64,000 nucleotides of DNA from a virus: the IMG/VR virus record IMGVR_UViG_3300028394_000052, positions 1 through 64,000 of that record, one strand, 5' to 3'. Position numbers and translations under genes: made by a program. The notes below the pieces were generated by a model that was not told where the DNA came from, made no database searches, and saw nothing but the letters and a program-made list of their open reading frames with translations. How positions within the stretch are numbered: position 1 is the stretch's first letter; the number at the start of each line of letters is the position of its first letter. Shown here piece by piece: positions 1 through 64,000 of the stretch.

Positions 1-1395
1 AGGAACATGAGGTTCAAGTGGTTCTTCAGGTTCATCGGGAGCATCAGGAGCGTCAGGTTCTTCAGGAACAAGTGGAACTTCAGGTTCATCAGGAGCGGCA
101 GGAGCATCAGGAGCATCACAAACCTCAGGTACATCAGGTACTAGTGGTACTGCGGGAGCGTCAGGAAATGCTGGTTCTTCAGGAGCGTCACAAACTTCAG
201 GTACTTCAGGAACATCAGGTTCAAGTGGTTCTTCAGGTTCATCGGGAGCATCAGGAGCGTCGGGTTCTTCAGGAACAAGTGGAACTTCAGGTTCATCAGG
301 AGCGGCTGGAGCATCAGGAGCATCACAAACTTCAGGAACGTCAGGTACATCAGGTACTGCGGGAGCAGCAGGAGCGTCAGGAGCATCTCAAACTTCAGGA
401 ACATCAGGTACAAGTGGTACTGCGGGAGCTGCAGGAGCATCAGGAGCATCACAAACTTCAGGTACATCGGGTACGAGTGGTACATCGGGAGCATCGGGAG
501 CTGTTGGTACATCAGGAGCGTCTCAAACTTCAGGAACTTCAGGAACATCAGGAACGTCAGGTTCATCGGGAGCGGCAGGTGCTGCAGGAGCTTCAGGAGC
601 ATCACAAACTTCAGGTACATCAGGTACATCAGGTACAAATGGTTCATCGGGAGCGGCAGGAGCTGCAGGAGCTTCAGGAGCATCACAAACTTCAGGTACA
701 TCAGGTACATCAGGTACAAATGGTTCATCGGGAGCGGCAGGAGCTGCAGGAGCTTCAGGAGCATCACAAACTTCAGGTACATCAGGAACTAGTGGAACAT
801 CAGGAGCTTCAGGAGCGGCTGGTACATCGGGAGCATCAGGTTCAAGTGGTTCTTCAGGAACATCAGGTACATCAGGAACATCAGGAGCGGCAGGTAACTC
901 AGGTAACTCAGGAGCATCAGGTTCAAGTGGTTCTTCAGGAACATCAGGAACATCAGGTACATCAGGTTCGGCAGGAGCATCAGGAAACGCAGGAGCATCA
1001 GGAGTATCTCAAACTTCAGGAACTTCAGGTACATCAGGTACTTCAGGTTCATCAGGAGCGGCGGGAACTGCAGGAGCATCAGGTGTATCTCAAACTTCAG
1101 GAACATCGGGTACAAGTGGTACTGCGGGAGCGGTAGGAAATGCGGGAGCATCAGGAGCATCACAAACTTCAGGAACTTCAGGTACAAGTGGTACATCAGG
1201 TTCGGCAGGAGCTGCAGGAAATGCGGGAGCATCAGGAGCATCACAAACTTCAGGAACATCAGGAACATCAGGAACATCAGGTTCGTCAGGAGCTGCTGGT
1301 ACATCAGGAGCATCAAGAACTTCAGGAACTTCGGGTACATCAGGAACCGCAGGTTCATCAGGTTTGTCACCAGCATCGGGTACAAGTGGTATCAG
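1..1395 (+). repeat. Degenerate 9-bp (Gly-x-x) repeat tract with longer nested repeats
   Basis: The tract is built from 9-bp units of the form GGN-NCN-TCN. It contains longer nested repeats. An exact 81-bp (27-residue) unit starts at 601, 682 and 763. A near-identical copy of bases 1-127 lies 207 bp downstream, starting at 208. Four differences are visible between those two copies: three are silent third-position changes, and the fourth creates the TGA at 8-10. Confidence 0.85.
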
Positions 1396-1894
1396 TGGTG
1401 GTGTATTCACAAACCAACCTAACTACTTGGTATACACAGTTAACGGTTCAACAATTCAATCAACATCTTTCCTATACGCAGACATTACAAATAGTAGATT
1501 AGGTGTTGCAACAACATCACCAAGTTATCCATTACACGTAAATGCTAACGTGAGTGGTATTTCAATATACGCATCGGCTGATATTGTAGCATACTCAGAC
1601 GCAAGAATTAAAGGAGATGTTAAGGTAATTGATGAAGCTTTAAGTAAAATTCAACAAATTAACGGTGTTACTTATGTAAGAACCGATATTGATAATGACA
1701 ATGACAGAAGATACGCTGGTGTTATCGCACAAGATGTAAATGAAGTTTTACCTGAAGTTGTAAATACAGATAAAGAAACAGGAATAATGTCAGTGGCATA
1801 CGGTAACATGAGTGGATTGTTAATTGAAGCAATTAAAGAATTATCAAACAAAATGGATAATTTACAACAACAAATTAACGAACTTAAAAAGTAA
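11..1894 (+). CDS. Collagen-like tail fibre/adhesin with C-terminal S74 chaperone (5' partial)
   Basis: The open frame runs into the window from the left and has no in-frame ATG before 1364. Up to about 1395 it encodes Gly-x-x triplets made of Ser, Thr and Ala (GTS, GSS, GAS, GAA) with almost no proline. Thirteen triplets have Gln for Gly (QTS) and one has Arg (RTS). The last ~100 residues match the peptidase S74 intramolecular chaperone: YSDARIKGDV near 1592, then GVIAQDVNEVLPEVV, an SVAYGNMSGLLIEAIKEL stretch and a closing coiled coil. In this family the chaperone trimerises fibres and cleaves itself off before the Ser of the SD motif (Ser codon at 1595). An in-frame TGA at 8-10 interrupts the frame; it may be a sequencing error. 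The role as a host-binding fibre is inferred from the architecture. Confidence 0.85.
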   Translation, partial: GSSGSSGSSGASGASGSSGTSGTSGSSGAAGASGASQTSGTSGTSGTAGASGNAGSSGASQTSGTSGTSGSSGSSGSSGASGASGSSGTSGTSGSSGAAGASGASQTSGTSGTSGTAGAAGASGASQTSGTSGTSGTAGAAGASGASQTSGTSGTSGTSGASGAVGTSGASQTSGTSGTSGTSGSSGAAGAAGASGASQTSGTSGTSGTNGSSGAAGAAGASGASQTSGTSGTSGTNGSSGAAGAAGASGASQTSGTSGTSGTSGASGAAGTSGASGSSGSSGTSGTSGTSGAAGNSGNSGASGSSGSSGTSGTSGTSGSAGASGNAGASGVSQTSGTSGTSGTSGSSGAAGTAGASGVSQTSGTSGTSGTAGAVGNAGASGASQTSGTSGTSGTSGSAGAAGNAGASGASQTSGTSGTSGTSGSSGAAGTSGASRTSGTSGTSGTAGSSGLSPASGTSGISGGVFTNQPNYLVYTVNGSTIQSTSFLYADITNSRLGVATTSPSYPLHVNANVSGISIYASADIVAYSDARIKGDVKVIDEALSKIQQINGVTYVRTDIDNDNDRRYAGVIAQDVNEVLPEVVNTDKETGIMSVAYGNMSGLLIEAIKELSNKMDNLQQQINELKK

Positions 1895-1899
1895 TTAGT

Positions 1900-2589
1900 A
1901 TGGCATTACCAAGTACAAATTTAGGTTTAGATGATATATACCAAGAATCAACACCTGGTTTCTCCTCAAGCGAAAGTTTGGGGGGAATATCATATAACTC
2001 ATGGGCTCAAGGACCATTGGGTTCATCTACCTATACCTATAATGGTTATGGAATGGATGGCTCAGGTGGTGGAGTACCATTAGGGGGTAATGTTATATAT
2101 AATTTTCCTGATTTAAGTGGTTCAATACCTGACCCAACATCTTTTGCTGAATTCCAAAACAACCAATTTTATTTTGATGGAACTACTTATGATATAAAAT
2201 ATTCTTACAATAATACAAAAAACAATACATTTTTTCCACCCCCTCCGGTTATAAATGATGTAAACGTTACTGTTAACTGTTATGATTATAATGGTGTTTA
2301 TACAGTTCATAATAGTTTTAATATTAATGCTCCTGGAGGAACATCTGCAGGAGCAACCCAAATGCCTGGTTTTTCTGTTAATAGTTTTCCTTTAGTAGAT
2401 AATGTTTATTGGAGTATTCAAGTAAACACAAATCCTGGTAACACTATAAGTAATATAGCATTTAGTGTTAATGGTACAACAAGAATTAACGTTGGTGGCG
2501 GTGGTGGTAGTTTTACTTGGCAGTCAGGTGGTGCGTCACAAGGATTTACCAATAGTAGTGGAATTCTTTATGACATATACGTAACATAA
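1900..2589 (+). CDS. Putative tail/fibre-associated virion protein
   Basis: This 229-residue protein starts 5 bases after the fibre gene stop and is probably co-transcribed with it. It opens MALPSTNLGLDDIYQES, similar to the start of many short phage tail-associated proteins. The middle is rich in Asn, Tyr, Gly and Pro and includes a PPPP run. The C-terminus has a GGGGG stretch (around residue 200) before FTWQSGGASQGF. No signal peptide or membrane segment is visible. Its place right behind the fibre suggests a fibre tip, adaptor or second adhesin, but no family was recognised with certainty. Confidence 0.7.
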   Translation: MALPSTNLGLDDIYQESTPGFSSSESLGGISYNSWAQGPLGSSTYTYNGYGMDGSGGGVPLGGNVIYNFPDLSGSIPDPTSFAEFQNNQFYFDGTTYDIKYSYNNTKNNTFFPPPPVINDVNVTVNCYDYNGVYTVHNSFNINAPGGTSAGATQMPGFSVNSFPLVDNVYWSIQVNTNPGNTISNIAFSVNGTTRINVGGGGGSFTWQSGGASQGFTNSSGILYDIYVT

Positions 2590-2602
2590 ACAACTTTTAA
2601 TA

Positions 2603-2610
2603 TATTTATA
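2603..2610 (+). promoter_or_regulatory. Late-type promoter box TATTTATA
   Basis: TATTTATA ends exactly 4 bases before the ATG at 2615. The same box at the same spacing precedes genes at 27756 (plus), 21636 (minus) and 58140 (minus). Confidence 0.5.
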
Positions 2611-2614
2611 ACAT

Positions 2615-2884
2615 ATGGCATTATTAGCATCAATTACACCGGTATCAATTTTAACTAAACAAGCCTCATATCTTAGAGCAAGTATCAGTAGATATGATTT
2701 AATGGCTTCAGAATGTTATGTCAAATATGACCTCTTGAATTCTTCAGGAGAATATGTATTTGGTGAAACATATAAATTATCACCATCAGTCTTACAAACT
2801 TGGGGAACTGATGATAAGGTAATTATACAAGCAATTGCTTCCGATAGAGGAATGACAATTACAGGATATCCTACAAGTATTTAA
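2615..2884 (+). CDS. Small virion-type protein, unknown function
   Basis: This 89-residue protein starts MALLASITPVSILTK and is predicted to be mostly beta-strand, with no membrane segment or cysteine-rich motif apart from one Cys. It has its own late-type box 4 bases upstream. It is the last plus-strand gene before the minus-strand glycosylation island, and its TAA overlaps the stop of the convergent gene by 4 bases. The late box and position beside the fibre genes suggest a structural or assembly role; the family is unknown. Confidence 0.7.
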   Translation: MALLASITPVSILTKQASYLRASISRYDLMASECYVKYDLLNSSGEYVFGETYKLSPSVLQTWGTDDKVIIQAIASDRGMTITGYPTSI

Positions 2885-3258
2885 TATTGAGAATAACTTT
2901 TCTCTTCAATAAACCCTGATGAATATTTCAGGTTTATTTCTTTTTTTATTTTAGCACGAACATCGTTGGTGTAGTAAACATCACGAGCAAGTTTAACGAA
3001 ATCATCGTCAAATTGTTTTTGCCTTTCTTTTTCTCTAATATCATCTTCAATAACCCAAAGGTCCTTATTAATTGATAATAGTTCTAAATATTCAGGAGAT
3101 GACGTTAAAATACCTAAATCATTCTCAACGATTGATAATAAATAATTGTACTCCTTTACAATATTATCCAACTTACTTGGGTCTTTTATATTTTCTTTTT
3201 TAATTTGGAGAATTGTTAACTTATCGACAATCTCTCCGTGTGATACTTCTATATTCAT
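2881..3258 (-). CDS. DUF6165-like protein of the glycosylation island
   Basis: This 125-residue protein begins MNIEVSHGEIVDKLTILQIK, followed by KLDNIVKEYNYL. That matches the start of DUF6165 (usually IEVSxGELVDKxTILEIK), a small helical family found beside lipopolysaccharide and other glycan genes. The biochemical role is not known. It is the last gene of the island, and its ATG overlaps the stop of the upstream GT4-TibC gene by 4 bases, so the two are translationally coupled. Much of the rest is charged helix, as usual for the family. Confidence 0.75.
   Translation of the reverse strand: MNIEVSHGEIVDKLTILQIKKENIKDPSKLDNIVKEYNYLLSIVENDLGILTSSPEYLELLSINKDLWVIEDDIREKERQKQFDDDFVKLARDVYYTNDVRAKIKKEINLKYSSGFIEEKSYSQY
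2908..2947 (+). terminator. Rho-independent terminator of the fibre transcript
   Basis: An 11-bp stem (AATAAACC-TGA paired with TCAGGTTTATT, one bulged C) is followed by TC and seven T on the plus strand. It lies inside the 3' end of the opposing gene 2881-3258, so plus-strand transcription ends within minus-strand coding sequence. Confidence 0.65.
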
Positions 3259-5357
3259 TTTATTAAATGTTGTATTTGATTTATTACCATTTCTGACGTT
3301 ATTAATTTATGACACTCGTGTTGTCTTGAAGTATTTTTGTGTTCAGGACACCAATTCCAATCACCTTTATCAAACTTAAACATAGCTTTATTCCAACAAC
3401 CATTACATACATCGTAATTAACGATTCTTGTACAATCACCGACAAATTCATGGTCAGCACTTGTGAAGTTTGATAACATAACAACGTGTTTTCCTAAAGC
3501 CCATGATAACCAAGATAAACCACTTGATAATCCAATCATAAATTCACTATGGTAAATTACGTTTTGGGTATTATACATTGAAGTATCATTAATCATTTCA
3601 GCGTTGTGAACATTGTTACCTTCTTTTGATATGTTGATTACCCTATAACCTTTTGATTTTAAGTAATCAACCAATTCAACCCAACCTGTTTCATTATTCC
3701 AAAATTTACATTGTGCTGTTGAACTAGTTGCAATAACCACATATTTTTCTTCATAAGGTCTTTCTGATGGTGTAAAATCAATTTTAGTTCTAATTTCTTT
3801 GTGGTCTAAACCAAGTATTAAACTAGCATGTTCTTGTAAACCAACAATGTTTGGTAATGTTGGTTCTTTATTCAAATCATAAAACCAACCCAAAGTGTAC
3901 ATTCCAAATAAATCATTTACTGTACTTCCAGGTGTTACAAATTCAATTTTTGGATATACATTTTTGAACAAATCATTCTTGAATGTTGAAGTAATAACAT
4001 GACAATTATGTCTTTTTCTAAATTCATCAATATATGGCATCCATGCAATGTTGTCACCCAAAGAACCTGAATCAACTGCGATATAAACTCGTTTACCTGA
4101 TAAGTTAAGTTTATAATCAAAAACAGGCATATCACCATCATAAACTTTCATATTCCAATTACGGAAATATTGTTTATTTGTTTTGGCAAACATACCAGAA
4201 CTGAGTTTATTTTTATAATCCAAATGATTGTCATTCCAAATCTCAACATCAAAATGTCTTGTTGCAGAACCTAAAACTTCTATGTAAGCACCTTTAATAA
4301 AATTGATATTAAACGAATAATCATTTAATATTTCATGTTCGATTTTATTGGTATTTTCATACACATCAATGTAAAGTTGTTTGGTTAATTCAGAGTTATA
4401 TTCTTTTTTAATATCGTTTACTGAATTATATATGTTTAACAATCTTTTACAAATAACCGACCAATCATATTTTAATTTTTCACTTTGAGTGTGGTTAACA
4501 AAAGTTTCAATATTTGATGTAACGTGTTTAATACCTGTTACCACAGAATTTGTTGACCTATCAATCTTGTAAATACTATTAAGTTCTTTGGTACCATCAT
4601 AAGTTCCAACAATTGGAAGACCGCATGAAATCGCCTCAAGTAATGTTAAATTTGGATGACCCGCTTCTAATTCAGATGGATGTAAAAATATTGTATGTTC
4701 ATTATACAATTTAATTAACTCTTCTTCATTTGGGTTTGTATCAATGATGTGTAATTTATCATAATCCAATAAATCTTTATTAACATTAAAGAAATTCTCA
4801 TTGTTTTTTGGACCAACAATAGTAATCGGATGATTCAACTCACGAGCGGCTTCAATAGCATATCTAAAACCTTTTCTATCCACACTTTGATTATCAGCAT
4901 ATCCATTGTTGGCAACACACAATAATTTTGTATAAGGTTTAATAAGAGAGTCGTTTTTATATAACTCAGTATCAACACCATGACTCAAATAAAACAATTT
5001 ATCCGTCTCATCAAAATACTTACACAAATTTTCAGCGTGTGTAAAAGAAATAATTGACCCTTTAATGGCATCAAGGTTTTCTTTATAAGTTTGAGAATCT
5101 TTACCATGACGAACAACGTGATGGTCGTGTAATGAAAAGATATACGGTATACCTCTTTCTTGAGCCATAATTGCCAAATTGGCAACGTGGATGTGAATAA
5201 TGTCAGATGTGGTATCAACATCATCAAGATATTGAATACCACACTCATGACCCATTTTTTCAAACTGTATCTTATAGTTCCAAATAATCTTTTCTATCGC
5301 ACCCCAACCTTTTGGAGGTATTGATATTAAACCTGGTGTTACCTGAGTAATTTTCAT
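3255..5357 (-). CDS. Fused glycosyltransferase: GT4 domain plus TibC-like O-heptosyltransferase
   Basis: This 700-residue two-enzyme fusion has an N-terminal GT-B/GT4 part (about 1-310) with the donor-site motif ELEAGHPNLTLLEA and IVGTYDGTKE. A linker beta-domain (NINFIKGAYIEVLG, about 347-420) follows. The C-terminal part (about 420-700) matches the autotransporter strand-loop-strand O-heptosyltransferase family: SLGDNIAWMPYIDEF, GLSSGLSWLSWALGKHVVM, then cysteines C651, C654, C670 and C682. TibC of this family glycosylates serines of autotransporter adhesins and holds iron through four such cysteines. Here the acceptor is unknown; the phage's own Ser-rich fibre is an attractive candidate. 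Signature motifs are present in both halves, so both may be active. Confidence 0.85.
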   Translation of the reverse strand: MKITQVTPGLISIPPKGWGAIEKIIWNYKIQFEKMGHECGIQYLDDVDTTSDIIHIHVANLAIMAQERGIPYIFSLHDHHVVRHGKDSQTYKENLDAIKGSIISFTHAENLCKYFDETDKLFYLSHGVDTELYKNDSLIKPYTKLLCVANNGYADNQSVDRKGFRYAIEAARELNHPITIVGPKNNENFFNVNKDLLDYDKLHIIDTNPNEEELIKLYNEHTIFLHPSELEAGHPNLTLLEAISCGLPIVGTYDGTKELNSIYKIDRSTNSVVTGIKHVTSNIETFVNHTQSEKLKYDWSVICKRLLNIYNSVNDIKKEYNSELTKQLYIDVYENTNKIEHEILNDYSFNINFIKGAYIEVLGSATRHFDVEIWNDNHLDYKNKLSSGMFAKTNKQYFRNWNMKVYDGDMPVFDYKLNLSGKRVYIAVDSGSLGDNIAWMPYIDEFRKRHNCHVITSTFKNDLFKNVYPKIEFVTPGSTVNDLFGMYTLGWFYDLNKEPTLPNIVGLQEHASLILGLDHKEIRTKIDFTPSERPYEEKYVVIATSSTAQCKFWNNETGWVELVDYLKSKGYRVINISKEGNNVHNAEMINDTSMYNTQNVIYHSEFMIGLSSGLSWLSWALGKHVVMLSNFTSADHEFVGDCTRIVNYDVCNGCWNKAMFKFDKGDWNWCPEHKNTSRQHECHKLITSEMVINQIQHLIK

Positions 5358-5363
5358 AATTTA

Positions 5364-6395
5364 TTAAAATATAGTAAATTCAACGTAACTATAAATGTTT
5401 TTGTTATATTCATCGTATAGTAATTTGTCATTTTCATAAACTTCAATCTTTTCAATTTCTTTTGAATGTGTAGTATAAGTAAAATATCCTTTAGATTCAA
5501 CAACATGAACTATATTATCAATACTACCATCAGTGTAAAATATTTTAACATCTCTTTTAACCATTTTATCTTTATAGTTAAAAGTTAAAATGATTTTATC
5601 CGTTTCATTTTCACATTTGATACAGTTATAAATTCTTGTTGAACAACCTCGATACTTTGGTGATAAGTTAGCCTCACTAGTTTCACTATTAAAATATGTG
5701 CCCTCAAAATCAGAACTCATATTGTCCTTACCATTTCTTGTTATAATATCAGTATTATTTTCTAATTTAAGAGTATCAAAAATAAACGTCTCTACAGGGG
5801 TAAACTTTTTAACACCCCATTTATTAAAGATGTAATCTTGATAATCTTTTTCACAACTAATCTTGGGGGAGGTGTTTAGGAAATAATCAATTTCACAAAA
5901 CATGTAGTGAAAAGATGCGTCTTTACCATCATCATATTTGTTAACATAAAACCAACCTTTTTTGTTTTGTTCCAAACAAGTTTGGGGTATTTGTTTCATG
6001 AACTCCAATGATTTTTCTCCAAGTAACGCATCAACTTCCAACCTTTGAAAATGGGTGTATCCCAAATTTTTACACAATTCTAATGTAAAAAATAAATTAA
6101 TAATAACGGACAAACCATGTCTTTGAAACGCTGGTTCAAGTTCATGAATACCACCTTTATCAAAACCTTTCCAAATGTCCAACAAACTAACACCTTCATA
6201 ATCATCGGTAAATAAACGATTGTTTTTATCGTAAAAAGAATAGTTTGTTAATTCTTGTATATGTGGTGGTATGTTTGTATTAGATAACAGAAAGACATCC
6301 TCACCATTATTTTTAAGTTGAGAAATCATTGTTTCTAATTTTTCTAAGACTTTATCAGAACTGATAAAGCAATCTATAATTGTAATTTTTTTCAT
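5364..6395 (-). CDS. Glycosyltransferase-like protein, island paralogue family, member 1
   Basis: This 343-residue protein opens MKKITIIDCFISSDKVLEKL, then VFLLSNTNIPPHI, HGLSVIINLFF and LGYTHFQRLEVDALL. The EVDAL acid pair sits where GT-A enzymes carry a DxD. It is clearly related to the gene at 7525-8541 (same order of SNTxIP, HGLSV, LGYTHFxxLExD, then a beta-rich C-terminal half), and more distantly to 9272-10216 and 10209-11240. The C-terminal ~110 residues look like a separate beta-sandwich. The 4-base overlap with the upstream GT2 gene supports one operon. The transferase role is inferred. Confidence 0.65.
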   Translation of the reverse strand: MKKITIIDCFISSDKVLEKLETMISQLKNNGEDVFLLSNTNIPPHIQELTNYSFYDKNNRLFTDDYEGVSLLDIWKGFDKGGIHELEPAFQRHGLSVIINLFFTLELCKNLGYTHFQRLEVDALLGEKSLEFMKQIPQTCLEQNKKGWFYVNKYDDGKDASFHYMFCEIDYFLNTSPKISCEKDYQDYIFNKWGVKKFTPVETFIFDTLKLENNTDIITRNGKDNMSSDFEGTYFNSETSEANLSPKYRGCSTRIYNCIKCENETDKIILTFNYKDKMVKRDVKIFYTDGSIDNIVHVVESKGYFTYTTHSKEIEKIEVYENDKLLYDEYNKNIYSYVEFTIF

Positions 6396-7522
6396 GATGG
6401 TATTCCTACTGTAAAAAGACAGAATTCAAAACAGTTAGTGAAATAATAATACTTTTGTAATAAAAAATCAGAAATTTCATTATAAAGTTTTTCTCTTAAT
6501 TCAGTGTTTTCAATATTGTCCACGGCAATTCTAACATTGCAGTTTGGGTTTAATTCAAAAATTTTGGATATTGTATTCGTCATAAGAACAACATCGGTCA
6601 TGGTTTTAATATAATAAAATCCCCAATCATACTCACGGTCAAATTTGTTTAAATGTACGTCTTGGTCAAATAATAACTCCTTAATTAAACCAAATTTTTT
6701 ATCGTTAATTGACGTTGTAAAATACCCAATCCTTTTCTGAGTATCAATCATGGAAAATTCCATATCCATAAATGGTAATGATAAATCAACAATGTCCTCA
6801 AAATACCTGTCAATCGTTTCAATCTCGTTACCTCTACGTTCATTAACCATTGAAACAATGTTTCTATTCTCATCCATCATCTTGTCCAAGTTTTCCATTG
6901 TGTATAATTTTCTGCTGATGGATTCAGGTCTATACCTGTATTTGTATAAAGCTCTTGGTAAGATTAATACTTTACCTTCCTCTTCTAAATGAGCATTGAA
7001 TACCAAATCATTATAGAAGAACTCCATCCAATCACCAGGGTTGTAATCAACATCGGTAATCTTATTTCTCCATGCTTTAAGATATAAGATATTCCCACAC
7101 AATAGATTTTTACAATTCTTGAAATTACGAACCTCAAAGTTATTCCAACTACCATCGTCCAAAAAAGAATTGGACCTACAAGATATCATAATAACTTCAG
7201 GGAATTTGGTGAAATAATATAGATATACCTCAAGAGCTTTGGGGGATATAACATCATCACTTCCAAGTTCAACAATAATTTCAGATTCTTTACAAAACCA
7301 TTGTGGATTGTAAAACATTTCTTTTTTCTTGGATTGTTCTATATATCTAACTTTTTTATCATTAGAACAAATGTCTAACAAAATTTGTTTTGTATTATCA
7401 TCAGAAAAATCGTCAGTTACAATCCATTCCCAATTGGTATAGGTTTGTGATTTTATTGAATCATATAATTCTTTAATATAATTCTCTGTTTTATAAAATG
7501 ATGTAACAAATGTGAATTTCAT
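6392..7522 (-). CDS. Family 2 glycosyltransferase
   Basis: This 376-residue GT-A fold enzyme has FVTSFYKTENYIKELYDSI at the nucleotide-binding N-terminus, then NWEWIVTDDFSDDNT and IIVELGSDDVISPKAL, where the SDD is the metal/nucleotide-binding DxD. Such enzymes transfer a sugar from a nucleotide-sugar donor with inversion. No transmembrane anchor is visible, so it should act in the cytoplasm. The C-terminal half (about 230-376) is not a standard GT2 region and may recognise the acceptor. Its stop overlaps the start of the next gene by 4 bases. Confidence 0.85.
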   Translation of the reverse strand: MKFTFVTSFYKTENYIKELYDSIKSQTYTNWEWIVTDDFSDDNTKQILLDICSNDKKVRYIEQSKKKEMFYNPQWFCKESEIIVELGSDDVISPKALEVYLYYFTKFPEVIMISCRSNSFLDDGSWNNFEVRNFKNCKNLLCGNILYLKAWRNKITDVDYNPGDWMEFFYNDLVFNAHLEEEGKVLILPRALYKYRYRPESISRKLYTMENLDKMMDENRNIVSMVNERRGNEIETIDRYFEDIVDLSLPFMDMEFSMIDTQKRIGYFTTSINDKKFGLIKELLFDQDVHLNKFDREYDWGFYYIKTMTDVVLMTNTISKIFELNPNCNVRIAVDNIENTELREKLYNEISDFLLQKYYYFTNCFEFCLFTVGIPS

Positions 7523-7524
7523 AT

Positions 7525-8541
7525 TTAACTAATTTGTATTAGATTATTAACTTCTGAGATATGTTCAGTATAAAGTAACTCACCATTCTCAAATACTTCA
7601 ATAAACTGAATGTTGGGGGTTATACTGTCATAAGTATAACTACCTTTACTGGTTATATGATGTGTTGATGTGTAAATAAAACCATCATCAAAATAACATT
7701 TAATAATTCTTTCTTTATGTTTATTATCATAATTCATTGATAATAATACGACATACTCATTTGTATCCATTGGCAAATACAAACGAGATGTACAGCTATT
7801 ATATTTTTTAGGTATGTTATTTGGTGAAACTTCAGAATTCCAATACGTGTTTGGAAATTTCAAATCTCGTTCTTCTTCGTTAATTAATACAAAATTTTCT
7901 AAACCAGAAATTTCTAAATTTTGATATAAAAATCTTTCAACATTGATGAAGAAATTATTACCATTTGTTTGATTAATAAAATCACGATAATCATTTTCAT
8001 ATTTTATGTTTTTAACATTTGATAAAAAATAATCAATTTCAGAGAAAAAATAATGAAAGGATACATCAGGAGGGTTTGTTATATTATTTAGTAAGTACAA
8101 ACCTTTTTTATTTTCATCTAAACATCTTGAAGGTAATAAAGATAAATTGTTAAATGACTCGTCAGAGAATAATGGGTCATATTCTAATTTTTCAAAATGG
8201 GTATAACCTAAACTTTTACCAATAGTAATTGCGTTAAAAATATTAATCATCACAGATAAACCATGTGGTTGTAATTTTGGAAAAACATCTTGACAATTAC
8301 CGCCAGATATTAAAGTCTTAACTACAAACAATTCAGAAAATTCCCAATCACTTGAAAAAAAATGATTATTGGAATCGTATAAACAATAATCTACTTTTTG
8401 TTGAATTTCTATTGGAATAGTTGTATTTGAAATTAATAAAATATCAGAATTTTTTGATTTTAATTTGTCAATAAACGAATCTAATTTATTGAGTATTGTG
8501 TTGTTATGGATGTAACAATCTAATATGGTTAAAAGTTTCAT
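7525..8541 (-). CDS. Glycosyltransferase-like protein, island paralogue family, member 2
   Basis: This 338-residue protein is the closest relative of the gene at 5364-6395. Shared landmarks are MKLLTILDCYIHNN, DILLISNTTIPIEIQ, QPHGLSVMINIFNA, LGYTHFEKLEYDPLF (acidic pair as a possible DxD), VSFHYFFSEIDYFL and a C-terminal beta-rich domain ending in FIEVFENGELLYTEH. The two copies flank the GT2 gene, which points to a local duplication. The family function is not established; a sugar transferase fits the context. Confidence 0.65.
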   Translation of the reverse strand: MKLLTILDCYIHNNTILNKLDSFIDKLKSKNSDILLISNTTIPIEIQQKVDYCLYDSNNHFFSSDWEFSELFVVKTLISGGNCQDVFPKLQPHGLSVMINIFNAITIGKSLGYTHFEKLEYDPLFSDESFNNLSLLPSRCLDENKKGLYLLNNITNPPDVSFHYFFSEIDYFLSNVKNIKYENDYRDFINQTNGNNFFINVERFLYQNLEISGLENFVLINEEERDLKFPNTYWNSEVSPNNIPKKYNSCTSRLYLPMDTNEYVVLLSMNYDNKHKERIIKCYFDDGFIYTSTHHITSKGSYTYDSITPNIQFIEVFENGELLYTEHISEVNNLIQIS

Positions 8542-8543
8542 AA

Positions 8544-9242
8544 TTATTTTTTCTTAATAACTGAAGTAATTGACCTAATAGGGTAATTATTTTCACATGT
8601 AAAATCAGTAGTATATGGTAAATCTTTGTTATATGTATCAAATATGGTTACAGAATCTACTAAGTTATTGATTTGTATTAAGTTTTCTTCTGAAATCCAA
8701 AGACTACTAAATGGTCTTTGATTTAAAAATTTAATCGTGTTATTGTTAATTTTAGTTTGAGTTTGAATATAACCATAAAGATTATTACCTAATGTGAAGT
8801 AACTACTACCCAAATCTTCAATGATATAAAAACCGTTTGGTTTAACTAATTCAAATAATTTACCAAAAGTTAATTGTTGGTGTTCAACATCATGTGAACC
8901 ATCATCTAATATAAAGTCAAATTGGATGTTATTAGATTTACAATAATTAACAAAACTATCTAAATCTTGAGATTTACTTTGGTCTAAAATAAATGTCTTA
9001 ATTCTATCATTATTGTATAATGATTTGTCATTTATATCTAATCCAAAAATTTGAGCGTTTTGAAAATAATCATAATAAGACTTTAGAGAACCTCCAGAAT
9101 CAATACCGATTTCACAAATATTAGTTGCTGAGTTTTTTAGTTTTGAAAACCAATTTTCATAAAAATTGGCGTATCGATTACCAAGTGGTGATAAATCTCC
9201 TTTATCTGTGTTATTTTGGTTGCAGTAGTAATTAAAATCCAT
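8544..9242 (-). CDS. SAM-dependent sugar O-methyltransferase-like protein
   Basis: This 232-residue protein resembles the class I methyltransferases of macrolide-sugar tailoring (MycE/OleY type) and related glycan O-methyltransferases. Landmarks are NNTDKGDLSPLGNRYANFYE, the SAM-binding ICEIGIDSGGSLKSYYDYF, GLDIND, DFILDDGSHDVEHQQLTF (metal-binding DD and H) and GFYIIEDLGSSYF. It probably methylates a sugar hydroxyl of the island's glycan. It lies between two glycosyltransferase-like paralogues in the same operon. The substrate cannot be read from the sequence. Confidence 0.8.
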   Translation of the reverse strand: MDFNYYCNQNNTDKGDLSPLGNRYANFYENWFSKLKNSATNICEIGIDSGGSLKSYYDYFQNAQIFGLDINDKSLYNNDRIKTFILDQSKSQDLDSFVNYCKSNNIQFDFILDDGSHDVEHQQLTFGKLFELVKPNGFYIIEDLGSSYFTLGNNLYGYIQTQTKINNNTIKFLNQRPFSSLWISEENLIQINNLVDSVTIFDTYNKDLPYTTDFTCENNYPIRSITSVIKKK

Positions 9243-9271
9243 AAATAAATAATAACAAACAATTGATTAAA

Positions 9272-10216
9272 TTAAAGATTATTACAATCATCAACATCAG
9301 TTATTATAATTTTATTATGAGATATGTTATTATACAGATGGATTAAGTTGTGTGTATTACCATTATATGTTATTGATAAACTAAATACATCATCATGATG
9401 AAGATTTAGGTCCATTAAATAATGATTACTAATAACCGTATCAATAGTAATGTTATTTACCTCAACAGTTACATCATAAGAACCATTTAAATCGTAAAAA
9501 AATATTTTAGCAGTATCATCATCGGCCAATGTTCTTTTATGTAAGAAAAACTTAAAATCAACATAAATAGAATAATTAAATAAATCTAAGTTTTCAAAAA
9601 AATATATTTCATCCTTAGTATCATACTTTTCAATTTTACAAGGTAAGACTTTTGATATGTTAGATAGTAAAGTTTCGGCAACATCATAGTTTTTATAATA
9701 TAAATCCTTAGTTATTATTTCTTGAAATAAACTTAATACATTTTTATTAAAACCCATAAAAAAACCACCAACTTCAAAACCTTTATTACTTGGGAATAAT
9801 ATACATTTTTCGTTAGTTAAGAATGTGTCAATTAAATGTTCGTCAATTACTGTATCATAAATTATGTGAAAATAATATTCATAATCATATGTTAACCCAA
9901 TTTGACTTAATTTTTTAATTTGGTATAATGACGCCCATCCATAATCTGATTTACCTAAATGAAGTTCGTAAAATTTATTATCCATACAATAAGCCCAATA
10001 TTCAAACATTGTTTTTCCTGGCCATTTTGTAACAGGATTTTCTTTTGTCTGAATAAAAACATTACATAAATCAATAATATACTCAGGTAAATTTATGGGT
10101 GATAATAATATAACATCTAAATTATTAGATTTAATTAGTTTTATGTTTTTTTCTAAAACATCAATTTTATTCTGTTTATCACAGAATGAGTTTATTAATA
10201 CTACCCTGTTATTCAC
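9272..10216 (-). CDS. Glycosyltransferase-like protein, island paralogue family, member 3 (divergent)
   Basis: This 314-residue protein begins NRVVLINSFCDKQNKIDVLEK, then LDVILLSPINLPEYI, the same layout as members 1 and 2 (LLSNTxIP). It continues with WASLYQIKKLSQIGLTYDYEYYFHIIYDTVID, in which a DxxxD replaces the ExD of the other copies. The C-terminal ~90 residues form a beta-rich module. It overlaps the upstream gene by 8 bases. The transferase function is inferred only from family resemblance and context. Confidence 0.6.
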   Translation of the reverse strand: MNNRVVLINSFCDKQNKIDVLEKNIKLIKSNNLDVILLSPINLPEYIIDLCNVFIQTKENPVTKWPGKTMFEYWAYCMDNKFYELHLGKSDYGWASLYQIKKLSQIGLTYDYEYYFHIIYDTVIDEHLIDTFLTNEKCILFPSNKGFEVGGFFMGFNKNVLSLFQEIITKDLYYKNYDVAETLLSNISKVLPCKIEKYDTKDEIYFFENLDLFNYSIYVDFKFFLHKRTLADDDTAKIFFYDLNGSYDVTVEVNNITIDTVISNHYLMDLNLHHDDVFSLSITYNGNTHNLIHLYNNISHNKIIITDVDDCNNL

Positions 10217-11240
10217 TTTTCTTAAATTTTAAAAATGATGGTTTATTTGATAATATTTCACTACCAAGTTTTTCAACTGAACTAATTATTCTTTCAGATA
10301 AATAACATTCAATTTTCCATTTGTCATTATCGGTTGTTTTATACCACCACCAATACATACTACCTAATTTTAAGGTGTTTGACAATATTTTCACATCATT
10401 TTTATATAAATTAATAACAACATTATGTGATGAATTACACATTGGTAAAATACCGTAAATGTGGTTTTCATTATCATAATCTCTCACTAAATCAACATAT
10501 GCGTTTACAACATCATAATCTGGTAGGTGTAATCCTTTAGTGTCTGCAATACCGGCCCACTTACTTGTAAAAATATCTGAAGCTCTAAATTTTTCAATGA
10601 TACCAAAACCACCGCAGTCTTTTATTCGTTGTCTTACAAAAAATTCTAAAATATAATTATTACCACAATATTTTAAATAATTTTCAGGAGAATTGGCAAC
10701 ACTAAATAACTCAATAAAATAAGATATTTTGCCAGCAAAAATTGATAAAACTGGAAATAAACCATTACGGTCATGAGCATCATTCATAAACCAATAGTCT
10801 AAGTTTGTTAAATCTTTTAAGTGTGTTTCTAATACTGTATGGTCTTTTTGATTTATAAAATAATCGTAATTGTGGTATATGAAATGTGTAAAACCTTTTT
10901 CTTTAAGTAAATTTAATCCGTTTTTTAAGTTAATTAACGAAGCGTAATGTGTGGTACCTAATCTATTACCTAAATTAGATTGGTAATAATAATTAGGATA
11001 ACTTGAGAAAATTACAGAATCTGAGTACGATGGTAATGTTAAAATTTCATTTTCATCTGAATAAACATAATAATTAACGGATTTTTGTATATCGACATTA
11101 ACGGGTGAATGAGATACTAAACATATTTTATAACCTTGTCTTTTAATACCTTCAATTGTTAATGATAGTAAAGCACTATCATTTGAATTCTGAGGATGAG
11201 CACCAATTAATACGCAAGTTTTTTCACTATCAATTGACAT
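10209..11240 (-). CDS. Glycosyltransferase-like protein, island paralogue family, member 4 (divergent)
   Basis: This 343-residue protein has the family pattern: an N-terminal strand (KTCVLIGAHPQNSNDSALL), YKICLVSHSPVNVDIQ in place of LLSNTxIPxxIQ, LGTTHYASLINLKNGLNLLKEKGFTHFIYHNYDYFI (NYDYF at the possible DxD position), and a C-terminal beta module. It also keeps GLFPVLSIFAGKISYFIELF, matching the FSEIDYFL stretch of members 1 and 2. The chemistry is unproven. Confidence 0.6.
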   Translation of the reverse strand: MSIDSEKTCVLIGAHPQNSNDSALLSLTIEGIKRQGYKICLVSHSPVNVDIQKSVNYYVYSDENEILTLPSYSDSVIFSSYPNYYYQSNLGNRLGTTHYASLINLKNGLNLLKEKGFTHFIYHNYDYFINQKDHTVLETHLKDLTNLDYWFMNDAHDRNGLFPVLSIFAGKISYFIELFSVANSPENYLKYCGNNYILEFFVRQRIKDCGGFGIIEKFRASDIFTSKWAGIADTKGLHLPDYDVVNAYVDLVRDYDNENHIYGILPMCNSSHNVVINLYKNDVKILSNTLKLGSMYWWWYKTTDNDKWKIECYLSERIISSVEKLGSEILSNKPSFLKFKKSE

Positions 11241-11258
11241 ACAATTATATTTTTCATT

Positions 11259-13202
11259 TTAATACGTAACTAACATCCCATACTCTGTTGTTTTATCACC
11301 TAACTCCATTGAATTTAACGTTGGTGAATAAATTTTATAATTAAAACCATGAGATTCTAACTTATCTAATATAGGTTGTATTTGGTTATCAGTATTTGAA
11401 TGTATTTCAATCATAAATTTATCAATCATTGACATTTGTTTGTCTGTAAGAGAAGGAATTAAATCATACTCACCACCTTCAATATCACATTTTAACAATG
11501 AAATTCGTTCAATACCTTCTTTTTCAATAATTTCGTCTAAAGTTATTGTTTCAAGTTCTATTGAATTAGTTAAAGATTCATAATCAACACCTTTTGTTGA
11601 ATCAAAAGCAATTGAACCAATTGCTGAATTATTATCCGAATAATTAAATGTTACGGTTTTTTTCTCTGAAAAAATTGGTGAAAGATATACAGATGAACGA
11701 CTATAATCATTATCTAACATATTTTTAATATTATTTTCTAAGTTTGGGTTAGCCTCAACCAAAACAACTTTGCGAGCATCTTTAGAATACATGTATTTAG
11801 CGAATAACCCAATATTAGCTCCAATGTCAATTACAGTGTCTAAATTATTTATATTAAAATTACGATAAATATCATCAACAAAAAATTCATTATAGTTTCT
11901 CCAACTACAATCAAAACCATCATAATTAAAAATTGGATAACGTAGTTCAATATCGTTAACAACATATTCTTTAGAAAAAACTAATTGGTTATCTTCATTA
12001 TAAAAATCAACATCAAATCCTCTAAATGACGATAATCGTTTAAATTTAACAACATGTGTTGGTATTGGTACTACATACCATGTTACCGAATTGGTTGCTT
12101 GAAAGTTAAACCAATACATAGGACATTTAGATGTCATATCTTTAATTGATACTTTATAATTTACAGGTTCATTATCATTGTAATTAACATAAATTTTATT
12201 TTCATTTTCGTCAAAAGACAGGGAGAATTTTTCTTGTATTGTGTTCATATTTAATATTTTTTTTAAGTTAGTTATGTCGGTTTCAATATCACCAGTTAAA
12301 TAAGTGATATTTTTATATTCATCGTATTTACCACAATATACATCTAAATTGTGCATCATCATTGGTATTTGATATTCTAATGCTTCTTTAATTGCTATTG
12401 GGTTTAATTCTTTATTGTTTTTATCACCTTTTGATGTAAAAAGAAATAAATCAGACGCTTCTAAAAAATCGTAAACATCATTTCTTTCACCCCAAACCAT
12501 ACAGTTATTAGGTTTGTTTTGTATTAATGGTTCCCAATAACTTTGAAAGTTTCCGGCCAAATTACCCAAAAAGTGAAAAACAATTTTGTAGTCCAATAAT
12601 CTTTTTGCCAATTCAAAGATATAAGCTTGGTTTTTTCTTTGTGTAAATAAACCTACATTAACCACATGTTTATATGATGGGTCAAAATTAAGTTTGGTTT
12701 GCATTTCAGTTTTTCTTGGTAATTTAAAATCAACTGGATATTCAACAATTTCATATGGGATATCAAAACCTGAGTATTTGAAAGCACTAAATGCACTTAC
12801 AAAAATAAATTTGTCAGGAAACCATCTTTTACGTTCAACAGGAAAACTAGAATCATGAGTGGTTTCAGTAATGATATATTTTCTATCATTTGAATAAATT
12901 CTTTTTGTTATTTTTTCATCTAAAAAATACTCAGGTACTTCTTCTAAAGAAATAAAATCTGGTTGAAACTCATCAATTAAATTCATCAAGACTTCTTCTT
13001 TATTTTGTGATAAAATAACTAAATTATCAAGACCAATTAAATTTATAATTCTATCTTTTTGAATTCTAAATACTTCTGCAATGTTTGAATATTCAACACA
13101 CTTTATTTGATATGTGTCTTTTAATAGTTCAATTTTATTGACAATAACCTGAGGACATCCTCCTGTTGACAAATGCGGTGCAATAATTAAAAGTTTTTTC
13201 AT
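11259..13202 (-). CDS. Fused GT4 glycosyltransferase and FkbM-family methyltransferase
   Basis: This is a 647-residue fusion. The N-terminal GT4 part (about 1-320) has IIAPHLSTGGCPQVIVNK, VNVGLFTQRKNQAYIFELAK and ELNPIAIKEALEYQIPM. The C-terminal FkbM methyltransferase (about 440-647) has DTVIDIGANIGLFAKYMY, VVLVEANPNLENNI, SLLKCDIEGGEYDLI and DKFMIEIHS. Between them is a beta-rich linker (about 330-430). FkbM enzymes O-methylate sugars or other hydroxyls using SAM. Joining the two activities suggests that a sugar is added and then methylated on the same acceptor; this is inference. Confidence 0.8.
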   Translation of the reverse strand: MKKLLIIAPHLSTGGCPQVIVNKIELLKDTYQIKCVEYSNIAEVFRIQKDRIINLIGLDNLVILSQNKEEVLMNLIDEFQPDFISLEEVPEYFLDEKITKRIYSNDRKYIITETTHDSSFPVERKRWFPDKFIFVSAFSAFKYSGFDIPYEIVEYPVDFKLPRKTEMQTKLNFDPSYKHVVNVGLFTQRKNQAYIFELAKRLLDYKIVFHFLGNLAGNFQSYWEPLIQNKPNNCMVWGERNDVYDFLEASDLFLFTSKGDKNNKELNPIAIKEALEYQIPMMMHNLDVYCGKYDEYKNITYLTGDIETDITNLKKILNMNTIQEKFSLSFDENENKIYVNYNDNEPVNYKVSIKDMTSKCPMYWFNFQATNSVTWYVVPIPTHVVKFKRLSSFRGFDVDFYNEDNQLVFSKEYVVNDIELRYPIFNYDGFDCSWRNYNEFFVDDIYRNFNINNLDTVIDIGANIGLFAKYMYSKDARKVVLVEANPNLENNIKNMLDNDYSRSSVYLSPIFSEKKTVTFNYSDNNSAIGSIAFDSTKGVDYESLTNSIELETITLDEIIEKEGIERISLLKCDIEGGEYDLIPSLTDKQMSMIDKFMIEIHSNTDNQIQPILDKLESHGFNYKIYSPTLNSMELGDKTTEYGMLVTY

Positions 13203-13205
13203 GTA

Positions 13206-13787
13206 TTATATTTTTGGTGTGATATAAATTAAACCTCTTTTAGCTCCAACGGCCTCAGTGTTGTAGTAATAATCAAAACCATTTGGGTATATTTTTTTTA
13301 TATGATTTTCAATCCAATCAAAACAAAAATCATTTCCATTATATGAATCATATCCTAATTCAGGATTATTTGTTTTGAAATCATGAATTACAATAATTGG
13401 TGTTGTGTTTAATGTTGAAATAATATCTAATTCATCTAATAAAGGACAATAATCACCCCAATGCGCATCTAAGAAGAAAATTGTTGGGTCTGATAATTTA
13501 CCTTGTAAATTTGGTAGACCAATTAAACTGTTTTCTAAAAATGAATTTACATTATTAAAATCTTTAGTCTTTTCAATACCGACATTATAAAAATGTTCAT
13601 TAGTTTCATAGGTATATACTGTTTGAAAATTTTCACCAAACCATTTTGTTGTACTAAAAACATAACTACCTGTCTCAACAACATTTTTAACATCAAATTT
13701 ATGTTTTAGTTTAATGAACTCATACTCAGTAATTACATCACCTGCAAATGGTTCATCTTCGTACGCAAATATATTAAATACGCTCAT
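13206..13787 (-). CDS. Class I SAM methyltransferase-like protein
   Basis: This 193-residue protein has VVETGSYVFSTTKWFGENF (motif I in the ETGSYxGxT form), VYTYETNEHFYNVGIEK and TIFFLDAHWGDYCPLLDELDII, followed by IVIHDF. This FLDAHW pattern is typical of a methyltransferase-like family common in surface-glycan clusters, often annotated only as SAM-dependent methyltransferase. Its stop lies 3 bases before the next ATG, and its own ATG overlaps the stop of the carbamoyltransferase gene by 4 bases. The substrate is unknown. Confidence 0.7.
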   Translation of the reverse strand: MSVFNIFAYEDEPFAGDVITEYEFIKLKHKFDVKNVVETGSYVFSTTKWFGENFQTVYTYETNEHFYNVGIEKTKDFNNVNSFLENSLIGLPNLQGKLSDPTIFFLDAHWGDYCPLLDELDIISTLNTTPIIVIHDFKTNNPELGYDSYNGNDFCFDWIENHIKKIYPNGFDYYYNTEAVGAKRGLIYITPKI

Positions 13788-15370
13788 ATTATTTTACTAA
13801 TAATATAATCTTCAGTGATAATGTAGTCAATAGAATTGTCCAAAAGATGTTTTAATACTTGGTGTGGATAATTGTTAATTGGTTCACCATGTGAATTAAA
13901 AGATGTGTTTAAGACTAATGGTATTCCTGATAATTTATAATACTCGGAAATTATATTATGAAAGTGTGGGTTTGTTATTTTATTTACACTTTGAGGTCTT
14001 GCTGTCCCATCTTTTTGATGTATAACCGCTGGAATCATCTCAATCCAAGAATCTTTAGTGTTATAACATAATGTCATAAATTCTGCAGCATACTTTGATT
14101 TGTCATTTGAAAACACGTCAAAAAAATGTTCTTCCAACACACTTGGTGCAAATGGCATAATTTCAGTTCTTTTAAGTCTTGTATTCAATAATGTGTGAGT
14201 GTCTTTATCTGTTGGTCTACAAATAATACTACGATTACCTAAAGCTCTTGGACCATACTCTGTTTTACCAACAAAGACTCCAAGTATTTTACCATCATTT
14301 ATTAATGAAGCAATTTTTTCAAAAGAAACAGGTTCTGTTGTTAAAGTGTTTTCATGTGATAAAAGTTCATTATCCCAATATTCTTTACTAAACTTTGAGC
14401 CAAAAAATACATTGTCTAATTTTACTGGTGTTGGTAATTCACCTAACTCATTAGATTTACATATTGCGGCACCCAACGCCAAACCACCATCACCCATTGA
14501 TGGGTGAATAAAGATTTCATCAAATAATGATGTGTTATTTATAAATTGGTTTAATTTAACATTTGCAAAAATACCACCAGCAAATGTTATTTTATTATAA
14601 TCAGGGTACTTGTCTTTCAAGTCCTTCAAAAATTGATACATTATTTGTTCCGATAATACTTCTAAAGTAAAAGCTAAATTATTACGTTTTTCAACTGAAT
14701 CAAAATAACCATTTTTATTTAAGTTATGTTCAAAAATAAAATCAAACATTGGGTGACCATTTTTTGGTCCAATCATTAAATTACCTTCATATTTTAAACA
14801 TTGTGATAAATAATCATATATTTCTTGGTCAAATTGACCATGAGAAACCATACCAACAATTTTACCTTCATCCTTAAACATCTTCCAACCTAATAGTTGG
14901 GTTACTTTACCCCAAACACCAGCAATAGACATTGTTAATGATGTTGGAAGTGTATGTACTTGTTCACAACTACCTGAGTCACACAAGTAGATTTTACCTC
15001 TACTTCTGTGTCCTTGACCATCATGACTCATTGCAATTACTTTTCCTTTGAAACCTGATGTGAAATATGCACCTAATGCGTGACATTTTTGATGTGAAAA
15101 ACTATCAAATTTATGTTCAACACCCATAAAGTCATGTTCGATACCCATATGTCGGGGGAGAGCAAAAACAACATGGTCAACATTGTTAATTGTTACATTA
15201 AAATTGTCTCTTAAAAAATCTAAACCCATGTTTGGTCTTTGCCAAAAATGATTGAGAGCTTTACTACCAGTTAATTTTTCTTCTTCCATGGCACAAATGA
15301 TTTTACCATCTTCTATGTATGCTACTGAGGAATCGTGTCCTCCATAGTGTATTCCTATAATTTTACTCAT
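13784..15370 (-). CDS. Carbamoyltransferase (NodU/CmcH family)
   Basis: This 528-residue protein has the N-terminal ATP-binding fold IIGIHYGGHDSSVAYIEDGK and MEEEKLTGSK, a metal-site pattern (HDGQGHR), ITFAGGIFANVKLNQFI, and the C-terminal carbamoyltransferase domain EYGPRALGNRSIICRPTD, MPFAPSVLEE and LVLNTSFNSHGEPI. The family carbamoylates sugar or antibiotic hydroxyls from carbamoyl phosphate and ATP. It would cap the phage-encoded glycan with a carbamoyl group. Length and motifs look complete. It overlaps both neighbours by 4 bases. Confidence 0.9.
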   Translation of the reverse strand: MSKIIGIHYGGHDSSVAYIEDGKIICAMEEEKLTGSKALNHFWQRPNMGLDFLRDNFNVTINNVDHVVFALPRHMGIEHDFMGVEHKFDSFSHQKCHALGAYFTSGFKGKVIAMSHDGQGHRSRGKIYLCDSGSCEQVHTLPTSLTMSIAGVWGKVTQLLGWKMFKDEGKIVGMVSHGQFDQEIYDYLSQCLKYEGNLMIGPKNGHPMFDFIFEHNLNKNGYFDSVEKRNNLAFTLEVLSEQIMYQFLKDLKDKYPDYNKITFAGGIFANVKLNQFINNTSLFDEIFIHPSMGDGGLALGAAICKSNELGELPTPVKLDNVFFGSKFSKEYWDNELLSHENTLTTEPVSFEKIASLINDGKILGVFVGKTEYGPRALGNRSIICRPTDKDTHTLLNTRLKRTEIMPFAPSVLEEHFFDVFSNDKSKYAAEFMTLCYNTKDSWIEMIPAVIHQKDGTARPQSVNKITNPHFHNIISEYYKLSGIPLVLNTSFNSHGEPINNYPHQVLKHLLDNSIDYIITEDYIISKII

Positions 15371-16014
15371 AAATTCATAATGTCGTTAAATAATTGTTTA
15401 GATGTCATTTTTAACCAATCATTTCTGTGATTATACGACACATTTGGTTCCGTGTGGTTTTGATACAAGACCCAACCTGAACCCCATTCACCATAAGATA
15501 AATGTAATAAATGGTGTCTATCAATTGCGTAATCTGCATAATATTTTGTTGGAAAGTTAGATACCGCAGGTTCAATATCTTCAAAAATAATCTCAGGTAA
15601 TTTGTTATGTAATTTTAATCTGTCATTAAATTTTGAATATATGTGTAAATTACAACCAGTATTTTTCTTAAATTGAACAGATAAATTAAACCACTCTAAA
15701 CATTCTTCATAAGAATCTGTTTTAAGTCGCAATAAAACATTTTCATCGGTTTCATTGTAAGTGTGTTCACTTACTTGAACCACTTTATTATCGTACCAAC
15801 CATATATTTTAATCTTCCAATTAACTCTAAATTGTTTTGCAACGTATTTGAACCAAGTATAACAGTGTATTACATTATACGAGACCAATGACCATCCATG
15901 TCCTGTGTTTTCATAATATTCAATTAAATATTTTTCAGAGGATAAATCTTGAATATCAACAAATGCTCCACCAATAAAATTTATGTTAATGGGTATATTA
16001 GAGAAATCTTTCAT
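15367..16014 (-). CDS. Beta-domain protein related to the linker domain of the TibC-like enzymes
   Basis: This 215-residue protein begins IPININFIGGAFVDIQDL, then KYLIEYYENTGHGWSLVSYN and FRVNWKIKIYGW. That matches the domain before the catalytic parts of the fused enzyme at 3255-5357 (NINFIKGAYIEVLG, FRNWNMKVYDG) and of the TibC-like protein at 16016-17212 (INYLDGCMVEIVG, YFVEWKIVVLK). Here the domain stands alone, followed by about 130 residues with no recognisable transferase motifs. It could be an acceptor-binding or scaffold subunit. It starts 1 base after the upstream gene ends. Confidence 0.65.
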   Translation of the reverse strand: MKDFSNIPININFIGGAFVDIQDLSSEKYLIEYYENTGHGWSLVSYNVIHCYTWFKYVAKQFRVNWKIKIYGWYDNKVVQVSEHTYNETDENVLLRLKTDSYEECLEWFNLSVQFKKNTGCNLHIYSKFNDRLKLHNKLPEIIFEDIEPAVSNFPTKYYADYAIDRHHLLHLSYGEWGSGWVLYQNHTEPNVSYNHRNDWLKMTSKQLFNDIMNL

Positions 16015-16015
16015 T

Positions 16016-17212
16016 TTAGTTTTTTATTAAATTATTTTCAAGTATTTTATTCATAACCATAGTAGGTGATATGGTTCTAGTACATTCAAATCTTTTATTT
16101 TCAGGACAAAAATCTTTTAAAAATGTTACAAATTTATCACAATGTTTTGGTGAATTCCAACAACCATGACAAACATTATCATTATAAATTCTAACACAAT
16201 CTTGACTAAATTCGTTTTCTTTAATTGTTACTCCTGATATCATAACAACTTTGGTGTTACAAGCCCATGCTAACCAAGCTAAACCAGAACTCATACCAAT
16301 AAAAAAATCACAGTGTTTTAAGTACCATGCTCTGTTAGATAAAGGTAAGTCACCATTTAATTTAGTGATACCTTTTAGGTTTGATTTTTCTTTTGATATG
16401 GAAACAATCTCATATCCATATGACTTTAACATTTGAATCAATTTTTCCCAGCCAACAGGATTATTCCATTCTTTTATTGGACCTGACGCAAATTCAGAAA
16501 TACAAATGTATTTGTTTTTAATTGGTCTTTCGTCTGAAATATTTTGAATTAAAGGTTTTATTTCTTTGTATTCTAAACCAATTTGTGTTGCTCCAAATTC
16601 TTGTAGTGGTACTAAATTAGGATGTTTTGGGGATGAATCGGTATTCCATAACGTTAAACCTTCTAAATACTTTTTCTTTTTTTTATATAATTCATTAAGT
16701 AATATAGATTGTTCCTCAGGTGTTTTACCATATACCATTCTGTAACTGGCATAAAATTTTTCATCATCCATTTGATAATTTCCAAAATCAACCATATTAA
16801 TGTTAGGATATGTGTCCTCAAATAAATCCTTCAAACTAAATTGTAATGTCACTTTACAATTATGTTTTTTTGCAAATTCATTTGCATATGCCACCCAAGC
16901 AATGTTATCACCAAGAGGGGTGTTTTGAATAGTAATTAAGACTTCTTTGTCTCGTAGGTTAATAATTTCTTCATGAATAACACCTACATTGTTTTTTAAT
17001 ACTACAATTTTCCACTCAACAAAATACTGAATACTTGGTTTGGTCCAATAATTAGGTTTCAAATTTGCGTGATGTAATAGTTTACCTGTTTGATTATTAA
17101 TAAACAATACTTCATATGTTTCTGATTCATTATACTGAACACCTTTTTCACCAACAATTTCAACCATACAACCATCAAGGTAGTTAATTTTTAATTCAAT
17201 ATTATTCTTCAT
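16016..17212 (-). CDS. TibC-like protein O-heptosyltransferase
   Basis: The most likely start is the ATG at 17212 (398 residues; GGAA lies a few bases upstream and the start overlaps the previous gene by 11). A longer frame begins at 17263. The N-terminal beta-domain (INYLDGCMVEIVG) is followed by TPLGDNIAWVAYANEFAKKH and a GT9-like domain: YICISEFASGPIKEWNNPVG, GMSSGLAWLAWACNTKVVM and a Cys cluster (VCHGCW, then HC, FCP, FEC). This is the autotransporter heptosyltransferase family whose TibC member binds iron through such cysteines. It is a paralogue of the C-terminal half of 3255-5357. The protein acceptor is unknown. Confidence 0.8.
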   Translation of the reverse strand: MKNNIELKINYLDGCMVEIVGEKGVQYNESETYEVLFINNQTGKLLHHANLKPNYWTKPSIQYFVEWKIVVLKNNVGVIHEEIINLRDKEVLITIQNTPLGDNIAWVAYANEFAKKHNCKVTLQFSLKDLFEDTYPNINMVDFGNYQMDDEKFYASYRMVYGKTPEEQSILLNELYKKKKKYLEGLTLWNTDSSPKHPNLVPLQEFGATQIGLEYKEIKPLIQNISDERPIKNKYICISEFASGPIKEWNNPVGWEKLIQMLKSYGYEIVSISKEKSNLKGITKLNGDLPLSNRAWYLKHCDFFIGMSSGLAWLAWACNTKVVMISGVTIKENEFSQDCVRIYNDNVCHGCWNSPKHCDKFVTFLKDFCPENKRFECTRTISPTMVMNKILENNLIKN

Positions 17213-18209
17213 ATATTTCCATAATTTTATTAAATACTGAATCGTATTGTGGGTGACATTCAAATGTAGGTTTTTTCTCCAAACAATTAATTAAAGGTGG
17301 TACTCCTTGAACACTTCCCCACTCTTCAACACCGTACTTCATATCTGAAGCGCAAAATATTGAACATCCACCACCAACATAGTGGTATTTGTATTCTTGA
17401 GAATTGTGTCTATATGGTGCCCTCCAACGAGGATTAATTGATGAACCTAATTGTATAATATGAGCATCGGTTGTACCTGCTAAGTGTAAAAGACCCGAAT
17501 CCATTGTAACAAACGCAATTGAATTTTGAATTAAATGCCAAGCTTGTGATAAATTGGTTTCATTCATTAAATTTAAACCATTTTCTATATGAAAATTAAA
17601 TACTGGTTTATCAATATTCCAAAAACCAACCTCACTTGAATCTTTACCTATTGAAACAACAGAAATACCCGATTTATTTAATTCTTCAGTTAATTTAACC
17701 CATTGATATGAGTCCCAAGTCCTACTTGGCCAGTTCTGAACTGGGTGTATCAAAACATATTTTTCAGGTAATCCTTCAATTGGTGTAAATTCATCTGGGT
17801 TATAGATACATTCCATTTCTTCAGGAAACAATTGAAATCCTAACAACATTGCATGATACTGACGAATATCGGTATGTGCGTGTTTATGTTGGATTCCTTT
17901 ATCATTTTGTTTACCAATATCGTAAAACGAATTGTGTACTATGAAATTTTCTCTAATATAGTCCATATTCATACCACCCGATGGGTAATTTTTATCTATA
18001 TATGGATTATTTTTAAAAATTTCAGGGTGTTGTGAAATTATATTAACTTTACAATTATAAGCCTCACTTACTTTTTTAATGGTAGGTGTTGAACATAAAG
18101 TATCACCAATTGATGGGCAGTCACTTAAATCGTAAAAGATTGAATCTCCTACGTCAAGTATGTTTGCATCCCAAAGATATTTGTTTGTTGTGTGCCAGTA
18201 TTTACGCAT
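17202..18209 (-). CDS. Family 9 glycosyltransferase (heptosyltransferase-like)
   Basis: This 335-residue GT-B protein has CPSIGDTLCSTPTIKKVSEAY at the N-terminal acceptor side, YVLIHPVQNWPSRTWDSYQW in the centre, and AFVTMDSGLLHLAGTTDAHIIQLGS at the donor side, the standard GT9 order. GT9 members move heptose from ADP-heptose in lipopolysaccharide core synthesis. A C-terminal Cys-bearing stretch (GGGCSIFCASDMKYGVEEW, then NCLEKKPTFECHP) is unusual and recalls the metal-binding tail of the TibC group encoded next door. Heptose as the sugar is inferred. Confidence 0.8.
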   Translation of the reverse strand: MRKYWHTTNKYLWDANILDVGDSIFYDLSDCPSIGDTLCSTPTIKKVSEAYNCKVNIISQHPEIFKNNPYIDKNYPSGGMNMDYIRENFIVHNSFYDIGKQNDKGIQHKHAHTDIRQYHAMLLGFQLFPEEMECIYNPDEFTPIEGLPEKYVLIHPVQNWPSRTWDSYQWVKLTEELNKSGISVVSIGKDSSEVGFWNIDKPVFNFHIENGLNLMNETNLSQAWHLIQNSIAFVTMDSGLLHLAGTTDAHIIQLGSSINPRWRAPYRHNSQEYKYHYVGGGCSIFCASDMKYGVEEWGSVQGVPPLINCLEKKPTFECHPQYDSVFNKIMEIYEE

Positions 18210-18224
18210 AATGTGAATTATAAG

Positions 18225-18941
18225 TTATTTCATTGTATTATTCAATGCTGAATAACCTGAAACTTGTTTACCAATCATTTCTTTATGTGATAATAATCCA
18301 CCTCTATTGGCATAAACCCAAGCCAACCAAACATCTGGAGAATGCCAATAATGTGTTTGGAGATTATTAATTATATTATTTCTTTCTGATTTATATATCA
18401 TATACATTGAGCCTAATAAGAAATGTGGTACATCGTAAAAATCTCCCAAATCAATCACTTTATCCCAATAATCATCATTTCCTGATAACCAAACAATATT
18501 TCCTGAAAAAGAACAAATTTTTGAACCACGTTCAACACCCAATTCATATCCTTTTTTAATTGTATTAAAAAAATCATCAGGGTTTAATTCCGTTATTACA
18601 TCACCCTCTAAAATAATTAATGCATCTAAATCATTTGAAAATTCTTGGGTTATTGCTCGTTTATGTGCCATGTATGCACCGTAATGACCATAAGATAAAC
18701 AATACGAGTCATTACCTTCACAAGTCTCATTAATAATTGCGTTTTCCCAACAAGTATTCCAAGGTAATTCTTCTCTATTAATAATGGAATATTGTTGAGT
18801 ATAAGAATCAAATTTACACTTTAATTTTTCAAAACAATCAATGGATTGTTTTTGTTTATTTAAGATTGATTGCCATCTCTCATCTGATACATCTTTTTGA
18901 TGTTCAGGATTTATTAAAAGGTGAACTATTTTAATTTTCAT
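18225..18941 (-). CDS. GT25-like glycosyltransferase
   Basis: This 238-residue protein has IKIVHLLINPEHQKDVSDERW at the start, CLSYGHYGAYMAHKRAI (compare the LSxGEIGCxLSHxxA block of GT25) and DALIILEGDVITELNPDDF (compare the ILEDDV metal-binding strand). The later PHFLLGSMYMIYKSERNNI matches the GT25 'gtxaYlis' position. GT25 enzymes act in lipooligosaccharide and collagen Gly-x-x glycosylation; a Gly-x-x fibre is encoded at 11-1894. The assignment rests on motif order only. Confidence 0.55.
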   Translation of the reverse strand: MKIKIVHLLINPEHQKDVSDERWQSILNKQKQSIDCFEKLKCKFDSYTQQYSIINREELPWNTCWENAIINETCEGNDSYCLSYGHYGAYMAHKRAITQEFSNDLDALIILEGDVITELNPDDFFNTIKKGYELGVERGSKICSFSGNIVWLSGNDDYWDKVIDLGDFYDVPHFLLGSMYMIYKSERNNIINNLQTHYWHSPDVWLAWVYANRGGLLSHKEMIGKQVSGYSALNNTMK

Positions 18942-18943
18942 GG

Positions 18944-20053
18944 TTAATAATTGTTAATTGTGTTAATAATATGATTTACTTCGTCAATTGTCAAAAATGG
19001 ATGAATTGGAATTGATACTATTCTATTACATGTCTCATCTGTTTTTGAACTTGAAAATACAATATCTTCACTATCAAAAATTGATGTTTGATGAATTGGA
19101 ATTGGATAGTGAATAATTGTAGTAATACTATTATCAGACATATGTTTTTCAAATGACTTACGGTCATCAACCTCAACGCAAAAAATATGATATGAATGTG
19201 TTGTACAATCTTCAGATACTTTTGGTAAAACAACTTTTGGGTTGTTAATTTCATTATGATAACGTTCTGTAATTTTATTTTTAATATCAGTCCACTCTTT
19301 AAGGTGTTTTAATTTCTCAGATAATACAATTGCTTGCATTGAATCCAATCTATTATTATAACCAATCTCATCATAATGATATTTTACTTTTGAACCATAG
19401 TTTCTAATTGACTTTAATCTATTATAAAAATCTTCATTGTTAGTTGTAATAATACCAGCGTCACCACAAGCGCCAAGATTCTTACCTGGATATAATGAAT
19501 AAACTGCCAAATCACCATATGAACCCAAATAATTGTTTTTGTATTTTGTTTCATGTGATTGAGAACAATCCTCAATGACGTGAAAATTATATTCCTTTGA
19601 TAATCTCATAATGGTATCCATATCACATGAGTGACCATATAAGTGAACAGGTATTACAACCACTTTATTAAAATTATCTCTACGATTTTTTAAAAACAAC
19701 TCTAAATGATTTGTATCAATCGTGAAATGTTCGTCATGGTCAATAAGTGCTACAAAAGGTTCTGTGAGTGGTAAATGTTTAACTGCCAAGTAATCGGCAA
19801 CAAATGTGTTTGATGGTATAATAACTAAATCAGTATTGGTTAAATCAAACATTTGAAGAGCCAATTTTAAACCATCAGTACCATTTGACACACCAACAGC
19901 GTATTTTGTGTTATAATGTTGGGCAAATTCAGATTCAAATTCTGAAACCGCAGGTCCGTTAATATATGAACCTTGATAACCAAGTTTATCTATTTTTTCT
20001 AAAACAACTTCTCTAATTGTTTCCCATTGTTTTCCTAAATCGTTAAATTGCAT
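18944..20053 (-). CDS. DegT/DnrJ-type PLP-dependent sugar aminotransferase
   Basis: This 369-residue protein has YAVGVSNGTDGLKLAL, IPVHLYGHSCDMDTI, VIEDCSQSHETKY and SLYPGKNLGACGDAG, where the Lys of PGKNLG should bind PLP, then LDSMQAIVLSEKL. The family converts a keto-sugar nucleotide to an amino sugar. With the oxidoreductase and acyltransferase just upstream it forms a set like WbpB-WbpE-WbpD, giving a 3-acetamido sugar. It is closest by eye to the WbpE/FdtB group (3-aminotransferases). It overlaps the upstream gene by 11 bases. Confidence 0.9.
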   Translation of the reverse strand: MQFNDLGKQWETIREVVLEKIDKLGYQGSYINGPAVSEFESEFAQHYNTKYAVGVSNGTDGLKLALQMFDLTNTDLVIIPSNTFVADYLAVKHLPLTEPFVALIDHDEHFTIDTNHLELFLKNRRDNFNKVVVIPVHLYGHSCDMDTIMRLSKEYNFHVIEDCSQSHETKYKNNYLGSYGDLAVYSLYPGKNLGACGDAGIITTNNEDFYNRLKSIRNYGSKVKYHYDEIGYNNRLDSMQAIVLSEKLKHLKEWTDIKNKITERYHNEINNPKVVLPKVSEDCTTHSYHIFCVEVDDRKSFEKHMSDNSITTIIHYPIPIHQTSIFDSEDIVFSSSKTDETCNRIVSIPIHPFLTIDEVNHIINTINNY

Positions 20054-20885
20054 GTTCTAAGTTTTTTGTTATTTTAAGTGTTATTTCTTTATTTGAATCA
20101 AAATTATTGTCACTGAAGAAGTGTCTCATACCAATATGGATTGGGGATGGAGAGTCTGAAAAATCTTCAACACCATTATTAGTAATGATTACTTTTTTTA
20201 CATCATCAAAAACGATAACTTCATCATCTTCAGTAATGAATAATGATACCCTGTTTTTTGTTTTATGTTGCCAAGATGAATTAATTATAACTTGCAATCC
20301 ACTTTTATAATACCAACTAATATTGGAACCAAAGTCTTCATTTGATTTAACTGAAAATTCATTCCAAGTAAAATCAAAATTTGTTCTACCAAATATGTGA
20401 TATAAAATGGATAAATCATGTGATGATAAATCGTGGATTGAACTTGTGTCAAATCTTTTTGGACCGTCATTGGTTCTGTTAAGAATGACTTGTTTAATTT
20501 TTTTCTTAGACACAATTTTTCTGATTTTATCAACACATGGATTGAACGTATAAACCCAATCAACAAATAACATATTGTTATTTTGTTCCATTAATGAATA
20601 TATTTCGGTTGATTCTTTATATGTGTTAACCAAAGGTTTTTCACACCAAATTCTTTTGTTCTTAAATTCAGATAATTTCAATAATATTTCGTGGTGTGTT
20701 GTAAATGGTGTTACAACAAAATAATGTGAATAACTATCATCCAATAGATTGAAGTTGTCTAAAACAACATCAACAATTGTGATATCATTATACCCTAATG
20801 ATAATAAATTTTTATGGAGTATTTTACCCCAATAACCATATCCAATTAGGCAAATTTTATGATTTAATTCTTGCCGGATTTCCAT
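20043..20885 (-). CDS. Gfo/Idh/MocA-family sugar oxidoreductase
   Basis: This 280-residue protein has a Rossmann start ICLIGYGYWGKILHKNL (GxGxxG), YFVVTPFTTHHEILLKL, and RIWCEKPLVNTYKES, which holds the catalytic EKP Lys. FVDWVYTFNPCVDKI follows, then DLSSHDLSILYHIFG. The family oxidises sugar nucleotides with NAD. In the Wbp/Wlb pathway the equivalent enzyme makes the 3-keto sugar used by the aminotransferase. It is a little shorter than typical WbpB (about 315). Its start overlaps the upstream acyltransferase gene by 29 bases. Confidence 0.85.
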   Translation of the reverse strand: MEIRQELNHKICLIGYGYWGKILHKNLLSLGYNDITIVDVVLDNFNLLDDSYSHYFVVTPFTTHHEILLKLSEFKNKRIWCEKPLVNTYKESTEIYSLMEQNNNMLFVDWVYTFNPCVDKIRKIVSKKKIKQVILNRTNDGPKRFDTSSIHDLSSHDLSILYHIFGRTNFDFTWNEFSVKSNEDFGSNISWYYKSGLQVIINSSWQHKTKNRVSLFITEDDEVIVFDDVKKVIITNNGVEDFSDSPSPIHIGMRHFFSDNNFDSNKEITLKITKNLEHAI

Positions 20886-21285
20886 AAACTGTTACATTAT
20901 CAGGTATGTCTTTTGTAACGACTGAACCCGCACCTATTATTACGTTATTACCAATCTTGACTGGTAAAATTGTTGAGTTGGAACCAATTCTAACGCGGTC
21001 ACCAATAATTGTTTTTTTCATTTCCCAATTTTCTATTAAATCTGAGTCAAATGTGTCATTGGTAAACATAACTCCGTGACCGATAAAAACATTGTTACCT
21101 ATTTTAACACCTGAAGGTATGAAAGAGTGTGAACTAATAATAGAATCATTCCCAATTTCTGAATCTCGTTGAATTTCAACAAATGGACCAATCTTAACAT
21201 TGTTACCAATCTTACAACCATAAAGGTTTGTTGGTTCAACAACAAAAACATTTTCACCAAATTGTACGTTTTTTATACTACCCAT
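20857..21285 (-). CDS. Left-handed beta-helix (hexapeptide) sugar N-acetyltransferase
   Basis: This 142-residue protein is made of hexapeptide repeats: IGNNVKIGPFVEI, IGNDSIISSHSFI, IGNNVFIGHGVMF, IGDRVRIGSNSTI and IGNNVIIGAGSVV, ending VYGNPARIK. The loop GVMFTNDTFDSDL is typical of the WbpD/FdtC-type acetyltransferases that acetylate the 3-amino group of a nucleotide sugar. It is the first gene of the minus-strand island. Upstream, the sequence TATATTAT ends 6 bases before the ATG and could be the island promoter, but the match is weak. Confidence 0.85.
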   Translation of the reverse strand: MGSIKNVQFGENVFVVEPTNLYGCKIGNNVKIGPFVEIQRDSEIGNDSIISSHSFIPSGVKIGNNVFIGHGVMFTNDTFDSDLIENWEMKKTIIGDRVRIGSNSTILPVKIGNNVIIGAGSVVTKDIPDNVTVYGNPARIKS

Positions 21286-21462
21286 ATCAAAATAATATAG
21301 TTTTTATTGGATAAAAATAAATGAAAGTTTGGTTTTTATTGTCGTTAAATTCTAATTACAACAATTATTATTATGGTACCAAAGGTGCCAAAGTTATTGG
21401 ATGAATAATATCAACCTGAGAATAACGGATTTTATAAAAAAGACCAAGATTAAAATAAGAAT

Positions 21463-21636
21463 TTAATCTGATTTAGTTTTATTAATCTGACTAAAGGTCT
21501 TCATCAATTTAAGACTATCTTGATAGTTCTTTTCAAGACGTTGCAGTTCTTTTTCATCAACAACAGACTCCAAGGCATTAACATATAATTCCTCGGCTTC
21601 TTTGATTATTTTCTCTATTGTCTTAATAAGCTTCAT
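21463..21636 (-). CDS. Small helical protein, 57 residues
   Basis: A 58-codon frame reads MKLIKTIEKIIKEAEELY, then NALESVVDEKELQRLEKNY and ends QINKTKSD. It is strongly charged and fully helical by composition. The start is supported by the box TATTTATA exactly 4 bases upstream; the whole TATTTATATTATATG string is identical to that of the gene at 58140. It fills a gap between the glycosylation island and the next virion operon. No function is recognised. Confidence 0.6.
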   Translation of the reverse strand: MKLIKTIEKIIKEAEELYVNALESVVDEKELQRLEKNYQDSLKLMKTFSQINKTKSD

Positions 21637-21640
21637 ATAA

Positions 21641-21648
21641 TATAAATA
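21641..21648 (-). promoter_or_regulatory. Late-type promoter box TATTTATA (minus strand)
   Basis: On the minus strand TATTTATA is followed by TTAT and the ATG at 21636. Box and spacer are the same as at 58145-58152. Confidence 0.5.
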
Positions 21649-21719
21649 TAGTTTAAGTGCCTGTTTATTTATCTTTTGATATTTCTATTTTTAAATTGTA
21701 TAAAAACTCACTATCGAGT

Positions 21720-21727
21720 TATTTATA
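21720..21727 (+). promoter_or_regulatory. Late-type promoter box TATTTATA
   Basis: The box lies 6 bases before the ATG at 21734, just after a small inverted repeat (AACTC, ACTATC, GAGTT). Confidence 0.45.
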
Positions 21728-21733
21728 GTACAA

Positions 21734-24424
21734 ATGGCATTTCCAGTAATAACAATAATATCTTGTGATACATTAGTTTCTTATGAAGTTTCTATAAGTT
21801 CCTTAGCTGGTTTAACTGGCGGTATTAGTTATTCCTTTACGTTTACGGGCGCATTACCTGGTGGATGCTACGAATATATTGGTAATGTAGGTTCATCACC
21901 AATAGATACTGTTGCAACAGTTTCTATTGGACATCCTGATTGTGCGACATGTCAGGCAACTACTCCAACACCAACGCCAACACCTACAATAACACCTACT
22001 AATACTGTTACACCAACTAAAACTCCGACACCAACACCAACTTGTAATTGTGAATATATTACAATCACAATATCTCAAATTGACCTTGATAATGCTACTG
22101 GTAATGTTAGTGAACCATTCTTCAATAATAAGGTAGAGTTAATTTATATTCCTTGTGGTGAGTACAGCATTACAAATAAGTATTATGATACTGCTGGAAC
22201 ATACACTAATGAGGTATGTATAAGTCCATCAACAATTCCAACATATATTTTTTTACAATATTATGTTAATGATGCAGTAGCACTCGCAGATAATTCAACT
22301 TATTACCAAACAGGTATAAATTGTTGCAATGAAATAGTAACACCAACACCAACTAATACTGAAACTCCAACTGTAACTCCTACAAATACTGAAACACCAA
22401 CAAATACTCCAAGTGAAACTCCTACACAAACTCCTACCAATACTGAAACACCGACAAACACTCCAAGTGAAACTCCAACACAAACACCAACTAATACCGA
22501 AACACCAACACCAACTTCTACTAATACTGAAACACCAACTCCAACTGTAACGAATACTCAAACTCCTACCAATACTGAAACACCAACAAATACTCCAACT
22601 CAAACTCCAACTCAAACTGAACCTTACGATATATATTTATTTGCTGAATGTGGAAATTCATCAAATCAATTTAGATATGAAAATGTACCAGGAACATTAA
22701 CTATTGGCGATGTTTATTTAATTAGTGGTCCTTATTTTAATGGATATGCCACGGTTGTACCATATGTTGCAACAGGGTTATTATATCCATCTGTGGGTAG
22801 TACTTTCACTGGAGCACCGTCATGTCCAACACCAACTCCAACACCAACGGTTACTCAAACTCAGACGCAGACACCAACGGTTAGTCCAACAAGTACTCTT
22901 ACGCCAACACCGACACCAAGTAATGGTGCATGTGATTCAATTTATTGTTTTAGAACAACATTACCATCTTTATCAGGGTATAGTGGGAACTATACTCAAA
23001 CAGGTACTTACAATTCAAATTTCTATTATAATGGTGATGGAATTAATTTTGGTGTGGTTTATTATACTGGTAGTTATTGGTGTTTAAGTACATCATTAGG
23101 TGGTACTTGTTTATTGGAAGGTGCGACACCATGTTATTCAACTTGTCCTGATATTTCAGCCAATTATTTTAATGGAGGACCTTGTCCCACACCAACACCA
23201 AGTCCTGTTAATTGTGAACCATTTGATTTCAACGCTTACTTTGATTGTGATTGGGAACCATTGCCAACACCATCCCCAAGTGTGAATTGTGGTGATGTTG
23301 ATTTTGACGTTACATCTTTAGGTGTGACCCCAACACCAACACCTACAGGTTATGCTTGTAGTGGTACAGGTGTTTCATTCTCGGTATGTCAATATAATTC
23401 AACAACACCAACTCCTACGACAACACCAACAATTACATTAACAAAAACTGTTGATGTTCAAGGACAAGCAACATTTGTTATGTTGGATGAATTATTCGAG
23501 TGTGTTAACGTTAAGATATTGGTTGATTGTGAAACAGGTGACCAATTATATACTAGTGATAATTTAATTTATTCTGGAACACCTGTTACAACTGGTATTA
23601 CAATGTCAGTTATTATTAATGGTAGTCTTATGTGTGTAACCTATAGTGGTACAAGTAATACGATTTCATCTAATTGTAATGTTGATGAAATTATTGCAAT
23701 TTCTTCTAGTTGTGGTACTTGTAATGTTTTCCCATCGTCAACACCTACTCACACACCAACTCAAACTCCAACGCAAACAGTTACAAATACGCCAAGTCGA
23801 CCACCAGGAACACCAACATCAACACCGACAAATACAAAAACACCAACATCAACACCGACACCTACACCACATTGGGTTTATGTTTATGAAAGTTGTCAGC
23901 CAATAGGTGAACAATTGGTTAATACTCAAGTTATTCAAACAATTAAAATTACATCATTTACCAATTTAACTGTTGACCAAACATTCCAAGATAATCAAGG
24001 TAGATGTTGGAAATATATTGGACAGTTTACAACTGATTATATTGCACCTCCAACGGTGTCACCAATAACTTATACTGGTAATTATTTTGGTTCACAATCA
24101 ATTGTGTCTGATGTCTTTGATACTTGTACTGATTGTTTAAATTTCCAAGGTCAGGCCGTTAAATATATGGGTGATGAAGTTAATTCTATTTCAGCACAAG
24201 ATGCTTGTTTAAATTATAAGGCATTTACTTCATATTATACAAACACTACAATACTTAATGTTGGTGTTAGAGTTTATGATGTATTTACATCAGTACCAAC
24301 AAATGGTAATAATTTATGGGTTGTATTAAAATTAAACACATCATCAAATCTTGGAACTGCGGTTCAAATTAATACTTCGGGATACATAACCGCAAAACAA
24401 AACGTTAATACTAATTCTTGTTAA
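21734..24424 (+). CDS. Mucin-like Thr-Pro-rich virion protein
   Basis: This 896-residue protein alternates beta-rich, cysteine-containing modules with linkers made almost only of Thr, Pro, Asn, Glu, Gln and Ser ([11 protein letters not shown] type). Clear linkers lie near residues 76-103, 204-296, 366-396 and 669-711. The longest has repeats such as [17 protein letters not shown]. No signal peptide is visible. The modules carry pairs of Cys (for example CATC, ECG, CDSIYC). Late box, size and neighbours suggest a surface-exposed virion protein. Thr-rich linkers of this kind are classical O-glycosylation substrates, and a glycosyltransferase island lies next to the gene; that link is inference. 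Confidence 0.75.
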
Positions 24425-24426
24425 TA

Positions 24427-24651
24427 ATGGCAATACAAGTAACAATAAATAATATAACAGGTGCAACACCATACGACATTTATATATGTCAGGGAGATGG
24501 TACGGGTTGTTTTTATATGGCAACTATATCTACCGTTCCGTATGTTTTTGATATCCCTTCACCATACGATTCATCAACTCAATATATGTTAAAAGTTATT
24601 GATAATAATGGATGTATAATAACAGGGATTGAAGATGTTGTCCCATGTTAA
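24427..24651 (+). CDS. Small virion-type beta-domain protein
   Basis: This 74-residue protein takes its start at the ATG 24427, two bases after the upstream stop. It reads MAIQVTINNITGATPYDIYI, then CFYMATISTVPYVFDIPSPYD and VIDNNGCI. It is the same domain as the first ~70 residues of the next gene (MSQQVTITSVTANTPVEIYY, CVYVSTVSVFPYTFSVPPPYD), so the pair arose by duplication, one copy then gaining a Thr-Pro tail. Possibly a small decoration or baseplate-associated domain; no named family is recognised. Confidence 0.7.
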   Translation: MAIQVTINNITGATPYDIYICQGDGTGCFYMATISTVPYVFDIPSPYDSSTQYMLKVIDNNGCIITGIEDVVPC

Positions 24652-24664
24652 ACTATAAATTAAA

Positions 24665-25312
24665 ATGAGTCAACAAGTAACCATAACATCCGTAACCGCT
24701 AACACACCAGTTGAAATCTACTATTGTGATTCAATGAGTGCAAGTTGTGTTTACGTATCAACTGTATCTGTATTTCCATATACATTTAGTGTTCCTCCAC
24801 CATACGATGAACAGAATATTGTTATAAAGATTGTTGATACTCAAAGTTGTGTGGATGGATATGTAATTCCAATTACACCAACTCCAACATTAACATTAAC
24901 TCCAACACCAACAAACACGCCAACAGTTACTACAACAAACACATCAACACCAACTAATACACCCTCTTATACACCCACAAATACTGCGACTCAAACATAT
25001 ACTCCGACTAACACACCAACACCAACAACAACTCCTGTAATTTCAATACACCCTATTGGTAATCAAGTATCTGCAACATCTGCAACTACTTGTACCAACA
25101 CAATCACATTAACTAATTATTACACATACATTGCTCAAGCAAATTTGACACCTGTGGTTGGTGTGATAGTTTATCAAACGGTTGTTAATGATACTCTATA
25201 TAATCCATACAACGGTGGAAATAGGTACATTAAAATGAGTTTTGGAGGAAATTTTTATGTGGTTAAAATTAATGCTCAAGGAGCTATTGTTGAATTCCAA
25301 CTATGTCCATAA
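24665..25312 (+). CDS. Virion-type protein: duplicated beta-domain, Thr-Pro linker, C-terminal module
   Basis: This 215-residue protein has three parts. Residues 1-70 are the domain also encoded alone at 24427-24651. Residues about 71-124 are a Thr-Pro-Asn linker ([23 protein letters not shown]). Residues about 125-215 are a beta-rich module with SVQ-like strands and two Cys. It lies 13 bases after its paralogue. It is likely part of the same external structure as the flanking mucin-like proteins; function not recognised. Confidence 0.7.
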   Translation: MSQQVTITSVTANTPVEIYYCDSMSASCVYVSTVSVFPYTFSVPPPYDEQNIVIKIVDTQSCVDGYVIPITPTPTLTLTPTPTNTPTVTTTNTSTPTNTPSYTPTNTATQTYTPTNTPTPTTTPVISIHPIGNQVSATSATTCTNTITLTNYYTYIAQANLTPVVGVIVYQTVVNDTLYNPYNGGNRYIKMSFGGNFYVVKINAQGAIVEFQLCP

Positions 25313-25336
25313 AAATATTAGAGATTATACTTATAT

Positions 25337-25344
25337 GATAAATA
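25337..25344 (+). promoter_or_regulatory. Possible late promoter box GATAAATA
   Basis: GATAAATAAAC resembles the T4 late box TATAAATA and lies 29 bases before the ATG at 25374. GATAAATA also precedes 41758 and TATAAATA precedes 48084. Confidence 0.35.
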
Positions 25345-25373
25345 AACTAAACAACACAAACACTTTAAAGTAA

Positions 25374-27713
25374 ATGGCTTGTACTACTTGTACCAGATGG
25401 ATGGTGTGGAATGAATCTGGTCAAAATCAGATTTTTTATTATTACGATTGTAATGACGGTACCACCCTTTTAAGTTCACTTGTTGGCGCTGGTCAATTTT
25501 ATAGTGTGTGTGGATGTCAAGCGTCAGGTTCATACGCAACTAGTAATGAAGTGTATATTGAAAATGGAGGTACTGGTTATATTAACTATAATGGTATATT
25601 AATATCTCCTTGTGAAACCGTACCTGAACCAAGTATAACTCCAACTCAATTTCCAACAAGAACGCCAAACATTACTCCTACAAATACACCAACAAAAACA
25701 GTTACTCCAACAGTAACAAGAACGCCAAACCCAACACCAACAACTACACCAATTATTTGTGGTAGTGGTATTACAACAACTTCAAGTGTTTATTATACCG
25801 ATTGTTGTGGAAACTTTGTAAGTTCTAACCTTACAATTGGAACCGTTGTAATATTCAATTATGGACAACCTTATAATGGTATTACAAAATTAAATGTACC
25901 TGCAACAACTTCATGTTTAACACCGACACCTACAAGAACTCAAACACCAACACCGACAGTAACTCCTACGGTGACAAATACTGTAACACCAAGTACAACT
26001 CCAAATTCAACTCCAACTCAAACGCCAACAACATCACTTAAACAAGATTATTCATTGAAGAATGAATGTGATGTTCTAACATTATTTGATATGGGTGTTC
26101 AATGTAACCCAATTCAAATGCCATCAAATCAATATTCTAATGATGGTGTATTATCTTTAAAAGTAACAGGAGGAACAAGTCCTTATTCATATTATTGGTC
26201 AGGAGGTCAGAGAACTAGAACATTAGTTGGAATACCTGAAGGTTCATATCAAGTTACAGTTGTGGATTATTATGGTGATTATTCTTCAACGACTATTTGT
26301 AATTTATTTGCACCGTCACAAACACCAACACAAACAATTACACCTACTCCAACAATTACACCTACTCCTGTTTGGCCAAACTTATGTTTAACATATGTAA
26401 GAGGTTCAATTGCTTATGGTCCAATTCAGTTTGTTCCTAGTGGCGATTCAAATGGAAAACCAATGTGGTCGGCAACTTATCAATCGGTAAATCTATCAAT
26501 CGCTTGGAGTTCATTACAATCAAGATGGGAAGTCATTGGATGGACGTTTACGACAGGAACACCTGTTAGTACCAACCAAACAAACATACCTGATAATGGA
26601 TGGAGTATGTATGGTGGTCAGAATGCAACTGTTTATGTGGTACAGGGAACTTGTCCGACATATGCACCATTATCAGTTGAGATTACTAAACAAGATAGTT
26701 CATGTCCAGGAACTCAAAACTGTAATGGTTCAATAACTATTGCAACATACAATGGAGTACCACCTTATAGTTATTCAATTAATAATGGAAACACATATCA
26801 AACGAGTAATATATTCCAAGGATTATGTGCAAACGATTATACTGTTATTGTACAAGACTCAGTTGGAAACACTTTAAACTCAGGTATAAGTATTGGTTCA
26901 TCATCTATCGCAACAACATATAATATAAAAGTTCAATTAATTAATGATGTTAATTATAGTGCGGATAATGAAGTTGCAACTTGGAAAGTTGATGTTACAC
27001 CAGCACTTCCTGTTGGTACATCAATATCATTTAAGTTAAATGTTAATGCGGTTCAAGACGTTGACGGACCTGGTGGTGGTATAATTACCAACACTACTAC
27101 CGTTAATAAAAATGGTACCTCATTAATACAAACAACTGTTAATTCAACATCACAGTCATCAACAAGAGAAAATTGTTCACCATATACTCAAGTTAAAACT
27201 ACTAAATCACAAGTTTATAACTTAACAATTGGACATGGTGATGTAATTAGTGGAACTTCATCATCACAATTGTTAATAACCACTGGTGCTACAGGAAGTA
27301 ATGGTTGTATTACCCAATTGGTTCAAACCATATTAGTATCTACGTCACAACCTACCATTTCAGGTAAAGATTGTTCTGTTGTTGTGAATAACTCAACAGG
27401 CCAAGGAGTTGTTAATCACACTTTATCAAGTGCAGTTTCAACTAATTCAATATCATTAAGGACATTAACAGGGACAACAATATGTAGTGGAGGTACAATT
27501 GGGGTTTATGGAATAACAGGATTTGCAACATTATATACAAATGCTTCACCAGGATTTGTGGATGGTGCAACGGTTTATACTAATGATTCTTTAACAAATT
27601 TAGCGCCAGATGGTGTGGTATTTAGATATCCAAACAGTACTAATTCGACGGTTTATTTAGTTATTGGTAATGGTGAAATAAATGCGATAGGTACATACGG
27701 TGGACCATGTTAA
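25374..27713 (+). CDS. Large Thr-Pro-rich virion protein with beta modules
   Basis: This 779-residue protein has an N-terminal Cys-rich module (MACTTCTRWMVWNESG, then VCGCQASG), Thr-Pro linkers at about 87-126, 182-222 and 314-332, and Ig-like beta modules. One such module (LSLKVTGGTSPYSYYWSGG) has the TGGTxPYxYxWSxG pattern of SprB-type repeats found in Bacteroidota adhesins. A second SprB-like stretch is SITIATYNGVPPYSYSINNG. The C-terminal ~250 residues are Ser/Thr-rich strands. A fibre or decoration protein is likely. It is the third protein in this operon with mucin-like linkers. Confidence 0.75.
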   Translation: MACTTCTRWMVWNESGQNQIFYYYDCNDGTTLLSSLVGAGQFYSVCGCQASGSYATSNEVYIENGGTGYINYNGILISPCETVPEPSITPTQFPTRTPNITPTNTPTKTVTPTVTRTPNPTPTTTPIICGSGITTTSSVYYTDCCGNFVSSNLTIGTVVIFNYGQPYNGITKLNVPATTSCLTPTPTRTQTPTPTVTPTVTNTVTPSTTPNSTPTQTPTTSLKQDYSLKNECDVLTLFDMGVQCNPIQMPSNQYSNDGVLSLKVTGGTSPYSYYWSGGQRTRTLVGIPEGSYQVTVVDYYGDYSSTTICNLFAPSQTPTQTITPTPTITPTPVWPNLCLTYVRGSIAYGPIQFVPSGDSNGKPMWSATYQSVNLSIAWSSLQSRWEVIGWTFTTGTPVSTNQTNIPDNGWSMYGGQNATVYVVQGTCPTYAPLSVEITKQDSSCPGTQNCNGSITIATYNGVPPYSYSINNGNTYQTSNIFQGLCANDYTVIVQDSVGNTLNSGISIGSSSIATTYNIKVQLINDVNYSADNEVATWKVDVTPALPVGTSISFKLNVNAVQDVDGPGGGIITNTTTVNKNGTSLIQTTVNSTSQSSTRENCSPYTQVKTTKSQVYNLTIGHGDVISGTSSSQLLITTGATGSNGCITQLVQTILVSTSQPTISGKDCSVVVNNSTGQGVVNHTLSSAVSTNSISLRTLTGTTICSGGTIGVYGITGFATLYTNASPGFVDGATVYTNDSLTNLAPDGVVFRYPNSTNSTVYLVIGNGEINAIGTYGGPC

Positions 27714-27743
27714 TTAATAATTTAAAATAAAAGACAATAAGAA

Positions 27744-27751
27744 TATTTATA
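27744..27751 (+). promoter_or_regulatory. Late-type promoter box TATTTATA
   Basis: TATTTATA is followed by ACAA and the ATG at 27756, the 4-base spacing also seen at 2603. Confidence 0.5.
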
Positions 27752-27755
27752 ACAA

Positions 27756-29960
27756 ATGGCATACATTATAAAAAATACATCAGGATTAATTAACACCAGA
27801 CTTACTGATGTTGGAAGAAGAAATATTTCACAAGGAAATTTTTCAATTTCTTATTTCCAAATAGGTGATAGTGAAGTTAGTTACAGTGCTGTGACAAATT
27901 ATAATCAAACAAATAATAATATTTTAATGCCAGCGTTTAACGCACAGAATGATACTGGTTCGCCTCAATCAAACAAACAAAATGTTAAATACCCTTATTA
28001 TGTTCAGGGTGGTAGTGGAGGAACATACGGTATTCCATTTTTAGATAATAAAATTCAACCTGTTTATAATTCTGCGGGACCTAAAGGGTTTTTTGTTACT
28101 GGAGGTACCCAAGGTAATTGGTCAGCTCAAACAAGTTCGGCATATACAGTTACTTCAAATTATTGGGTAGACATGACAACATTAACAGGTCAAACAACTA
28201 TTGATATTGAACTTGACCCAGCCTTTTGTGCAATTACTTCAGGAACACCATCAATTAATGATTATGTGACTCTTATATTAGATGGTAATGGTGGATGTGG
28301 TGATTTTGGCACCTATCCAATTCTTACTTATAGAATCCAAGATATTGACCCATCAACAGGTACAACAGGAACAACGGTGTTTACATTAACCCTTGATAGA
28401 AGCGTCCCTGATTATTCCGCAATTGCAATTAATGGTAACATGGCTCGAGCATTGATATATCCTTCAGGGATGACTCAATTGTATGATACTATAACTCCAG
28501 CACCTTATTGGCAGACAGACACACTTAATTTTGAATCACCTTGTGATGTTAGAAATCGTGAAAACACTGTAATTTGGAATATGAATATTCCTTGGTCGGT
28601 TAATTTAGCTGGTGTATTCACAAGTCAATATGAGGGATATGGTAGTTATGGTTCGGTTACTTATTTAGGTACGAAAGAATATTTAGGATATCAAACTGAA
28701 AGTGCTCAAACAGACACAAGTTTAGTTTACTATTATAATTCATTTGATGAAGAAATTATTGTAACACCTAAAGAACAAAAAGCGATTGCGATTATCCATT
28801 ATACAAATCAAGATATTGATAATGTATACGGAGAAAAATTTTCAACGGTTCCTTTTGACCCACAAAATCCAAATGACGACACAGGTTTAGCAAGACACTT
28901 TAAGTTAACATTGCCAACATTAATGTGGCATAAATCATCCGCATCAACTATTGGTGAAACATTTTATATTGACCCAGCGGGATATGATTTATGTAAACCA
29001 TACTATATTAAATCTACGGAAAATATAGATATGAATGACCCTGGTATTAGATATTATCATTTATGGGATACTAATCCTGATACTAATGGAAATTTAAATA
29101 GAATTGGTAAAGTATTCCCTGACCAAGAAATTGTTGTTATTGATGATGAAGAAATCATCGCCGCAATGTCTTACAAGGCAAACAGAAACTGGACGTTAAC
29201 CGCTCCAAAGTTGTCATTAATATCTCCAAACACTTGTAATACAGGACAAAGTTCGGTAGGTATTTTAACAAATGATGTTCAAAGGATGTGGGTAACATAT
29301 CGATTGGATTCAACAGGATTTACTGATTCATTACATTGTAACTATTATTCAGTTATTACAGGACCGGGAACAGGGTGTACAATCGACTCTCAAAACGTAG
29401 CTGTTAGATTCGGTAATGAGTTTCCATTCTTATCTGAAGGTACTCTTTCAGGATATTCTGCAAATTCATTTAAAGTATTGTGTCAACTTATTAGTGGAAC
29501 AACACAACCAAGTCCAACGGCATGGAGAGAAATTGATTTTACAAGTGAAATAAGTGGTTCAAGTGTTAATGGTTATTTAACTGTTAGTGGTTTAACTGGT
29601 ACTACATTCCAAATAACTAACGAACTATATAATAGTGCGACAACATATAATTTAGCTAATTATATTGACATACCTGAAAATGGATATCCTGAAATATTAA
29701 ACTTTGGTGATGAGTATTATTTTTATGGAAACTTGGAAACCGATATTAGTGCAACCATTTATGAGATGAGATATCTTATAAATCTTGGACGTAACCAATT
29801 TACCAATACATCAAATCCAACATGGATGTCAGGAACAACTTCATATGTTACTGAAATTGCCCTTTACGATTCTAATTATGACCTTATTGTTATATCTAAA
29901 CTACAATCTCCTGAGTTAAGACAAGGTATTCAGCAGTACGTGGTTAAATTAGATTTTTAA
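27756..29960 (+). CDS. Large virion structural protein
   Basis: This 734-residue protein begins MAYIIKNTSGLINTRLTDVG, then RRNISQGNFSISYFQIGDSE. That N-terminus looks like a conserved start in structural proteins of large phages of Bacteroidota, but no named tail part could be assigned. The rest is beta-rich with aromatic and Gly/Asn-rich stretches, and contains short acidic loops (DIDNVYGEKF, DQEIVVIDDEEII). No repeats or Thr-Pro linkers are present, unlike the three genes before it. It has its own late box and is the last gene of the virion block before the DNA-metabolism genes. Confidence 0.75.
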   Translation: MAYIIKNTSGLINTRLTDVGRRNISQGNFSISYFQIGDSEVSYSAVTNYNQTNNNILMPAFNAQNDTGSPQSNKQNVKYPYYVQGGSGGTYGIPFLDNKIQPVYNSAGPKGFFVTGGTQGNWSAQTSSAYTVTSNYWVDMTTLTGQTTIDIELDPAFCAITSGTPSINDYVTLILDGNGGCGDFGTYPILTYRIQDIDPSTGTTGTTVFTLTLDRSVPDYSAIAINGNMARALIYPSGMTQLYDTITPAPYWQTDTLNFESPCDVRNRENTVIWNMNIPWSVNLAGVFTSQYEGYGSYGSVTYLGTKEYLGYQTESAQTDTSLVYYYNSFDEEIIVTPKEQKAIAIIHYTNQDIDNVYGEKFSTVPFDPQNPNDDTGLARHFKLTLPTLMWHKSSASTIGETFYIDPAGYDLCKPYYIKSTENIDMNDPGIRYYHLWDTNPDTNGNLNRIGKVFPDQEIVVIDDEEIIAAMSYKANRNWTLTAPKLSLISPNTCNTGQSSVGILTNDVQRMWVTYRLDSTGFTDSLHCNYYSVITGPGTGCTIDSQNVAVRFGNEFPFLSEGTLSGYSANSFKVLCQLISGTTQPSPTAWREIDFTSEISGSSVNGYLTVSGLTGTTFQITNELYNSATTYNLANYIDIPENGYPEILNFGDEYYFYGNLETDISATIYEMRYLINLGRNQFTNTSNPTWMSGTTSYVTEIALYDSNYDLIVISKLQSPELRQGIQQYVVKLDF

Positions 29961-29963
29961 CAT

Positions 29964-30566
29964 ATGACAAAAACAATCAATAAAACATCGCCTAAAGTAC
30001 TTGGGCTTGACGTTTCAACCAAAACAATTGGGTGGAGTTTATTTGACATTCAAACAAAAGAACTTTTAGAATTAACTCACGTATCTCCAGTACCAAAACC
30101 AAAGGTTGAAAATAAAATCGAAGAACTTATACTCAAGGGTCATATTTTTAAAGAAAAAATTAAAGACTATGTTGGTATGGGTATTACTCATGTTGTCATT
30201 GAAGAACCATTATTAAATTCTAATAATATCTATACCGTTGGTACTCTTATGAGATTTAATACTTTGGTATGTAAAGAAGTTTATGATGTTCTTGGAATCA
30301 TACCTGAATTTATATCCACCTATAACTCAAGAAAATTTGCATTCCCACACCTTGTCCAACAAAACGACAAGGGTAAACATGTTCTATTTGGTGGTCTTCC
30401 AAAAGATACAGACAAAAAAGTTATAATATGGGAATTGGTTGCAAAACGAGAACCACAAATTATTTGGTCGTATACCAAAAACAATACTCTTAAGAAAGAA
30501 AATTTTGACCAAACCGATGCTTATTGTGCCGCTCTTGGTTATATGAAACTCAAAGAAATTTGGTAA
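29964..30566 (+). CDS. RuvC-like Holliday-junction resolvase
   Basis: This 200-residue RNase H-fold nuclease has KVLGLDVSTKTIGWSLFD with the first catalytic Asp (D16), THVVIEEPLLNSNNI with Glu80, and FDQTDAYCAALGYMKL with D182/D185 at the C-terminal helix. This is the spacing of RuvC-type resolvases, which cut Holliday junctions during recombination and before packaging. It starts 3 bases after the virion gene, but its function groups it with the downstream recombination genes. Confidence 0.85.
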   Translation: MTKTINKTSPKVLGLDVSTKTIGWSLFDIQTKELLELTHVSPVPKPKVENKIEELILKGHIFKEKIKDYVGMGITHVVIEEPLLNSNNIYTVGTLMRFNTLVCKEVYDVLGIIPEFISTYNSRKFAFPHLVQQNDKGKHVLFGGLPKDTDKKVIIWELVAKREPQIIWSYTKNNTLKKENFDQTDAYCAALGYMKLKEIW

Positions 30567-30590
30567 ATTAAAATATTATCATTATCTTTG
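30559..30590 (+). promoter_or_regulatory. Bacteroidota-type promoter TTTG-N20-TATCTTTG
   Basis: TTTG at 30559-30562 and TATCTTTG at 30583-30590 are separated by 20 bases. The box ends 4 bases before the ATG at 30595, so the mRNA should be leaderless or nearly so. Confidence 0.7.
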
Positions 30591-30594
30591 TCGT

Positions 30595-30960
30595 ATGAGA
30601 CATGTGATAAATGATGATGAATCCAAAGCAATTAAGAAAGCAATCAAAAAGTTTTCGGGTAGCGACATATCATTTACGAATGGAACTCTAAGAGGTTCAT
30701 TTAAAATTACAAACTTCAGAAAATATCCCATGCATCATGAAATTGATGTTGAGTTCAAAGGTGAACTTTTTGGTAAGATAAGCGTCCTTGAAGGTAAAAG
30801 ATGGCAGTCATCTGAGATTTATGGTCAAAAAAACATTTCCAAAATAAAAATTAATAAATTAATCAAAAAATGCCTTTTAACCGAGGTTAAAAGTCATGCT
30901 GTTTATTTTGGTATTAATGTTAAATGGGTTGATAGTATAAAAAAAATAACATGGATATGA
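30595..30960 (+). CDS. Hypothetical basic phage protein
   Basis: This 121-residue protein is Lys-rich (AIKKAIKKFSGSD, then KIKINKLIKKCLL), with a central beta stretch (GSFKITNFRKYPMHHEIDVEF). It begins 4 bases after a clear TATCTTTG promoter box, which fixes the start. The stop overlaps the next small gene. The basic character would fit nucleic-acid binding, but no family is recognised. Confidence 0.7.
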   Translation: MRHVINDDESKAIKKAIKKFSGSDISFTNGTLRGSFKITNFRKYPMHHEIDVEFKGELFGKISVLEGKRWQSSEIYGQKNISKIKINKLIKKCLLTEVKSHAVYFGINVKWVDSIKKITWI

Positions 30961-31091
30961 TTTTAATTATTTGGACATTAATAATGTCCGTAGCGGTAGT
31001 ATTTGTAATGATTGAACACATTGTAAGTACAAAATTGAAAGACGGTAATCGTTTCAAAAAATGGTGGAGAGAGAAATTATTGGGTTTTTGA
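30951..31091 (+). CDS. Small single-span membrane protein, 46 residues
   Basis: ATG at 30951 overlaps the end of the previous gene by 10 bases. The protein reads MDMILIIWTLIMSVAVVFVM followed by a positively charged tail (KLKDGNRFKKWWREK). One N-terminal transmembrane helix with a basic cytoplasmic end is predicted. A second ATG at 30957 could also serve. The role is unknown; small membrane proteins of this type are common early phage genes. Confidence 0.55.
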   Translation: MDMILIIWTLIMSVAVVFVMIEHIVSTKLKDGNRFKKWWREKLLGF

Positions 31092-31133
31092 ACAGTAATC
31101 AATCACGTGTGTAGTTAAACTCAAAAAAATTAC

Positions 31134-31141
31134 TATATTTA
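31134..31141 (+). promoter_or_regulatory. Probable -7 box TATATTTA
   Basis: One base off TAnnTTTG and ending 4 bases before the primase ATG at 31146, the same spacing as at 30595, 38098, 53749 and 61044. No clear upstream TTTG at the expected distance. Confidence 0.45.
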
Positions 31142-31145
31142 GTGT

Positions 31146-32060
31146 ATGTCAGATGAGGTAGAGGTTTTAGTGGAGTTACTTAGAGATGTGTTGGGTCATG
31201 AGAAACAACACTACGAGTCAAAAGGTCAAATATCTTTTGACTGCCCTGTCTGTGCTGATGAGAAAGGTCTTGACGATGGAGACGGAAAAGGTAACCTTGA
31301 AATTAACTACTCAAAACACGTATACAAGTGTTGGTCTTGTGGTGAGACATACGGAACTCAAGGACCGTTAGGGAGACTATTTGACAAACACGCAACCAAG
31401 GCTCAAAAGAAAGTATACAACCTCATCAAACCTGAGGAATTAAAACAACAAGACGCGAAGAAACCAAAGTTAAAATTACCTGAAGGTTATACGACCTTCG
31501 AAGATTCCAATGCAAGATTCATTCCACACATCGAAGCGATGAACTACCTCAAGTCAAGAGGCATCACGGATGAGATGATTAAGAAGTATAAGATAGGATA
31601 TACGGTAACAGGTGAATTTGCTTATCGAATAATCGTTCCATCATTTAACAAAGAAGGTACATTGAATTATTTTGTTGCTCGAGCTTGGGTATCAAAGAAG
31701 ATGAAATATAAAAACCCAACCGCAGCTAAAGATGAAATCATATTCAACGAAGGATTAATTGACTGGTCCAAAGATGTTTATTTGGTTGAAGGTGCCTTTG
31801 ATGGATTCTTTTTAGATAATTCAATAGTGATGTTAGGTAAGAAGATGAGTCAGTTGTTATTTGAAACCTTATATAACAATGCCAAAGGTAATGTGATTAT
31901 ATGTCCTGATGGAGATGCGTGGAAGGATGGATTAAAACTTTATCATGAATTAAATGGTGGAGTATTATATAATAAAGTAAAAATTATTAAATTACCAATT
32001 GATAAGGATATCTGTGATTTAAGAGGACAAATAGATGAATATTATGTCGAAATAAAATAA
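31146..32060 (+). CDS. DNA primase (zinc finger plus TOPRIM, gp61-like)
   Basis: This 304-residue protein has an N-terminal zinc finger with C33/C36 (FDCPVC) and C62/C65 (YKCWSC). The TOPRIM core has VYLVEGAFDGFF with catalytic Glu215 and ICPDGDAWKDG with D255/D257. This layout fits phage primases that make RNA primers for lagging-strand DNA synthesis. No helicase domain is fused, so a separate helicase is expected outside the window. The start is fixed by the -7 box 4 bases upstream. Confidence 0.9.
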   Translation: MSDEVEVLVELLRDVLGHEKQHYESKGQISFDCPVCADEKGLDDGDGKGNLEINYSKHVYKCWSCGETYGTQGPLGRLFDKHATKAQKKVYNLIKPEELKQQDAKKPKLKLPEGYTTFEDSNARFIPHIEAMNYLKSRGITDEMIKKYKIGYTVTGEFAYRIIVPSFNKEGTLNYFVARAWVSKKMKYKNPTAAKDEIIFNEGLIDWSKDVYLVEGAFDGFFLDNSIVMLGKKMSQLLFETLYNNAKGNVIICPDGDAWKDGLKLYHELNGGVLYNKVKIIKLPIDKDICDLRGQIDEYYVEIK

Positions 32061-32064
32061 AAAG

Positions 32065-32096
32065 TTTGGTGGTATGAAAAATATGTTGTATTTTAG
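32065..32096 (+). promoter_or_regulatory. Probable promoter TTTG-N20-TATTTTAG
   Basis: TTTG at 32065-32068 and TATTTTAG at 32089-32096 (one mismatch to TAnnTTTG), 20 bases apart, with a 27-base leader before the ATG at 32124. Confidence 0.45.
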
Positions 32097-32123
32097 CTTA
32101 AGAATATAACGATATACACGGAT

Positions 32124-32279
32124 ATGACATTTACATTAGACACCTACCAAAGATTAAAAGTGGCTTACAACACAGCTCGTCAGAACAATTTAGAAGTGTT
32201 CACCTTTGATAATCATGATTTATTAACAGATTATGCAAAGTATATGATAGAGTACTTAACATCAAAATTTGAAAATTAA
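32124..32279 (+). CDS. Small hypothetical protein, 51 residues
   Basis: The frame reads MTFTLDTYQRLKVAYNTARQ, then VFTFDNHDLLTDYAKYMIEY and ends SKFEN. It is a compact, soluble, mostly helical small protein lying between primase and the PD-(D/E)XK nuclease. A promoter-like pair lies just upstream and the next gene starts 3 bases after its stop. No family is recognised. Confidence 0.6.
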   Translation: MTFTLDTYQRLKVAYNTARQNNLEVFTFDNHDLLTDYAKYMIEYLTSKFEN

Positions 32280-32282
32280 AAT

Positions 32283-33125
32283 ATGGAATTAAAAGAGATT
32301 GTTAAAGAAATAAGAGAGATTATTTCACAAAAACAAAATGAACTTGGTTTAACTTTTGAGGAAGAAAACCACATATATACCATGAACGGTAAAACTGATT
32401 ACCCATCAGTATCCAAAGTACTAAAGAAATTTTATACAGAATTTGCTACGGAAGAAGTTGCCAATAAAGTTGCAAAAGGTGACCCAATCAAACAACAAGA
32501 GTTGATTGCAGAGTGGGCAGCGGCAGGTGATTACTCTACCAATATGGGTAGTCGAGTTCACTTTGTTTTAGAGAGTGAGGTTATCAAAAAACACGGAAGC
32601 TATAAGGATGTAAGACAACCTGAATTCGATTGTGATTTAACCCAAATTATGAAGGGGGATAACATGATTGTTGCGGGTAAAAAATACCTTGACCTTATGG
32701 AAGAACGAGGAGCGGTATTGCTTGATACTGAGATGGTTCTGGGTCATCCTGAACTTGGATACACAGGTCAACCCGATAAAGTATGGTTGATGATGAACCG
32801 TGACAAAACTGAGTATGGAATTGTCATCACGGACTGGAAAACTAACAAACCAAAGAACTTTACCGTAACAAATTTCACTAAGAAAATGTTACACCCATTT
32901 GATGATTATCATGACAATGCCTTGGGTCACTACTATCTTCAGTTACCTCTTTACGGTAAGTTGTTATTGAAGATGTTGGAAGGTAGTAAGTATGGAAACA
33001 TTAAACTTTATGGTTGTGTAATTTCACACTTAAAGGAAGATTCTTTGTATGATGAATACAAGGTACCTCAAAAAATTATCAATACCGTAATGGATATGGA
33101 TATGAAACAATATTTGACAAAATAA
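32283..33125 (+). CDS. PD-(D/E)XK family nuclease (RecB/Cas4-like fold)
   Basis: This 280-residue protein shows the usual order: an N-terminal HIYTMNGKTDYPSVSKVLKKF, a helical part with NMGSRVHFVLE, then DTEMVLGHPELGYTGQPDKVWL (catalytic acid), GIVITDWKTNK (D-x-K catalytic pair) and LGHYYLQLPLYGKLLL (the QxxxY motif of RecB-type nucleases). It probably acts as an exonuclease or end-processing enzyme with the neighbouring SbcCD pair and resolvase. No cysteine cluster of Cas4 or AddB type is present. Confidence 0.8.
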   Translation: MELKEIVKEIREIISQKQNELGLTFEEENHIYTMNGKTDYPSVSKVLKKFYTEFATEEVANKVAKGDPIKQQELIAEWAAAGDYSTNMGSRVHFVLESEVIKKHGSYKDVRQPEFDCDLTQIMKGDNMIVAGKKYLDLMEERGAVLLDTEMVLGHPELGYTGQPDKVWLMMNRDKTEYGIVITDWKTNKPKNFTVTNFTKKMLHPFDDYHDNALGHYYLQLPLYGKLLLKMLEGSKYGNIKLYGCVISHLKEDSLYDEYKVPQKIINTVMDMDMKQYLTK

Positions 33126-33157
33126 CTTTAATTGATTAAACTTATAAAAAAATAAAT

Positions 33158-33400
33158 ATGAGCGATTTAACACCAAAAGTTAATTTAAGAGATAGTGAAA
33201 CTATCAAATGTGAACAATGTGAAAGCATCTACTTCAGAGAGGTGATTTACATTAAGAAAGTGTCAAAACTATTAACAGGTTCTGCAGAGGATACAATCGT
33301 ACCTTTCCCAATCTACAAATGTGATTCATGTGGTCATGTGAATAAAGGATTCAATCCTTTTGATGACTTTGAACAACCAAAGATTACGTTGAATGATTAA
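33158..33400 (+). CDS. Small zinc-ribbon protein
   Basis: This 80-residue protein has two CxxC pairs, KCEQCESIYF near the start and KCDSCGHVNKGF later, spaced as in a zinc ribbon. It shows no catalytic motif. It overlaps the start of the gp47-like gene by 8 bases and is thus in the same operon. Similar proteins occur in T4-like phages near recombination genes; the function is unknown. Confidence 0.75.
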   Translation: MSDLTPKVNLRDSETIKCEQCESIYFREVIYIKKVSKLLTGSAEDTIVPFPIYKCDSCGHVNKGFNPFDDFEQPKITLND

Positions 33401-34172
33401 TAGATTAGTTCACTTTTCTGACCTACACGTCAGATTATTTAAAGACCACGAGTTATATCGTAGTATTCTTCAAACTGCGTTAAAGGAGTGGGAAACATTA
33501 CGACCAGACCGTATTGTTTTCACGGGGGACTTGGTACATTCTAAAAATCAAATGACACCTGAATTGGTTGAATTCGTTGCGTGGGTGTTATCTGAATGTG
33601 CTAAAATTGCCAAAACTATAGTTATTATTGGAAACCATGATTTCCTTGAAAACAACAACACAAGGTTGGATGCTCTTACTCCCATTATTGATTCGTTGAA
33701 GAACGATGGAATTACCTATTTGAAGAATCGTGGTGTCTATGAAGATGATAATGTGAACTGGTGTGTTTACTCTTTGATGGAACATAACATTCCACCTGAT
33801 ATTCAAAAGTCAGACAAGAAGAACATTGGATTATTTCACGGACCTATTCAAGGGTTGTATACCGATATCGGATTCAAGTTTGAAGATGGGTTTGATGTAG
33901 ACAAATTCAGTGGATGTGACTTGGTGTTATGTGGTGATATTCACAAACGACAAGTGTTCGACATTCCTGGTAAAAAGAAAGCCTACATGATTGGTTCAAC
34001 TATCCAACAAAACTTTGGTGAGAAGATTACCAAACATGGTTATGGTGTTTATGATGTTGAGAAGGATGAATATGACTTTGTTGATTTACCTAATCCAAAA
34101 CCATTCTTGGCGTTTCACATTAACTCAATCGACAACCTTGTTGATGGGACTGAAAAACTGATGAACTATTAA
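33393..34172 (+). CDS. Recombination endonuclease subunit, gp47/SbcD-like
   Basis: This 259-residue metallophosphoesterase has LVHFSDLHVRLF (D10, H12), RIVFTGDLVHSK (D46), IVIIGNHDFLEN (N81, H82, D83), NIGLFHGPIQG and DLVLCGDIHKRQVF. This is the Mre11/SbcD/gp47 series of metal-binding motifs. With the SbcC/gp46 protein encoded at 35689-38067 it should form the end-resecting nuclease complex that starts recombination-dependent replication. It is short, lacking most of the C-terminal capping region. Confidence 0.9.
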   Translation: MINRLVHFSDLHVRLFKDHELYRSILQTALKEWETLRPDRIVFTGDLVHSKNQMTPELVEFVAWVLSECAKIAKTIVIIGNHDFLENNNTRLDALTPIIDSLKNDGITYLKNRGVYEDDNVNWCVYSLMEHNIPPDIQKSDKKNIGLFHGPIQGLYTDIGFKFEDGFDVDKFSGCDLVLCGDIHKRQVFDIPGKKKAYMIGSTIQQNFGEKITKHGYGVYDVEKDEYDFVDLPNPKPFLAFHINSIDNLVDGTEKLMNY

Positions 34173-34972
34173 TGAGTTTCGGGACACAAAAGACTATAGT
34201 TTTAACTAAAGACGAGTTGAAGGACTTGGAGTCTTATTGTGCTCTTAACAAGTTTAATGTTGATGAGATAATTAAGAGTTCATTCAAACAAGGGTTCAGT
34301 ATTGAAAAGTACGGACTTTTGGAAAATATGGGTGGGATTCAAGAAAAACGGGTGGAAATTGAGGTCATCCGTGAAAAACGGGTGGAAATACCTGTTGAAG
34401 TCATCAAAGAGGTTGTAAAAATTGAGTATGTTGAGGTTCCTGTTGAAAAAATTGTTGAAGTTATTAAAGAAGTAATTGTTGAAAAAGAAGTTATTAAGGA
34501 AATTATTAAAGAGGTTCCTGTCGAAAAAATTGTAACAATTTACGACAACAGTAGTGAGAATGAACTGTTGTTAAAAATACAACAGTTGGAACAAGAATTT
34601 TCCACTAAAACTACCGAAATCGGTATAATTAGACAAGAATTTTCCACTATAACGACAGAAAACGAAAATATTTTCCACTATAAAATGTCTAAGAAGGATG
34701 AGGAACTAGATGAACTTAGACGAACTCTAGATGAACATTTAGCTAAACCACCTGTAGAAGTGGTCGTAGAGAAGGAAACAACGGACAATTTATCAAAGTC
34801 TAAACTTGATGCATTACAAAACACTTTAGCCAAAGTTAGACAAGAGACTTTGGAGAAAGACAAAAAAATAAAAGAATTGGAACAGACGATTCAAGAGATT
34901 CAAAAGTTCCAAGAAAATAAACAAGCCGTCTACTTAAAGGGGTCAAACCTGGACGATAAATTATACAAATAA
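34172..34972 (+). CDS. Coiled-coil protein with Val-Glu-Lys repeats between gp47 and gp46
   Basis: This 266-residue protein starts with an ordered region (KTIVLTKDELKDLESYCALN). Residues about 60-130 are a repetitive tract of VEVPVEKIVEVIKEV and KEVIKEIIKEVPVEKI units. A long charged coiled coil ending QKFQENKQAVYLKG follows. Start and preceding stop share a base (TAATG), so it is coupled to gp47. The insertion of a coiled-coil gene between the two subunits of the nuclease may point to a structural partner, but no family is recognised. Confidence 0.7.
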   Translation: MSFGTQKTIVLTKDELKDLESYCALNKFNVDEIIKSSFKQGFSIEKYGLLENMGGIQEKRVEIEVIREKRVEIPVEVIKEVVKIEYVEVPVEKIVEVIKEVIVEKEVIKEIIKEVPVEKIVTIYDNSSENELLLKIQQLEQEFSTKTTEIGIIRQEFSTITTENENIFHYKMSKKDEELDELRRTLDEHLAKPPVEVVVEKETTDNLSKSKLDALQNTLAKVRQETLEKDKKIKELEQTIQEIQKFQENKQAVYLKGSNLDDKLYK

Positions 34973-34980
34973 AAAGAAAT

Positions 34981-35151
34981 ATGATAACACAAGAAATTTT
35001 AGACTCATTTGTCTATGAAACATTAGCAGGGTCATTTGTCGCAATTGACCCAACAGAGCACAACGCGATTATTGGTTACCACTCAACAAAAGAAGAAGCT
35101 GTAGAAGCTTTTAAACGGTATGTTGAAAAAGAAGGAATAATTTTCGAATAA
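34981..35151 (+). CDS. Small hypothetical protein, 56 residues
   Basis: MITQEILDSFVYETLAGSFV is followed by AIDPTEHNAIIGYHSTKEEA, ending VEKEGIIFE. It is acidic and soluble, and lies 8 bases after the coiled-coil gene and 3 bases before the next start, in the same transcription unit. No function is recognised. Confidence 0.65.
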   Translation: MITQEILDSFVYETLAGSFVAIDPTEHNAIIGYHSTKEEAVEAFKRYVEKEGIIFE

Positions 35152-35154
35152 GAT

Positions 35155-35505
35155 ATGGTACAATTATTATTATGGATGGTAATGGCTTATGGTATGAGCA
35201 ACATCTTAGTTTATGGTTCAATCTTTAACGGACCAAGAAATTTCATTAACAAGTGGGGGGATAGTAAATACCCATTAAACGGATTCGGAGCATTTTTATC
35301 AAAGATGTTATCTTGTATGATGTGTTGTTCAGTTTGGGTTGGATTCTTCTACGGAATTTTCTTATATTCACCTGTACATGAATTACTTGGAGTTCACAAT
35401 TATTACTCATGGTTCTTTGATGGTATGTTGGCTTCAGGGTCAGTATGGGCAATCAACGCAATCATCGAGTGGTTCGAAGTGAATCGACCATCACCAAATA
35501 ATTAA
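35155..35505 (+). CDS. Integral membrane protein with Cys-rich motif
   Basis: This 116-residue protein has about three hydrophobic segments: residues 2-24, about 48-70 (SCMMCCSVWVGFFYGIFLY) and about 85-102. The CMMCC motif at the start of the second segment is reminiscent of small phage membrane proteins with a CxxC ahead of a helix. It lies in the recombination operon, but the role is unknown. It ends Asn/Pro-rich in the cytoplasm or periplasm. Confidence 0.7.
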   Translation: MVQLLLWMVMAYGMSNILVYGSIFNGPRNFINKWGDSKYPLNGFGAFLSKMLSCMMCCSVWVGFFYGIFLYSPVHELLGVHNYYSWFFDGMLASGSVWAINAIIEWFEVNRPSPNN

Positions 35506-35516
35506 AAACAAAAACA

Positions 35517-35687
35517 ATGGGTAAAGGAAAAAAGGAACACAGAAAAAAGGTTGAGGCGAGAAATCAAAAAATGAAGGCCGCTGACAGTGCAATGCAAAAA
35601 TTATTCCAAGAGTCAATGAAAAGACAACTTGCTGAATTAACAAAACAACGTGAGGCAGAAATGTCAGGAAACACGCAAAACCAATAA
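35517..35687 (+). CDS. Small basic helical protein, 56 residues
   Basis: MGKGKKEHRKKVEARNQKMK is followed by AADSAMQKLFQESMKRQLAE, ending SGNTQNQ. The highly basic N-terminus and helical body suggest nucleic-acid or protein binding. It ends one base before the start of the gp46-like gene. No known family is recognised. Confidence 0.65.
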   Translation: MGKGKKEHRKKVEARNQKMKAADSAMQKLFQESMKRQLAELTKQREAEMSGNTQNQ

Positions 35688-35688
35688 A

Positions 35689-38067
35689 ATGAAATGGGAT
35701 TTATTCAATCCGAAACCAGAATTTAATTACAAAACAATGTCAACAAAGTTAGACGTAGAATCATTGGAGAATCCTTATATCCAAGTGGTATGGGAAGACA
35801 CACCAGAGAACTTCACACAAGAAAGAATCAAATCGGTTAAGCAATATTTCCAAAAGAAATATAACTCAACCAATATCAATGTCATCACAAAGGTTAAGAC
35901 CACAGAGGACACACAACAAACGATTGATGTATCAGTTAACATCATGGATAAGAACTACCAAAGAGAACTTATCAAGTCAATGTTGGAATCCAAAGGTCAA
36001 GAACAATATTACGAACAAGTAATGGGAATTGATTCTGCGGTTGAAAATAGATTGACAGCCAACGATGTTGAAGTTACTGCATTTAAGAAATGGCACATCA
36101 AGAAAATTGAGTTCAGTAACTTCTTATCTTATGGTGAGAACCAAGTTATTGACTTTGACCAATGTAATGGTATTACCGTGGTTGAATCAGACCCACCAAA
36201 CTTTGGAGGTAAGACCGTATTAACGGTAGACTTATTATTGTTCTTGTTCTTCAACACAACAACAAAAACACAGAAGGCGGAAGAAATCTTCAATCGATTT
36301 ACCGATAAAAACACGGTAGTTGTTAAGGGTGACATCATCATTGACGGTGAGGAGTATATCATTGCTCGTAAGATTGAAAGAAAGAAATCCAAAACAGGTG
36401 AATGGAATGTTAAGACCGAGTTGGAGTTCTTCAAGAAACTAGCTGATGGACAACTTCAGAACTTTACTGGTGAACAACGTAGAGAGACCGAGAACTTCAT
36501 GAAAACATCCATCGGTAGTATGGATGACTTCTTGATGACAATCGTAACAACAGCATCAAACCTTGAAGATTTATTGGATGCAAAACCAACAGCTCGTGGT
36601 CAGGTGTTAAGCAGATTCTTGGGTCTTGAGTTCTTGAAAAAGAAAGAAGAGACAGGTAAAGAAATCTATTCTGAGTTCTCAAAAGGAATGATGTCAAATG
36701 TTTACAACACAGAATCTTTGAAACAGGATAACGACAGTTCATCAGAACAAATCCAAAAATTTAAAACCGAGATTGAAGAATCTAATGTGAAAGTTAAGGA
36801 TGTTGATTTGAGATTACAGAAAGGTCAGGACTACAAAGACAACTTGTTGAAGTCAAAGTATAGTGACATCGACCAAGAACTTATTGTCCTAAACCCAATT
36901 AAACTACAATCAGACATCACAGATTTTGATGGTTCTTGTGAAAGACTTAGAGGTCAAATCAAAGAGGTTAAGATTGTGGAACCAAAAGATTTTTATCATG
37001 AAGACAAACATGATGAGGTTAAAGAAGGAATGAAAACCACAAACGGTGAACTCATCCTTGCTCAGAACAAAGTTGAAGAGATTGAACAATTGGTTAAGAA
37101 GTTTGGAGATGGCATTCAATGTGAACACTGCGGAATCAAATTGATGGAAGCGGCGCTCACAAAGAAAAAGATTGATGAGTTGGGAGATTGGGAAAAGAAG
37201 GTTGACAAGTTATCCAAACAATGGAAAGACCTTGATTTCAAAGAAAAGTCTTATACTCAACTTAAGAAAGACTTTGATGAATACGAGAGAAACAAACTCA
37301 TCAAAGAAAAATATGAGATTCAATTGGAATCAAGTGAATTGAAATTAGGTCAAGCCAAAGACAAACTTAAGAGGTACGAAGAGGTTCAAGACAAGATTAA
37401 GAAGAACAACGAGATTGATGCTCAGTTGGTGAAGGCTGGATTACGTATTGATGAATTGATTAACGAGAAACGTGGATACGAAAGAATCCAATCAACCAAT
37501 CAAAATCAAATTGAAAACCTTCATGCTCGTATTGAAAAGAATAATGGGGTTATCTTAAAGATTGCCGAAGAGTTTGAACGTGAGAAGATTTACAAGATGT
37601 ATGTCGAGGTGTTTGGTAAGAACGGTATTACAAAGGTGATTATGAAGACCATGATGCCGTTGATTAACTCTGAACTACAAAGACTCCTTCAGGACTCTTG
37701 TTTCTTTAACTTAGAGATTCGTATTAACGACAAGAACGAGGTTGACTTTATCATGATTGATAACGGTACAGGTATTGAAAAACCAATGACAGCTGGTTCA
37801 GGATATGAAAAGACAATCGGAGCGTTGGCAATTAGAGCGGTACTATCAAAGGTATGTTCACTTCCAAAACCTAACATATCGGTTTACGATGAGACTTGGG
37901 GTAAGGTTTCTAATGAAAACTTGGAAATGGTTGGGGACTTCTTCATGAAGTTGAAGGACTACTTTGAGAAAATCTTTGTGATTAGTCACAATCCTTTAAT
38001 TTCAAATTGGGCCGACAATGTGGTTAGAATTACAAAAACTGAAAACATTTCAAAAGTCTCACAATAA
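35689..38067 (+). CDS. Recombination ATPase subunit, gp46/SbcC/Rad50-like
   Basis: This 792-residue protein is taken from the ATG at 35689, one base after the preceding gene; a longer frame from 35650 would overlap that gene. The N-terminal ATPase half has IEFSNFLSYGENQVIDF and NFGGKTVLTVD (P-loop, about residues 165-176). Two coiled-coil arms flank a zinc-hook-like CEHC (about 477-480). The C-terminal half has SGYEKTIGALAIRAVL (signature) and ISVYDETWGKVS (Walker B, about 733). With the gp47-like nuclease it resects DNA ends. The 3' end overlaps a terminator hairpin. Confidence 0.9.
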   Translation: MKWDLFNPKPEFNYKTMSTKLDVESLENPYIQVVWEDTPENFTQERIKSVKQYFQKKYNSTNINVITKVKTTEDTQQTIDVSVNIMDKNYQRELIKSMLESKGQEQYYEQVMGIDSAVENRLTANDVEVTAFKKWHIKKIEFSNFLSYGENQVIDFDQCNGITVVESDPPNFGGKTVLTVDLLLFLFFNTTTKTQKAEEIFNRFTDKNTVVVKGDIIIDGEEYIIARKIERKKSKTGEWNVKTELEFFKKLADGQLQNFTGEQRRETENFMKTSIGSMDDFLMTIVTTASNLEDLLDAKPTARGQVLSRFLGLEFLKKKEETGKEIYSEFSKGMMSNVYNTESLKQDNDSSSEQIQKFKTEIEESNVKVKDVDLRLQKGQDYKDNLLKSKYSDIDQELIVLNPIKLQSDITDFDGSCERLRGQIKEVKIVEPKDFYHEDKHDEVKEGMKTTNGELILAQNKVEEIEQLVKKFGDGIQCEHCGIKLMEAALTKKKIDELGDWEKKVDKLSKQWKDLDFKEKSYTQLKKDFDEYERNKLIKEKYEIQLESSELKLGQAKDKLKRYEEVQDKIKKNNEIDAQLVKAGLRIDELINEKRGYERIQSTNQNQIENLHARIEKNNGVILKIAEEFEREKIYKMYVEVFGKNGITKVIMKTMMPLINSELQRLLQDSCFFNLEIRINDKNEVDFIMIDNGTGIEKPMTAGSGYEKTIGALAIRAVLSKVCSLPKPNISVYDETWGKVSNENLEMVGDFFMKLKDYFEKIFVISHNPLISNWADNVVRITKTENISKVSQ

Positions 38068-38082
38068 AATGTGAGATTTTTT
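38057..38082 (+). terminator. Rho-independent terminator after gp46-like gene
   Basis: TCTCACA (38057-38063), loop ATAAAA, TGTGAGA, then six T. The left arm overlaps the last codons and stop of the gp46-like gene. Confidence 0.8.
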
Positions 38083-38085
38083 CCT

Positions 38086-38093
38086 TATCTTTG
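38086..38093 (+). promoter_or_regulatory. -7 box TATCTTTG of the restriction-modification cassette
   Basis: TATCTTTG begins 3 bases after the terminator T-run and ends 4 bases before the ATG at 38098. No TTTG lies at the usual upstream distance; the terminator occupies that place. Confidence 0.6.
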
Positions 38094-38097
38094 TAGT

Positions 38098-38796
38098 ATG
38101 GAAAACAATTTTTTAACTATTGAACAAATAGACGAGAAGATAAAAGAGTTAAATACTCATAAAACTAACATATTAAAATTTAGTGGGTTTCCTTACATAG
38201 ACATATTTAAAAAATCAACTAATGCTGGTGAAAATGGGGAACAACTGTTGTCTAATGAGATATTTGAAGATTTGTTCAGAGTTTCTCGTAAAAACTATGA
38301 CCAACTAACTGCCGAAGAAAAACATACTATTGAAACTAAATTAATTAGAATGATGGTAAAGGGTGACGGACCGTATTATGAAAGGGCAATTAGTATTAAA
38401 GATTCTAAGAAAGGGTATAAAGAAAACACAAAACAATATGGTGGAAACATTTCAACCAGTACCTTTCAACAGATTAAACCTAAAGAATTTGAGTATTTAT
38501 TGGCGGTAGTATTGTTTAAAGATGGTATGGATATATTCATATTACCATCAGATATGATTTCTAAGACAGTAAAAAACAGAGAAATTGAAAAGGCTTATTT
38601 ATCAGGGCAACATAAAGGTAATAATTATGAGGGGCAATTAAATTATAATGACAAGGTATTAAATAACCATTATTTATTAAGTATTTATAATGATGGAAAG
38701 AACCTCTATAATTATAATAGAGGTGATAAAACGATAGGTGAAATCTTTACTAAAAAAAATATTGAAAAAATTATAAATGAAAAATTCTGTATCTAA
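38098..38796 (+). CDS. Putative type II restriction endonuclease
   Basis: This 232-residue protein starts at the ATG 38098 (MENNFLTIEQIDEKIKEL), fixed by a TATCTTTG box 4 bases upstream; a longer frame from 38071 would include the promoter. No clear catalytic motif is visible to me, though FEYLLAVVLFKDGMDIFIL is a plausible nuclease core strand pair with charged residues. The assignment rests on its overlap with the next gene, a stand-alone adenine methyltransferase, and on the cassette being bounded by terminators. It could instead be an unrelated partner protein. Confidence 0.55.
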   Translation: MENNFLTIEQIDEKIKELNTHKTNILKFSGFPYIDIFKKSTNAGENGEQLLSNEIFEDLFRVSRKNYDQLTAEEKHTIETKLIRMMVKGDGPYYERAISIKDSKKGYKENTKQYGGNISTSTFQQIKPKEFEYLLAVVLFKDGMDIFILPSDMISKTVKNREIEKAYLSGQHKGNNYEGQLNYNDKVLNNHYLLSIYNDGKNLYNYNRGDKTIGEIFTKKNIEKIINEKFCI

Positions 38797-40201
38797 GAAT
38801 ACCGCAAATAAAAAACAACTTTTAGGTCAATATAATACACCTATTGAAACTATAGAAAAGTTGTTTGGATTAAATGCTGATTTTGATTATAGCAATTATG
38901 ATTTTGTTGAACCGAGTTTTGGGAGTGGTAATATCTTAAGATACGTTAAAAACAATTACAATTTTAATCATATATATGGTTTTGAAATTGATGAGGAATA
39001 TCAATGGGTTATAGATGAGTTGAGAGATAAAAATTTAACATTATCATTTAAAAATTTTTATGATGTTGATTTCTCTAAAAATAATAATCCTATTTTTTAT
39101 TTTGGTAATCCACCTTTTAGGACACCAAACGAATCATCCAAAACCCATACCAAAGTCATTAAAAAATTAAAAAATACGTATTCAATAAAGGCAATAAAGG
39201 AAGAAGCGGTTTTTTTTATATTACATACTATAGATATTTCACCAAAAAATAGTCATGTATATTATATCCTACCTAAAACAATATTTCAAAATCCTACTAA
39301 AGTGTTTGAAGGATTTAGGGATATTTTTAAAAAAACAGTCACTTTAAAATCAATTATAGATATTGAGAATTTCTTTGAAAATGTTGACCAAGATTTAGTT
39401 TTATGTCATTTCATTTGTGAAAAACCTAATAATCAAGATTATTCTATAAAATATAACAATGATGAGGTCTTATTGAGTGATATTTGGTATGACGATGTTT
39501 TCACATATAATGATATTTTTAAAAAAACTTACTTAGGTTCAGTTCCAACTGAAAGTATATTTTTATCTTGTAAAAATGAAAGTTTAGAAAATTTTAAACA
39601 AAGAATGGAACTTATTTTTAATGAAAATACGATTGTAACTGAAGATAATTTAATATCACTTTTATCTTACAATGGATTACCGCATTTGGGTGAGCTTAAG
39701 AAAAATAATCAAAGTAAGATTAATACCGTTACCACCTATATTAATGATATTAAAAATAATCTTTTACAATCGAATGAAATATTTTCTGATATAAATAATT
39801 ATAAAGTGATTACTCATCGACAAGAAGTAAGATTTTATTTTAGACATGAATCATTAAAAAAATATGGATTTGTTTATTTAATAAATCCAAACCCTGGAGA
39901 ATCATTTTATTTTACAGGTAACCCAACAAAAATATCCACAGATTATTTTGGATATACCACATACGATGTTAATAGAAATTCATCACCAGGTGCATTAAGG
40001 ACAGTACCTATTGAAGATATTGAAAATAATTTAACAGATGAATTTAAAACTTTTTGGACTACTATGACAAAAAAACCATTTACCGATGTTTTTGAATATT
40101 TACTATATGTTTCTAAATCTGATTGGTGGATTAAAAGAAAAAAACGTTTAAATAAACAATATTTTTCAATACCTAAAGATTCTATCCTTGAAGGTTTTTA
40201 G
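38777..40201 (+). CDS. DNA adenine methyltransferase (gamma-type, restriction-modification)
   Basis: This 474-residue protein has GQYNTPIETIEKL at the start, motif I DFVEPSFGSGNILRYV (SAM binding), GFEIDEEYQ and catalytic NPPF at 111-114. That is the Eco57I/TaqI-like layout for N6-adenine methylation, with a long C-terminal target-recognition part. It overlaps the upstream putative endonuclease by 20 bases, so the two are coupled. The gene is more AT-rich and Asn/Lys-rich than its neighbours, which would fit acquisition as a unit. It ends with TAG. Confidence 0.85.
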   Translation: MKNSVSKNTANKKQLLGQYNTPIETIEKLFGLNADFDYSNYDFVEPSFGSGNILRYVKNNYNFNHIYGFEIDEEYQWVIDELRDKNLTLSFKNFYDVDFSKNNNPIFYFGNPPFRTPNESSKTHTKVIKKLKNTYSIKAIKEEAVFFILHTIDISPKNSHVYYILPKTIFQNPTKVFEGFRDIFKKTVTLKSIIDIENFFENVDQDLVLCHFICEKPNNQDYSIKYNNDEVLLSDIWYDDVFTYNDIFKKTYLGSVPTESIFLSCKNESLENFKQRMELIFNENTIVTEDNLISLLSYNGLPHLGELKKNNQSKINTVTTYINDIKNNLLQSNEIFSDINNYKVITHRQEVRFYFRHESLKKYGFVYLINPNPGESFYFTGNPTKISTDYFGYTTYDVNRNSSPGALRTVPIEDIENNLTDEFKTFWTTMTKKPFTDVFEYLLYVSKSDWWIKRKKRLNKQYFSIPKDSILEGF

Positions 40202-40211
40202 TATAACTAAC

Positions 40212-40241
40212 CCCACCCCTAAAAAGGTGGGATTTTTTTTT
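40212..40241 (+). terminator. Rho-independent terminator after the RM cassette
   Basis: CCCACC, loop CCTAAAAA, GGTGGG, then A and nine T. Confidence 0.8.
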
Positions 40242-40296
40242 GACTGTTTAATTCTTTTTTATTATATTACTTGAATTGGTTAAAGATTATTGTGAT

Positions 40297-40347
40297 GGTA
40301 AAAAAGATTTTTACCAAATTGTTGGATATTCTAAAAGAGTTTAGAAT
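40297..40347. promoter_or_regulatory. Two perfect inverted repeats upstream of the sigma operon
   Basis: GGTAAAAA-AGA-TTTTTACC at 40297-40315 and ATTCTAAA-AGAG-TTTAGAAT at 40328-40347. The second ends 8 bases before the TATCTTTG box and so sits over the -33 region, where no TTTG is found. It may be an operator for an activator or repressor. Confidence 0.45.
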
Positions 40348-40355
40348 AATTGTCT

Positions 40356-40363
40356 TATCTTTG
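40356..40363 (+). promoter_or_regulatory. -7 box TATCTTTG of the sigma operon
   Basis: Perfect TAnnTTTG match, 14 bases before the ATG at 40378. No good TTTG at the usual distance upstream, which hints at activator dependence. Confidence 0.55.
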
Positions 40364-40377
40364 TCAAACAAAAAAAT

Positions 40378-40890
40378 ATGAAGAAATACTTGTTAACCGT
40401 ATTTGGTAATTTTCAATCAGAACAGTGTGAGGAGATTGCTCATTGTTTGGAACCGTTGGTTGATTCAACTCACTTAAAGTTTCAATACCGTAGTGGTGTT
40501 ATTATTTTCCATTTTGAATCTGAAATCCAAATGGAGGACATTCATGAGTTTGTGGAACTAACCTCTTATCCCATGTATGATTCATTCATATTGACTGAGT
40601 ATAATGATAATGTATCAGTATTCATGACGGACGATATGAAACAACATTTATTTGATTTGGAGACTGAGACTGAAGGTGCGATTACCTTTGAATTTGAAAC
40701 AAAAAATGATTTTGACATATCTTATGATGAAGATGATGAAGATGACATTGTGACAGCATTAATGAACCAAGTGAAGAAAAACCTACAGATACCAACATTG
40801 GACCAATTGTTGGACAAGGTAGTTGATAACGGAGTTGAATCCCTTACTCCATACGAAAAAGCAACATTAGACAACTATAGCCAAAAATAA
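40378..40890 (+). CDS. Hypothetical acidic phage protein, first gene of sigma operon
   Basis: This 170-residue protein has an N-terminal alpha/beta part (KKYLLTVFGNFQSEQCEEIAH, VIIFHFESEIQMEDIHEFVE), an acidic patch (SYDEDDEDDIV, about 121-130) and a helical C-terminus (TLDQLLDKVVDNGVESLTPY). It lies 1 base before the sigma factor gene, under the same promoter. A role linked to transcription is possible only from position; no family is recognised. Confidence 0.7.
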   Translation: MKKYLLTVFGNFQSEQCEEIAHCLEPLVDSTHLKFQYRSGVIIFHFESEIQMEDIHEFVELTSYPMYDSFILTEYNDNVSVFMTDDMKQHLFDLETETEGAITFEFETKNDFDISYDEDDEDDIVTALMNQVKKNLQIPTLDQLLDKVVDNGVESLTPYEKATLDNYSQK

Positions 40891-40891
40891 T

Positions 40892-41689
40892 ATGAAAGAA
40901 AAATCATCAATTCCAATCAACCAAGAAGAAATTGCGGTATATCTTAAGGACATCCGAAAAATTCGAGTTATGACACCTGACAGGGAGAGAGAACTCGCAA
41001 AAAGGATGTTATCTCCTGATGTGACAGAACAAGAAAAGGAACAGATTCAACAAGAGTTGTTGGAAGGTAATCTTCGTTTTGTCATCACGGTTAGTAAACA
41101 ATACCAAAATCAAGGATTGGACTTATCTGACTTGATTGCAGAAGGGAACTACGGTCTTATGAAAGCCATCGAAAACTTTGATTGGACCAAAGGGTTAAGA
41201 TTCATCTCTTATGCTGTGTGGTGGGTTCGTCAATCAATCTTGCAATCGTTGAACGAGAATGCAAGAACCATCCGTCTCCCTGTTAATGTGGTTCAAGAAC
41301 TACATCGAGCTAAGAAGGAGTTGGATTCCGCAGGAGTTGCTCTACCTGAAAAGTTTGCGACATTGCCATACACCATCAACTTGGACAATCCTTTGAATGA
41401 GGAAGGTGATACCCTGTTGGACATCTTGAATAACCCAAATGCGGAACTTGCCGATGTCAATTTATCAACTGAGGACACCTTGAAGAAGAAACTTCTTGAG
41501 ATGTTGGATGTGTTGGACAATCGTGAACGAGTAATCATTGAAGATTATTTTGGATTGACAGGTAACACAAGAACGTTGGAAGATATTGGTGGTGACTTCT
41601 CATTAACCAAAGAAAGGGTTCGACAAATTAAGGAAAAAGCTCTCCGAAAATTGAGGAACGAGACATCAAGTTTGTTCGATTATATGTAA
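40892..41689 (+). CDS. Sigma-70 family RNA polymerase sigma factor (RpoD-like)
   Basis: This 265-residue protein has region 1.2 (IAVYLKDIRKIRVMTPDRER), region 2 (NLRFVITVSKQYQNQGLDLS, GLRFISYAVWWVRQSILQSL), region 3 around residues 120-190 and region 4 (TRTLEDIGGDFSLTKERVRQ, then IKEKALRKLR). The size and the KQYQNQGL and SYAVWWVRQSILQ blocks match the primary sigma of Bacteroidota. It should bind host polymerase core and direct it to phage promoters. The TAnnTTTG boxes in this window fit such a factor; the TATTTATA boxes could be its alternative. It is followed by a strong hairpin. Confidence 0.92.
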   Translation: MKEKSSIPINQEEIAVYLKDIRKIRVMTPDRERELAKRMLSPDVTEQEKEQIQQELLEGNLRFVITVSKQYQNQGLDLSDLIAEGNYGLMKAIENFDWTKGLRFISYAVWWVRQSILQSLNENARTIRLPVNVVQELHRAKKELDSAGVALPEKFATLPYTINLDNPLNEEGDTLLDILNNPNAELADVNLSTEDTLKKKLLEMLDVLDNRERVIIEDYFGLTGNTRTLEDIGGDFSLTKERVRQIKEKALRKLRNETSSLFDYM

Positions 41690-41696
41690 AAGTTGA

Positions 41697-41726
41697 AAAA
41701 GGGTGTATTTATTAGTACACCCTTTT
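41697..41726 (+). terminator. Terminator hairpin after sigma gene
   Basis: An 11-bp perfect stem AAAAGGGTGTA / TACACCCTTTT with loop TTTATTAG; the T-tract is part of the stem, so it may act in both directions. Confidence 0.65.
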
Positions 41727-41734
41727 ATTATTGG

Positions 41735-41742
41735 GATAAATA
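41735..41742 (+). promoter_or_regulatory. Possible late promoter box GATAAATA
   Basis: GATAAATAAAA lies 15 bases before the ATG at 41758, right after the sigma operon terminator, at the head of the lysis block. Confidence 0.35.
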
Positions 41743-41757
41743 AAAAACAAAAAAAAT

Positions 41758-42039
41758 ATGAAAAAATTTATAGAAAAAAACTTTGTGGTTATTGTATTGG
41801 TCATTGCTTTATTGTCCTTCTTTAAAGGATGTGGTGATGGTAGAGAACTTGCTAAAATGAGAAAAGAGGTTGAAGCAATTAAAGACTCAACTTACACTAA
41901 ACAAGAATTGAATGTTGAATTAACAATCATGGGATTGGAGTCTGAAAAAAGAATGATTCAAGCAACTGACAGAAAGTTATTGGATGTTCAAAGACAAACT
42001 CAAATTGAACAGGAGATTAAAAAATTAAAATCTAAATAA
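41758..42039 (+). CDS. Membrane-anchored coiled-coil protein
   Basis: This 93-residue protein begins MKKFIEKNFVVIVLVIALL, a single transmembrane helix, followed by FFKGCGDG and a charged coiled coil to the end (KQELNVELTIMGLESEKRMI). The single helix plus periplasmic-type coiled coil is the shape of an inner-membrane spanin, though nothing proves orientation. It is the first gene of a block with an amidase and other membrane proteins, so a lysis role is plausible. Confidence 0.65.
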   Translation: MKKFIEKNFVVIVLVIALLSFFKGCGDGRELAKMRKEVEAIKDSTYTKQELNVELTIMGLESEKRMIQATDRKLLDVQRQTQIEQEIKKLKSK

Positions 42040-42040
42040 A

Positions 42041-42739
42041 ATGAGTTGGATACAGAAAAATTTTAAGAAGATAATTTATGTTGCCTTCTTGGTCCCAATC
42101 TTGGCAGTTGCTGGTGTTTCAATATCCCACGTAACAACTTGGTATGGATTATCAAACCCAATGAGTTGGGCGGTATACCTATCTATTGGTATTGAGATTG
42201 CTGCCTTATCTGCAGTTGCTGCGATATCAGCAAATATGGGTAAGAAAGTTTATATCCCATTTGGTATTGTAACTTTAATTCAATTTATCGGTAATATTTT
42301 TTTTTCATATCAATATATTAATGTTGATGCGAAAGCATTTAAAGATTGGGTTGAATTAGTTGACCCAGTTGTTAGTTATCTTGGTGTTGATTCAGGAGAC
42401 CCTATTGGACACAAAAGATTCTTAGCATTATTTGCTGGTGGTATGTTACCAATAATTTCTCTGTCCTTTTTGCACATGTTAGTTAAGTTTGAGGAAGAGG
42501 GAAAGACTGACGCTCCTGAACCTGAAATTGATATCGAAGCATTGAGTACCGAAGCAGGAAAGAAAGAAGCTGAAGTTGAAAAAGAAAAGTATGTTCCAAC
42601 TCAAGAAGATTTACAAAGACTTGAGGAAGAATTGAGACGAGTTAACGAACAAAAATTTGGTAACTTAACTGAGAAAACTTCTGACCCAATAAATGAAGAC
42701 CAAGTAAGAAGGTTAAGTTATAGTAAACGAGATGCTTAA
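42041..42739 (+). CDS. Integral membrane protein of the lysis block
   Basis: This 232-residue protein has about four hydrophobic segments, at residues 10-30 (IIYVAFLVPILAVAGVSI), 43-65, 72-92 and 128-150, then a charged cytoplasmic tail with many Glu/Lys (EAGKKEAEVEKEKY). Its start lies 1 base after the previous stop and its stop overlaps the amidase start by 8 bases. It could be a holin-like or accessory membrane protein, but it is larger than typical holins and no family is recognised. Confidence 0.6.
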   Translation: MSWIQKNFKKIIYVAFLVPILAVAGVSISHVTTWYGLSNPMSWAVYLSIGIEIAALSAVAAISANMGKKVYIPFGIVTLIQFIGNIFFSYQYINVDAKAFKDWVELVDPVVSYLGVDSGDPIGHKRFLALFAGGMLPIISLSFLHMLVKFEEEGKTDAPEPEIDIEALSTEAGKKEAEVEKEKYVPTQEDLQRLEEELRRVNEQKFGNLTEKTSDPINEDQVRRLSYSKRDA

Positions 42740-43328
42740 TATTGAAAAATACGGAAATTTCAAAACAACAGGTAAACAAAAAAAGAAAAAACAAATAATT
42801 TTATGTCATACATCAAGGGAGGTTGAGGAATACTTGACCTCCCTTAAGTTTAGGTACAATTCCAAGTATGACAAAATTCCCAATTATTTAATTACCAAAG
42901 ACGGTAAAATCCTTCAACTACTTCCAGATGAAGGTCACAGCAATTTTTTCACTGAAGATAATATTAATAGAAACTCCATTATTGTATGTTTGGAGAATTT
43001 TGGATGGTTAGAAAAGAAACCTTTAACAAACTATTATATTAACTGGAAAGGAAGTATTTATAATCAAGAAGTTTACGAAAAAAAATGGAGAGATTTCTTT
43101 TTTTGGGAACCATATTCAGAGGAACAGGTGAAATCTACCGCTGAATTATGTTCACATTTAACTGAGATACTCAAGATTAAAAAAAGATGTGTAGGTCATA
43201 ACACCAGATTTGAAGGTGTTGAACATTTTGAAGGGATTGTCTCAAAGAGCAATTTTGACGGAAAGTACACTGACCTAAACCCATCTTTCAATTTTGAAAA
43301 CTTTATTAAATTAATAGACAATGACTAA
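42732..43328 (+). CDS. N-acetylmuramoyl-L-alanine amidase-like endolysin
   Basis: This 198-residue protein has the amidase_2/PGRP pattern: QIILCHTSREVEEYL with the first zinc His (H26), YLITKDGKILQLLP, NRNSIIVCLENFGWL, and KKRCVGHNTRFEGVEHFEGI with the second His region. It cleaves the bond between N-acetylmuramic acid and L-Ala. No signal peptide is present, so export needs a holin or disruption of the membrane. It overlaps a membrane-protein gene upstream and the next gene downstream by 8 bases each. Confidence 0.85.
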   Translation: MLNIEKYGNFKTTGKQKKKKQIILCHTSREVEEYLTSLKFRYNSKYDKIPNYLITKDGKILQLLPDEGHSNFFTEDNINRNSIIVCLENFGWLEKKPLTNYYINWKGSIYNQEVYEKKWRDFFFWEPYSEEQVKSTAELCSHLTEILKIKKRCVGHNTRFEGVEHFEGIVSKSNFDGKYTDLNPSFNFENFIKLIDND

Positions 43329-43926
43329 TATACACAATAACAGATACGACGAGATTAAGTCGTTATTAAAGAAATCAAGAATGTTACTTGAGCAAGATAC
43401 TCAAGATAATGTTGCTGCGAGTATTGAACAAAGAATTGACCAAGACCAAGATTATGAAACTGCGGTTAGTGATAGAGAACCTGGTGATGATATTGAAGAT
43501 GGTGATGATACTGAGTATAGTAAACAATCTCCAAAAGATAAAACACAGAAGTATAGAATATCAGGTGGAATCTTAGCCTTACATGGTAAAGATAAAAATG
43601 AATTGGATATTACAACTGATGAGAAAATTGCTTTCCAAGAAAGTATGGATGAGTTTGTTGAAGAGGTTTCCGATTTGGTGGATTTTAATACTTTAAATGT
43701 TTACCAAAACAATGTTGATTGGTCAGGTAAAATTATTGACCAAGATATTGAATTTACATTTACAATTGGTGAAGATAGTGGAATCTATATCGATGGTGAT
43801 ATGGTTAAAGTTGATGAAGATTTCTTGGAAATGATTAATAAATTACAACAGTTCTACCAAAAGTTCAAATCCAAATGGGGTAAAGTCCTTGCAAGTAGAA
43901 AGAAAACAAAAGAATCACCTGAATAA
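43321..43926 (+). CDS. Acidic phage protein with possible capsid-targeting N-terminus
   Basis: This 201-residue protein starts MTNIHNNRYDEIKSLLKK, then SRMLLEQ. The helix ends in L-L-E (residues 22-24) before Gln, matching the (I/L)-x-E prohead-protease site of T4-like phages. An acidic low-complexity part (DDIEDGDDTE) and a C-terminal domain with DFTLxV-like strands (VDWSGKIIDQDIEFTFTIGE) follow. It may be an internal or scaffold-type virion protein; no family is recognised. Confidence 0.6.
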   Translation: MTNIHNNRYDEIKSLLKKSRMLLEQDTQDNVAASIEQRIDQDQDYETAVSDREPGDDIEDGDDTEYSKQSPKDKTQKYRISGGILALHGKDKNELDITTDEKIAFQESMDEFVEEVSDLVDFNTLNVYQNNVDWSGKIIDQDIEFTFTIGEDSGIYIDGDMVKVDEDFLEMINKLQQFYQKFKSKWGKVLASRKKTKESPE

Positions 43927-44285
43927 TGGAAACAATTAAGAACTTTATTACTAAAAACTATAAAACAATTATCTCTGTATTAGTGGGATTGTTTTTGTTG
44001 TATTGGGTTATTTTTATTTTAACACCATTAAATACAATGGCTATTGCGGATAGTAAGAAAATTGACTCATTAGATAATGTAGTTAATGAAATGTATAAAG
44101 AACAAGACAAATTAGAAAACAAGATTACTGATATCAATAAAGAAATCGATAAGATTGAAGATAATGTCACCAAAATAAAAAAGGATAAAACTAAAGTAGC
44201 AAAGAAATACCATGAAGAAATTATTCGTGTTGATGAGTATACTAAGTCTGAGTTTGACAGCTTTTTCTCAAATAGATACAAATAA
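43926..44285 (+). CDS. Putative inner-membrane spanin-like protein
   Basis: This 119-residue protein begins METIKNFITKNYKTIISVLV, then GLFLLYWVIFIL, one N-terminal transmembrane helix. From about residue 45 on it is a continuous coiled coil (KIDSLDNVVNEMYKEQDKLE) with no cysteine. This is the Rz/i-spanin shape. The following gene, encoding a protein with a signal peptide, overlaps its 3' end by 74 bases in another frame, as Rz and Rz1 genes often do. Spanin function is inferred from shape and context. Confidence 0.6.
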   Translation: METIKNFITKNYKTIISVLVGLFLLYWVIFILTPLNTMAIADSKKIDSLDNVVNEMYKEQDKLENKITDINKEIDKIEDNVTKIKKDKTKVAKKYHEEIIRVDEYTKSEFDSFFSNRYK

Positions 44286-44625
44286 AGAACCTGTTAAATG
44301 TTTCCCAATACCAATTGTGAAACAGATAACAAAGGATTTATTGAGTGGAGATTCAGCCAAAGCTCAATTGAAACTAACAGAACAACAATTATATAAAACA
44401 GAAAATATAGTTGAAAAGAAAGATAGTGTTATTTCAATAATGAGAGTTAAAGAAGAAAATTATAATACAATTATTTTGGCTCAAAATGAAAAATATTCAA
44501 TTTTGGAAAACCACACAAAACAACTTGAGTGGGATTTAAAGAAGTTGAAAGTTAAAAATAAATTTACTTCAATATTATCAGGCTCTGCCATATTAATATT
44601 GGGAACATTTTTGATTATAAAATAA
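44212..44625 (+). CDS. Exported coiled-coil protein, possible second spanin subunit
   Basis: This 137-residue protein has a clear signal peptide (KKLFVLMSILSLSLTAFS) cut likely near residue 20, a coiled coil (LKLTEQQLYKTENIVEKKD) and a C-terminal hydrophobic helix (ILSGSAILILGTFLIIK). No lipobox Cys is seen, so it is not a classical outer-membrane lipoprotein. It starts inside the previous gene. A periplasm-spanning lysis role is possible; a different envelope role cannot be excluded. Confidence 0.6.
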   Translation: MKKLFVLMSILSLSLTAFSQIDTNKEPVKCFPIPIVKQITKDLLSGDSAKAQLKLTEQQLYKTENIVEKKDSVISIMRVKEENYNTIILAQNEKYSILENHTKQLEWDLKKLKVKNKFTSILSGSAILILGTFLIIK

Positions 44626-44870
44626 TGGCACTTACTACAACAGACAAAAAAGAAATTGAAACTATGATTCGTAAAGAGATTAGAAGCTTTATGGATAATA
44701 GTACCCTTAAACAATTTGAAGACAAATTGATGGATAGAATCTCAAAAGAGATTAAAAGAGGGAAACTTACTGGTGAAGTTAAAGAAATAACCCTAAAAAT
44801 GTTCCGTGAATTCTACCAATTTATGTGGATGAACCGTAGTTATTGGGAGCCAAAACTTAGAAATGCTTAA
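44625..44870 (+). CDS. Small helical phage protein
   Basis: This 81-residue protein begins MALTTTDKKEIETMIRKEIR and has FREFYQFMWMNRSYWEPKL near the end. It is strongly helical and charged, with an aromatic patch at the C-terminus. Its start overlaps the previous stop (TAATG). No known function; the block position suggests a virion or assembly protein. Confidence 0.65.
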   Translation: MALTTTDKKEIETMIRKEIRSFMDNSTLKQFEDKLMDRISKEIKRGKLTGEVKEITLKMFREFYQFMWMNRSYWEPKLRNA

Positions 44871-44872
44871 TT

Positions 44873-45523
44873 ATGAAAACCTCTAAAGATACATTTAAAA
44901 CCGCTATAGATAAGGCGTATACAACTCAACCAAATGTTAAATTAAACTCAAGTACTATGGGAGATGCATTAAAATATAAATCATCGTTTACTGAAGAAGT
45001 TGACGAAGATGGAAACAAATATGAAACTTTTTTAAATAAAAGTAAAAAAGTAAAAAAAAATAAATCTGAAACTAAAGAAGCTACAGGTTCAGGTTCTTCA
45101 GGAGCTTATTCGGGACCCGTATTTGGTGGTGGTGACGACGATGAGTTTTGGGAAAAAAGTAGGTCTGAAACACCAGGATTGAAAGAAAGTGATGTTGATA
45201 AGGTTGAAGCTAAAGAAGCTACTACGTCAGGTTCTGTAGGTGGATATGAATCACCTTCAATGTGGGCTAAGTCAACAAGTAAGAAAGATTGGGGGCCAAG
45301 TAGAAAAACACAATATCCTGGAGGTGGATTTGTAAAAATCAAAAAGAAATGTACTAAATTCCCATACTGTAATCAAGGAGACATTAATAATCTAAAGATT
45401 AGTAAAAACGAATCTGTTAATGATGCGATTAATAATGTTGCAAAGAAAATGGGTGTTAGTCCTAACGTAGTTAAGACAATTTTGGAACATGAGTACCAAA
45501 AACTAAACAAAAGAATAAAATAA
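44873..45523 (+). CDS. Conserved-looking phage protein with Gly/Ser segments
   Basis: This 216-residue protein has two related segments, KEATGSGSSGAYSGPVFGGG (about 65-84) and KEATTSGSVGGYESPSMWAK (about 116-135). KTQYPGGGFVKIKKKCTKFPYCNQGD follows with three Cys, then a helical C-terminus (NVAKKMGVSPNVVKTILEHE). The duplicated Ser/Gly/Tyr segments look like short linear motifs rather than folded domains. It lies directly before a large acidic protein; both may take part in head assembly. Confidence 0.6.
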   Translation: MKTSKDTFKTAIDKAYTTQPNVKLNSSTMGDALKYKSSFTEEVDEDGNKYETFLNKSKKVKKNKSETKEATGSGSSGAYSGPVFGGGDDDEFWEKSRSETPGLKESDVDKVEAKEATTSGSVGGYESPSMWAKSTSKKDWGPSRKTQYPGGGFVKIKKKCTKFPYCNQGDINNLKISKNESVNDAINNVAKKMGVSPNVVKTILEHEYQKLNKRIK

Positions 45524-45525
45524 GA

Positions 45526-45533
45526 TATTTATA
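45526..45533 (+). promoter_or_regulatory. Late-type promoter box TATTTATA
   Basis: Exact TATTTATA, 13 bases before the ATG at 45547. Confidence 0.45.
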
Positions 45534-45546
45534 ATAAAAATACAAA

Positions 45547-47499
45547 ATGAAAGACTTTCAAAATGATATCGATAAATTAGTTTCAAAAATTCTTAGTGAA
45601 GAAATTGACTCTAAAGTTAGAAAAATAATGGAAACTAAAGGTGAGTGGAAAGAAATTGAAATGAATGAAGACCTTAAAGGTGGACAATCTAAAATTGATG
45701 TTGCAGAACCTAAGGGTAAGATTACTGCTGCTGACTTCAAAAAATTAAGAGACGCTAAATCTCATAAAGAAGAAGTTGAAGAATTTTACTATAGTGATGA
45801 TTCTGATTTTGAAGAAGCTGAAGAATTATCAAAAAATGAACCCACTTATGTTGGTAGAGGTTTAGCTGACAATAAAATCAAAAATACTATCAAAAATAAA
45901 ATGTTTGGTTCATTTGATGATGAACACGGTTGGTTTGACCAATCTGATAGAGAACATACTGGTGATTTTGATTTTGATTATGATGAGGAAGAATTTGAAG
46001 ATTTTCCATCATTAATGTCAAAACATGGTAAAAACCAAAGATGGTTTGCACCAAATGATGGTGAAAAATACTTTAATCAATATCAACAAAAATTTGGTGG
46101 AAAACCATTTAGAGTTAGAATGGTTAAAGGATTAGAAGAAACACATAAATTTGAAGGTAAAAAATCTAACAAGAGTGAAGTTGAGGAAAACATTTTCAAG
46201 AAAATGTTTGGTAAAAAAGAAGACCCTGAAGTTGCTCGTGAAAAAGACAGAAAAGAAAATCCAAGTTTATGGGATGCGGGTTATGAATACGTTAATGATA
46301 TAGTTGGTTGGCAAGTACCTGAACCTGGTCAAAGTAGATTTAACAGAGACCAAAAAGACATGAAAGATGAAGAAATGGAAGAAGGTAATGCTTTTTCAGG
46401 AGCAAGAGCTCAGGCAATAGAAGACGGTGAAGATACTTTTGAGGTTGACGGTAAAACATATCACGTTAAAGGTGAGAAAAAAATGAATGAATCTGAAGAC
46501 AAATTTATTCAAAAGGCTAACATGACAAAAGGGGGATTACATAAAGCTTTAGGAATACCTGAAGGTAAAAAAATACCTAAAGCCAAATTAAACGCAATTA
46601 AAAAAGATTTAATGACAAAGGCTAAAGGTGATAAGAAATTGTCTGCTGCAGATTCTAAGTTATTAAAACAAGTAAACATGGCTTTGACTTTAGGTGGTCT
46701 TAATGAAAGTAGAAATACTTTATCTTTAAGTGAGAATGAGTTAATTGATATGATTGAAAAAATTGTAAAAGAAGAGATTGTTAAGGACACAGCAGAAAAA
46801 AACAGTTTTAGTGTTAATAAACCTCAAGGGTTAAAGAAGACTGAAAAGGCTCAAGGTGAAAGTAAAAAAGAAAATGACAACTATAGTAAAGAAGTTGTTA
46901 AGAAAATGAAAGATTACATGAAGGATATGTACATGGGTGGTAAGGGATATGATGAGAATCCAGATGATTTCCCTCAAAGTAATTACGATATGGAGAAAGA
47001 ACATAATGAGATGAAATACCAACCATCTGATGCTGTTGAAGAATATATTGAAGCGTTCTCTTATCCTGGTATGACAAATCTTGTTTATGACGAGATTAAA
47101 CCAGAAGATGAAAGAATTGGTAAACAATTAAAAGGAGACTCCACAACAGGAAATGCGGTTACGGGTAAAGATGGTAAAGCATTAGGAAATGTTTCAAAAA
47201 GAAGTGAGAAAGTTGGTGATAGATTTAAGAAAAATTTTGACGAAAACTTATATGGTGCTGAACAAATGAAAGCATCTTATAAAAGACAACCACAAGAAAC
47301 GATTGAAGTTGAAGGTAATGGTAAAACAAAAGGGTCTTTAAAATCCAAACAACAAGGAGCTGACAAATCAAATTCAATCAACAAGGCAACTAAGATACTT
47401 AATACATTAGAATCTACTGAAGCTAAAGCAACAAAAATTATCAACGAGGATTTACAAAAAATGAAAAATTTAATTTCATACAACAGAAAAACTCAATAA
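45547..47499 (+). CDS. Large acidic phage protein, candidate head-internal or scaffold protein
   Basis: This 650-residue, Lys/Glu/Asp-rich protein starts MKDFQNDIDKLVSKILSEE, a helix ending in L-S-E before Glu (residue 18), matching the T4-type prohead cleavage signal. Internal segments include EGNAFSGARAQAIEDGEDTF, then VDGKTYHVK, a helical KLNAIKKDLMTKAKGDKKLS block, and LSENELIDMIEKIVKEEIVK, which resembles the targeting helix again. It ends with another amphipathic helix. Low-complexity, no enzyme motif, late box upstream. A core or internal protein is the best guess. Confidence 0.6.
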   Translation: MKDFQNDIDKLVSKILSEEIDSKVRKIMETKGEWKEIEMNEDLKGGQSKIDVAEPKGKITAADFKKLRDAKSHKEEVEEFYYSDDSDFEEAEELSKNEPTYVGRGLADNKIKNTIKNKMFGSFDDEHGWFDQSDREHTGDFDFDYDEEEFEDFPSLMSKHGKNQRWFAPNDGEKYFNQYQQKFGGKPFRVRMVKGLEETHKFEGKKSNKSEVEENIFKKMFGKKEDPEVAREKDRKENPSLWDAGYEYVNDIVGWQVPEPGQSRFNRDQKDMKDEEMEEGNAFSGARAQAIEDGEDTFEVDGKTYHVKGEKKMNESEDKFIQKANMTKGGLHKALGIPEGKKIPKAKLNAIKKDLMTKAKGDKKLSAADSKLLKQVNMALTLGGLNESRNTLSLSENELIDMIEKIVKEEIVKDTAEKNSFSVNKPQGLKKTEKAQGESKKENDNYSKEVVKKMKDYMKDMYMGGKGYDENPDDFPQSNYDMEKEHNEMKYQPSDAVEEYIEAFSYPGMTNLVYDEIKPEDERIGKQLKGDSTTGNAVTGKDGKALGNVSKRSEKVGDRFKKNFDENLYGAEQMKASYKRQPQETIEVEGNGKTKGSLKSKQQGADKSNSINKATKILNTLESTEAKATKIINEDLQKMKNLISYNRKTQ

Positions 47500-47527
47500 A
47501 AATTCACATTTATTAAAATTGTATTAC

Positions 47528-47564
47528 ATTCTCCATAGACTCATACTCTATGGAGAATTTTTTT
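47528..47564 (+). terminator. Rho-independent terminator containing the next start codon
   Basis: An 11-bp perfect stem ATTCTCCATAG / CTATGGAGAAT (47528-47538, 47548-47558), loop ACTCATACT, then seven T. The ATG at 47550 lies in the right arm. Confidence 0.8.
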
Positions 47565-48008
47565 AATTGGATGACCAAGCCTTTACCTAAAGAAGAATTA
47601 ATAATTTGGTTTAATGTTCATAACATGACTTATGAAAAGATTGACTTATGTGGCGATTTTTTTAAGTCATTAAATCAAATTATCATGGATACCTATTTAG
47701 GTGACAGTACTTCTGAAACCAAAATATCCTTATCTTATGACGACAATCTTTCACATTTTGAATGGTGTTGGAATAAAGTAATTGAAAATTTTAAAAGGGA
47801 AAATATTATAATTAAATCTGACGGAGAGCATAAAGATTATTTTCAATCTTTTTTTATGGATACTTTTTATAATCAAACGGAAAGTAGTCTAAAAAAATCA
47901 ATCTCAAAATTTTTAAATGAAATATTTGACGTTGGAATAACTTATTCAAAATCTGATTTAGATTTACTAACCGAGCTTTACAAATTAATTGAAAAAAATT
48001 CAGAATAA
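47550..48008 (+). CDS. Hypothetical phage protein; start codon within terminator stem
   Basis: This 152-residue protein begins MENFFNWMTKPLPKEELIIW. It has aromatic and acidic stretches (HFEWCWNKVIENFKRENIII, KDYFQSFFMDTFYNQ) and a helical C-terminus (SDLDLLTELYKLIEKNSE). The pattern resembles a small soluble protein found widely in Bacteroidota phages as far as I can tell by eye. A second start at 47571 is possible but would drop the FFNWM segment. The function is unknown. Confidence 0.65.
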   Translation: MENFFNWMTKPLPKEELIIWFNVHNMTYEKIDLCGDFFKSLNQIIMDTYLGDSTSETKISLSYDDNLSHFEWCWNKVIENFKRENIIIKSDGEHKDYFQSFFMDTFYNQTESSLKKSISKFLNEIFDVGITYSKSDLDLLTELYKLIEKNSE

Positions 48009-48054
48009 GTGTCGATTCTATTTACACCAGATAGGAAAAACTTATAATTTTGTT

Positions 48055-48062
48055 TATAAATA
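48055..48062 (+). promoter_or_regulatory. Late-type promoter box TATAAATA
   Basis: Exact match to the T4 late consensus TATAAATA, 21 bases before the ATG at 48084. Confidence 0.45.
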
Positions 48063-48083
48063 AACTATTAGAAAATTAAAAAA

Positions 48084-48266
48084 ATGGAAACATTAGAACA
48101 AATCAAAGTATTATCTGAGTTACTTTCAGTAGATACTACAAAATTTTTCGCAGGAAACAAAAGCGCAGGTACAAGAGCAAGAAAATCTGCACAAGAGTTG
48201 AAAGCTTTGCTTCAACAATTAAGAGGAGAAATTTTAGAACACAACAAGACTGACAAGAATGCATAA
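48084..48266 (+). CDS. Hc1/histone H1-like DNA-binding protein
   Basis: This 60-residue protein reads METLEQIKVLSELLSVDTTK, then FFAGNKSAGTRARKSAQELK. The NKSAGTRARKSAQELKALLQ block matches the core of the Hc1 (histone H1-like) family, short basic proteins widespread in Bacteroidota and chlamydiae that bind DNA. In a phage it could compact DNA or alter host nucleoid proteins. It has a late box upstream, so packaging with the genome is possible. The following membrane gene overlaps its end by 8 bases. Confidence 0.75.
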   Translation: METLEQIKVLSELLSVDTTKFFAGNKSAGTRARKSAQELKALLQQLRGEILEHNKTDKNA

Positions 48267-48447
48267 TATTGATACGATATATCTTTTTATATTTGTTTTC
48301 ACAATATTAGTGACATTACTTAATGTCTTAAAATTTTTAAGAGCCCTGTTACAAAGAGAACCAAAACCATTGGTTCTTAGTAACAGGGAACTTTTCCTTT
48401 TAGGAATATCAATTAGTTATTTAATAACATATCTATTACAAAAATGA
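48259..48447 (+). CDS. Small two-span membrane protein
   Basis: This 62-residue protein has MHNIDTIYLFIFVFTILVTL as a first transmembrane helix and ELFLLGISISYLITYLL as a second, with a short charged loop (RALLQREPKPLVLSNRE) between. The size and hairpin topology are holin-like, though no lysis gene lies directly next to it. Overlaps of 8 and 4 bases with its neighbours show one operon. Confidence 0.55.
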   Translation: MHNIDTIYLFIFVFTILVTLLNVLKFLRALLQREPKPLVLSNRELFLLGISISYLITYLLQK

Positions 48448-48905
48448 GTTTTTATAAAGAAATATTACCATTCGTTGAATATATTCATTCAATTAGAAAA
48501 TTGGAATCATATCTAAGTTTTGATATGAAATTCCCAACAAAGTGGTCAATACCAAAAAGTATTGTTGATGAAGGTCAAGTCGTTGGATTTGAAGTTGAGG
48601 ACCCAAACATGAAAGGGATTACCTTTATTAGTCCAATCGGAGAAAAAGAAGTTTCTTCAATCATTGTTAAAATTGGTAAGATTATTAAATTGAACAAAGA
48701 ACGAGAATTGAAAGAAAGACTGTTTAAGCAAACTGTTGAACAGTTGAAACAAACTTTTGAAAAAACTGATTTAGATAAACTACAAAATCTTTATTTTGAT
48801 TTTGAGGTAGGGGATGAATTAGATACTGATTTAGAAACTGAAATAGATTTAGAAGATGAGCAAAACGGACAGGAGTCAACAATTAGTGAATTGGTTCAAC
48901 AGTGA
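48444..48905 (+). CDS. Hypothetical phage protein
   Basis: This 153-residue protein begins MSFYKEILPFVEYIHSIRKL. A beta-rich central part (VVGFEVEDPNMKGITFISPI), a helical segment and an acidic tail (DELDTDLETEIDLEDEQ) follow. It overlaps the upstream gene by 4 bases and the downstream gene by 50. No family is recognised. Confidence 0.65.
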   Translation: MSFYKEILPFVEYIHSIRKLESYLSFDMKFPTKWSIPKSIVDEGQVVGFEVEDPNMKGITFISPIGEKEVSSIIVKIGKIIKLNKERELKERLFKQTVEQLKQTFEKTDLDKLQNLYFDFEVGDELDTDLETEIDLEDEQNGQESTISELVQQ

Positions 48906-49050
48906 AAAACTGAAGGACAAAAAGGAACTTGATAAGGGTAAAGAAAAAATAATCAAAGAGATTAAAGGTCTTAATAAAGACGACCTTTTTCCTAAACCAA
49001 AAAAATTAAGTATATGGAAGAAAATAAAGATAATTCTCTTAGGACAATAG
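48856..49050 (+). CDS. Small Lys-rich protein overlapping its neighbours
   Basis: This 64-residue protein begins MSKTDRSQQLVNWFNSEKLK, then DKKELDKGKEKIIKEIKGLN, with a short hydrophobic C-terminus (LSIWKKIKIILLG). It overlaps the previous gene by 50 bases and the next by 37 in different frames. The composition is plausible for a real peptide, but the overlap makes it less certain. Confidence 0.5.
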   Translation: MSKTDRSQQLVNWFNSEKLKDKKELDKGKEKIIKEIKGLNKDDLFPKPKKLSIWKKIKIILLGQ

Positions 49051-49244
49051 AAAAGTTGGCATTGATTGCAGAATCAGTTCAAACTTTATTCAGTGGTAAG
49101 GGTACGATTATATTTGAATTACCTAAAGGTGAATACAACAGTGTTATTAGTCATTTTAGAGAGGTTGACAGACACCACAAACAATTTTCAATGGATATAT
49201 CAGGAACCGAGTTCCATTTCATTTTGGATGAGAAGGATAAGTAG
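49014..49244 (+). CDS. Small hypothetical protein
   Basis: This 76-residue protein reads MEENKDNSLRTIEKLALIAE, then TIIFELPKGEYNSVISHFRE and ends [17 protein letters not shown]. It has a well-formed alpha-beta pattern, so it is probably real although it overlaps the preceding frame. It converges with the minus-strand gene 49219-49866, sharing 26 bases. No function is recognised. Confidence 0.6.
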   Translation: MEENKDNSLRTIEKLALIAESVQTLFSGKGTIIFELPKGEYNSVISHFREVDRHHKQFSMDISGTEFHFILDEKDK

Positions 49245-49866
49245 TAAACTTTCTGTAAAGAACTTTCTTATCAAATCCATTAGATTCTAACAAACTATAC
49301 AAATATTTTCTCTGAGGTGACGAATAGTCTTTAATAAAAAGACAGTCACCTCTTTTTATTTTAAAGAAGTGTGACGAAAGACAATCAATAAATCTTGATG
49401 ACTCCTTTTCATTTTTCAATGAGAATAATTTAATGTCATCATCTTTTTGTATTACAATTTTATTATTCAATACTGAGACCATTTTTAAACCATCACCTTT
49501 AAGATATGATTTAATCAGGTCTTTTGAACTTATTTTTATTTTCTTTTGTACGTCATAAATCAATTCTTCTTCTTTATAGGTCTTAATTTGTAATATGGAC
49601 ATACCGTCATCTTCTAACTTAACCTTAACGTTCCTACCATACTCATCTGTTACATATATTGGTGAGGATTGATTAGTTCTCATTTCAATTATACCCAATT
49701 CAAATTTACAATCCTTAGCATTTTCAATGGTAGTTTCAAAGATTACCTCATCAGATTCACTGATTAGTTTATTAAAAAACGATTTGGCGCGAGATAAAGT
49801 GACAAACTTCTTTATTATTCGTTTTCTTTTTTTATTTTTAAATAAGACTACCAAATAGTTCTCCAT
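49219..49866 (-). CDS. Hypothetical protein, minus strand
   Basis: This 215-residue protein has [20 protein letters not shown] at the start, [20 protein letters not shown], an Ile/Lys-rich middle and [20 protein letters not shown] at the end. The highly basic first 20 residues suggest nucleic-acid contact, but this is not a recognised family. It is divergent from the DnaJ gene with only 2 bases between start codons, and its 3' part carries a terminator for the opposing plus-strand genes. Confidence 0.7.
49314..49357 (+). terminator. Rho-independent terminator inside the opposing gene
   Basis: Stem GAGGTGAC / GTCACCTC with an inner stem GTCTTT / AAAGAC and five T directly after. It ends plus-strand transcription from the 48084-49244 genes while lying in minus-strand coding sequence. 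Confidence 0.75.
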
Positions 49867-49868
49867 AT

Positions 49869-50801
49869 ATGAATAATTATTACGAAACTTTAGGCGTAAG
49901 TAAAGATGCCACTCAAGATGAAATCAAGAAGGCTTACAGAAAACTAAGTAAACAATACCATCCAGACGTAAATCCTGAGGGTGGTGAAAAGTTTAAAGAG
50001 ATTTCAGTCGCCTATGATACTATTGGTGACGAAACCAAGAGAGTTCAATACGACAACAAAATGAACAATCCTTTTGGGGGTAATGGAAATGTGTCTTACG
50101 AGGACATATTTAATCAAATGTTTGGTAATCAAGGTAATAATCCTTTTGAACAAAAAAGAAAATCCGCACCTGATAAGATAATTAAAGTTCAGGTTAGTCC
50201 ATTAGAGTCGTTTAAAGGGGTTGATAAGGTCATACGTTACATGAAAGATAATCATTGTGATGTTTGTAGTGGAAGTGGTGGTGAACAACAGAAATGTGGA
50301 ACCTGTGGAGGTGCCGGATTTCAAATTAAAACATTTGGAACTGGATTTATGGTACAACAAATTAGAACCGCATGTCAAACATGTGCGGGTAGAGGATATA
50401 CTTTAGTACATCGATGTTTTAGTTGTGATGGTAAAGGTATTAAATCAACTACTCATGAAATTACTGTCAAATTACCTGTTGGAGTTGATGACGGTCAATA
50501 CTTAAAACTTGCGAGTTTGGGTGATTTTAGAAATGGGGAGTATGGTGATTTGGTTGTCCAAATCTCGATGGTTAGTCAAGATGGGTTTGAAAAAATGAAT
50601 AATGATTTGATTTATAATTTGTTTTTAAATCTACAAGAGATACAGGATGACAAATTTACTATACCACATCCAAATGGAGAGTTAGTTATAAATGCTTTAC
50701 CTATTTTTGATTCATCTAAACCTTTAAGATTGAAAGGTAAAGGTTTCAATGACGGTGATATGTACGTTAAACTAAATGTTAAGTTTAATCGAGTTATTTA
50801 A
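49869..50801 (+). CDS. dnaJ: DnaJ-like co-chaperone
   Basis: This 310-residue protein has a J-domain (1-65) with HPD at 31-33, a short Gly/Asn/Phe segment (about 68-95), four CxxCxGxG motifs (C130, C143, C169 and C183 starts) and a C-terminal substrate domain (about 195-310). It is a type I (class A) DnaJ, shorter than the usual ~375. It should recruit DnaK to phage assembly or replication proteins. The zinc motifs are intact. The start codon lies 2 bases from the divergent gene. Confidence 0.93.
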
Positions 50802-50937
50802 AGTAACTAATAATATCGTTAACTAAAGTATATGTTCCGTATATGGTCATCCCTAATACATAGAATCCTAATACTATAGCTCCAATCTGAAATTTACCAG
50901 GACCTTTTTGTTTACATGTTTTACAACCTTCTGTCAT
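50794..50937 (-). CDS. Small single-span membrane protein, 47 residues
   Basis: The minus-strand frame reads [20 protein letters not shown], then [19 protein letters not shown] and ends DIISYFK. It has a CxxC near the start, a basic patch and one transmembrane helix. It overlaps the DnaJ gene end by 8 bases in the opposite direction and starts 4 bases from the next plus-strand gene. Small size lowers confidence; the ordered composition supports it. Confidence 0.55.
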
Positions 50938-50941
50938 ATTT

Positions 50942-51124
50942 ATGAGTATGTTAATTGAGCAAATTATTAAAAGAGTTCTTTATCAATATCTTGACGAGAA
51001 AGAACAAGAAGAATATAAGAAACCTCGTAAGTATAGTAAATCCTATTGTGAATCTACTTCATGTAAAGATATGGGATTTACTCAGAAGGCATCTTGTCGA
51101 CCATACAAAAATTGTTACAAATAA
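50942..51124 (+). CDS. Small Cys-containing protein, 60 residues
   Basis: The protein begins MSMLIEQIIKRVLYQYLDEK and ends CESTSCKDMGFTQKASCRPY, then KNCYK. The four Cys at its end (CESTSC, SCRPYKNC) could bind a metal. The pattern KxMGFTQKASCRPYK looks like a short conserved phage motif, though I cannot name the family. A start at 50948 is also possible. Confidence 0.6.
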   Translation: MSMLIEQIIKRVLYQYLDEKEQEEYKKPRKYSKSYCESTSCKDMGFTQKASCRPYKNCYK

Positions 51125-51126
51125 AA

Positions 51127-51157
51127 TTTGCCTTTTTATGTTTTTTTCTTATACTTG
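51127..51157 (+). promoter_or_regulatory. Promoter TTTG-N19-TATACTTG
   Basis: TTTG at 51127-51130 and TATACTTG at 51150-51157 (one mismatch), 19 bases apart; the ATG of the methyltransferase is at 51173. Confidence 0.6.
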
Positions 51158-51172
51158 TATAAACGTAAAAAT

Positions 51173-52012
51173 ATGCTATCATACATCGGAGGTAAAAGTA
51201 AAATTGGAAAGTGGATTGTCCCTTTCTATGATAAAGATATGGAGACTTATGTTGAGACATTCGGAGGAATGTTTTGGTGTTTCTTCAACATGGATTTAAC
51301 GCAATTCCCAAATCTTAAGAAAGTTGTCTATAATGATTTTAACCCACTCAACTACAATTTATTTCAATGTATCAAGAATCCTGAACAATTATTGGAATCA
51401 ATTAATTCAATTCCATGTCAACAATTCGGTGAGGAAACTACACCGTCAATATATAAAGAACAATTTGTAGAGTTTCAATCTGAAGTATTTGGTAGTGGAT
51501 TTACCATCAATTATCCTGATTATAATGTTGCAGCAAAATATGCTTATGTTTTAACTCAAGTGTTTAGCGGTAGTAAACCTGAGACAAGTTCATTCATAGA
51601 CTTAAAGGGTAAATACAAATCAAAGTACCTTACATTTAGAGATAAGTTATCTAAACCTGATTGGGTTGAACATTTCTTAAAAATAACTGAGGTCGAGAAT
51701 ATGGACTTTGCGGATGTAATTACAAAGTATGATTCACCAACCACCTATATCTATTTGGACCCACCATATTGGAAGACTGAGAACTATTATAATAACCATG
51801 ACTTCGACAGAAAAGACCACGAAAGACTTGCAAATGTATTACATAATGTTCAAGGTAAGTTTAGTTTATCCTACTACGATTTTGAGTTATTACATGAATG
51901 GTTTCCCGAAGAACAGTACCGTTGGGAGAGAAAAGAGTTTGCAAAAGCCGCAGCCGCGAAGAAGGGAACGAAACAAAATATGGGGGAAGAGTTGTTAATC
52001 TTGAATTATTGA
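51173..52012 (+). CDS. dam: DNA adenine methyltransferase, D12/Dam type
   Basis: This 279-residue protein is taken from the ATG at 51173; a longer frame from 51128 would begin before the promoter. It has MLSYIGGKSKIGKWIVPFY and YVETFGGMFW (SAM-binding motif I), YNDFNP, and IYLDPPYWKTENYY with the catalytic DPPY near residue 196. The order (motif I before DPPY, about 280 residues) is that of Dam-like N6-adenine methyltransferases. It is a stand-alone phage enzyme that probably protects phage DNA from host restriction. Confidence 0.9.
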   Translation: MLSYIGGKSKIGKWIVPFYDKDMETYVETFGGMFWCFFNMDLTQFPNLKKVVYNDFNPLNYNLFQCIKNPEQLLESINSIPCQQFGEETTPSIYKEQFVEFQSEVFGSGFTINYPDYNVAAKYAYVLTQVFSGSKPETSSFIDLKGKYKSKYLTFRDKLSKPDWVEHFLKITEVENMDFADVITKYDSPTTYIYLDPPYWKTENYYNNHDFDRKDHERLANVLHNVQGKFSLSYYDFELLHEWFPEEQYRWERKEFAKAAAAKKGTKQNMGEELLILNY

Positions 52013-52033
52013 GTTATTTTTGTATCGTCAATA

Positions 52034-52041
52034 TATTTATA
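52034..52041 (+). promoter_or_regulatory. Late-type promoter box TATTTATA
   Basis: Exact TATTTATA, 17 bases before the ATG at 52059. Confidence 0.45.
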
Positions 52042-52058
52042 GTAATAAAATAACAAAG

Positions 52059-53378
52059 ATGAAATTCACGTCAATATTAAAAAAGGTCATTTTAGAACAA
52101 TCAAGATTTGAATTGTTGTCTGACGCACTTACTAAGCCATCTAAAGATAAAGAAGGTAATAAGGTAAAGCCTAAGATGAGCAGGGAAGAGTTTAACAAGT
52201 TAGTTGAAGCTGACCCAACAACAAGGTTAAATAACGTTGATTTAACTAACGCCGACTCAAAAGAACTTGAGAAGGTTAAAGCTGGTAAATACGTTCAATG
52301 GTTGATTAAACGATACTTAATGCCAAAAACCGAAAGACAACCTGGTGAATCAGGTTATGAACGTGAAGTTCAACAAGTGAAAGACACTTTCATGGAGGAT
52401 TTATATAAGGTTACAGATGACCTTGCAAAGTTTGAAAAGTTTAAAGGTAAAATCCCTCAAGATATGAGAGATATCAATAAGTTAACTCCTGACACATTAT
52501 ACGATACGGTTAAGGACTTTGACTTGACTTTGGCGACAACAACTAAGGCTGAAAGAAAGTTAGCACCTGTTCACCCTGGAGCTAAATTGGTATTTGATGG
52601 ACCAACATGGAGAGTTATTGAAATTGAAAACAAAGGACCTGTAGGTAAAGAGGCCGCTTGTTTTTATGGAGGAAACAATGTAGAAACTAGATGGTGTACT
52701 TCAACACCTGGTACCGACCAATGGTTTAACCGATACATTAAAGATGGTCCTTTATATGTTATATTTAACCCAAATGACTCTGATGTTACTGCTGAAACAG
52801 GATTACCAAAAAATAGATATCAGTTCCACTTCCCATCGAATCAATTTATGGATAAGGATGACCGTCAACAAGATTTGGTTCAATTATTAAACGGACCAAT
52901 GACAGAGTTGAAAAATTTCTTCAAACCTGAATTTGCAAAAGGTTTAACAATTGGTGGTGAGAAATTAGTTATTGATAGTTTCAGTCATGGTGCGGTTGGT
53001 AAATTTATTGGATTATACGGATTGGATGATTTAATTGGTAATTTACCTAACACATTGAAAGAATTTCATATTCAAAACAGAGATAAAAATGGTTTTATTA
53101 TTAATATCCCTGAAGAAATTGGAAGATTCAAAGATTTAACAGGTATTATCTTGGATAATTGTATTGAAAGCATACCTGATTCAATCTGTACTTTACCTAA
53201 ATTAAGATTCTTGGCGTTAAACAACAACGAAAAACTTAGAAGTATTCCTGATTGTATTGCAGATTTACCAAGTTTATACTTCTTGAATCTTAAGGGTAGT
53301 AATAACGTACAAGTACCTGAATCAATCAAGGCTAAGGGCACTGAAATGGGTCCAGGAATGTGGGACCTTCAAGATTAA
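52059..53378 (+). CDS. Leucine-rich-repeat protein with WCTS domain and possible capsid-targeting start
   Basis: This 439-residue protein is taken from the ATG at 52059 rather than a frame opening at 52020. The first 14 residues (MKFTSILKKVILEQ) form an amphipathic helix ending in I-L-E, matching the (I/L)-x-E prohead-protease site. The middle has VFDGPTWRVIEIENKGPVGK, FYGGNNVETRWCTSTPGTDQ, WFNRYIKDG and LYVIFNPNDSD. The same pattern is in the protein 58465-60219 (SCYYGKGTKWCTSAD, FNRYNQDGKLFYIL). The last ~100 residues are leucine-rich repeats (IPEEIGRFKDLTGIILDNC, SIPDSICTLPKLRFLALNNN). LRRs are rare in phage and suggest protein binding. A late box supports a virion or head role. Confidence 0.7.
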   Translation: MKFTSILKKVILEQSRFELLSDALTKPSKDKEGNKVKPKMSREEFNKLVEADPTTRLNNVDLTNADSKELEKVKAGKYVQWLIKRYLMPKTERQPGESGYEREVQQVKDTFMEDLYKVTDDLAKFEKFKGKIPQDMRDINKLTPDTLYDTVKDFDLTLATTTKAERKLAPVHPGAKLVFDGPTWRVIEIENKGPVGKEAACFYGGNNVETRWCTSTPGTDQWFNRYIKDGPLYVIFNPNDSDVTAETGLPKNRYQFHFPSNQFMDKDDRQQDLVQLLNGPMTELKNFFKPEFAKGLTIGGEKLVIDSFSHGAVGKFIGLYGLDDLIGNLPNTLKEFHIQNRDKNGFIINIPEEIGRFKDLTGIILDNCIESIPDSICTLPKLRFLALNNNEKLRSIPDCIADLPSLYFLNLKGSNNVQVPESIKAKGTEMGPGMWDLQD

Positions 53379-53404
53379 TTGTTTAACTATTAAATTTTAT
53401 TATA

Positions 53405-53689
53405 ATGAATGTTGATGTTGAAATATACATGAATAACTTCATCAAGTTCTTCAGGGAAAATCCAGATGACTTATTTACACTTATTCCCAAAGGGAAGGAA
53501 GATGAGTTTTATCGAAAGGTTAAACTAATGTCTTTAGAAAATACTCAAAAAGGTGATGACCCGTCACTAACTCAAAAACAGATTCTTGAAATTTGTGTGG
53601 TGGTTAATGGAGGTGACCCACAAAAACCAAAGAAGAAGTTGGAAAGTTTTATCATGGAAACAAAATTTGGTAATATTATCTTGAATTAA
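53405..53689 (+). CDS. Small hypothetical phage protein
   Basis: This 94-residue protein begins MNVDVEIYMNNFIKFFRENP, then DLFTLIPKGKEDEFYRKVK and ends SFIMETKFGNIILN. It is a mixed alpha/beta soluble protein that looks like a small conserved phage protein of unknown function. It is followed by a strong terminator. Confidence 0.65.
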   Translation: MNVDVEIYMNNFIKFFRENPDDLFTLIPKGKEDEFYRKVKLMSLENTQKGDDPSLTQKQILEICVVVNGGDPQKPKKKLESFIMETKFGNIILN

Positions 53690-53701
53690 GGTTTATAAAA
53701 T

Positions 53702-53734
53702 AATGGGAGATATTTTGTCTCCCATTCTTTTTTT
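53702..53734 (+). terminator. Rho-independent terminator
   Basis: A 9-bp perfect stem AATGGGAGA / TCTCCCATT, loop TATTTTG, then C and eight T. The loop contains the TTTG of the next promoter. Confidence 0.85.
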
Positions 53735-53744
53735 ATTATCTTTG
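53714..53744 (+). promoter_or_regulatory. Promoter TTTG-N19-TATCTTTG
   Basis: TTTG at 53714-53717 and TATCTTTG at 53737-53744, 19 bases apart. The box ends 4 bases before the ATG at 53749. The upstream TTTG sits in the loop of the terminator hairpin. Confidence 0.75.
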
Positions 53745-53748
53745 TAAT

Positions 53749-55401
53749 ATGAAGGAGGTGTTATTCAAAAAAGAGTTCGTGAGCTATGAAACTATTGAGC
53801 ACGAATCTTATAGTGAGTTCCCTTATGTAAAGAGAATGATTCAAAGTCAAACCCTCAATTTTGAACTTGAAGATGGTCCTGAACCAACAAAAAAACATCC
53901 ATTATTTATTTATAAAAAAACCAATAAAACAGAGGAAGAGTTTGTTACCCGATTTGCTGACCAATTGTATTCGGTTACTAGAAATAATGTAACTATTGTA
54001 GTTGAAAGAGATGGGGATAAAGTTGCTATTAAATTATTCTGGGGTTATAAACACAGAAGACCGGGTGTTGTTTGGTTCAAGACAATTAAACACGTTGAAT
54101 TTATTAGTGTGAACACCAAGACTGGTGATGTGTATGTTGGAGGTATTGATAACTACCACTTAAAAAGAAAATCAAAAAAACGAATCAATAGAAATTACTT
54201 TATTGGCGAACCTTTGAATAATTTGAGTTTGTCAATTAGGAATTGTATAAGACGTGTGGATTCTAATCTTGATGTGGATTGTACTCAAGAAGCTTTGGAA
54301 GTTTTTATTCAAACGATTGACCCCATTGATAATTTTGGAGTGTTAACCAATAATCAAAGGTTATTTAAGTTTTATTTAAATAAACGAGGGGTTAAGTTTC
54401 CTAACAATTTCCATATTTACACGAATGAGTGGTTCGGACCTGAGATTAAAAAAATTCTTAAGAAAACTGATAATAGAATGGTTGATGCCGTTATGGTACG
54501 CAATGAGTTATCGGGTAAACAGATTAAGAAAGCCTTACACAATTGTGAAGGTTTGAATCTTCCAATGCTTACCTTGGCTCGTAATATGTTTAATGACGAT
54601 TGGGTTAATCAAGACTATGAGTTAATTTTGGGATGTTTGAATTCAAACATTAATTATTATCCGTTACCTGTAGACTTTAAAGAATTTGTCACCAATGAAG
54701 AATTGAAACGTGTGTTTAAATTGTTTAGACATGTTGTTATACATGGTACATTGGACGCTCATACATTCTATGACCATATGAGATTTTATTGTGATTTGAA
54801 GTTGTATGAACCAAATATTAAATGGATGTCATCTGATGACGATAAAAGTGATTTTAGGGGTGAACATTTGGATTGGGTAGATAAAATACAGTCATATAGA
54901 GAAGGTACCTACTATCGTAAGTACCCTGACTATAGTTATCGGGTCATAAGTGAACCAATTGAACATGGTGGTGAAGTTTATTATCCTGTGTTGTTGGATA
55001 ACAGTAAGAGCTATAATCAGGAGAGTGCAATTCAATCCAATTGTGTTAAAACATATATTGGTAAGTGTGGTTCAATGATTGTGTCTTTGCGTCAGGGTGG
55101 GGTTGATTCAGATGTTAGAGCCACCGTTGAATATAAATTAAGTCAGGCGTTAGTTTCCAAGACTATTTATGTTGACCGAGTTCAATCTTTGGGTAGGTTT
55201 AATAAGAAATTAACTGAAGAATGGGATGACGTTCTATTTAAATTGGATGGACGTATGTTATATTATGTTAAAGATGAAAAATTCGATACAGTCAAAATTA
55301 AAAAGGTTCACAAGTCTGGTTTGGAACTTGAGTCTACTTCTTATTGGAGGGATGATGGCCGTTTGGTCTGGGATAAAGACAAAATTGAGAACATATGGTA
55401 A
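53749..55401 (+). CDS. PcfJ-like protein
   Basis: This 550-residue protein has a C-terminal domain (about 420-500) with SYNQESAIQSNCVKTYIGKC, then SMIVSLRQ and RATVEYKL, and VDRVQSLGRFNKKLTEEWD. This QSNCVxTY, SLR, ATxEY, QxxGxxN order is that of the PcfJ-like family known from conjugative elements and phages. The N-terminal ~400 residues have no recognised motif. The start is fixed by a promoter with a 4-base spacing. Its stop overlaps the next start by 7 bases. The biochemical role is unknown. Confidence 0.7.
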   Translation: MKEVLFKKEFVSYETIEHESYSEFPYVKRMIQSQTLNFELEDGPEPTKKHPLFIYKKTNKTEEEFVTRFADQLYSVTRNNVTIVVERDGDKVAIKLFWGYKHRRPGVVWFKTIKHVEFISVNTKTGDVYVGGIDNYHLKRKSKKRINRNYFIGEPLNNLSLSIRNCIRRVDSNLDVDCTQEALEVFIQTIDPIDNFGVLTNNQRLFKFYLNKRGVKFPNNFHIYTNEWFGPEIKKILKKTDNRMVDAVMVRNELSGKQIKKALHNCEGLNLPMLTLARNMFNDDWVNQDYELILGCLNSNINYYPLPVDFKEFVTNEELKRVFKLFRHVVIHGTLDAHTFYDHMRFYCDLKLYEPNIKWMSSDDDKSDFRGEHLDWVDKIQSYREGTYYRKYPDYSYRVISEPIEHGGEVYYPVLLDNSKSYNQESAIQSNCVKTYIGKCGSMIVSLRQGGVDSDVRATVEYKLSQALVSKTIYVDRVQSLGRFNKKLTEEWDDVLFKLDGRMLYYVKDEKFDTVKIKKVHKSGLELESTSYWRDDGRLVWDKDKIENIW

Positions 55402-55730
55402 GTAAACCAGAATATATTGAAAAACTTGAAGATGGAAAATTATTCTCAACGTTGGAACTTGAGGTTCCTGATGACTTTATAAAGTTCTTGGATGGTCGTG
55501 CATTTACTACAGTTTTTAGTGATAGTTGGATGGAGTTTGAAATGGATGAAATTAAAATCAAAAGTAAAATATATAAAACCAAACAACCATTTTATTTATA
55601 TTTATTTAAAGATTGTGTCGATAAGAAAACTTTGGTTATTTATTATAAAGAAGAACAATTAAACGAATTAAAATTATTTATAAAACAATTATTAAAAACA
55701 TATAAGAATGGAACAATTAACAACAAATGA
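55395..55730 (+). CDS. Small hypothetical phage protein
   Basis: This 111-residue protein begins MVSKPEYIEKLEDGKLFSTL, then LDGRAFTTVFSDSWMEFEMD, and ends LLKTYKNGTINNK. It overlaps the PcfJ-like gene by 7 bases and the thioredoxin gene by 23. Nothing recognisable beyond a compact alpha/beta pattern. Confidence 0.6.
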   Translation: MVSKPEYIEKLEDGKLFSTLELEVPDDFIKFLDGRAFTTVFSDSWMEFEMDEIKIKSKIYKTKQPFYLYLFKDCVDKKTLVIYYKEEQLNELKLFIKQLLKTYKNGTINNK

Positions 55731-56028
55731 ACTTAGAGAAAAGATTAGCAACGGAGAAAACTTCGTATTAGATTTATATGCCACTTGGTGTGGACCATGT
55801 AAAGTTATGTTAAGCAATTTGGGTAAAGTAAATGAATCATTAATTAGTGAATCAACTGACAGACCTAAGTATAATATTTATAAATTCGATGTAGATAACG
55901 ACATGAAATTTATGATGGAGTTGGGTGTTAGAAGCGTACCAACAATAAAAATATTCAAAGAAGGTTCTGAAGTCTTTTCAAGGGCGGGTGTAATGTCACC
56001 AACAGAAGTTCTTGAATTACTTACTTAA
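55708..56028 (+). CDS. trxA: Thioredoxin
   Basis: This 106-residue protein has the active site WCGPCK (C28, C31), FVLDLYATWCGPC as the preceding strand, a KFDVDND strand, and RSVPTIKIFKEG with the cis-Pro. The fold looks complete. It reduces protein disulfides; in phages such proteins can serve ribonucleotide reduction or DNA polymerase, neither of which is encoded in this window. It overlaps the previous gene by 23 bases and shares a base with the glutaredoxin start. Confidence 0.9.
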   Translation: MEQLTTNELREKISNGENFVLDLYATWCGPCKVMLSNLGKVNESLISESTDRPKYNIYKFDVDNDMKFMMELGVRSVPTIKIFKEGSEVFSRAGVMSPTEVLELLT

Positions 56029-56333
56029 TGAGTATGAAAGATTTAAATGTGGTTGTCTATACAATGAACGGATGTCCGTTTTGTACTGACTTTAAAGAAA
56101 TGTTAACTAATGAGGGAATTGAATTTTTTGACCGAGATATTGATGATTATAAAGATGAGTATGATATCTTTGTTGAGATTACAGAGAATGACATGATACC
56201 GGCAATGTTAATCATTGAAGAAGATGGCGACAAACATGAATCATTTTTATATGCTCCTGAAAGAAATTACAACGAATTAAGTGAAGCGGTTACAATTATT
56301 CAGGAACACAGACAAAAACTTGGTCTGATTTAA
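56028..56333 (+). CDS. Glutaredoxin
   Basis: This 101-residue protein has VVVYTMNGCPFCTDFKEML with active-site CPFC (C16, C19), GIEFFDRDIDDY as the second strand and NDMIPAMLIIEEDGD with the cis-Pro position. Together with the thioredoxin directly upstream it forms a redox pair, typical of phages that supply ribonucleotide reductase. The start codon overlaps the thioredoxin stop. The stop converges with the minus-strand gene, sharing 4 bases. Confidence 0.88.
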   Translation: MSMKDLNVVVYTMNGCPFCTDFKEMLTNEGIEFFDRDIDDYKDEYDIFVEITENDMIPAMLIIEEDGDKHESFLYAPERNYNELSEAVTIIQEHRQKLGLI

Positions 56334-57091
56334 AAAATTACAAAGTCTTTTACTTTCTTTTTAATAAGGTCGTATTCCTGAAGTGGGTTGGTTAATTCAA
56401 TAGACCAATCCACTTTTTTCATTTCTGTCTCTAACCAAGACATATCAAAATCAAATACATCCAAGATTGCAGACTTTAATGTTTCATCTTCTTTTTGGTG
56501 TGAGTTTTTAACTGAGAATTGGTTATCACCTGATTCGTCTTTTTTTGTTGACATCGTGAATGTCAAGGTTGAGAATGGATAGTTGTATGGGATGTTATAG
56601 AAAATATGTTTTCCGTAGTAATACATCAACCTTCCCTGTTTCAATGAATAACCATGAGGGAACTCGGAACAAAAAATTAAGTTATTGTCTTCCAAGATTG
56701 GTTTTACATGAAAGTTATGGTCGTAAGACTTTGTATCATCAATTAAATATTCATCACACTGATGCTTATGATACGAGCAATTACTTGAGTTGTTATGATA
56801 TGAAAATGTTATTTCATCTAACGGGTTCAATTTGGAATTATAATCGATTAAATCAATTGTATGAGTTAATTTTAGGTCAACTAATTGTTCTTTAAACTTT
56901 GAGGTGAATTCATCTTTTATTTTTGCAATGTCCAAAGTTTCTTTATAGGTTGTTTTACCTTTGATTACATAAAAGTTTAAACAGTCGGCGACTTGGATAA
57001 TACTTTCCTCGTCTTTTGGAATTTGATTTAATATGAAATCTGCAAATAAATTAACTATTGATAGTTTGCTTGTTGGTGATTTTAATATCAT
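56330..57091 (-). CDS. Hypothetical protein, minus strand
   Basis: This 253-residue protein starts MILKSPTSKLSIVNLFADFI. A central His/Tyr-rich part (SYHNNSSNCSYHKHQCDEYL, HVKPILEDNNLIFCSEFPHG) could bind metal, and the helical C-terminus reads MKKVDWSIELTNPLQEYDLI. It shows no recognised domain. A terminator for the opposing plus-strand operon lies in its 3' end. Confidence 0.65.
   Translation of the reverse strand: MILKSPTSKLSIVNLFADFILNQIPKDEESIIQVADCLNFYVIKGKTTYKETLDIAKIKDEFTSKFKEQLVDLKLTHTIDLIDYNSKLNPLDEITFSYHNNSSNCSYHKHQCDEYLIDDTKSYDHNFHVKPILEDNNLIFCSEFPHGYSLKQGRLMYYYGKHIFYNIPYNYPFSTLTFTMSTKKDESGDNQFSVKNSHQKEDETLKSAILDVFDFDMSWLETEMKKVDWSIELTNPLQEYDLIKKKVKDFVIF
56381..56419 (+). terminator. 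Rho-independent terminator inside the opposing gene
   Basis: Stem AAGTGGGTTGGT / ACCAATCCACTT with one G-T pair, 11-base loop, then T-run. It ends the thioredoxin-glutaredoxin transcript within the 3' end of the minus-strand gene. Confidence 0.65.
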
Positions 57092-57114
57092 TGGTATTTC
57101 TTTTGGAATTTATT

Positions 57115-57134
57115 ATTGTTTAAGTATAAACAAT
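57115..57134. repeat. Perfect inverted repeat between minus-strand genes
   Basis: ATTGTTTA-AGTA-TAAACAAT, an 8-bp perfect palindrome with a 4-base centre, in the gap between the gene 57154-58140 and its downstream neighbour. There is no T-run on either side, so an operator or RNA-stability hairpin is more likely than a terminator. Confidence 0.5.
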
Positions 57135-57153
57135 TTAATTCGTAAAAAGAATA

Positions 57154-58140
57154 TTAAATGTAATCGTTAAAGTACAAGTTGATATTTTTATCTACTTTTC
57201 TTGAGTCAGGATAATCAGGAGGTATTACAGATAAACAATCGTTTTGGTCTTTTATAACACCCAAGTAATCGCCCCAATATTCAAGTGTCCCGTAACTATA
57301 ACTTTTGTTTTCTCTTAAATAATCAACAATGTTACTTTCAAAGTTGTGTATTGGTGCCTTATATCTTTGTACTTCAGTATCATTTTTCCAAGTGTGAGGT
57401 CTTGTTACCCATTCACCATCACCAAAATATTTTGAAAGTTCTCCCATAATATCTTCGAATAATTCTTCTTCATATGCTGAGTTATATGAAGAATTATAAA
57501 TAATATATAATTCACTTTTAAGGTCTCCTAATTCGTCTTTCATTAATTCATTCATAGTTTCCTCATCGTCAACTATTTCGTCAATGTTAGATTCATTTAC
57601 AGTAACATATTCAGTATTTTCTCTTTGAGCGATAGACTCAAGTACTTCCGTATCTGTGGATAATTGTTGACCATCTAAAGTTTGAATGATATACTCTTTT
57701 AATCTCTTTAAATTTTCTTTGGTAAGTTCTTGAATGACATCTCTGTAAACATCATCAGTTGAATCGTAATAAAAATCTCTATCATATTCACCTGATAATA
57801 TGCCTTCAACAGTATCTTGAGATATATCATATCTGTTTCCATCACAGAATAATGCGGATAGTTCTCCTATACTATCGAGAATAAGATATGGAACTCCATC
57901 AACTAATTCAACATCATTCAAATACTTCAACACATATTCCCAAAACTTTTGTTTATCGTTTTCGTAATAAAATAATAGTAATTCGTTTTGATAATGTTCG
58001 GAAAGTTTTCCTTCAGGGTCTAACTCATTAATTAGACCTCTTTTATTAACAAACTTAAGAAATGTATCAATGTCGTTAAAGTACTGAATAAAATCAGTAT
58101 CTCCATCATTAAACTTTTCTATTAATTCATTAATGTCCAT
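57154..58140 (-). CDS. Hypothetical acidic protein, minus strand
   Basis: This 328-residue protein is taken from the ATG at 58140 (MDINELIEKFNDGDTDFIQY), fixed by the TATTTATA box 4 bases upstream; a longer frame begins at 58167. It is very rich in Asp and Glu, with repeated Tyr/Asp stretches (YDISQDTVEGILSGEYDRDF) and no recognised motif. Such acidic proteins sometimes mimic DNA, but nothing here proves that. Confidence 0.7.
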   Translation of the reverse strand: MDINELIEKFNDGDTDFIQYFNDIDTFLKFVNKRGLINELDPEGKLSEHYQNELLLFYYENDKQKFWEYVLKYLNDVELVDGVPYLILDSIGELSALFCDGNRYDISQDTVEGILSGEYDRDFYYDSTDDVYRDVIQELTKENLKRLKEYIIQTLDGQQLSTDTEVLESIAQRENTEYVTVNESNIDEIVDDEETMNELMKDELGDLKSELYIIYNSSYNSAYEEELFEDIMGELSKYFGDGEWVTRPHTWKNDTEVQRYKAPIHNFESNIVDYLRENKSYSYGTLEYWGDYLGVIKDQNDCLSVIPPDYPDSRKVDKNINLYFNDYI

Positions 58141-58144
58141 ATAA

Positions 58145-58152
58145 TATAAATA
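58145..58152 (-). promoter_or_regulatory. Late-type promoter box TATTTATA (minus strand)
   Basis: On the minus strand TATTTATA is followed by TTAT and the ATG at 58140, the same as at 21641. Confidence 0.5.
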
Positions 58153-58153
58153 C

Positions 58154-58180
58154 GAAAAAAGGGACAATTTTCATTGTCCC
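58154..58180 (-). terminator. Rho-independent terminator (minus strand)
   Basis: On the minus strand a perfect 8-bp stem GGGACAAT / ATTGTCCC with a 4-base loop is followed by six T, 26 bases after the stop of the small gene 58207-58368. Confidence 0.8.
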
Positions 58181-58206
58181 CTCATTAATTTCTTAAATGT
58201 GTTAGA

Positions 58207-58368
58207 TTACTTACTCGTTTTGTTTACGTTGTAGTACTTCTCAACCGTTTTTTTAATGGCTGATTTGACACTTTCGTTAGTTTGTTGTCTTTGAGCTGCA
58301 GCCTGTTGAACCTGTTGAGGTGAAGGCTGTTGTGATTGGTTTCCGTTATTTTTGCATCCGCATCCCAT
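58207..58368 (-). CDS. Small Cys/Gln-rich protein, 53 residues
   Basis: The minus-strand frame reads MGCGCKNNGNQSQQPSPQQV, then QQAAAQRQQTNESVKSAIKK and ends YYNVNKTSK. It has an N-terminal CxC, a Gln/Pro-rich middle and a helical Lys-rich end (VKSAIKKTVEKYYNVNK). It has its own terminator directly downstream. It looks like a small conserved phage protein; the function is unknown. Confidence 0.6.
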   Translation of the reverse strand: MGCGCKNNGNQSQQPSPQQVQQAAAQRQQTNESVKSAIKKTVEKYYNVNKTSK

Positions 58369-58391
58369 GGTATTGTATTTTAGTTAGTTTA

Positions 58392-58421
58392 TTTGTTTCC
58401 TGATAATAAATACTATCTTTG
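58392..58421 (+). promoter_or_regulatory. Promoter TTTG-N18-TATCTTTG
   Basis: TTTG at 58392-58395 and TATCTTTG at 58414-58421, 18 bases apart, upstream of the gene at 58465 (43-base leader). A late-type TATTTATC box lies at 58444-58451 in the leader, so this gene may be read in both phases. Confidence 0.6.
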
Positions 58422-58443
58422 TGGAAATATAAGAGTAAAAGAA

Positions 58444-58451
58444 TATTTATC
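58444..58451 (+). promoter_or_regulatory. Late-type box TATTTATC
   Basis: One base off TATTTATA, 13 bases before the ATG at 58465. Confidence 0.4.
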
Positions 58452-58464
58452 AATTAAAGATACA

Positions 58465-60219
58465 ATGGATTTTTTAAAATTAATACAAGAAGGACGAGTT
58501 GACGACTTCAAAGCCAAGTACTCACAAAAGTTTGGTACAGAGAATGTAAATAAAATTCTTGGGGCGGTGCCACAAAAATATTTGGATTGGGTTGGTAAAA
58601 ATCTTGACATGGTTAATTTTGAAGACAACCTTTCAAAACTCAAGCAAGCCTTAGATAAGTTTGAAAGGGTATCAACAAACTTACCTATAACAGATATCTT
58701 CCAATATAAAAGTGTTGGACAATTATTCTCGGCGATTAGTCAATATGATGAAAGACAAAGACGAGTAGTCAAACAAGTTGAAGGTGGGAATGTTGTTTAT
58801 GATGATGATAGATTTTTTGTTGTGAATCCTTTAACCCATGATTCATCATGTTATTATGGTAAAGGTACTAAATGGTGTACTAGTGCTGATTCGGATTACC
58901 AGTTCAATAGATACAATCAAGACGGTAAGTTATTTTATATTTTGGACCGAAATGCTCCAAGTAATAATAAGTTCTATAAAGTTGCATTACTTCAAAAATT
59001 CGATGGGGATAAAACTTATTATGATGCTTTGGATGCAACGGTTAATGGTGGTTGGATTTTTGGAACAAATAAGTTAAACGAGATTTTAAGTTCAGTTGAT
59101 GATTATATTAAATCAACTTATCCTGAACAGGTTAAGATTTATAGTGATAAAGAGTTGGCTCGAAAAGAAAGAGACCGATTAGAAAAATTAAGAATAGCTC
59201 AAATTTTAAGAGAAAGAGAAAATGCCGCTCAAGAAAGACGTGAAGAGAATGAATGGGCGTTACCCAACGCACCTGAAATTGGATTGAAGGCACATGCGTT
59301 ATTACGAGTTCTTGAGATAGAAGGTGATATTGAAGTAATGACCAATCAAGACCGAGGTGAGATTGCAAGAATTGAAAATGAAATTACCAGACTTCAAGCG
59401 GAATATGATAATGACGAAGAAGTAAGAGGTGATTTGTTGGATGAAATAAGTGAGTTGGAAGATGAGTTAACCGAATTAGATAACAAGATAGATGTGTATA
59501 ATATTATCCCAACAGGAACTTATTATGATGCGTCGGAGTTTGAAGTGATTGGAGCTCCTGAAGTTGAAGACCGTAGATATGTGGTTGGTGATGAGAATGA
59601 GATGGAAACAAGTGCTTATGAATATGTTGAACAATTAATTGATGATATAGGGTATGAAGGATTTAACTCTAATTTTGTGCAACAACATATTGATGAGGAT
59701 GCGGTTATTTCATATGCCGAAGATTTATTCAACCAAGACGTTTATGATAGTCCTGATTCTTATTTGGAAAATGACCAAAGAAATTTATCTACAAAACAAG
59801 AAGAAAAGATTGCAATTTTAAATGATAAGATAGAAAAATATAGAGAGTTAATAACCAAATTGGAGGGTAGTATGGATGGTGAGGATGATGAGGATATTGA
59901 AGAAAGGATTGACGAGTTGAATGATGAGATTACCGAGATGGACACAGAGATTGAGGATATCAAAGAAGACCCTGAAGGTGATTTCCCTGAGGATTTACTT
60001 GAAGAGATAATTGAAAGTAGAGTTCAAGAAGCAAAAAATGATGTAGAAGGTTTTATGAATGAGTATGGATTAGAAATGAATGAGTATATAGACAAAGATG
60101 CGTTCATTAAAGGGATTGTTGAAGAAGATGGATATGGTACCACACTAAATGGTTATGATGGAAGTGCGGATGAAATCGATGTTGAAGGTGTGACCTTTTA
60201 TGTAATGAGAATTGATTAA
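58465..60219 (+). CDS. WCTS-domain coiled-coil protein with possible capsid-targeting start
   Basis: This 584-residue protein is taken from the ATG at 58465 (MDFLKLIQEGRVDDFKAKYS); the frame opening at 58393 contains the promoter. The start helix ends in I-Q-E (residues 7-9) before Gly, like the T4 prohead-protease site. Residues about 110-200 hold DDDRFFVVNPLTHDSSCYYG, KGTKWCTSADSDYQFNRYNQ and DGKLFYILDRNAPSNNKFYK, the domain shared with 52059-53378. The rest is a long charged coiled coil (RIENEITRLQAEYD, EDDEDIEERIDELNDEITEM). Double promoter upstream. Head-internal or virion-associated protein is a guess. Confidence 0.65.
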   Translation: MDFLKLIQEGRVDDFKAKYSQKFGTENVNKILGAVPQKYLDWVGKNLDMVNFEDNLSKLKQALDKFERVSTNLPITDIFQYKSVGQLFSAISQYDERQRRVVKQVEGGNVVYDDDRFFVVNPLTHDSSCYYGKGTKWCTSADSDYQFNRYNQDGKLFYILDRNAPSNNKFYKVALLQKFDGDKTYYDALDATVNGGWIFGTNKLNEILSSVDDYIKSTYPEQVKIYSDKELARKERDRLEKLRIAQILRERENAAQERREENEWALPNAPEIGLKAHALLRVLEIEGDIEVMTNQDRGEIARIENEITRLQAEYDNDEEVRGDLLDEISELEDELTELDNKIDVYNIIPTGTYYDASEFEVIGAPEVEDRRYVVGDENEMETSAYEYVEQLIDDIGYEGFNSNFVQQHIDEDAVISYAEDLFNQDVYDSPDSYLENDQRNLSTKQEEKIAILNDKIEKYRELITKLEGSMDGEDDEDIEERIDELNDEITEMDTEIEDIKEDPEGDFPEDLLEEIIESRVQEAKNDVEGFMNEYGLEMNEYIDKDAFIKGIVEEDGYGTTLNGYDGSADEIDVEGVTFYVMRID

Positions 60220-60233
60220 GATTTTTATTTGGT

Positions 60234-60241
60234 TATAATTG
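60234..60241 (+). promoter_or_regulatory. Probable -7 box TATAATTG
   Basis: One mismatch to TAnnTTTG, ending 4 bases before the ATG at 60246. An imperfect ATTG lies 19 bases upstream (60211-60214). Confidence 0.45.
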
Positions 60242-60245
60242 TTGT

Positions 60246-61025
60246 ATGGGGAGAAGAAAGAAAATAGCATTTAAGCTAAATCCTGAGTGGATGTTAAAAG
60301 AGCCGTTGGATTTTGAATACAATAAATATACTTTATTGGATTACATACAGAAATGCGAGCAGAGGTTAGATAAGTTTGAAATTTATCCTGACTTTGTTGA
60401 GTTGTCGTTACACTTGGCAAACATGCAATCATTATCCAAAGAAAATACTCTCCTACTTACAGACAAAAAATTTCATTCTTATGATGATGAAATCATGTTA
60501 AAAGATTTGTATCCAAAGAAGCCAAGAGAAATGTCTAAAGAAGAGGAGGACGAGTTGGGTAGGACAATCAAATATTCAAACAACAAATTATTTGACACAT
60601 TCAATATTGCAAAATCTATTTGGAACATTGTGTTTGATGAAGTTGAAATCTCAATCAAAAAGAATAAAGAACACTTGGTTGCGGGTTCAGGATATGTTTT
60701 TTATTATAGAAAGTTGGATAATAAAGTTTATGTTTGGGAATATGAAATCAAAAAGAAACGAGGAGATATAAACATAAGTCAAACTTATATAACTAAGATA
60801 TATGAGAACACTCCTGACAAAACAACATTACTTTCAATCATCGAAAACCATTCCAAGTTTAACAAAACTGAATACTATAAAGACTTACCAGTATTTGAAA
60901 TGTCATGTAGTCAGAATTTTCCAATGGAACAAGCCATCGTACCAATCATGAAACGAAAAATAACCGCATATATTTTTCAAATAGTTAACATGGTTAAGGT
61001 AAAAAACTTTGACTCTGAAATATAA
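60246..61025 (+). CDS. Hypothetical phage protein
   Basis: This 259-residue protein begins MGRRKKIAFKLNPEWMLKEP. It is helical with a beta-rich middle (GYVFYYRKLDNKVYVWEYEI) and a Lys-rich end. It has its own probable leaderless promoter. It contains no recognised catalytic motif. The basic start (GRRKK) might contact nucleic acid. It is followed after 18 bases by a GTG-start gene with the same promoter type. Confidence 0.65.
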   Translation: MGRRKKIAFKLNPEWMLKEPLDFEYNKYTLLDYIQKCEQRLDKFEIYPDFVELSLHLANMQSLSKENTLLLTDKKFHSYDDEIMLKDLYPKKPREMSKEEEDELGRTIKYSNNKLFDTFNIAKSIWNIVFDEVEISIKKNKEHLVAGSGYVFYYRKLDNKVYVWEYEIKKKRGDINISQTYITKIYENTPDKTTLLSIIENHSKFNKTEYYKDLPVFEMSCSQNFPMEQAIVPIMKRKITAYIFQIVNMVKVKNFDSEI

Positions 61026-61039
61026 TATACTTATATTTG
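61008..61039 (+). promoter_or_regulatory. Promoter TTTG-N20-TATATTTG
   Basis: TTTG at 61008-61011 and TATATTTG at 61032-61039, 20 bases apart; the box ends 4 bases before the GTG at 61044. Confidence 0.7.
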
Positions 61040-61043
61040 TGTC

Positions 61044-61418
61044 GTGGGATTCAATAAACGACATATCAATATTGAAAGAAGTTTAAAGTTACTTCATGAA
61101 AATAAATTGAAAGAGTATTACGGTAAGAGTGATGCTCTTTTTTTTGAAGATAAAGAAAGTCTTAAGGTTTATGACTTACACAATGAAGGTAATACAGATG
61201 AAGAAATTTTAAAAATAATAACTAAACAGATGGATACTGAATCAACTAAAAAATTATTGTCTAAATTAAGACAACCCATTCACATCGATTATATTGCAAA
61301 GTATATCCTAAGAATTCCTGAGGATGAGGCAAGAGTTGAACTAAACAAACTTATTGAAGAAAATTTAATCGAAGAATCTACCTATGCAAAAGATTATTAT
61401 GTGATTAAACCCTTGTAA
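61044..61418 (+). CDS. Hypothetical protein with possible winged-helix C-terminus (GTG start)
   Basis: This 124-residue protein starts at a GTG, supported by a perfect -7 box 4 bases upstream. The N-terminal half is charged helix (NIERSLKLLHENKLKEYYG). The C-terminal half reads HIDYIAKYILRIPEDEARVE, then LNKLIEENLIEESTYAKDYY, which has the layout of a small winged-helix DNA-binding domain. Its upstream promoter makes it an early-gene regulator candidate, but this is inference. Confidence 0.6.
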   Translation: MGFNKRHINIERSLKLLHENKLKEYYGKSDALFFEDKESLKVYDLHNEGNTDEEILKIITKQMDTESTKKLLSKLRQPIHIDYIAKYILRIPEDEARVELNKLIEENLIEESTYAKDYYVIKPL

Positions 61419-61444
61419 ATAAACAAATAATAAAAAAAAATAAT

Positions 61445-61606
61445 ATGTTTTGGATGTATTTTATTTTAGCGATTACAGTAGTTGTAAATTTAATCATAAT
61501 GTATTTTATGATGGTAAGACCTCTTCAAAGAGAAAACAAGGCATTAAAAGAAGAAATGCATCAACAAATTAAAATTGGTTTCTATAAAGAAAAAGAAGAT
61601 GAGTGA
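61445..61606 (+). CDS. Small membrane protein, 53 residues
   Basis: The protein reads MFWMYFILAITVVVNLIIMY, then FMMVRPLQRENKALKEEMHQ, one N-terminal transmembrane helix and a charged coiled tail. Its stop overlaps the next gene's start by 8 bases. The function is unknown. Confidence 0.6.
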   Translation: MFWMYFILAITVVVNLIIMYFMMVRPLQRENKALKEEMHQQIKIGFYKEKEDE

Positions 61607-61823
61607 ACAAGTAAATCACCCCCAACATTACGGAGGGGAAGACAATCCATACGAAGCAATCAAAGTTATCGAGGCGTGGGAATTAGATTTCCATCTTGGA
61701 AATACTGTTAAATATATTTCAAGGGCGGGAAAAAAAGAAAAAGATAAAGAATTACAAGACCTGAATAAGGCTCTATGGTATCTACAAAGACGAATAGATA
61801 ATTTAAAGAATAGTAAGATATGA
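61599..61823 (+). CDS. DUF3310 (SaV-like) protein
   Basis: This 74-residue protein is taken from the ATG at 61599 (MSEQVNHPQHYGGEDNPYEA), then IKVIEAWELDFHLGNTVKYI, SRAGKK and LQDLNKALWYLQRRIDNL. The VNHPxHY, GNxVKYxxRAxxK and LxKAxWYLxRxI pattern is that of DUF3310, a family of small phage proteins often near DNA-metabolism genes. The function is not established. It overlaps the methyltransferase start by 4 bases. Confidence 0.85.
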   Translation: MSEQVNHPQHYGGEDNPYEAIKVIEAWELDFHLGNTVKYISRAGKKEKDKELQDLNKALWYLQRRIDNLKNSKI

Positions 61824-62671
61824 TAGAAACAGGAAAAATATTACAAGGTGATTGTATCGAGGTAATGAAAACATTACCGTTAGAATCTGTTGATTTAGTT
61901 GTGACATCACCACCATACAATGTTGGAATCGAATACGATAGTCATGACGACAGAATGAGTATGGAGGATTACTGGGAGTTTTCACGAAAATGGTTGACCG
62001 AAGCCTACAACACATTGAAAGATGATGGTAGAATTGCTGTAAACATCCCATACGAAGTGAACGTACAGGATAGAGGTGGACGAGTATTGTTTATGTCAGA
62101 GTTTTGGGCTATCATGAAACAGGTTGGGTTTAAGTTTTATGGTCTTGTTGACCTTGATGAGAATTCACCACACAGAAGTAAGACCACAGCTTGGGGTTCA
62201 TGGATGAGTCCTTCAAGTCCTTACATCTACAATCCAAAGGAGTGTGTTATCTTGGCTTATAAGAAAGACAGGATTAAAAAAATTAAAGGTGAACCACAAT
62301 GGAAAGCTGACATGGTTGACATGGAACAGGAAGATGGTACCGTAAAAACCAAAGCGATATATCAGGATAATGATAAGAAAGAATTTATGTCTTTGGTTTA
62401 TGGTCAGTGGGAATACTTTGCGGATACAAGACAACAAACTAAGGCGACCTTCTCAATGGATATTCCAATGAAAGCGATTAAGATTCTAACTTATAAGAAC
62501 GATGTAATTCTTGACCCTTTTGCTGGTAGTGGGACTAGTTTATGTGCCGCTGAGATTAGTGGAAGACGATGGATTGGAATAGAATTGAGTGAAAACTACA
62601 GTAAAGTTGCTCAAGATAGAGTTCAACACTTTATTGACCGAAATAAACAAATGGAAATGGAATTTAAATAA
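61820..62671 (+). CDS. DNA methyltransferase (beta-type, TSPPY motif)
   Basis: This 283-residue protein has VVTSPPYNVGIEY with the catalytic TSPPY at 29-33 and, later, DPFAGSGTSLCAAEISGRRW with IGIELSENY (SAM motif I). Catalytic motif first and SAM motif last is the beta arrangement used by N6-adenine and N4-cytosine enzymes; which base is modified is not readable here. The gene overlaps DUF3310 by 4 bases. It is the third DNA methyltransferase of the window and has no restriction partner nearby. Confidence 0.88.
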   Translation: MIETGKILQGDCIEVMKTLPLESVDLVVTSPPYNVGIEYDSHDDRMSMEDYWEFSRKWLTEAYNTLKDDGRIAVNIPYEVNVQDRGGRVLFMSEFWAIMKQVGFKFYGLVDLDENSPHRSKTTAWGSWMSPSSPYIYNPKECVILAYKKDRIKKIKGEPQWKADMVDMEQEDGTVKTKAIYQDNDKKEFMSLVYGQWEYFADTRQQTKATFSMDIPMKAIKILTYKNDVILDPFAGSGTSLCAAEISGRRWIGIELSENYSKVAQDRVQHFIDRNKQMEMEFK

Positions 62672-62695
62672 AAGGGTTTAACAACCCTTTTTTTT
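62671..62695 (+). terminator. Rho-independent terminator
   Basis: AAAGGGTT / AACCCTTT perfect 8-bp stem with loop TAAC and a T-run directly after. Confidence 0.8.
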
Positions 62696-62705
62696 GTTTT
62701 ATGGA

Positions 62706-62713
62706 TATTTATT
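62706..62713 (+). promoter_or_regulatory. Late-type box TATTTATT
   Basis: One base off TATTTATA, 12 bases before the ATG at 62726 and right after a terminator. Confidence 0.4.
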
Positions 62714-62725
62714 TAAAAAACTAAT

Positions 62726-63094
62726 ATGGGACAAAAAATTATAAAATTAACAGAATCGGATTTAACAAGAATAGTTAAACGTGTTATTAAAGAACAAACA
62801 GAGGGATATAATTACAATAGAGCAATCCAATGTTTTTTAAATAAAAAAGGTATCAAAGATGATGAAGGAAAGGCATTGGTAATTGACGGAAGTATTGGTA
62901 ATTATCCAAAATCTAAATCAGCGCAAGCGATAAGTAATTATCAGGCTAAAATTGGAGTATATCCTGCTGACGGAGTTTGGGGTCCTGATACTATGAGTAA
63001 GATGTTAAATAAAGATAAAGAGATGTTCAAGCAATGTGTTTCCGATTATGGTGATATCCTTGATAAAGGCGCTCACTTCTTTGGATTAGATTAA
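62726..63094 (+). CDS. Peptidoglycan-binding-like protein with possible capsid-targeting start
   Basis: This 122-residue protein begins MGQKIIKLTESDLTRIVKRV, then IKEQ: an amphipathic helix ending in I-K-E (residues 21-23) before Gln, like the T4 prohead-protease site. Residues about 30-95 resemble the peptidoglycan-binding domain 1 fold (AIQCFLNKKGIKDDEG, SAQAISNYQAKIGVYPADGV, WGPDTMSKML). Domains of this type sit in endolysins and tail lysozymes and bind cell-wall peptides. Its stop shares a base with the next ATG. Confidence 0.65.
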   Translation: MGQKIIKLTESDLTRIVKRVIKEQTEGYNYNRAIQCFLNKKGIKDDEGKALVIDGSIGNYPKSKSAQAISNYQAKIGVYPADGVWGPDTMSKMLNKDKEMFKQCVSDYGDILDKGAHFFGLD

Positions 63095-64000
63095 TGAAAA
63101 TGTTAATTAAAGAAACTGGAATAAGAGATATTTCAGCTTTAAGAAAAAGATATCCTAAAGCTGAAATATACTTTCACCAAGATTTGGATGGAGTAACAAC
63201 TGCAATTGCAATGAAAAGATACCTTGAAAATAATGGTATTGAAGTTGTAGGTACTCACATAATCCAATACGGTGACAAAGAATTCTCAGTTAAAAAGAAC
63301 GACGCACAGGGAGATGTGATGCCAGTTCTTGTAGATTTTGCTCACGGTAAGCCAATGTTCGTAATTCATACGGACCACCACGACAAACAAGTGGGAGTTG
63401 AAAAAGGTACTTCAAAACAATTCAGAGGTGCTCGTTCAAACGTAGAAACAATATCACAAGTAGTATCACCAAGAGATTTGTTTCCATCATCAGACATCTT
63501 ATTAATCAATACTGTTGATTCTGCAGATTATGCTAAATATGACATTACACCTGATGAGGTGGTTAATTACATTTATCGATTAGATAAAGACAAACCACTT
63601 CAAAAGAATAAAATGTTGTTAGGTTTGGTTATTAATAAGTTATTGTTGGCGTTTAAAAATAAACCAGGGTTTTTAGAATCGTTAGTTATGGATTCAGAAC
63701 CATCTTTAATGTCTATTTTAAATAGTATTAAAGATTGGATGAAAAAAACAAACGCAGCTAAACCTGAAGAACTACAGAAAAACGCTGAAGATTATAAACA
63801 AAATATGAAGAACTATCCAAGAGTTAGTGATAGTATCATTTTTCAATATGGTGGTGGTAATATGTTTAAACCTGGTTCTTATGATAGATACACACCATTT
63901 AGAAACAATCCTGAAGCGGACTTTTTAATTATGGCATGGCCAATGGGATTGGTTCAAGCATCTTGTAATCCATTCAAAAAAGAAAGAGAATTAAAAGGTG
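63094..64000 (+). CDS. DHH-family phosphoesterase-like protein (3' partial)
   Basis: The frame runs off the window with no stop in 302 codons. It begins MKMLIKETGIRDISALRKRY. IYFHQDLDGVTTAIAMKRYL (catalytic DxDG) and FVIHTDHHDKQVGVEK follow, holding the DHH motif. DHH enzymes of the RecJ/NrnA type cleave phosphodiester bonds in single-stranded DNA, short RNA or cyclic dinucleotides. The short start MKMLIKE also ends in I-K-E. The substrate cannot be told from the visible part. Confidence 0.75.
   Translation, partial: MKMLIKETGIRDISALRKRYPKAEIYFHQDLDGVTTAIAMKRYLENNGIEVVGTHIIQYGDKEFSVKKNDAQGDVMPVLVDFAHGKPMFVIHTDHHDKQVGVEKGTSKQFRGARSNVETISQVVSPRDLFPSSDILLINTVDSADYAKYDITPDEVVNYIYRLDKDKPLQKNKMLLGLVINKLLLAFKNKPGFLESLVMDSEPSLMSILNSIKDWMKKTNAAKPEELQKNAEDYKQNMKNYPRVSDSIIFQYGGGNMFKPGSYDRYTPFRNNPEADFLIMAWPMGLVQASCNPFKKERELKG

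Follow-up and report, generated by a model that had tools for sequence, protein, structure and literature searches.

A phage sugar-enzyme island with TibC-family glycosyltransferases probably glycosylates the phage's own collagen-like tail fibre

The window analysed here (positions 1-64,000) covers the initial 64 kb of a viral record of 98.8 kb. Between 2881 and 21285 it contains 18 open reading frames of 125-700 amino acids, all on the minus strand and tiled with overlaps or short gaps; the other genes up to 64 kb lie nearly all on the plus strand. This locus raises the question of what a phage does with such a set of sugar enzymes, and on which molecule they act. A sequence-only reading had proposed that the island glycosylates the phage's own virion proteins, pointing to a fibre on one side and three mucin-like proteins on the other as acceptors. 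The region is organized as follows.

11..1894, plus: long tail fibre, collagen-like (Gly-X-Y, Y mostly Ser), 3' end only; C-terminal Peptidase_S74 chaperone domain; probable acceptor
2881..3258, minus: g01, DUF6165; adjoins BAHT in the minimal islands L107, L109 and L110 too
3255..5357, minus: g02, N-terminal GT4-like glycosyltransferase plus BAHT (TibC/Aah-family) domain, residues ~354-697; conserved core of the island
5364..6395, minus: g03, putative glycosyltransferase, GT-A-like, with C-terminal beta domain; one family with g05, g07 and g08
6392..7522, minus: g04, GT2 glycosyltransferase
7525..8541, minus: g05, g03 paralogue, putative GT-A-like
8544..9242, minus: g06, SAM methyltransferase (PHROG methyltransferase match)
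9272..10216, minus: g07, distant member of the g03 family; recurs in islands of relatives
10209..11240, minus: g08, distant member of the g03 family
11259..13202, minus: g09, GT4 glycosyltransferase fused to FkbM methyltransferase
13206..13787, minus: g10, without family match; methyltransferase-like only by eye
13784..15370, minus: g11, carbamoyltransferase, NodU/Nol-type
15367..16014, minus: g12, lone TibC-type N-terminal barrel (residues 4-101; hhalign 99.9%) without catalytic domain
16016..17263, minus: g13, second BAHT (TibC/Aah-family) O-glycosyltransferase; Arg at the TibC R286 position
17202..18209, minus: g14, GT9, heptosyltransferase II-like; present in relatives' minimal islands
18225..18941, minus: g15, without annotation; fused to a g09-like GT4 in relative L085
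18944..20053, minus: g16, DegT sugar aminotransferase, QdtB/WbpE-like (3-keto sugars)
20043..20885, minus: g17, Gfo/Idh/MocA oxidoreductase; nearest NCBIfam family UDP-GlcNAc 3-dehydrogenase, below cut-off
20857..21285, minus: g18, hexapeptide sugar N-/O-acyltransferase, WxcM/QdtC-like
21734..24424, plus: Thr-Pro-rich protein 1; lineage-wide, occurs without BAHT too
24665..25312, plus: Thr-Pro-rich protein 2
25374..27713, plus: Thr-Pro-rich protein 3; SprB repeats, a hint of Bacteroidota
27756..29960, plus: conserved neighbour used as lineage marker; present in 464 viral contigs

The tiling of the reading frames, the Pfam and NCBIfam families and a 104-kb twin record together confirmed the island as proposed. 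The twin was assembled independently and is 99.995% identical to the island across 20 kb, which rules out an assembly artefact. Pfam recognized a GT4-like plus GT9 protein, a GT2, a GT4 plus FkbM methyltransferase fusion, a carbamoyltransferase and two more GT9 proteins, together with a DegT aminotransferase, a Gfo/Idh/MocA oxidoreductase, a hexapeptide acyltransferase and DUF6165. The four proteins g03, g05, g07 and g08, which carry no Pfam annotation, group into a single divergent family. AF2 gave g03 a GT-A-like model (pLDDT 74), whose best PDB match, a weak one, is a PBCV-1 capsid glycosyltransferase. The trio g16-g18 resembles enzymes for 3-acylamino sugars (QdtB/WbpE, WxcM/QdtC). An assignment of g17 (20043-20885) as a plain WlbA homologue was rejected, its nearest PDB matches being only generic Gfo/Idh proteins. 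Further along the record (L004:5719-7756; record 86719-88756) lies a second sugar/lipid trio, comprising a cytidylyltransferase-like protein, a GT2 and a calcineurin-like phosphoesterase.

This is a large freshwater phage, probably with a Bacteroidota host. A 639-amino-acid protein encoded outside the window (L003:12703-14622; record 75702-77621) carries cohesin, dockerin-like and type IX secretion Por_Secre_tail domains; it is a probable phage-encoded substrate of the type IX secretion system and thus points to such a host. No close named phage was found for the marker gene by tblastn against 50,697 phage records.

The identity of the two BAHT proteins is central to the function of the island. 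In E. coli, this family glycosylates serines of adhesins. Hallmarks of its bacterial members are a dodecameric ring, a beta-hairpin thumb and transfer from ADP-heptose to Ser of an autotransporter passenger. The C-terminal half of g02 (307.8 bits) and the whole of g13 (246.2 bits) exceed the curated cut-off of 200 of TIGR04414, the NCBIfam model for TibC/Aah O-heptosyltransferases, and phmmer aligned them to TibC structures with E-values of 3e-58 and 2e-40, respectively. The AF2 model of the g02 BAHT domain (pLDDT 90) matched TibC in Foldseek with a TM-score of 0.90, against 0.42-0.53 for LPS heptosyltransferases. Both proteins show the GT-B fold with an N-terminal beta-barrel, detected by hhalign at 100% in g02 and 99.9% in g13. 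We also considered this TibC-type barrel as a common docking domain of g03, g05, g07, g08 and g09 and rejected the idea, since hhalign finds it only in g02, g12 and g13; the lone barrel of g12 could be a partner or regulator subunit.

In TibC, D110 acts as the catalytic base and the sugar is bound by T226, K230, R286 and W305, of which R286 is needed for heptose binding; four cysteines hold iron, and the enzyme acts on Ser rather than Thr (PMC4358343). D110, K230 and W305 are invariant in our viral alignment, including g02 and g13, while T226 is Thr in g02 and Ser in g13. The four iron-finger cysteines (equivalents of C339, C342, C358 and C370) are present in g02, g13 and 54/55 other viral sequences. 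The R286 position is occupied by Thr in g02 and by Arg in g13, and Arg occurs there in 17/17 autotransporter-clade enzymes versus 7/55 other viral sequences. Because g02 and 48/55 of these viral sequences lack the Arg, heptose is doubtful as their donor, and we infer from this substitution that the donor of many viral BAHT members is something other than ADP-heptose. Viral and bacterial BAHT sequences interleave in few places of a quick tree, and one large viral clade is apparent.

No autotransporter was recognized within the 64-kb window; the neighbour on the g02 side is the collagen-like S74 fibre. The sequence-only reading had described it as a Gly-Ser-Thr-Ala fibre spanning 11-1894. Its S74 domain supports a virion fibre, but the segment is only the 3'-terminal part of a collagen-like protein that reaches at least 2,529 amino acids in the twin record, with 714 Gly-X-Y triplets in runs. 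The twin lacks the stop codon at 8-10, which is a contig-edge mismatch. The S74 domain, matches to tail-fibre PHROGs and the long Gly-X-Y tract identify the protein as a collagen-like phage tail fibre. Ser occupies the Y position in 82% of the triplets of collagen-like fibres near BAHT, versus 6% in Gly-Pro collagens.

To follow enzyme and fibre across the lineage, we used the marker gene (27756-29960), which recovered 79 loci; the group they come from is abundant, and its records reach 321 kb. A recurrent order emerged: a collagen-like fibre on the plus strand, a g02-like enzyme on the minus strand with few or many sugar genes, the Thr-Pro genes on the plus strand, and the marker. The smallest islands (L109 and L110) consist of DUF6165, g02 and g14 only. 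TIGR04414 was present in 28/50 records and a Gly-x-Ser/Thr pattern in 26/50, with both in 25, and the fibre pattern occurred in 1/22 records without BAHT. Because truncated contigs lose enzyme and fibre alike, the main table covers only records that extend 20 kb or more upstream of the marker. Within this set, the fibre was found in 18/20 BAHT-positive versus 0/14 BAHT-negative relatives (p=9e-8). Independent pairs on the tree of the marker, with contig truncation left in, gave 8 agreements and 0 disagreements. Most of the 18 island genes differ between relatives, so we only infer that all of them share one pathway. Separately, a 270-kb record (G050, of locus L083) has 553 matches to the Ser/Thr collagen pattern and lacks TIGR04414; a sugar cluster with DegT lies separately at 92.7 kb, and the record possibly encodes a different glycosylation enzyme.

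The same comparison bears on the three Thr-Pro-rich proteins as the main acceptors, an explanation that we now regard as very unlikely. These genes adjoin the island and look like mucins, and every BAHT-positive relative whose record covers the region has them, yet they are equally present in 14/14 informative BAHT-negative relatives. They are thereby ruled out as the acceptor that the island tracks, and the fibre, rather than the mucin-like proteins, is the likely acceptor. The expected co-occurrence of island and acceptor thus held for BAHT with the fibre and failed for BAHT with the Thr-Pro genes. Furthermore, TibC modifies Ser rather than Thr, although other glycosyltransferases could still act on the Thr-Pro proteins, which may be extra acceptors besides the fibre. 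Their assignment as virion proteins is based on position and weak PHROG matches, and the S74 fibre is the better supported virion protein.

The pairing of BAHT with a Ser-type collagen fibre recurs in many other phages. The BAHT profile matched at least 593 viral contigs. Where a locus has enough flank, there is mostly a collagen-like ORF no more than 10 kb away, usually convergent with the enzyme gene. Approached from the fibre side, contigs chosen by a Gly-Thr-Ser DNA pattern carried BAHT in 24/45 cases, compared with 0/38 for contigs chosen by a Gly-Pro pattern, in both cases among the matches listed (p=1e-8). For contigs of at least 60 kb, again among the matches listed, the counts were 20/23 versus 0/15 (p=5e-8), leaving 3/23 Gly-Thr-Ser contigs without BAHT. 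Among the matches listed, 11/20 independent loci have a fibre within 8 kb of BAHT, one at 40 bp, and just 3/20 have a Thr-Pro gene within that distance, so that the proposed mucin-like acceptors are missing near most independent BAHT loci.

Only four named phage records, among 50,697 scanned, contain BAHT. In two records of a 735-kb phage, a Ser/Thr collagen ORF lies 3.7 kb from BAHT, and a 636-kb phage (LR756504) has BAHT and no fibre nearby. In the cultured Microcystis phage Mel-JY01 (PP395634.1), BAHT adjoins the fibre and is annotated as 'methyltransferase FkbM'. The Mel-JY01 fibre (L199:2-3052) is a Gly-Thr/Ser-Ser collagen-like protein, and the database places a hypothetical protein on the opposite strand (739-2298, minus). 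This CDS was rejected as a rival to the plus-strand collagen frame, because it results from reading the repeat in antisense, as Pro-Val-Pro. In bacteria, BAHT directly precedes a long adhesin-like gene in many loci, a known arrangement. At five bacterial loci, mostly from Gammaproteobacteria MAGs (L476, L487, L497, L513 and L536), a TibC-family gene lies beside a Ser/Thr collagen-like ORF that is not an autotransporter.

The main rival is that the island alters the host LPS/O-antigen or capsule, for instance as a superinfection block. Several features are compatible with it: g14 resembles LPS heptosyltransferase II, amino-sugar, carbamoyl and acetyl enzymes are typical of O-antigens, and comparable cyanophage and pelagimyophage clusters have been published as LPS genes (PMC3037559, PMC7029224). 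However, the core enzyme is TibC-like rather than WaaC/WaaF-like, and BAHT tracks one fibre type across phages. None of the 18 island proteins has a membrane segment (no hydrophobic segment reaching 1.6), so that flippase, polymerase, ligase and lipid-linked initiating enzyme are missing from the island, which disfavours lipid-linked O-antigen assembly. We consider modification of the host surface unlikely as the main function of the island, and it could coexist with fibre glycosylation.

The sequence-only reading had named DNA as another possible target beside host LPS, and this part of its alternative found no support. DNA glycosylation is possible in phages, and stuffer DNA has been suggested for the LPS clusters of large cyanophages (PMC3037559). 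Among the island genes, no base-modification enzyme was recognized by Pfam, PHROG or NCBIfam, and in diverged relatives the frames are intact and the active-site residues conserved, which fits selection on the island. DNA base hypermodification or passive stuffer DNA is accordingly the least plausible explanation, to which we give hardly any credence.

Glycosylation of the phage's own fibre, as originally proposed, is strongly supported by the two TibC-family enzymes and by the co-occurrence of BAHT with Gly-Thr/Ser-Ser fibres across phages. The island is thus probably a cytoplasmic protein O-glycosylation system whose main acceptor is the phage's own collagen-like tail fibre. In such a system, the BAHT domain of g02 and g13 would add the first sugar to serines of Gly-(Thr/Ser/Ala)-Ser triplets, chiefly the Ser at the Y position. 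Judging from their families, the fused GT4, the GT2, g09, g14 and the GT-A-like proteins g03, g05, g07 and g08 would extend the chain, g16-g18 would supply a 3-acylamino sugar nucleotide, and the FkbM and other methyltransferases and the carbamoyltransferase would cap it. The glycosylated fibre would then be built onto the virion, where the sugars may stabilize its Pro-free Gly-X-Y helix, protect it from proteases or shield it.

The closest known systems are TibC with TibA and Aah with AIDA-I. The phage enzymes belong to the same family, keep the fold (TM 0.90), the catalytic Asp and the iron-finger cysteines, and are likewise soluble and encoded beside a long, repetitive, Ser-rich adhesin-like protein. 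In contrast, the phage version is fused to GT4 and other domains and accompanied by many added sugar enzymes, R286 is replaced in most members, and a collagen-like tail fibre takes the place of the autotransporter as partner. The repeats that BAHT enzymes are known to modify are the strand-loop-strand repeats of autotransporters, whereas the phage fibre consists of Gly-X-Y repeats. The 'LPS' clusters of the T4-like cyanophages P-SSM2, S-SSM7 and S-SM2 are similarly large sets of phage sugar enzymes, and the glycosyltransferases of pelagimyophage hypervariable regions likewise lie near tail-fibre genes, but these clusters have been ascribed to host LPS or stuffer DNA; within the phage collection, the BAHT domain had no match in P-SSM2. 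The chlorovirus PBCV-1 capsid is also glycosylated by virus-encoded enzymes, of other families and on another acceptor, and mycobacteriophage virion proteins are glycosylated by virus-encoded enzymes as well. We found no report of a phage BAHT or of glycosylated collagen-like phage fibres in the open-licence literature, and genes of this kind are mostly taken for LPS enzymes; as far as this literature shows, the enzyme family and the collagen-like fibres are each known and their pairing in phages is unreported.

Whether the principle is general we regard as evenly poised: the Ser-type collagen fibres of many unrelated phages may be obligate glycoproteins, made by TibC-family enzymes with non-heptose, often phage-built sugars, which would amount to widespread viral protein O-glycosylation. 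Mel-JY01, a cultured phage with the same enzyme-fibre pair, makes the pair open to direct testing. If our reading is correct, the vague label of 'LPS biosynthesis' for islands of large phages would give way to a specific, testable pairing of a single enzyme family with a single acceptor, and phages would join the few systems known to glycosylate their own virions. It would also suggest how Pro-free Gly-X-Y fibres gain stability.

Follow-up and report, generated by a model that had tools for sequence, protein, structure and literature searches.

Two promoter boxes at a preferred distance from start codons might specify leaderless mRNAs in a jumbo phage group of freshwater Bacteroidota

The closest described systems are the promoters of Bacteroidota. 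In F. johnsoniae, 4–5 nt separate the promoter box from the transcription start, and 13% of the leaders measure 10 nt or less (PMC6847099). Leaderless mRNAs make up 5.5% in F. psychrophilum, and 3.7% of the 5' UTRs of B. thetaiotaomicron are shorter than 10 nt. Among phages, the late promoters of T4 have no -35 element (PMC2988020). For the bS21 protein encoded by jumbo phages, a late role has been suggested in turning host ribosomes towards the messages of the phage, without the selected message feature having been identified (PMC9723584).

We analysed a stretch of 64,000 nucleotides (the window), which corresponds to bases 1–64000 of a 98,797-base uncultivated virus record. It encodes a primase, an exonuclease, SbcC/SbcD-like proteins, a RuvC-like resolvase, a virion structural protein, a DNA methyltransferase and a sigma factor. 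Searching with the primase returned 51 related viral loci. Several of them sit on contigs of 290–326 kb, so the 98.8-kb contig very probably represents one piece of a jumbo phage genome. Three relatives of 295–326 kb (G008, G005 and G004) served for the main comparison. They carry genes for a phage bS21 (L165:8711-8896 in G005, L150:10309-10497 in G008 and L183:1697-1888 in G004), of which the G005 copy stands in reverse orientation within the terminase, portal, protease and major head genes, in a region outside the window's contig; a phage-encoded bS21 could influence the choice of mRNA by the ribosome. Judged by these relatives, the window probably comes from a jumbo phage of the bS21 type that infects freshwater Bacteroidota. 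Isolated phages yielded no near relative by megablast or by a search with a 734-aa protein of the window, Rfam elements were absent from the window, and a phage IF3 was searched for and absent. Positions 2881–21285 on the minus strand form an 18-kb gene block with glycosyltransferase- and methyltransferase-like proteins; it contains no exact class A box and no leaderless class B box, as defined below, and is probably transcribed as one or a few long operons.

A sequence-only reading of the window had placed TAnnTTTG-like boxes 4 nt before six start codons, and the position proved right at all six. Direct reading showed that four boxes match TAHHTTTG exactly (class A; starts at 30595, 38098, 53749 and 61044), and the boxes of 31146 and 60246 are variants, each one base off with the position unchanged. 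All six lie on the plus strand. The box at 30583..30590 reads TATCTTTG-TCGT-ATG in front of a 121-aa gene (ATG 30595), and 10 loci share it at distance 4. The same box precedes a 232-aa gene (38086..38093, TATCTTTG-TAGT-ATG, ATG 38098) and a gene of 550 aa (53737..53744, TATCTTTG-TAAT-ATG, ATG 53749), while TATATTTG-TGTC-GTG (61032..61039) leads to the GTG at 61044 of a 124-aa gene. The variants are TATATTTA-GTGT-ATG at 31134..31141, upstream of the DNA primase (ATG 31146), and TATAATTG-TTGT-ATG at 60234..60241, upstream of a 259-aa gene (ATG 60246). Upstream of the primase gene, nine relatives carry the exact TATATTTG at distance 4. In both G004 and G005, the homologues of 60246 and 61044 have a box at the same place (-12) that is exact or close to the consensus, and so does the G004 homologue of 53749; both 61044 homologues have ATG where the window has GTG. 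Because homologues keep the position of the box, the weak sites at 31146 and 60246 can be upheld. A further TATCTTTG at 40356..40363 on the plus strand stands 14 nt before the ATG at 40378 of a DUF6576 gene, leaving a short leader, and is kept in most homologues.

The TTTG reported 19–20 nt upstream of three boxes is present as well, at 53714-53717 (19 nt before the box of 53749), at 61008-61011 (20 nt before that of 61044) and at 30559-30562 (20 nt before that of 30595). Its conservation at 30595 is partly coding, because it falls where the RuvC-like ORF ends (its final codons, ..KEIW, stop), and we discounted this copy as independent evidence. Promoter and coding constraint overlap here at the end of the RuvC-like ORF, in window positions 30559-30566. 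The proposal that the boxes reset several start codons applies to one gene: at five of the six, the start next to the box was already the longest ORF start, and only the ATG at 38098 displaces an upstream GTG (38071).

The spacing was counted for every box on both strands against each downstream ATG opening an ORF of at least 50 aa, without a gene caller. In the 98.8-kb contig, TAHHTTTG stands at distance 4 from 7 ATGs, against a mean of 0.45 at distances above 10 (Poisson P 5e-7), and the GTG at 61044 is an eighth site. The counts at distance 4 were 25 in G008 (1.9 expected), 9 in G005 (1.3) and 4 in G004 (1.3). The excess in G004 is weak (P 0.05). Across 32 non-redundant relatives, the distance-4 peak reached 28 against a mean of 2.7, although homologous genes are included and not all cases are independent. 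As the relatives are mutually related, family counts are the safer figure for cross-genome comparison. Mismatched, reversed and T4-type control boxes gave no spacing peak; these controls and the distance histograms rule out a chance match. The enrichment of distance 4 in the contig and the three relatives agrees with the sequence-only reading, which had called the arrangement a repeated design. The fixed 4-base spacing it described is the modal and enriched distance and no strict rule, as leadered copies of both classes of box exist.

Unbiased counting of k-mers at fixed distance from starts brought out TATTTAT as well as TTTGT. TATTTAT at 4–5 nt before ATG occurs 13 times in the contig, 40 times in G008, 49 in G005 and 32 in G004 against 1–4 expected. 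Over both classes, the P values fell between 1e-5 and 5e-38 in the contig, G008 and G005, and for this box the value in G004 was 5e-20. In the window, this phage-specific class B box lies at 27744..27750 on the plus strand, 5 nt before the ATG at 27756 of the 734-aa protein, which belongs to an unknown family in a structural neighbourhood. The box of this gene is found at distance 5–6 in 20 of 28 distinct upstream regions whose flanking sequence has diverged, and in the most distant relatives it is kept with a longer leader. Further plus-strand copies lie at 2603..2609 (5 nt before ATG 2615, 89 aa), at 21720..21726 (7 nt before ATG 21734, 896 aa, hence near-leaderless) and at 50937..50943 (4 nt before ATG 50948, 58 aa), where the G005 homologue has the same class and spacing. 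On the minus strand, boxes at 21642..21648 (ATG 21636, 57 aa) and 58146..58152 (ATG 58140, 328 aa) both stand 5 nt from the start and have the same class in G004, G005 and G008.

The earlier assignment to Bacteroidota-type promoters stands for the sigmaABfr-type -7 boxes, which are enriched phage-wide; it had overlooked the second class, TATTTAT at 4–6 nt, so that the design is not exclusive to TAHHTTTG. Residual fixed-distance k-mers were mainly leadered class B boxes and A-rich leaders, and we rejected a third promoter class. Neither the T4 box TATAAATA, which gave no spacing peak as a late signal, nor E. coli-type sigma70 promoters, which were no more frequent than in shuffles (window 50000-64000), were retained.

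The two classes differ in their upstream element and in the genes they precede. In box-aligned logos, TTTG at a gap of 19–20 nt accompanies 18 of 53 class A sites against 2 of 153 class B sites; the -33 element is enriched in class A without being universal, and class B consists of [A/G]TATTTAT without it. Gene families are nearly class-pure, with 43 carrying only class A, 98 only class B and 2 both. Among the 25 commonest families of each set, from which functions were taken, class A includes primase, methyltransferases, HNH endonucleases, phosphoesterases and at least one endolysin, and class B includes tail fibre, tail, virion structural, tape measure and baseplate proteins and lysins. Labels of early and late are imperfect, because some class A genes, such as the endolysin, are lysis-like. 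Both classes can meet at one site. In G008, fused promoters of the form TATCTTTG-TATTTAT-5 nt-ATG at L154:2844 and L154:1370 on the minus strand join two boxes that serve one start codon, a leaderless class B box and a class A box whose leader measures 8 nt. In the divergent pair L010:2577 (minus) and L010:2626 (plus; contig 84577 and 84626), 48 bp separate the two starts, one of which has a class A box and the other a class B box.

Among 1125 called starts, taken uncurated as the first ATGs of non-overlapping ORFs, class A distances numbered 47 at 3–6 nt, 4 at 7–11 nt and 29 at 12–20 nt, and class B distances 123, 17 and 93, respectively. Because distances of 7–11 nt are rare, the leader in both classes appears to be either absent or about 8 nt and longer, and this bimodality suggests that leaders of 3–7 nt are translated poorly in Bacteroidota. 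In F. johnsoniae leaders, A at -3, -6 and -12/-13 is a positive signal (PMC6847099). In the phages, A(-3) is less frequent at leaderless starts, a difference that is significant in class B (34% against 52%, p=2e-4), and the leaders that follow leadered copies are A-rich. Loss of this context would be expected if no leader were present to be selected.

Terminators provide evidence of a different kind. In the 45 nt upstream, 10 of 53 class A and 29 of 153 class B starts (both 19%) have an intrinsic terminator, against 24 of 962 other starts (2.5%; Fisher 3e-6 for class A and 4e-13 for class B). Because intrinsic terminators concentrate just upstream, the boxes are best understood as promoters. 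In many of these cases, the T-run ends close against the box. In the window, a terminator with a 9-bp stem and a T-run (38055..38085, plus strand) abuts the class A box at 38086, another (53702..53736, plus strand) abuts that at 53737, and a terminator stem at 58158-58183 on the minus strand abuts the class B box of the 58140 gene. At contig position 91842, GTGGGGGTTTTTTTG is directly joined to TATCTTTG-TGAT-ATG; the whole junction of terminator, promoter and start codon can fit within about 40 nt. Because the T-run abuts the box, transcription of such genes must begin between the T-run and the ATG, and we regard these junctions as the strongest argument for leaderless mRNA that sequence can offer. 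The distance from the start of the T-run to the start of the box (the contig, G004, G005 and G008) has two peaks, one at 5 nt (9 cases, some of them homologous) and one at 15 nt (9 cases), separated by one helical turn; in F. johnsoniae, AT-rich patches precede the promoter box by one and by two turns (PMC6847099).

The same boxes might in principle be signals for translation or mRNA processing at a fixed distance from the AUG, since that distance is counted from the start codon. This reading is very improbable: the class A box is already known as the -7 element of sigmaABfr promoters and comes with the matching -33 element, the boxes come after terminators, and in far relatives (L055, L057 and L061) the leader lengthens while the box stays. 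The leaderless starts also lack an A-rich translational context.

A second alternative to a dedicated promoter design is that nothing special is involved, and that host-like promoters, the leaderless minority of Bacteroidota and tight packing by genome compaction together produce the pattern. Among 31 Bacteroidota host loci, TAHHTTTG peaks at distance 4 too, more mildly (11 against 2.9), with a similar gap before leadered copies, and short leaders are on record for F. johnsoniae (PMC6847099) and leaderless mRNAs for F. psychrophilum. Because the hosts have this leaderless minority, class A is a known kind of promoter used more heavily, and because they show the milder peak, it may need no phage-specific design. 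Yet the leaderless share among box-bearing starts amounts to roughly half for the phages and roughly one fifth for the hosts, and this explanation would cover class A, not class B. The host loci gave no class B peak at these spacings, nor did phi14:2 and crAss001 (first 50 kb each), and immuto (100 kb) had only 3 such sites (P 0.04), so that none of these three phages was taken as a clear bearer of the spacing design. We therefore consider this explanation unlikely for the pattern taken together. Class B is new; in the open-licence papers searched, we found neither this class nor the pairing of A and B in identical geometry nor the sharp split into leaderless and leadered copies.

Which factors might read the two promoter classes can be considered from the sigma genes. 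The window encodes a sigmaABfr-like factor at 40892-41689 on the plus strand, with regions 1.2, 2 and 4 and without region 1.1; it occupies the same place in 31 related loci (62–100% identity) and is about 37–45% identical to the primary sigma factors of Bacteroidota. The DUF6576 gene (40378-40890) lies directly upstream and is conserved together with it; its class A promoter is usually leadered rather than leaderless. A second candidate is a 248-aa gp55-like protein, the sole match to phrog_234 ('late sigma transcription factor') in each of the three relatives, for which T4 gp55 was the only PDB profile match (E 0.13). Its AlphaFold model has low confidence (pLDDT 65), and sigma factors account for the majority of its best structural matches, which are weak. 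The assignment is remote (E 0.001–0.13), and as the gene lies outside the 98.8-kb contig, its presence in the window's phage is predicted from the relatives. The gp45 C-terminal domain PF09116 had no Pfam match, which a divergent clamp could escape. An RNA polymerase beta subunit (PF00562) was searched for and not detected; we therefore rejected a phage-encoded multisubunit polymerase and assume the host core polymerase.

Because class B, like the T4 late promoters, is without a -35 element, we favour the gp55-like factor as its reader, with moderate confidence. Class B might instead be read by the sigmaABfr-like factor of the window, leaving the gp55-like protein with another role or a further class. 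This factor is conserved and of the Bacteroidota primary-sigma type, and T-12 and A-11 of the host box recur in class B without a shift of register. It keeps a full region 4, however, although class B has no -33 element; its regions 2.3–2.4 are nearly host-like and predict a host box, and the missing -35 fits gp55-type factors. That it reads class B thus seems doubtful.

We propose that the phage would rely on the core RNA polymerase of its host and on two kinds of promoter with one shared geometry, one copied from the host and one of the phage's own. Class A, TAHHTTTG with an optional TTTG 19–20 nt upstream, would be read by the host sigmaABfr, the phage sigmaABfr-like factor or both, and would drive replication and other early-type genes. 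Class B, [A/G]TATTTAT without the -33 element, would most likely be read by the gp55-like late sigma and would drive mainly tail, virion and lysis genes, possibly late. In both classes, the box would often be set such that the first transcribed base is the A of the AUG, giving a leaderless mRNA; other copies would have an A-rich leader of about 8–16 nt after the box, and in about a fifth of cases a terminator would close the preceding unit just upstream. As a whole, with the leaderless mRNAs included, we consider this model likely. It would let promoters be read from sequence in a widespread group of uncultivated giant phages, among them a late class that we found in none of the open-licence papers searched. 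If messages truly start at the start codon, this would be a concrete lead on late-gene translation in such phages, and leaderless or near-leaderless late mRNAs are a testable candidate for the message feature selected by bS21. The full chain, in which the gp55-like sigma makes late mRNAs with no or very short leaders from TATTTATA promoters and phage bS21 in host ribosomes favours them over leadered host messages, is a speculative extension that we hold to be distinctly improbable.

Compared with known systems, the relatives resemble the bS21-encoding phages of freshwater Bacteroidetes in Chen et al. 2022 (PMC9723584) in size (about 320 kb) and, as seen in G005, in a bS21 on the reverse strand in the block of terminase, portal, protease and major head genes; the words promoter, sigma and leaderless are all absent from the main text of that paper. 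A fixed-distance logic of this kind also underlies the leaderless bacterial genes in Zheng et al. 2011 (PMC3160421), whose -10 box lies about 10–12 bp before the start; the box there is TANNNT, and Bacteroidetes were left with many 'atypical' genes. Class A shares the -7 box, the TAHH rule and the -33 TTTG with the sigmaABfr promoters of F. johnsoniae, F. psychrophilum and B. thetaiotaomicron, whose known gap from box to transcription start equals the 4-nt gap of class A to the AUG; these hosts differ in their published leaderless share of 3.7–13% against about half of the box-bearing starts in the phages, two different measures. Class B resembles the T4 late promoters (gp55/gp33/gp45) in having a single box without -35 before structural genes, and its phages likewise have a T4-type head and, in the relatives, a remote candidate for a gp55-like protein. 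The T4 late box TATAAATA differs from the class B box TATTTATA or TATTTAT(A). Class B might therefore work like a T4 late promoter without being a member of that group by sequence, and it is placed for leaderless mRNA.
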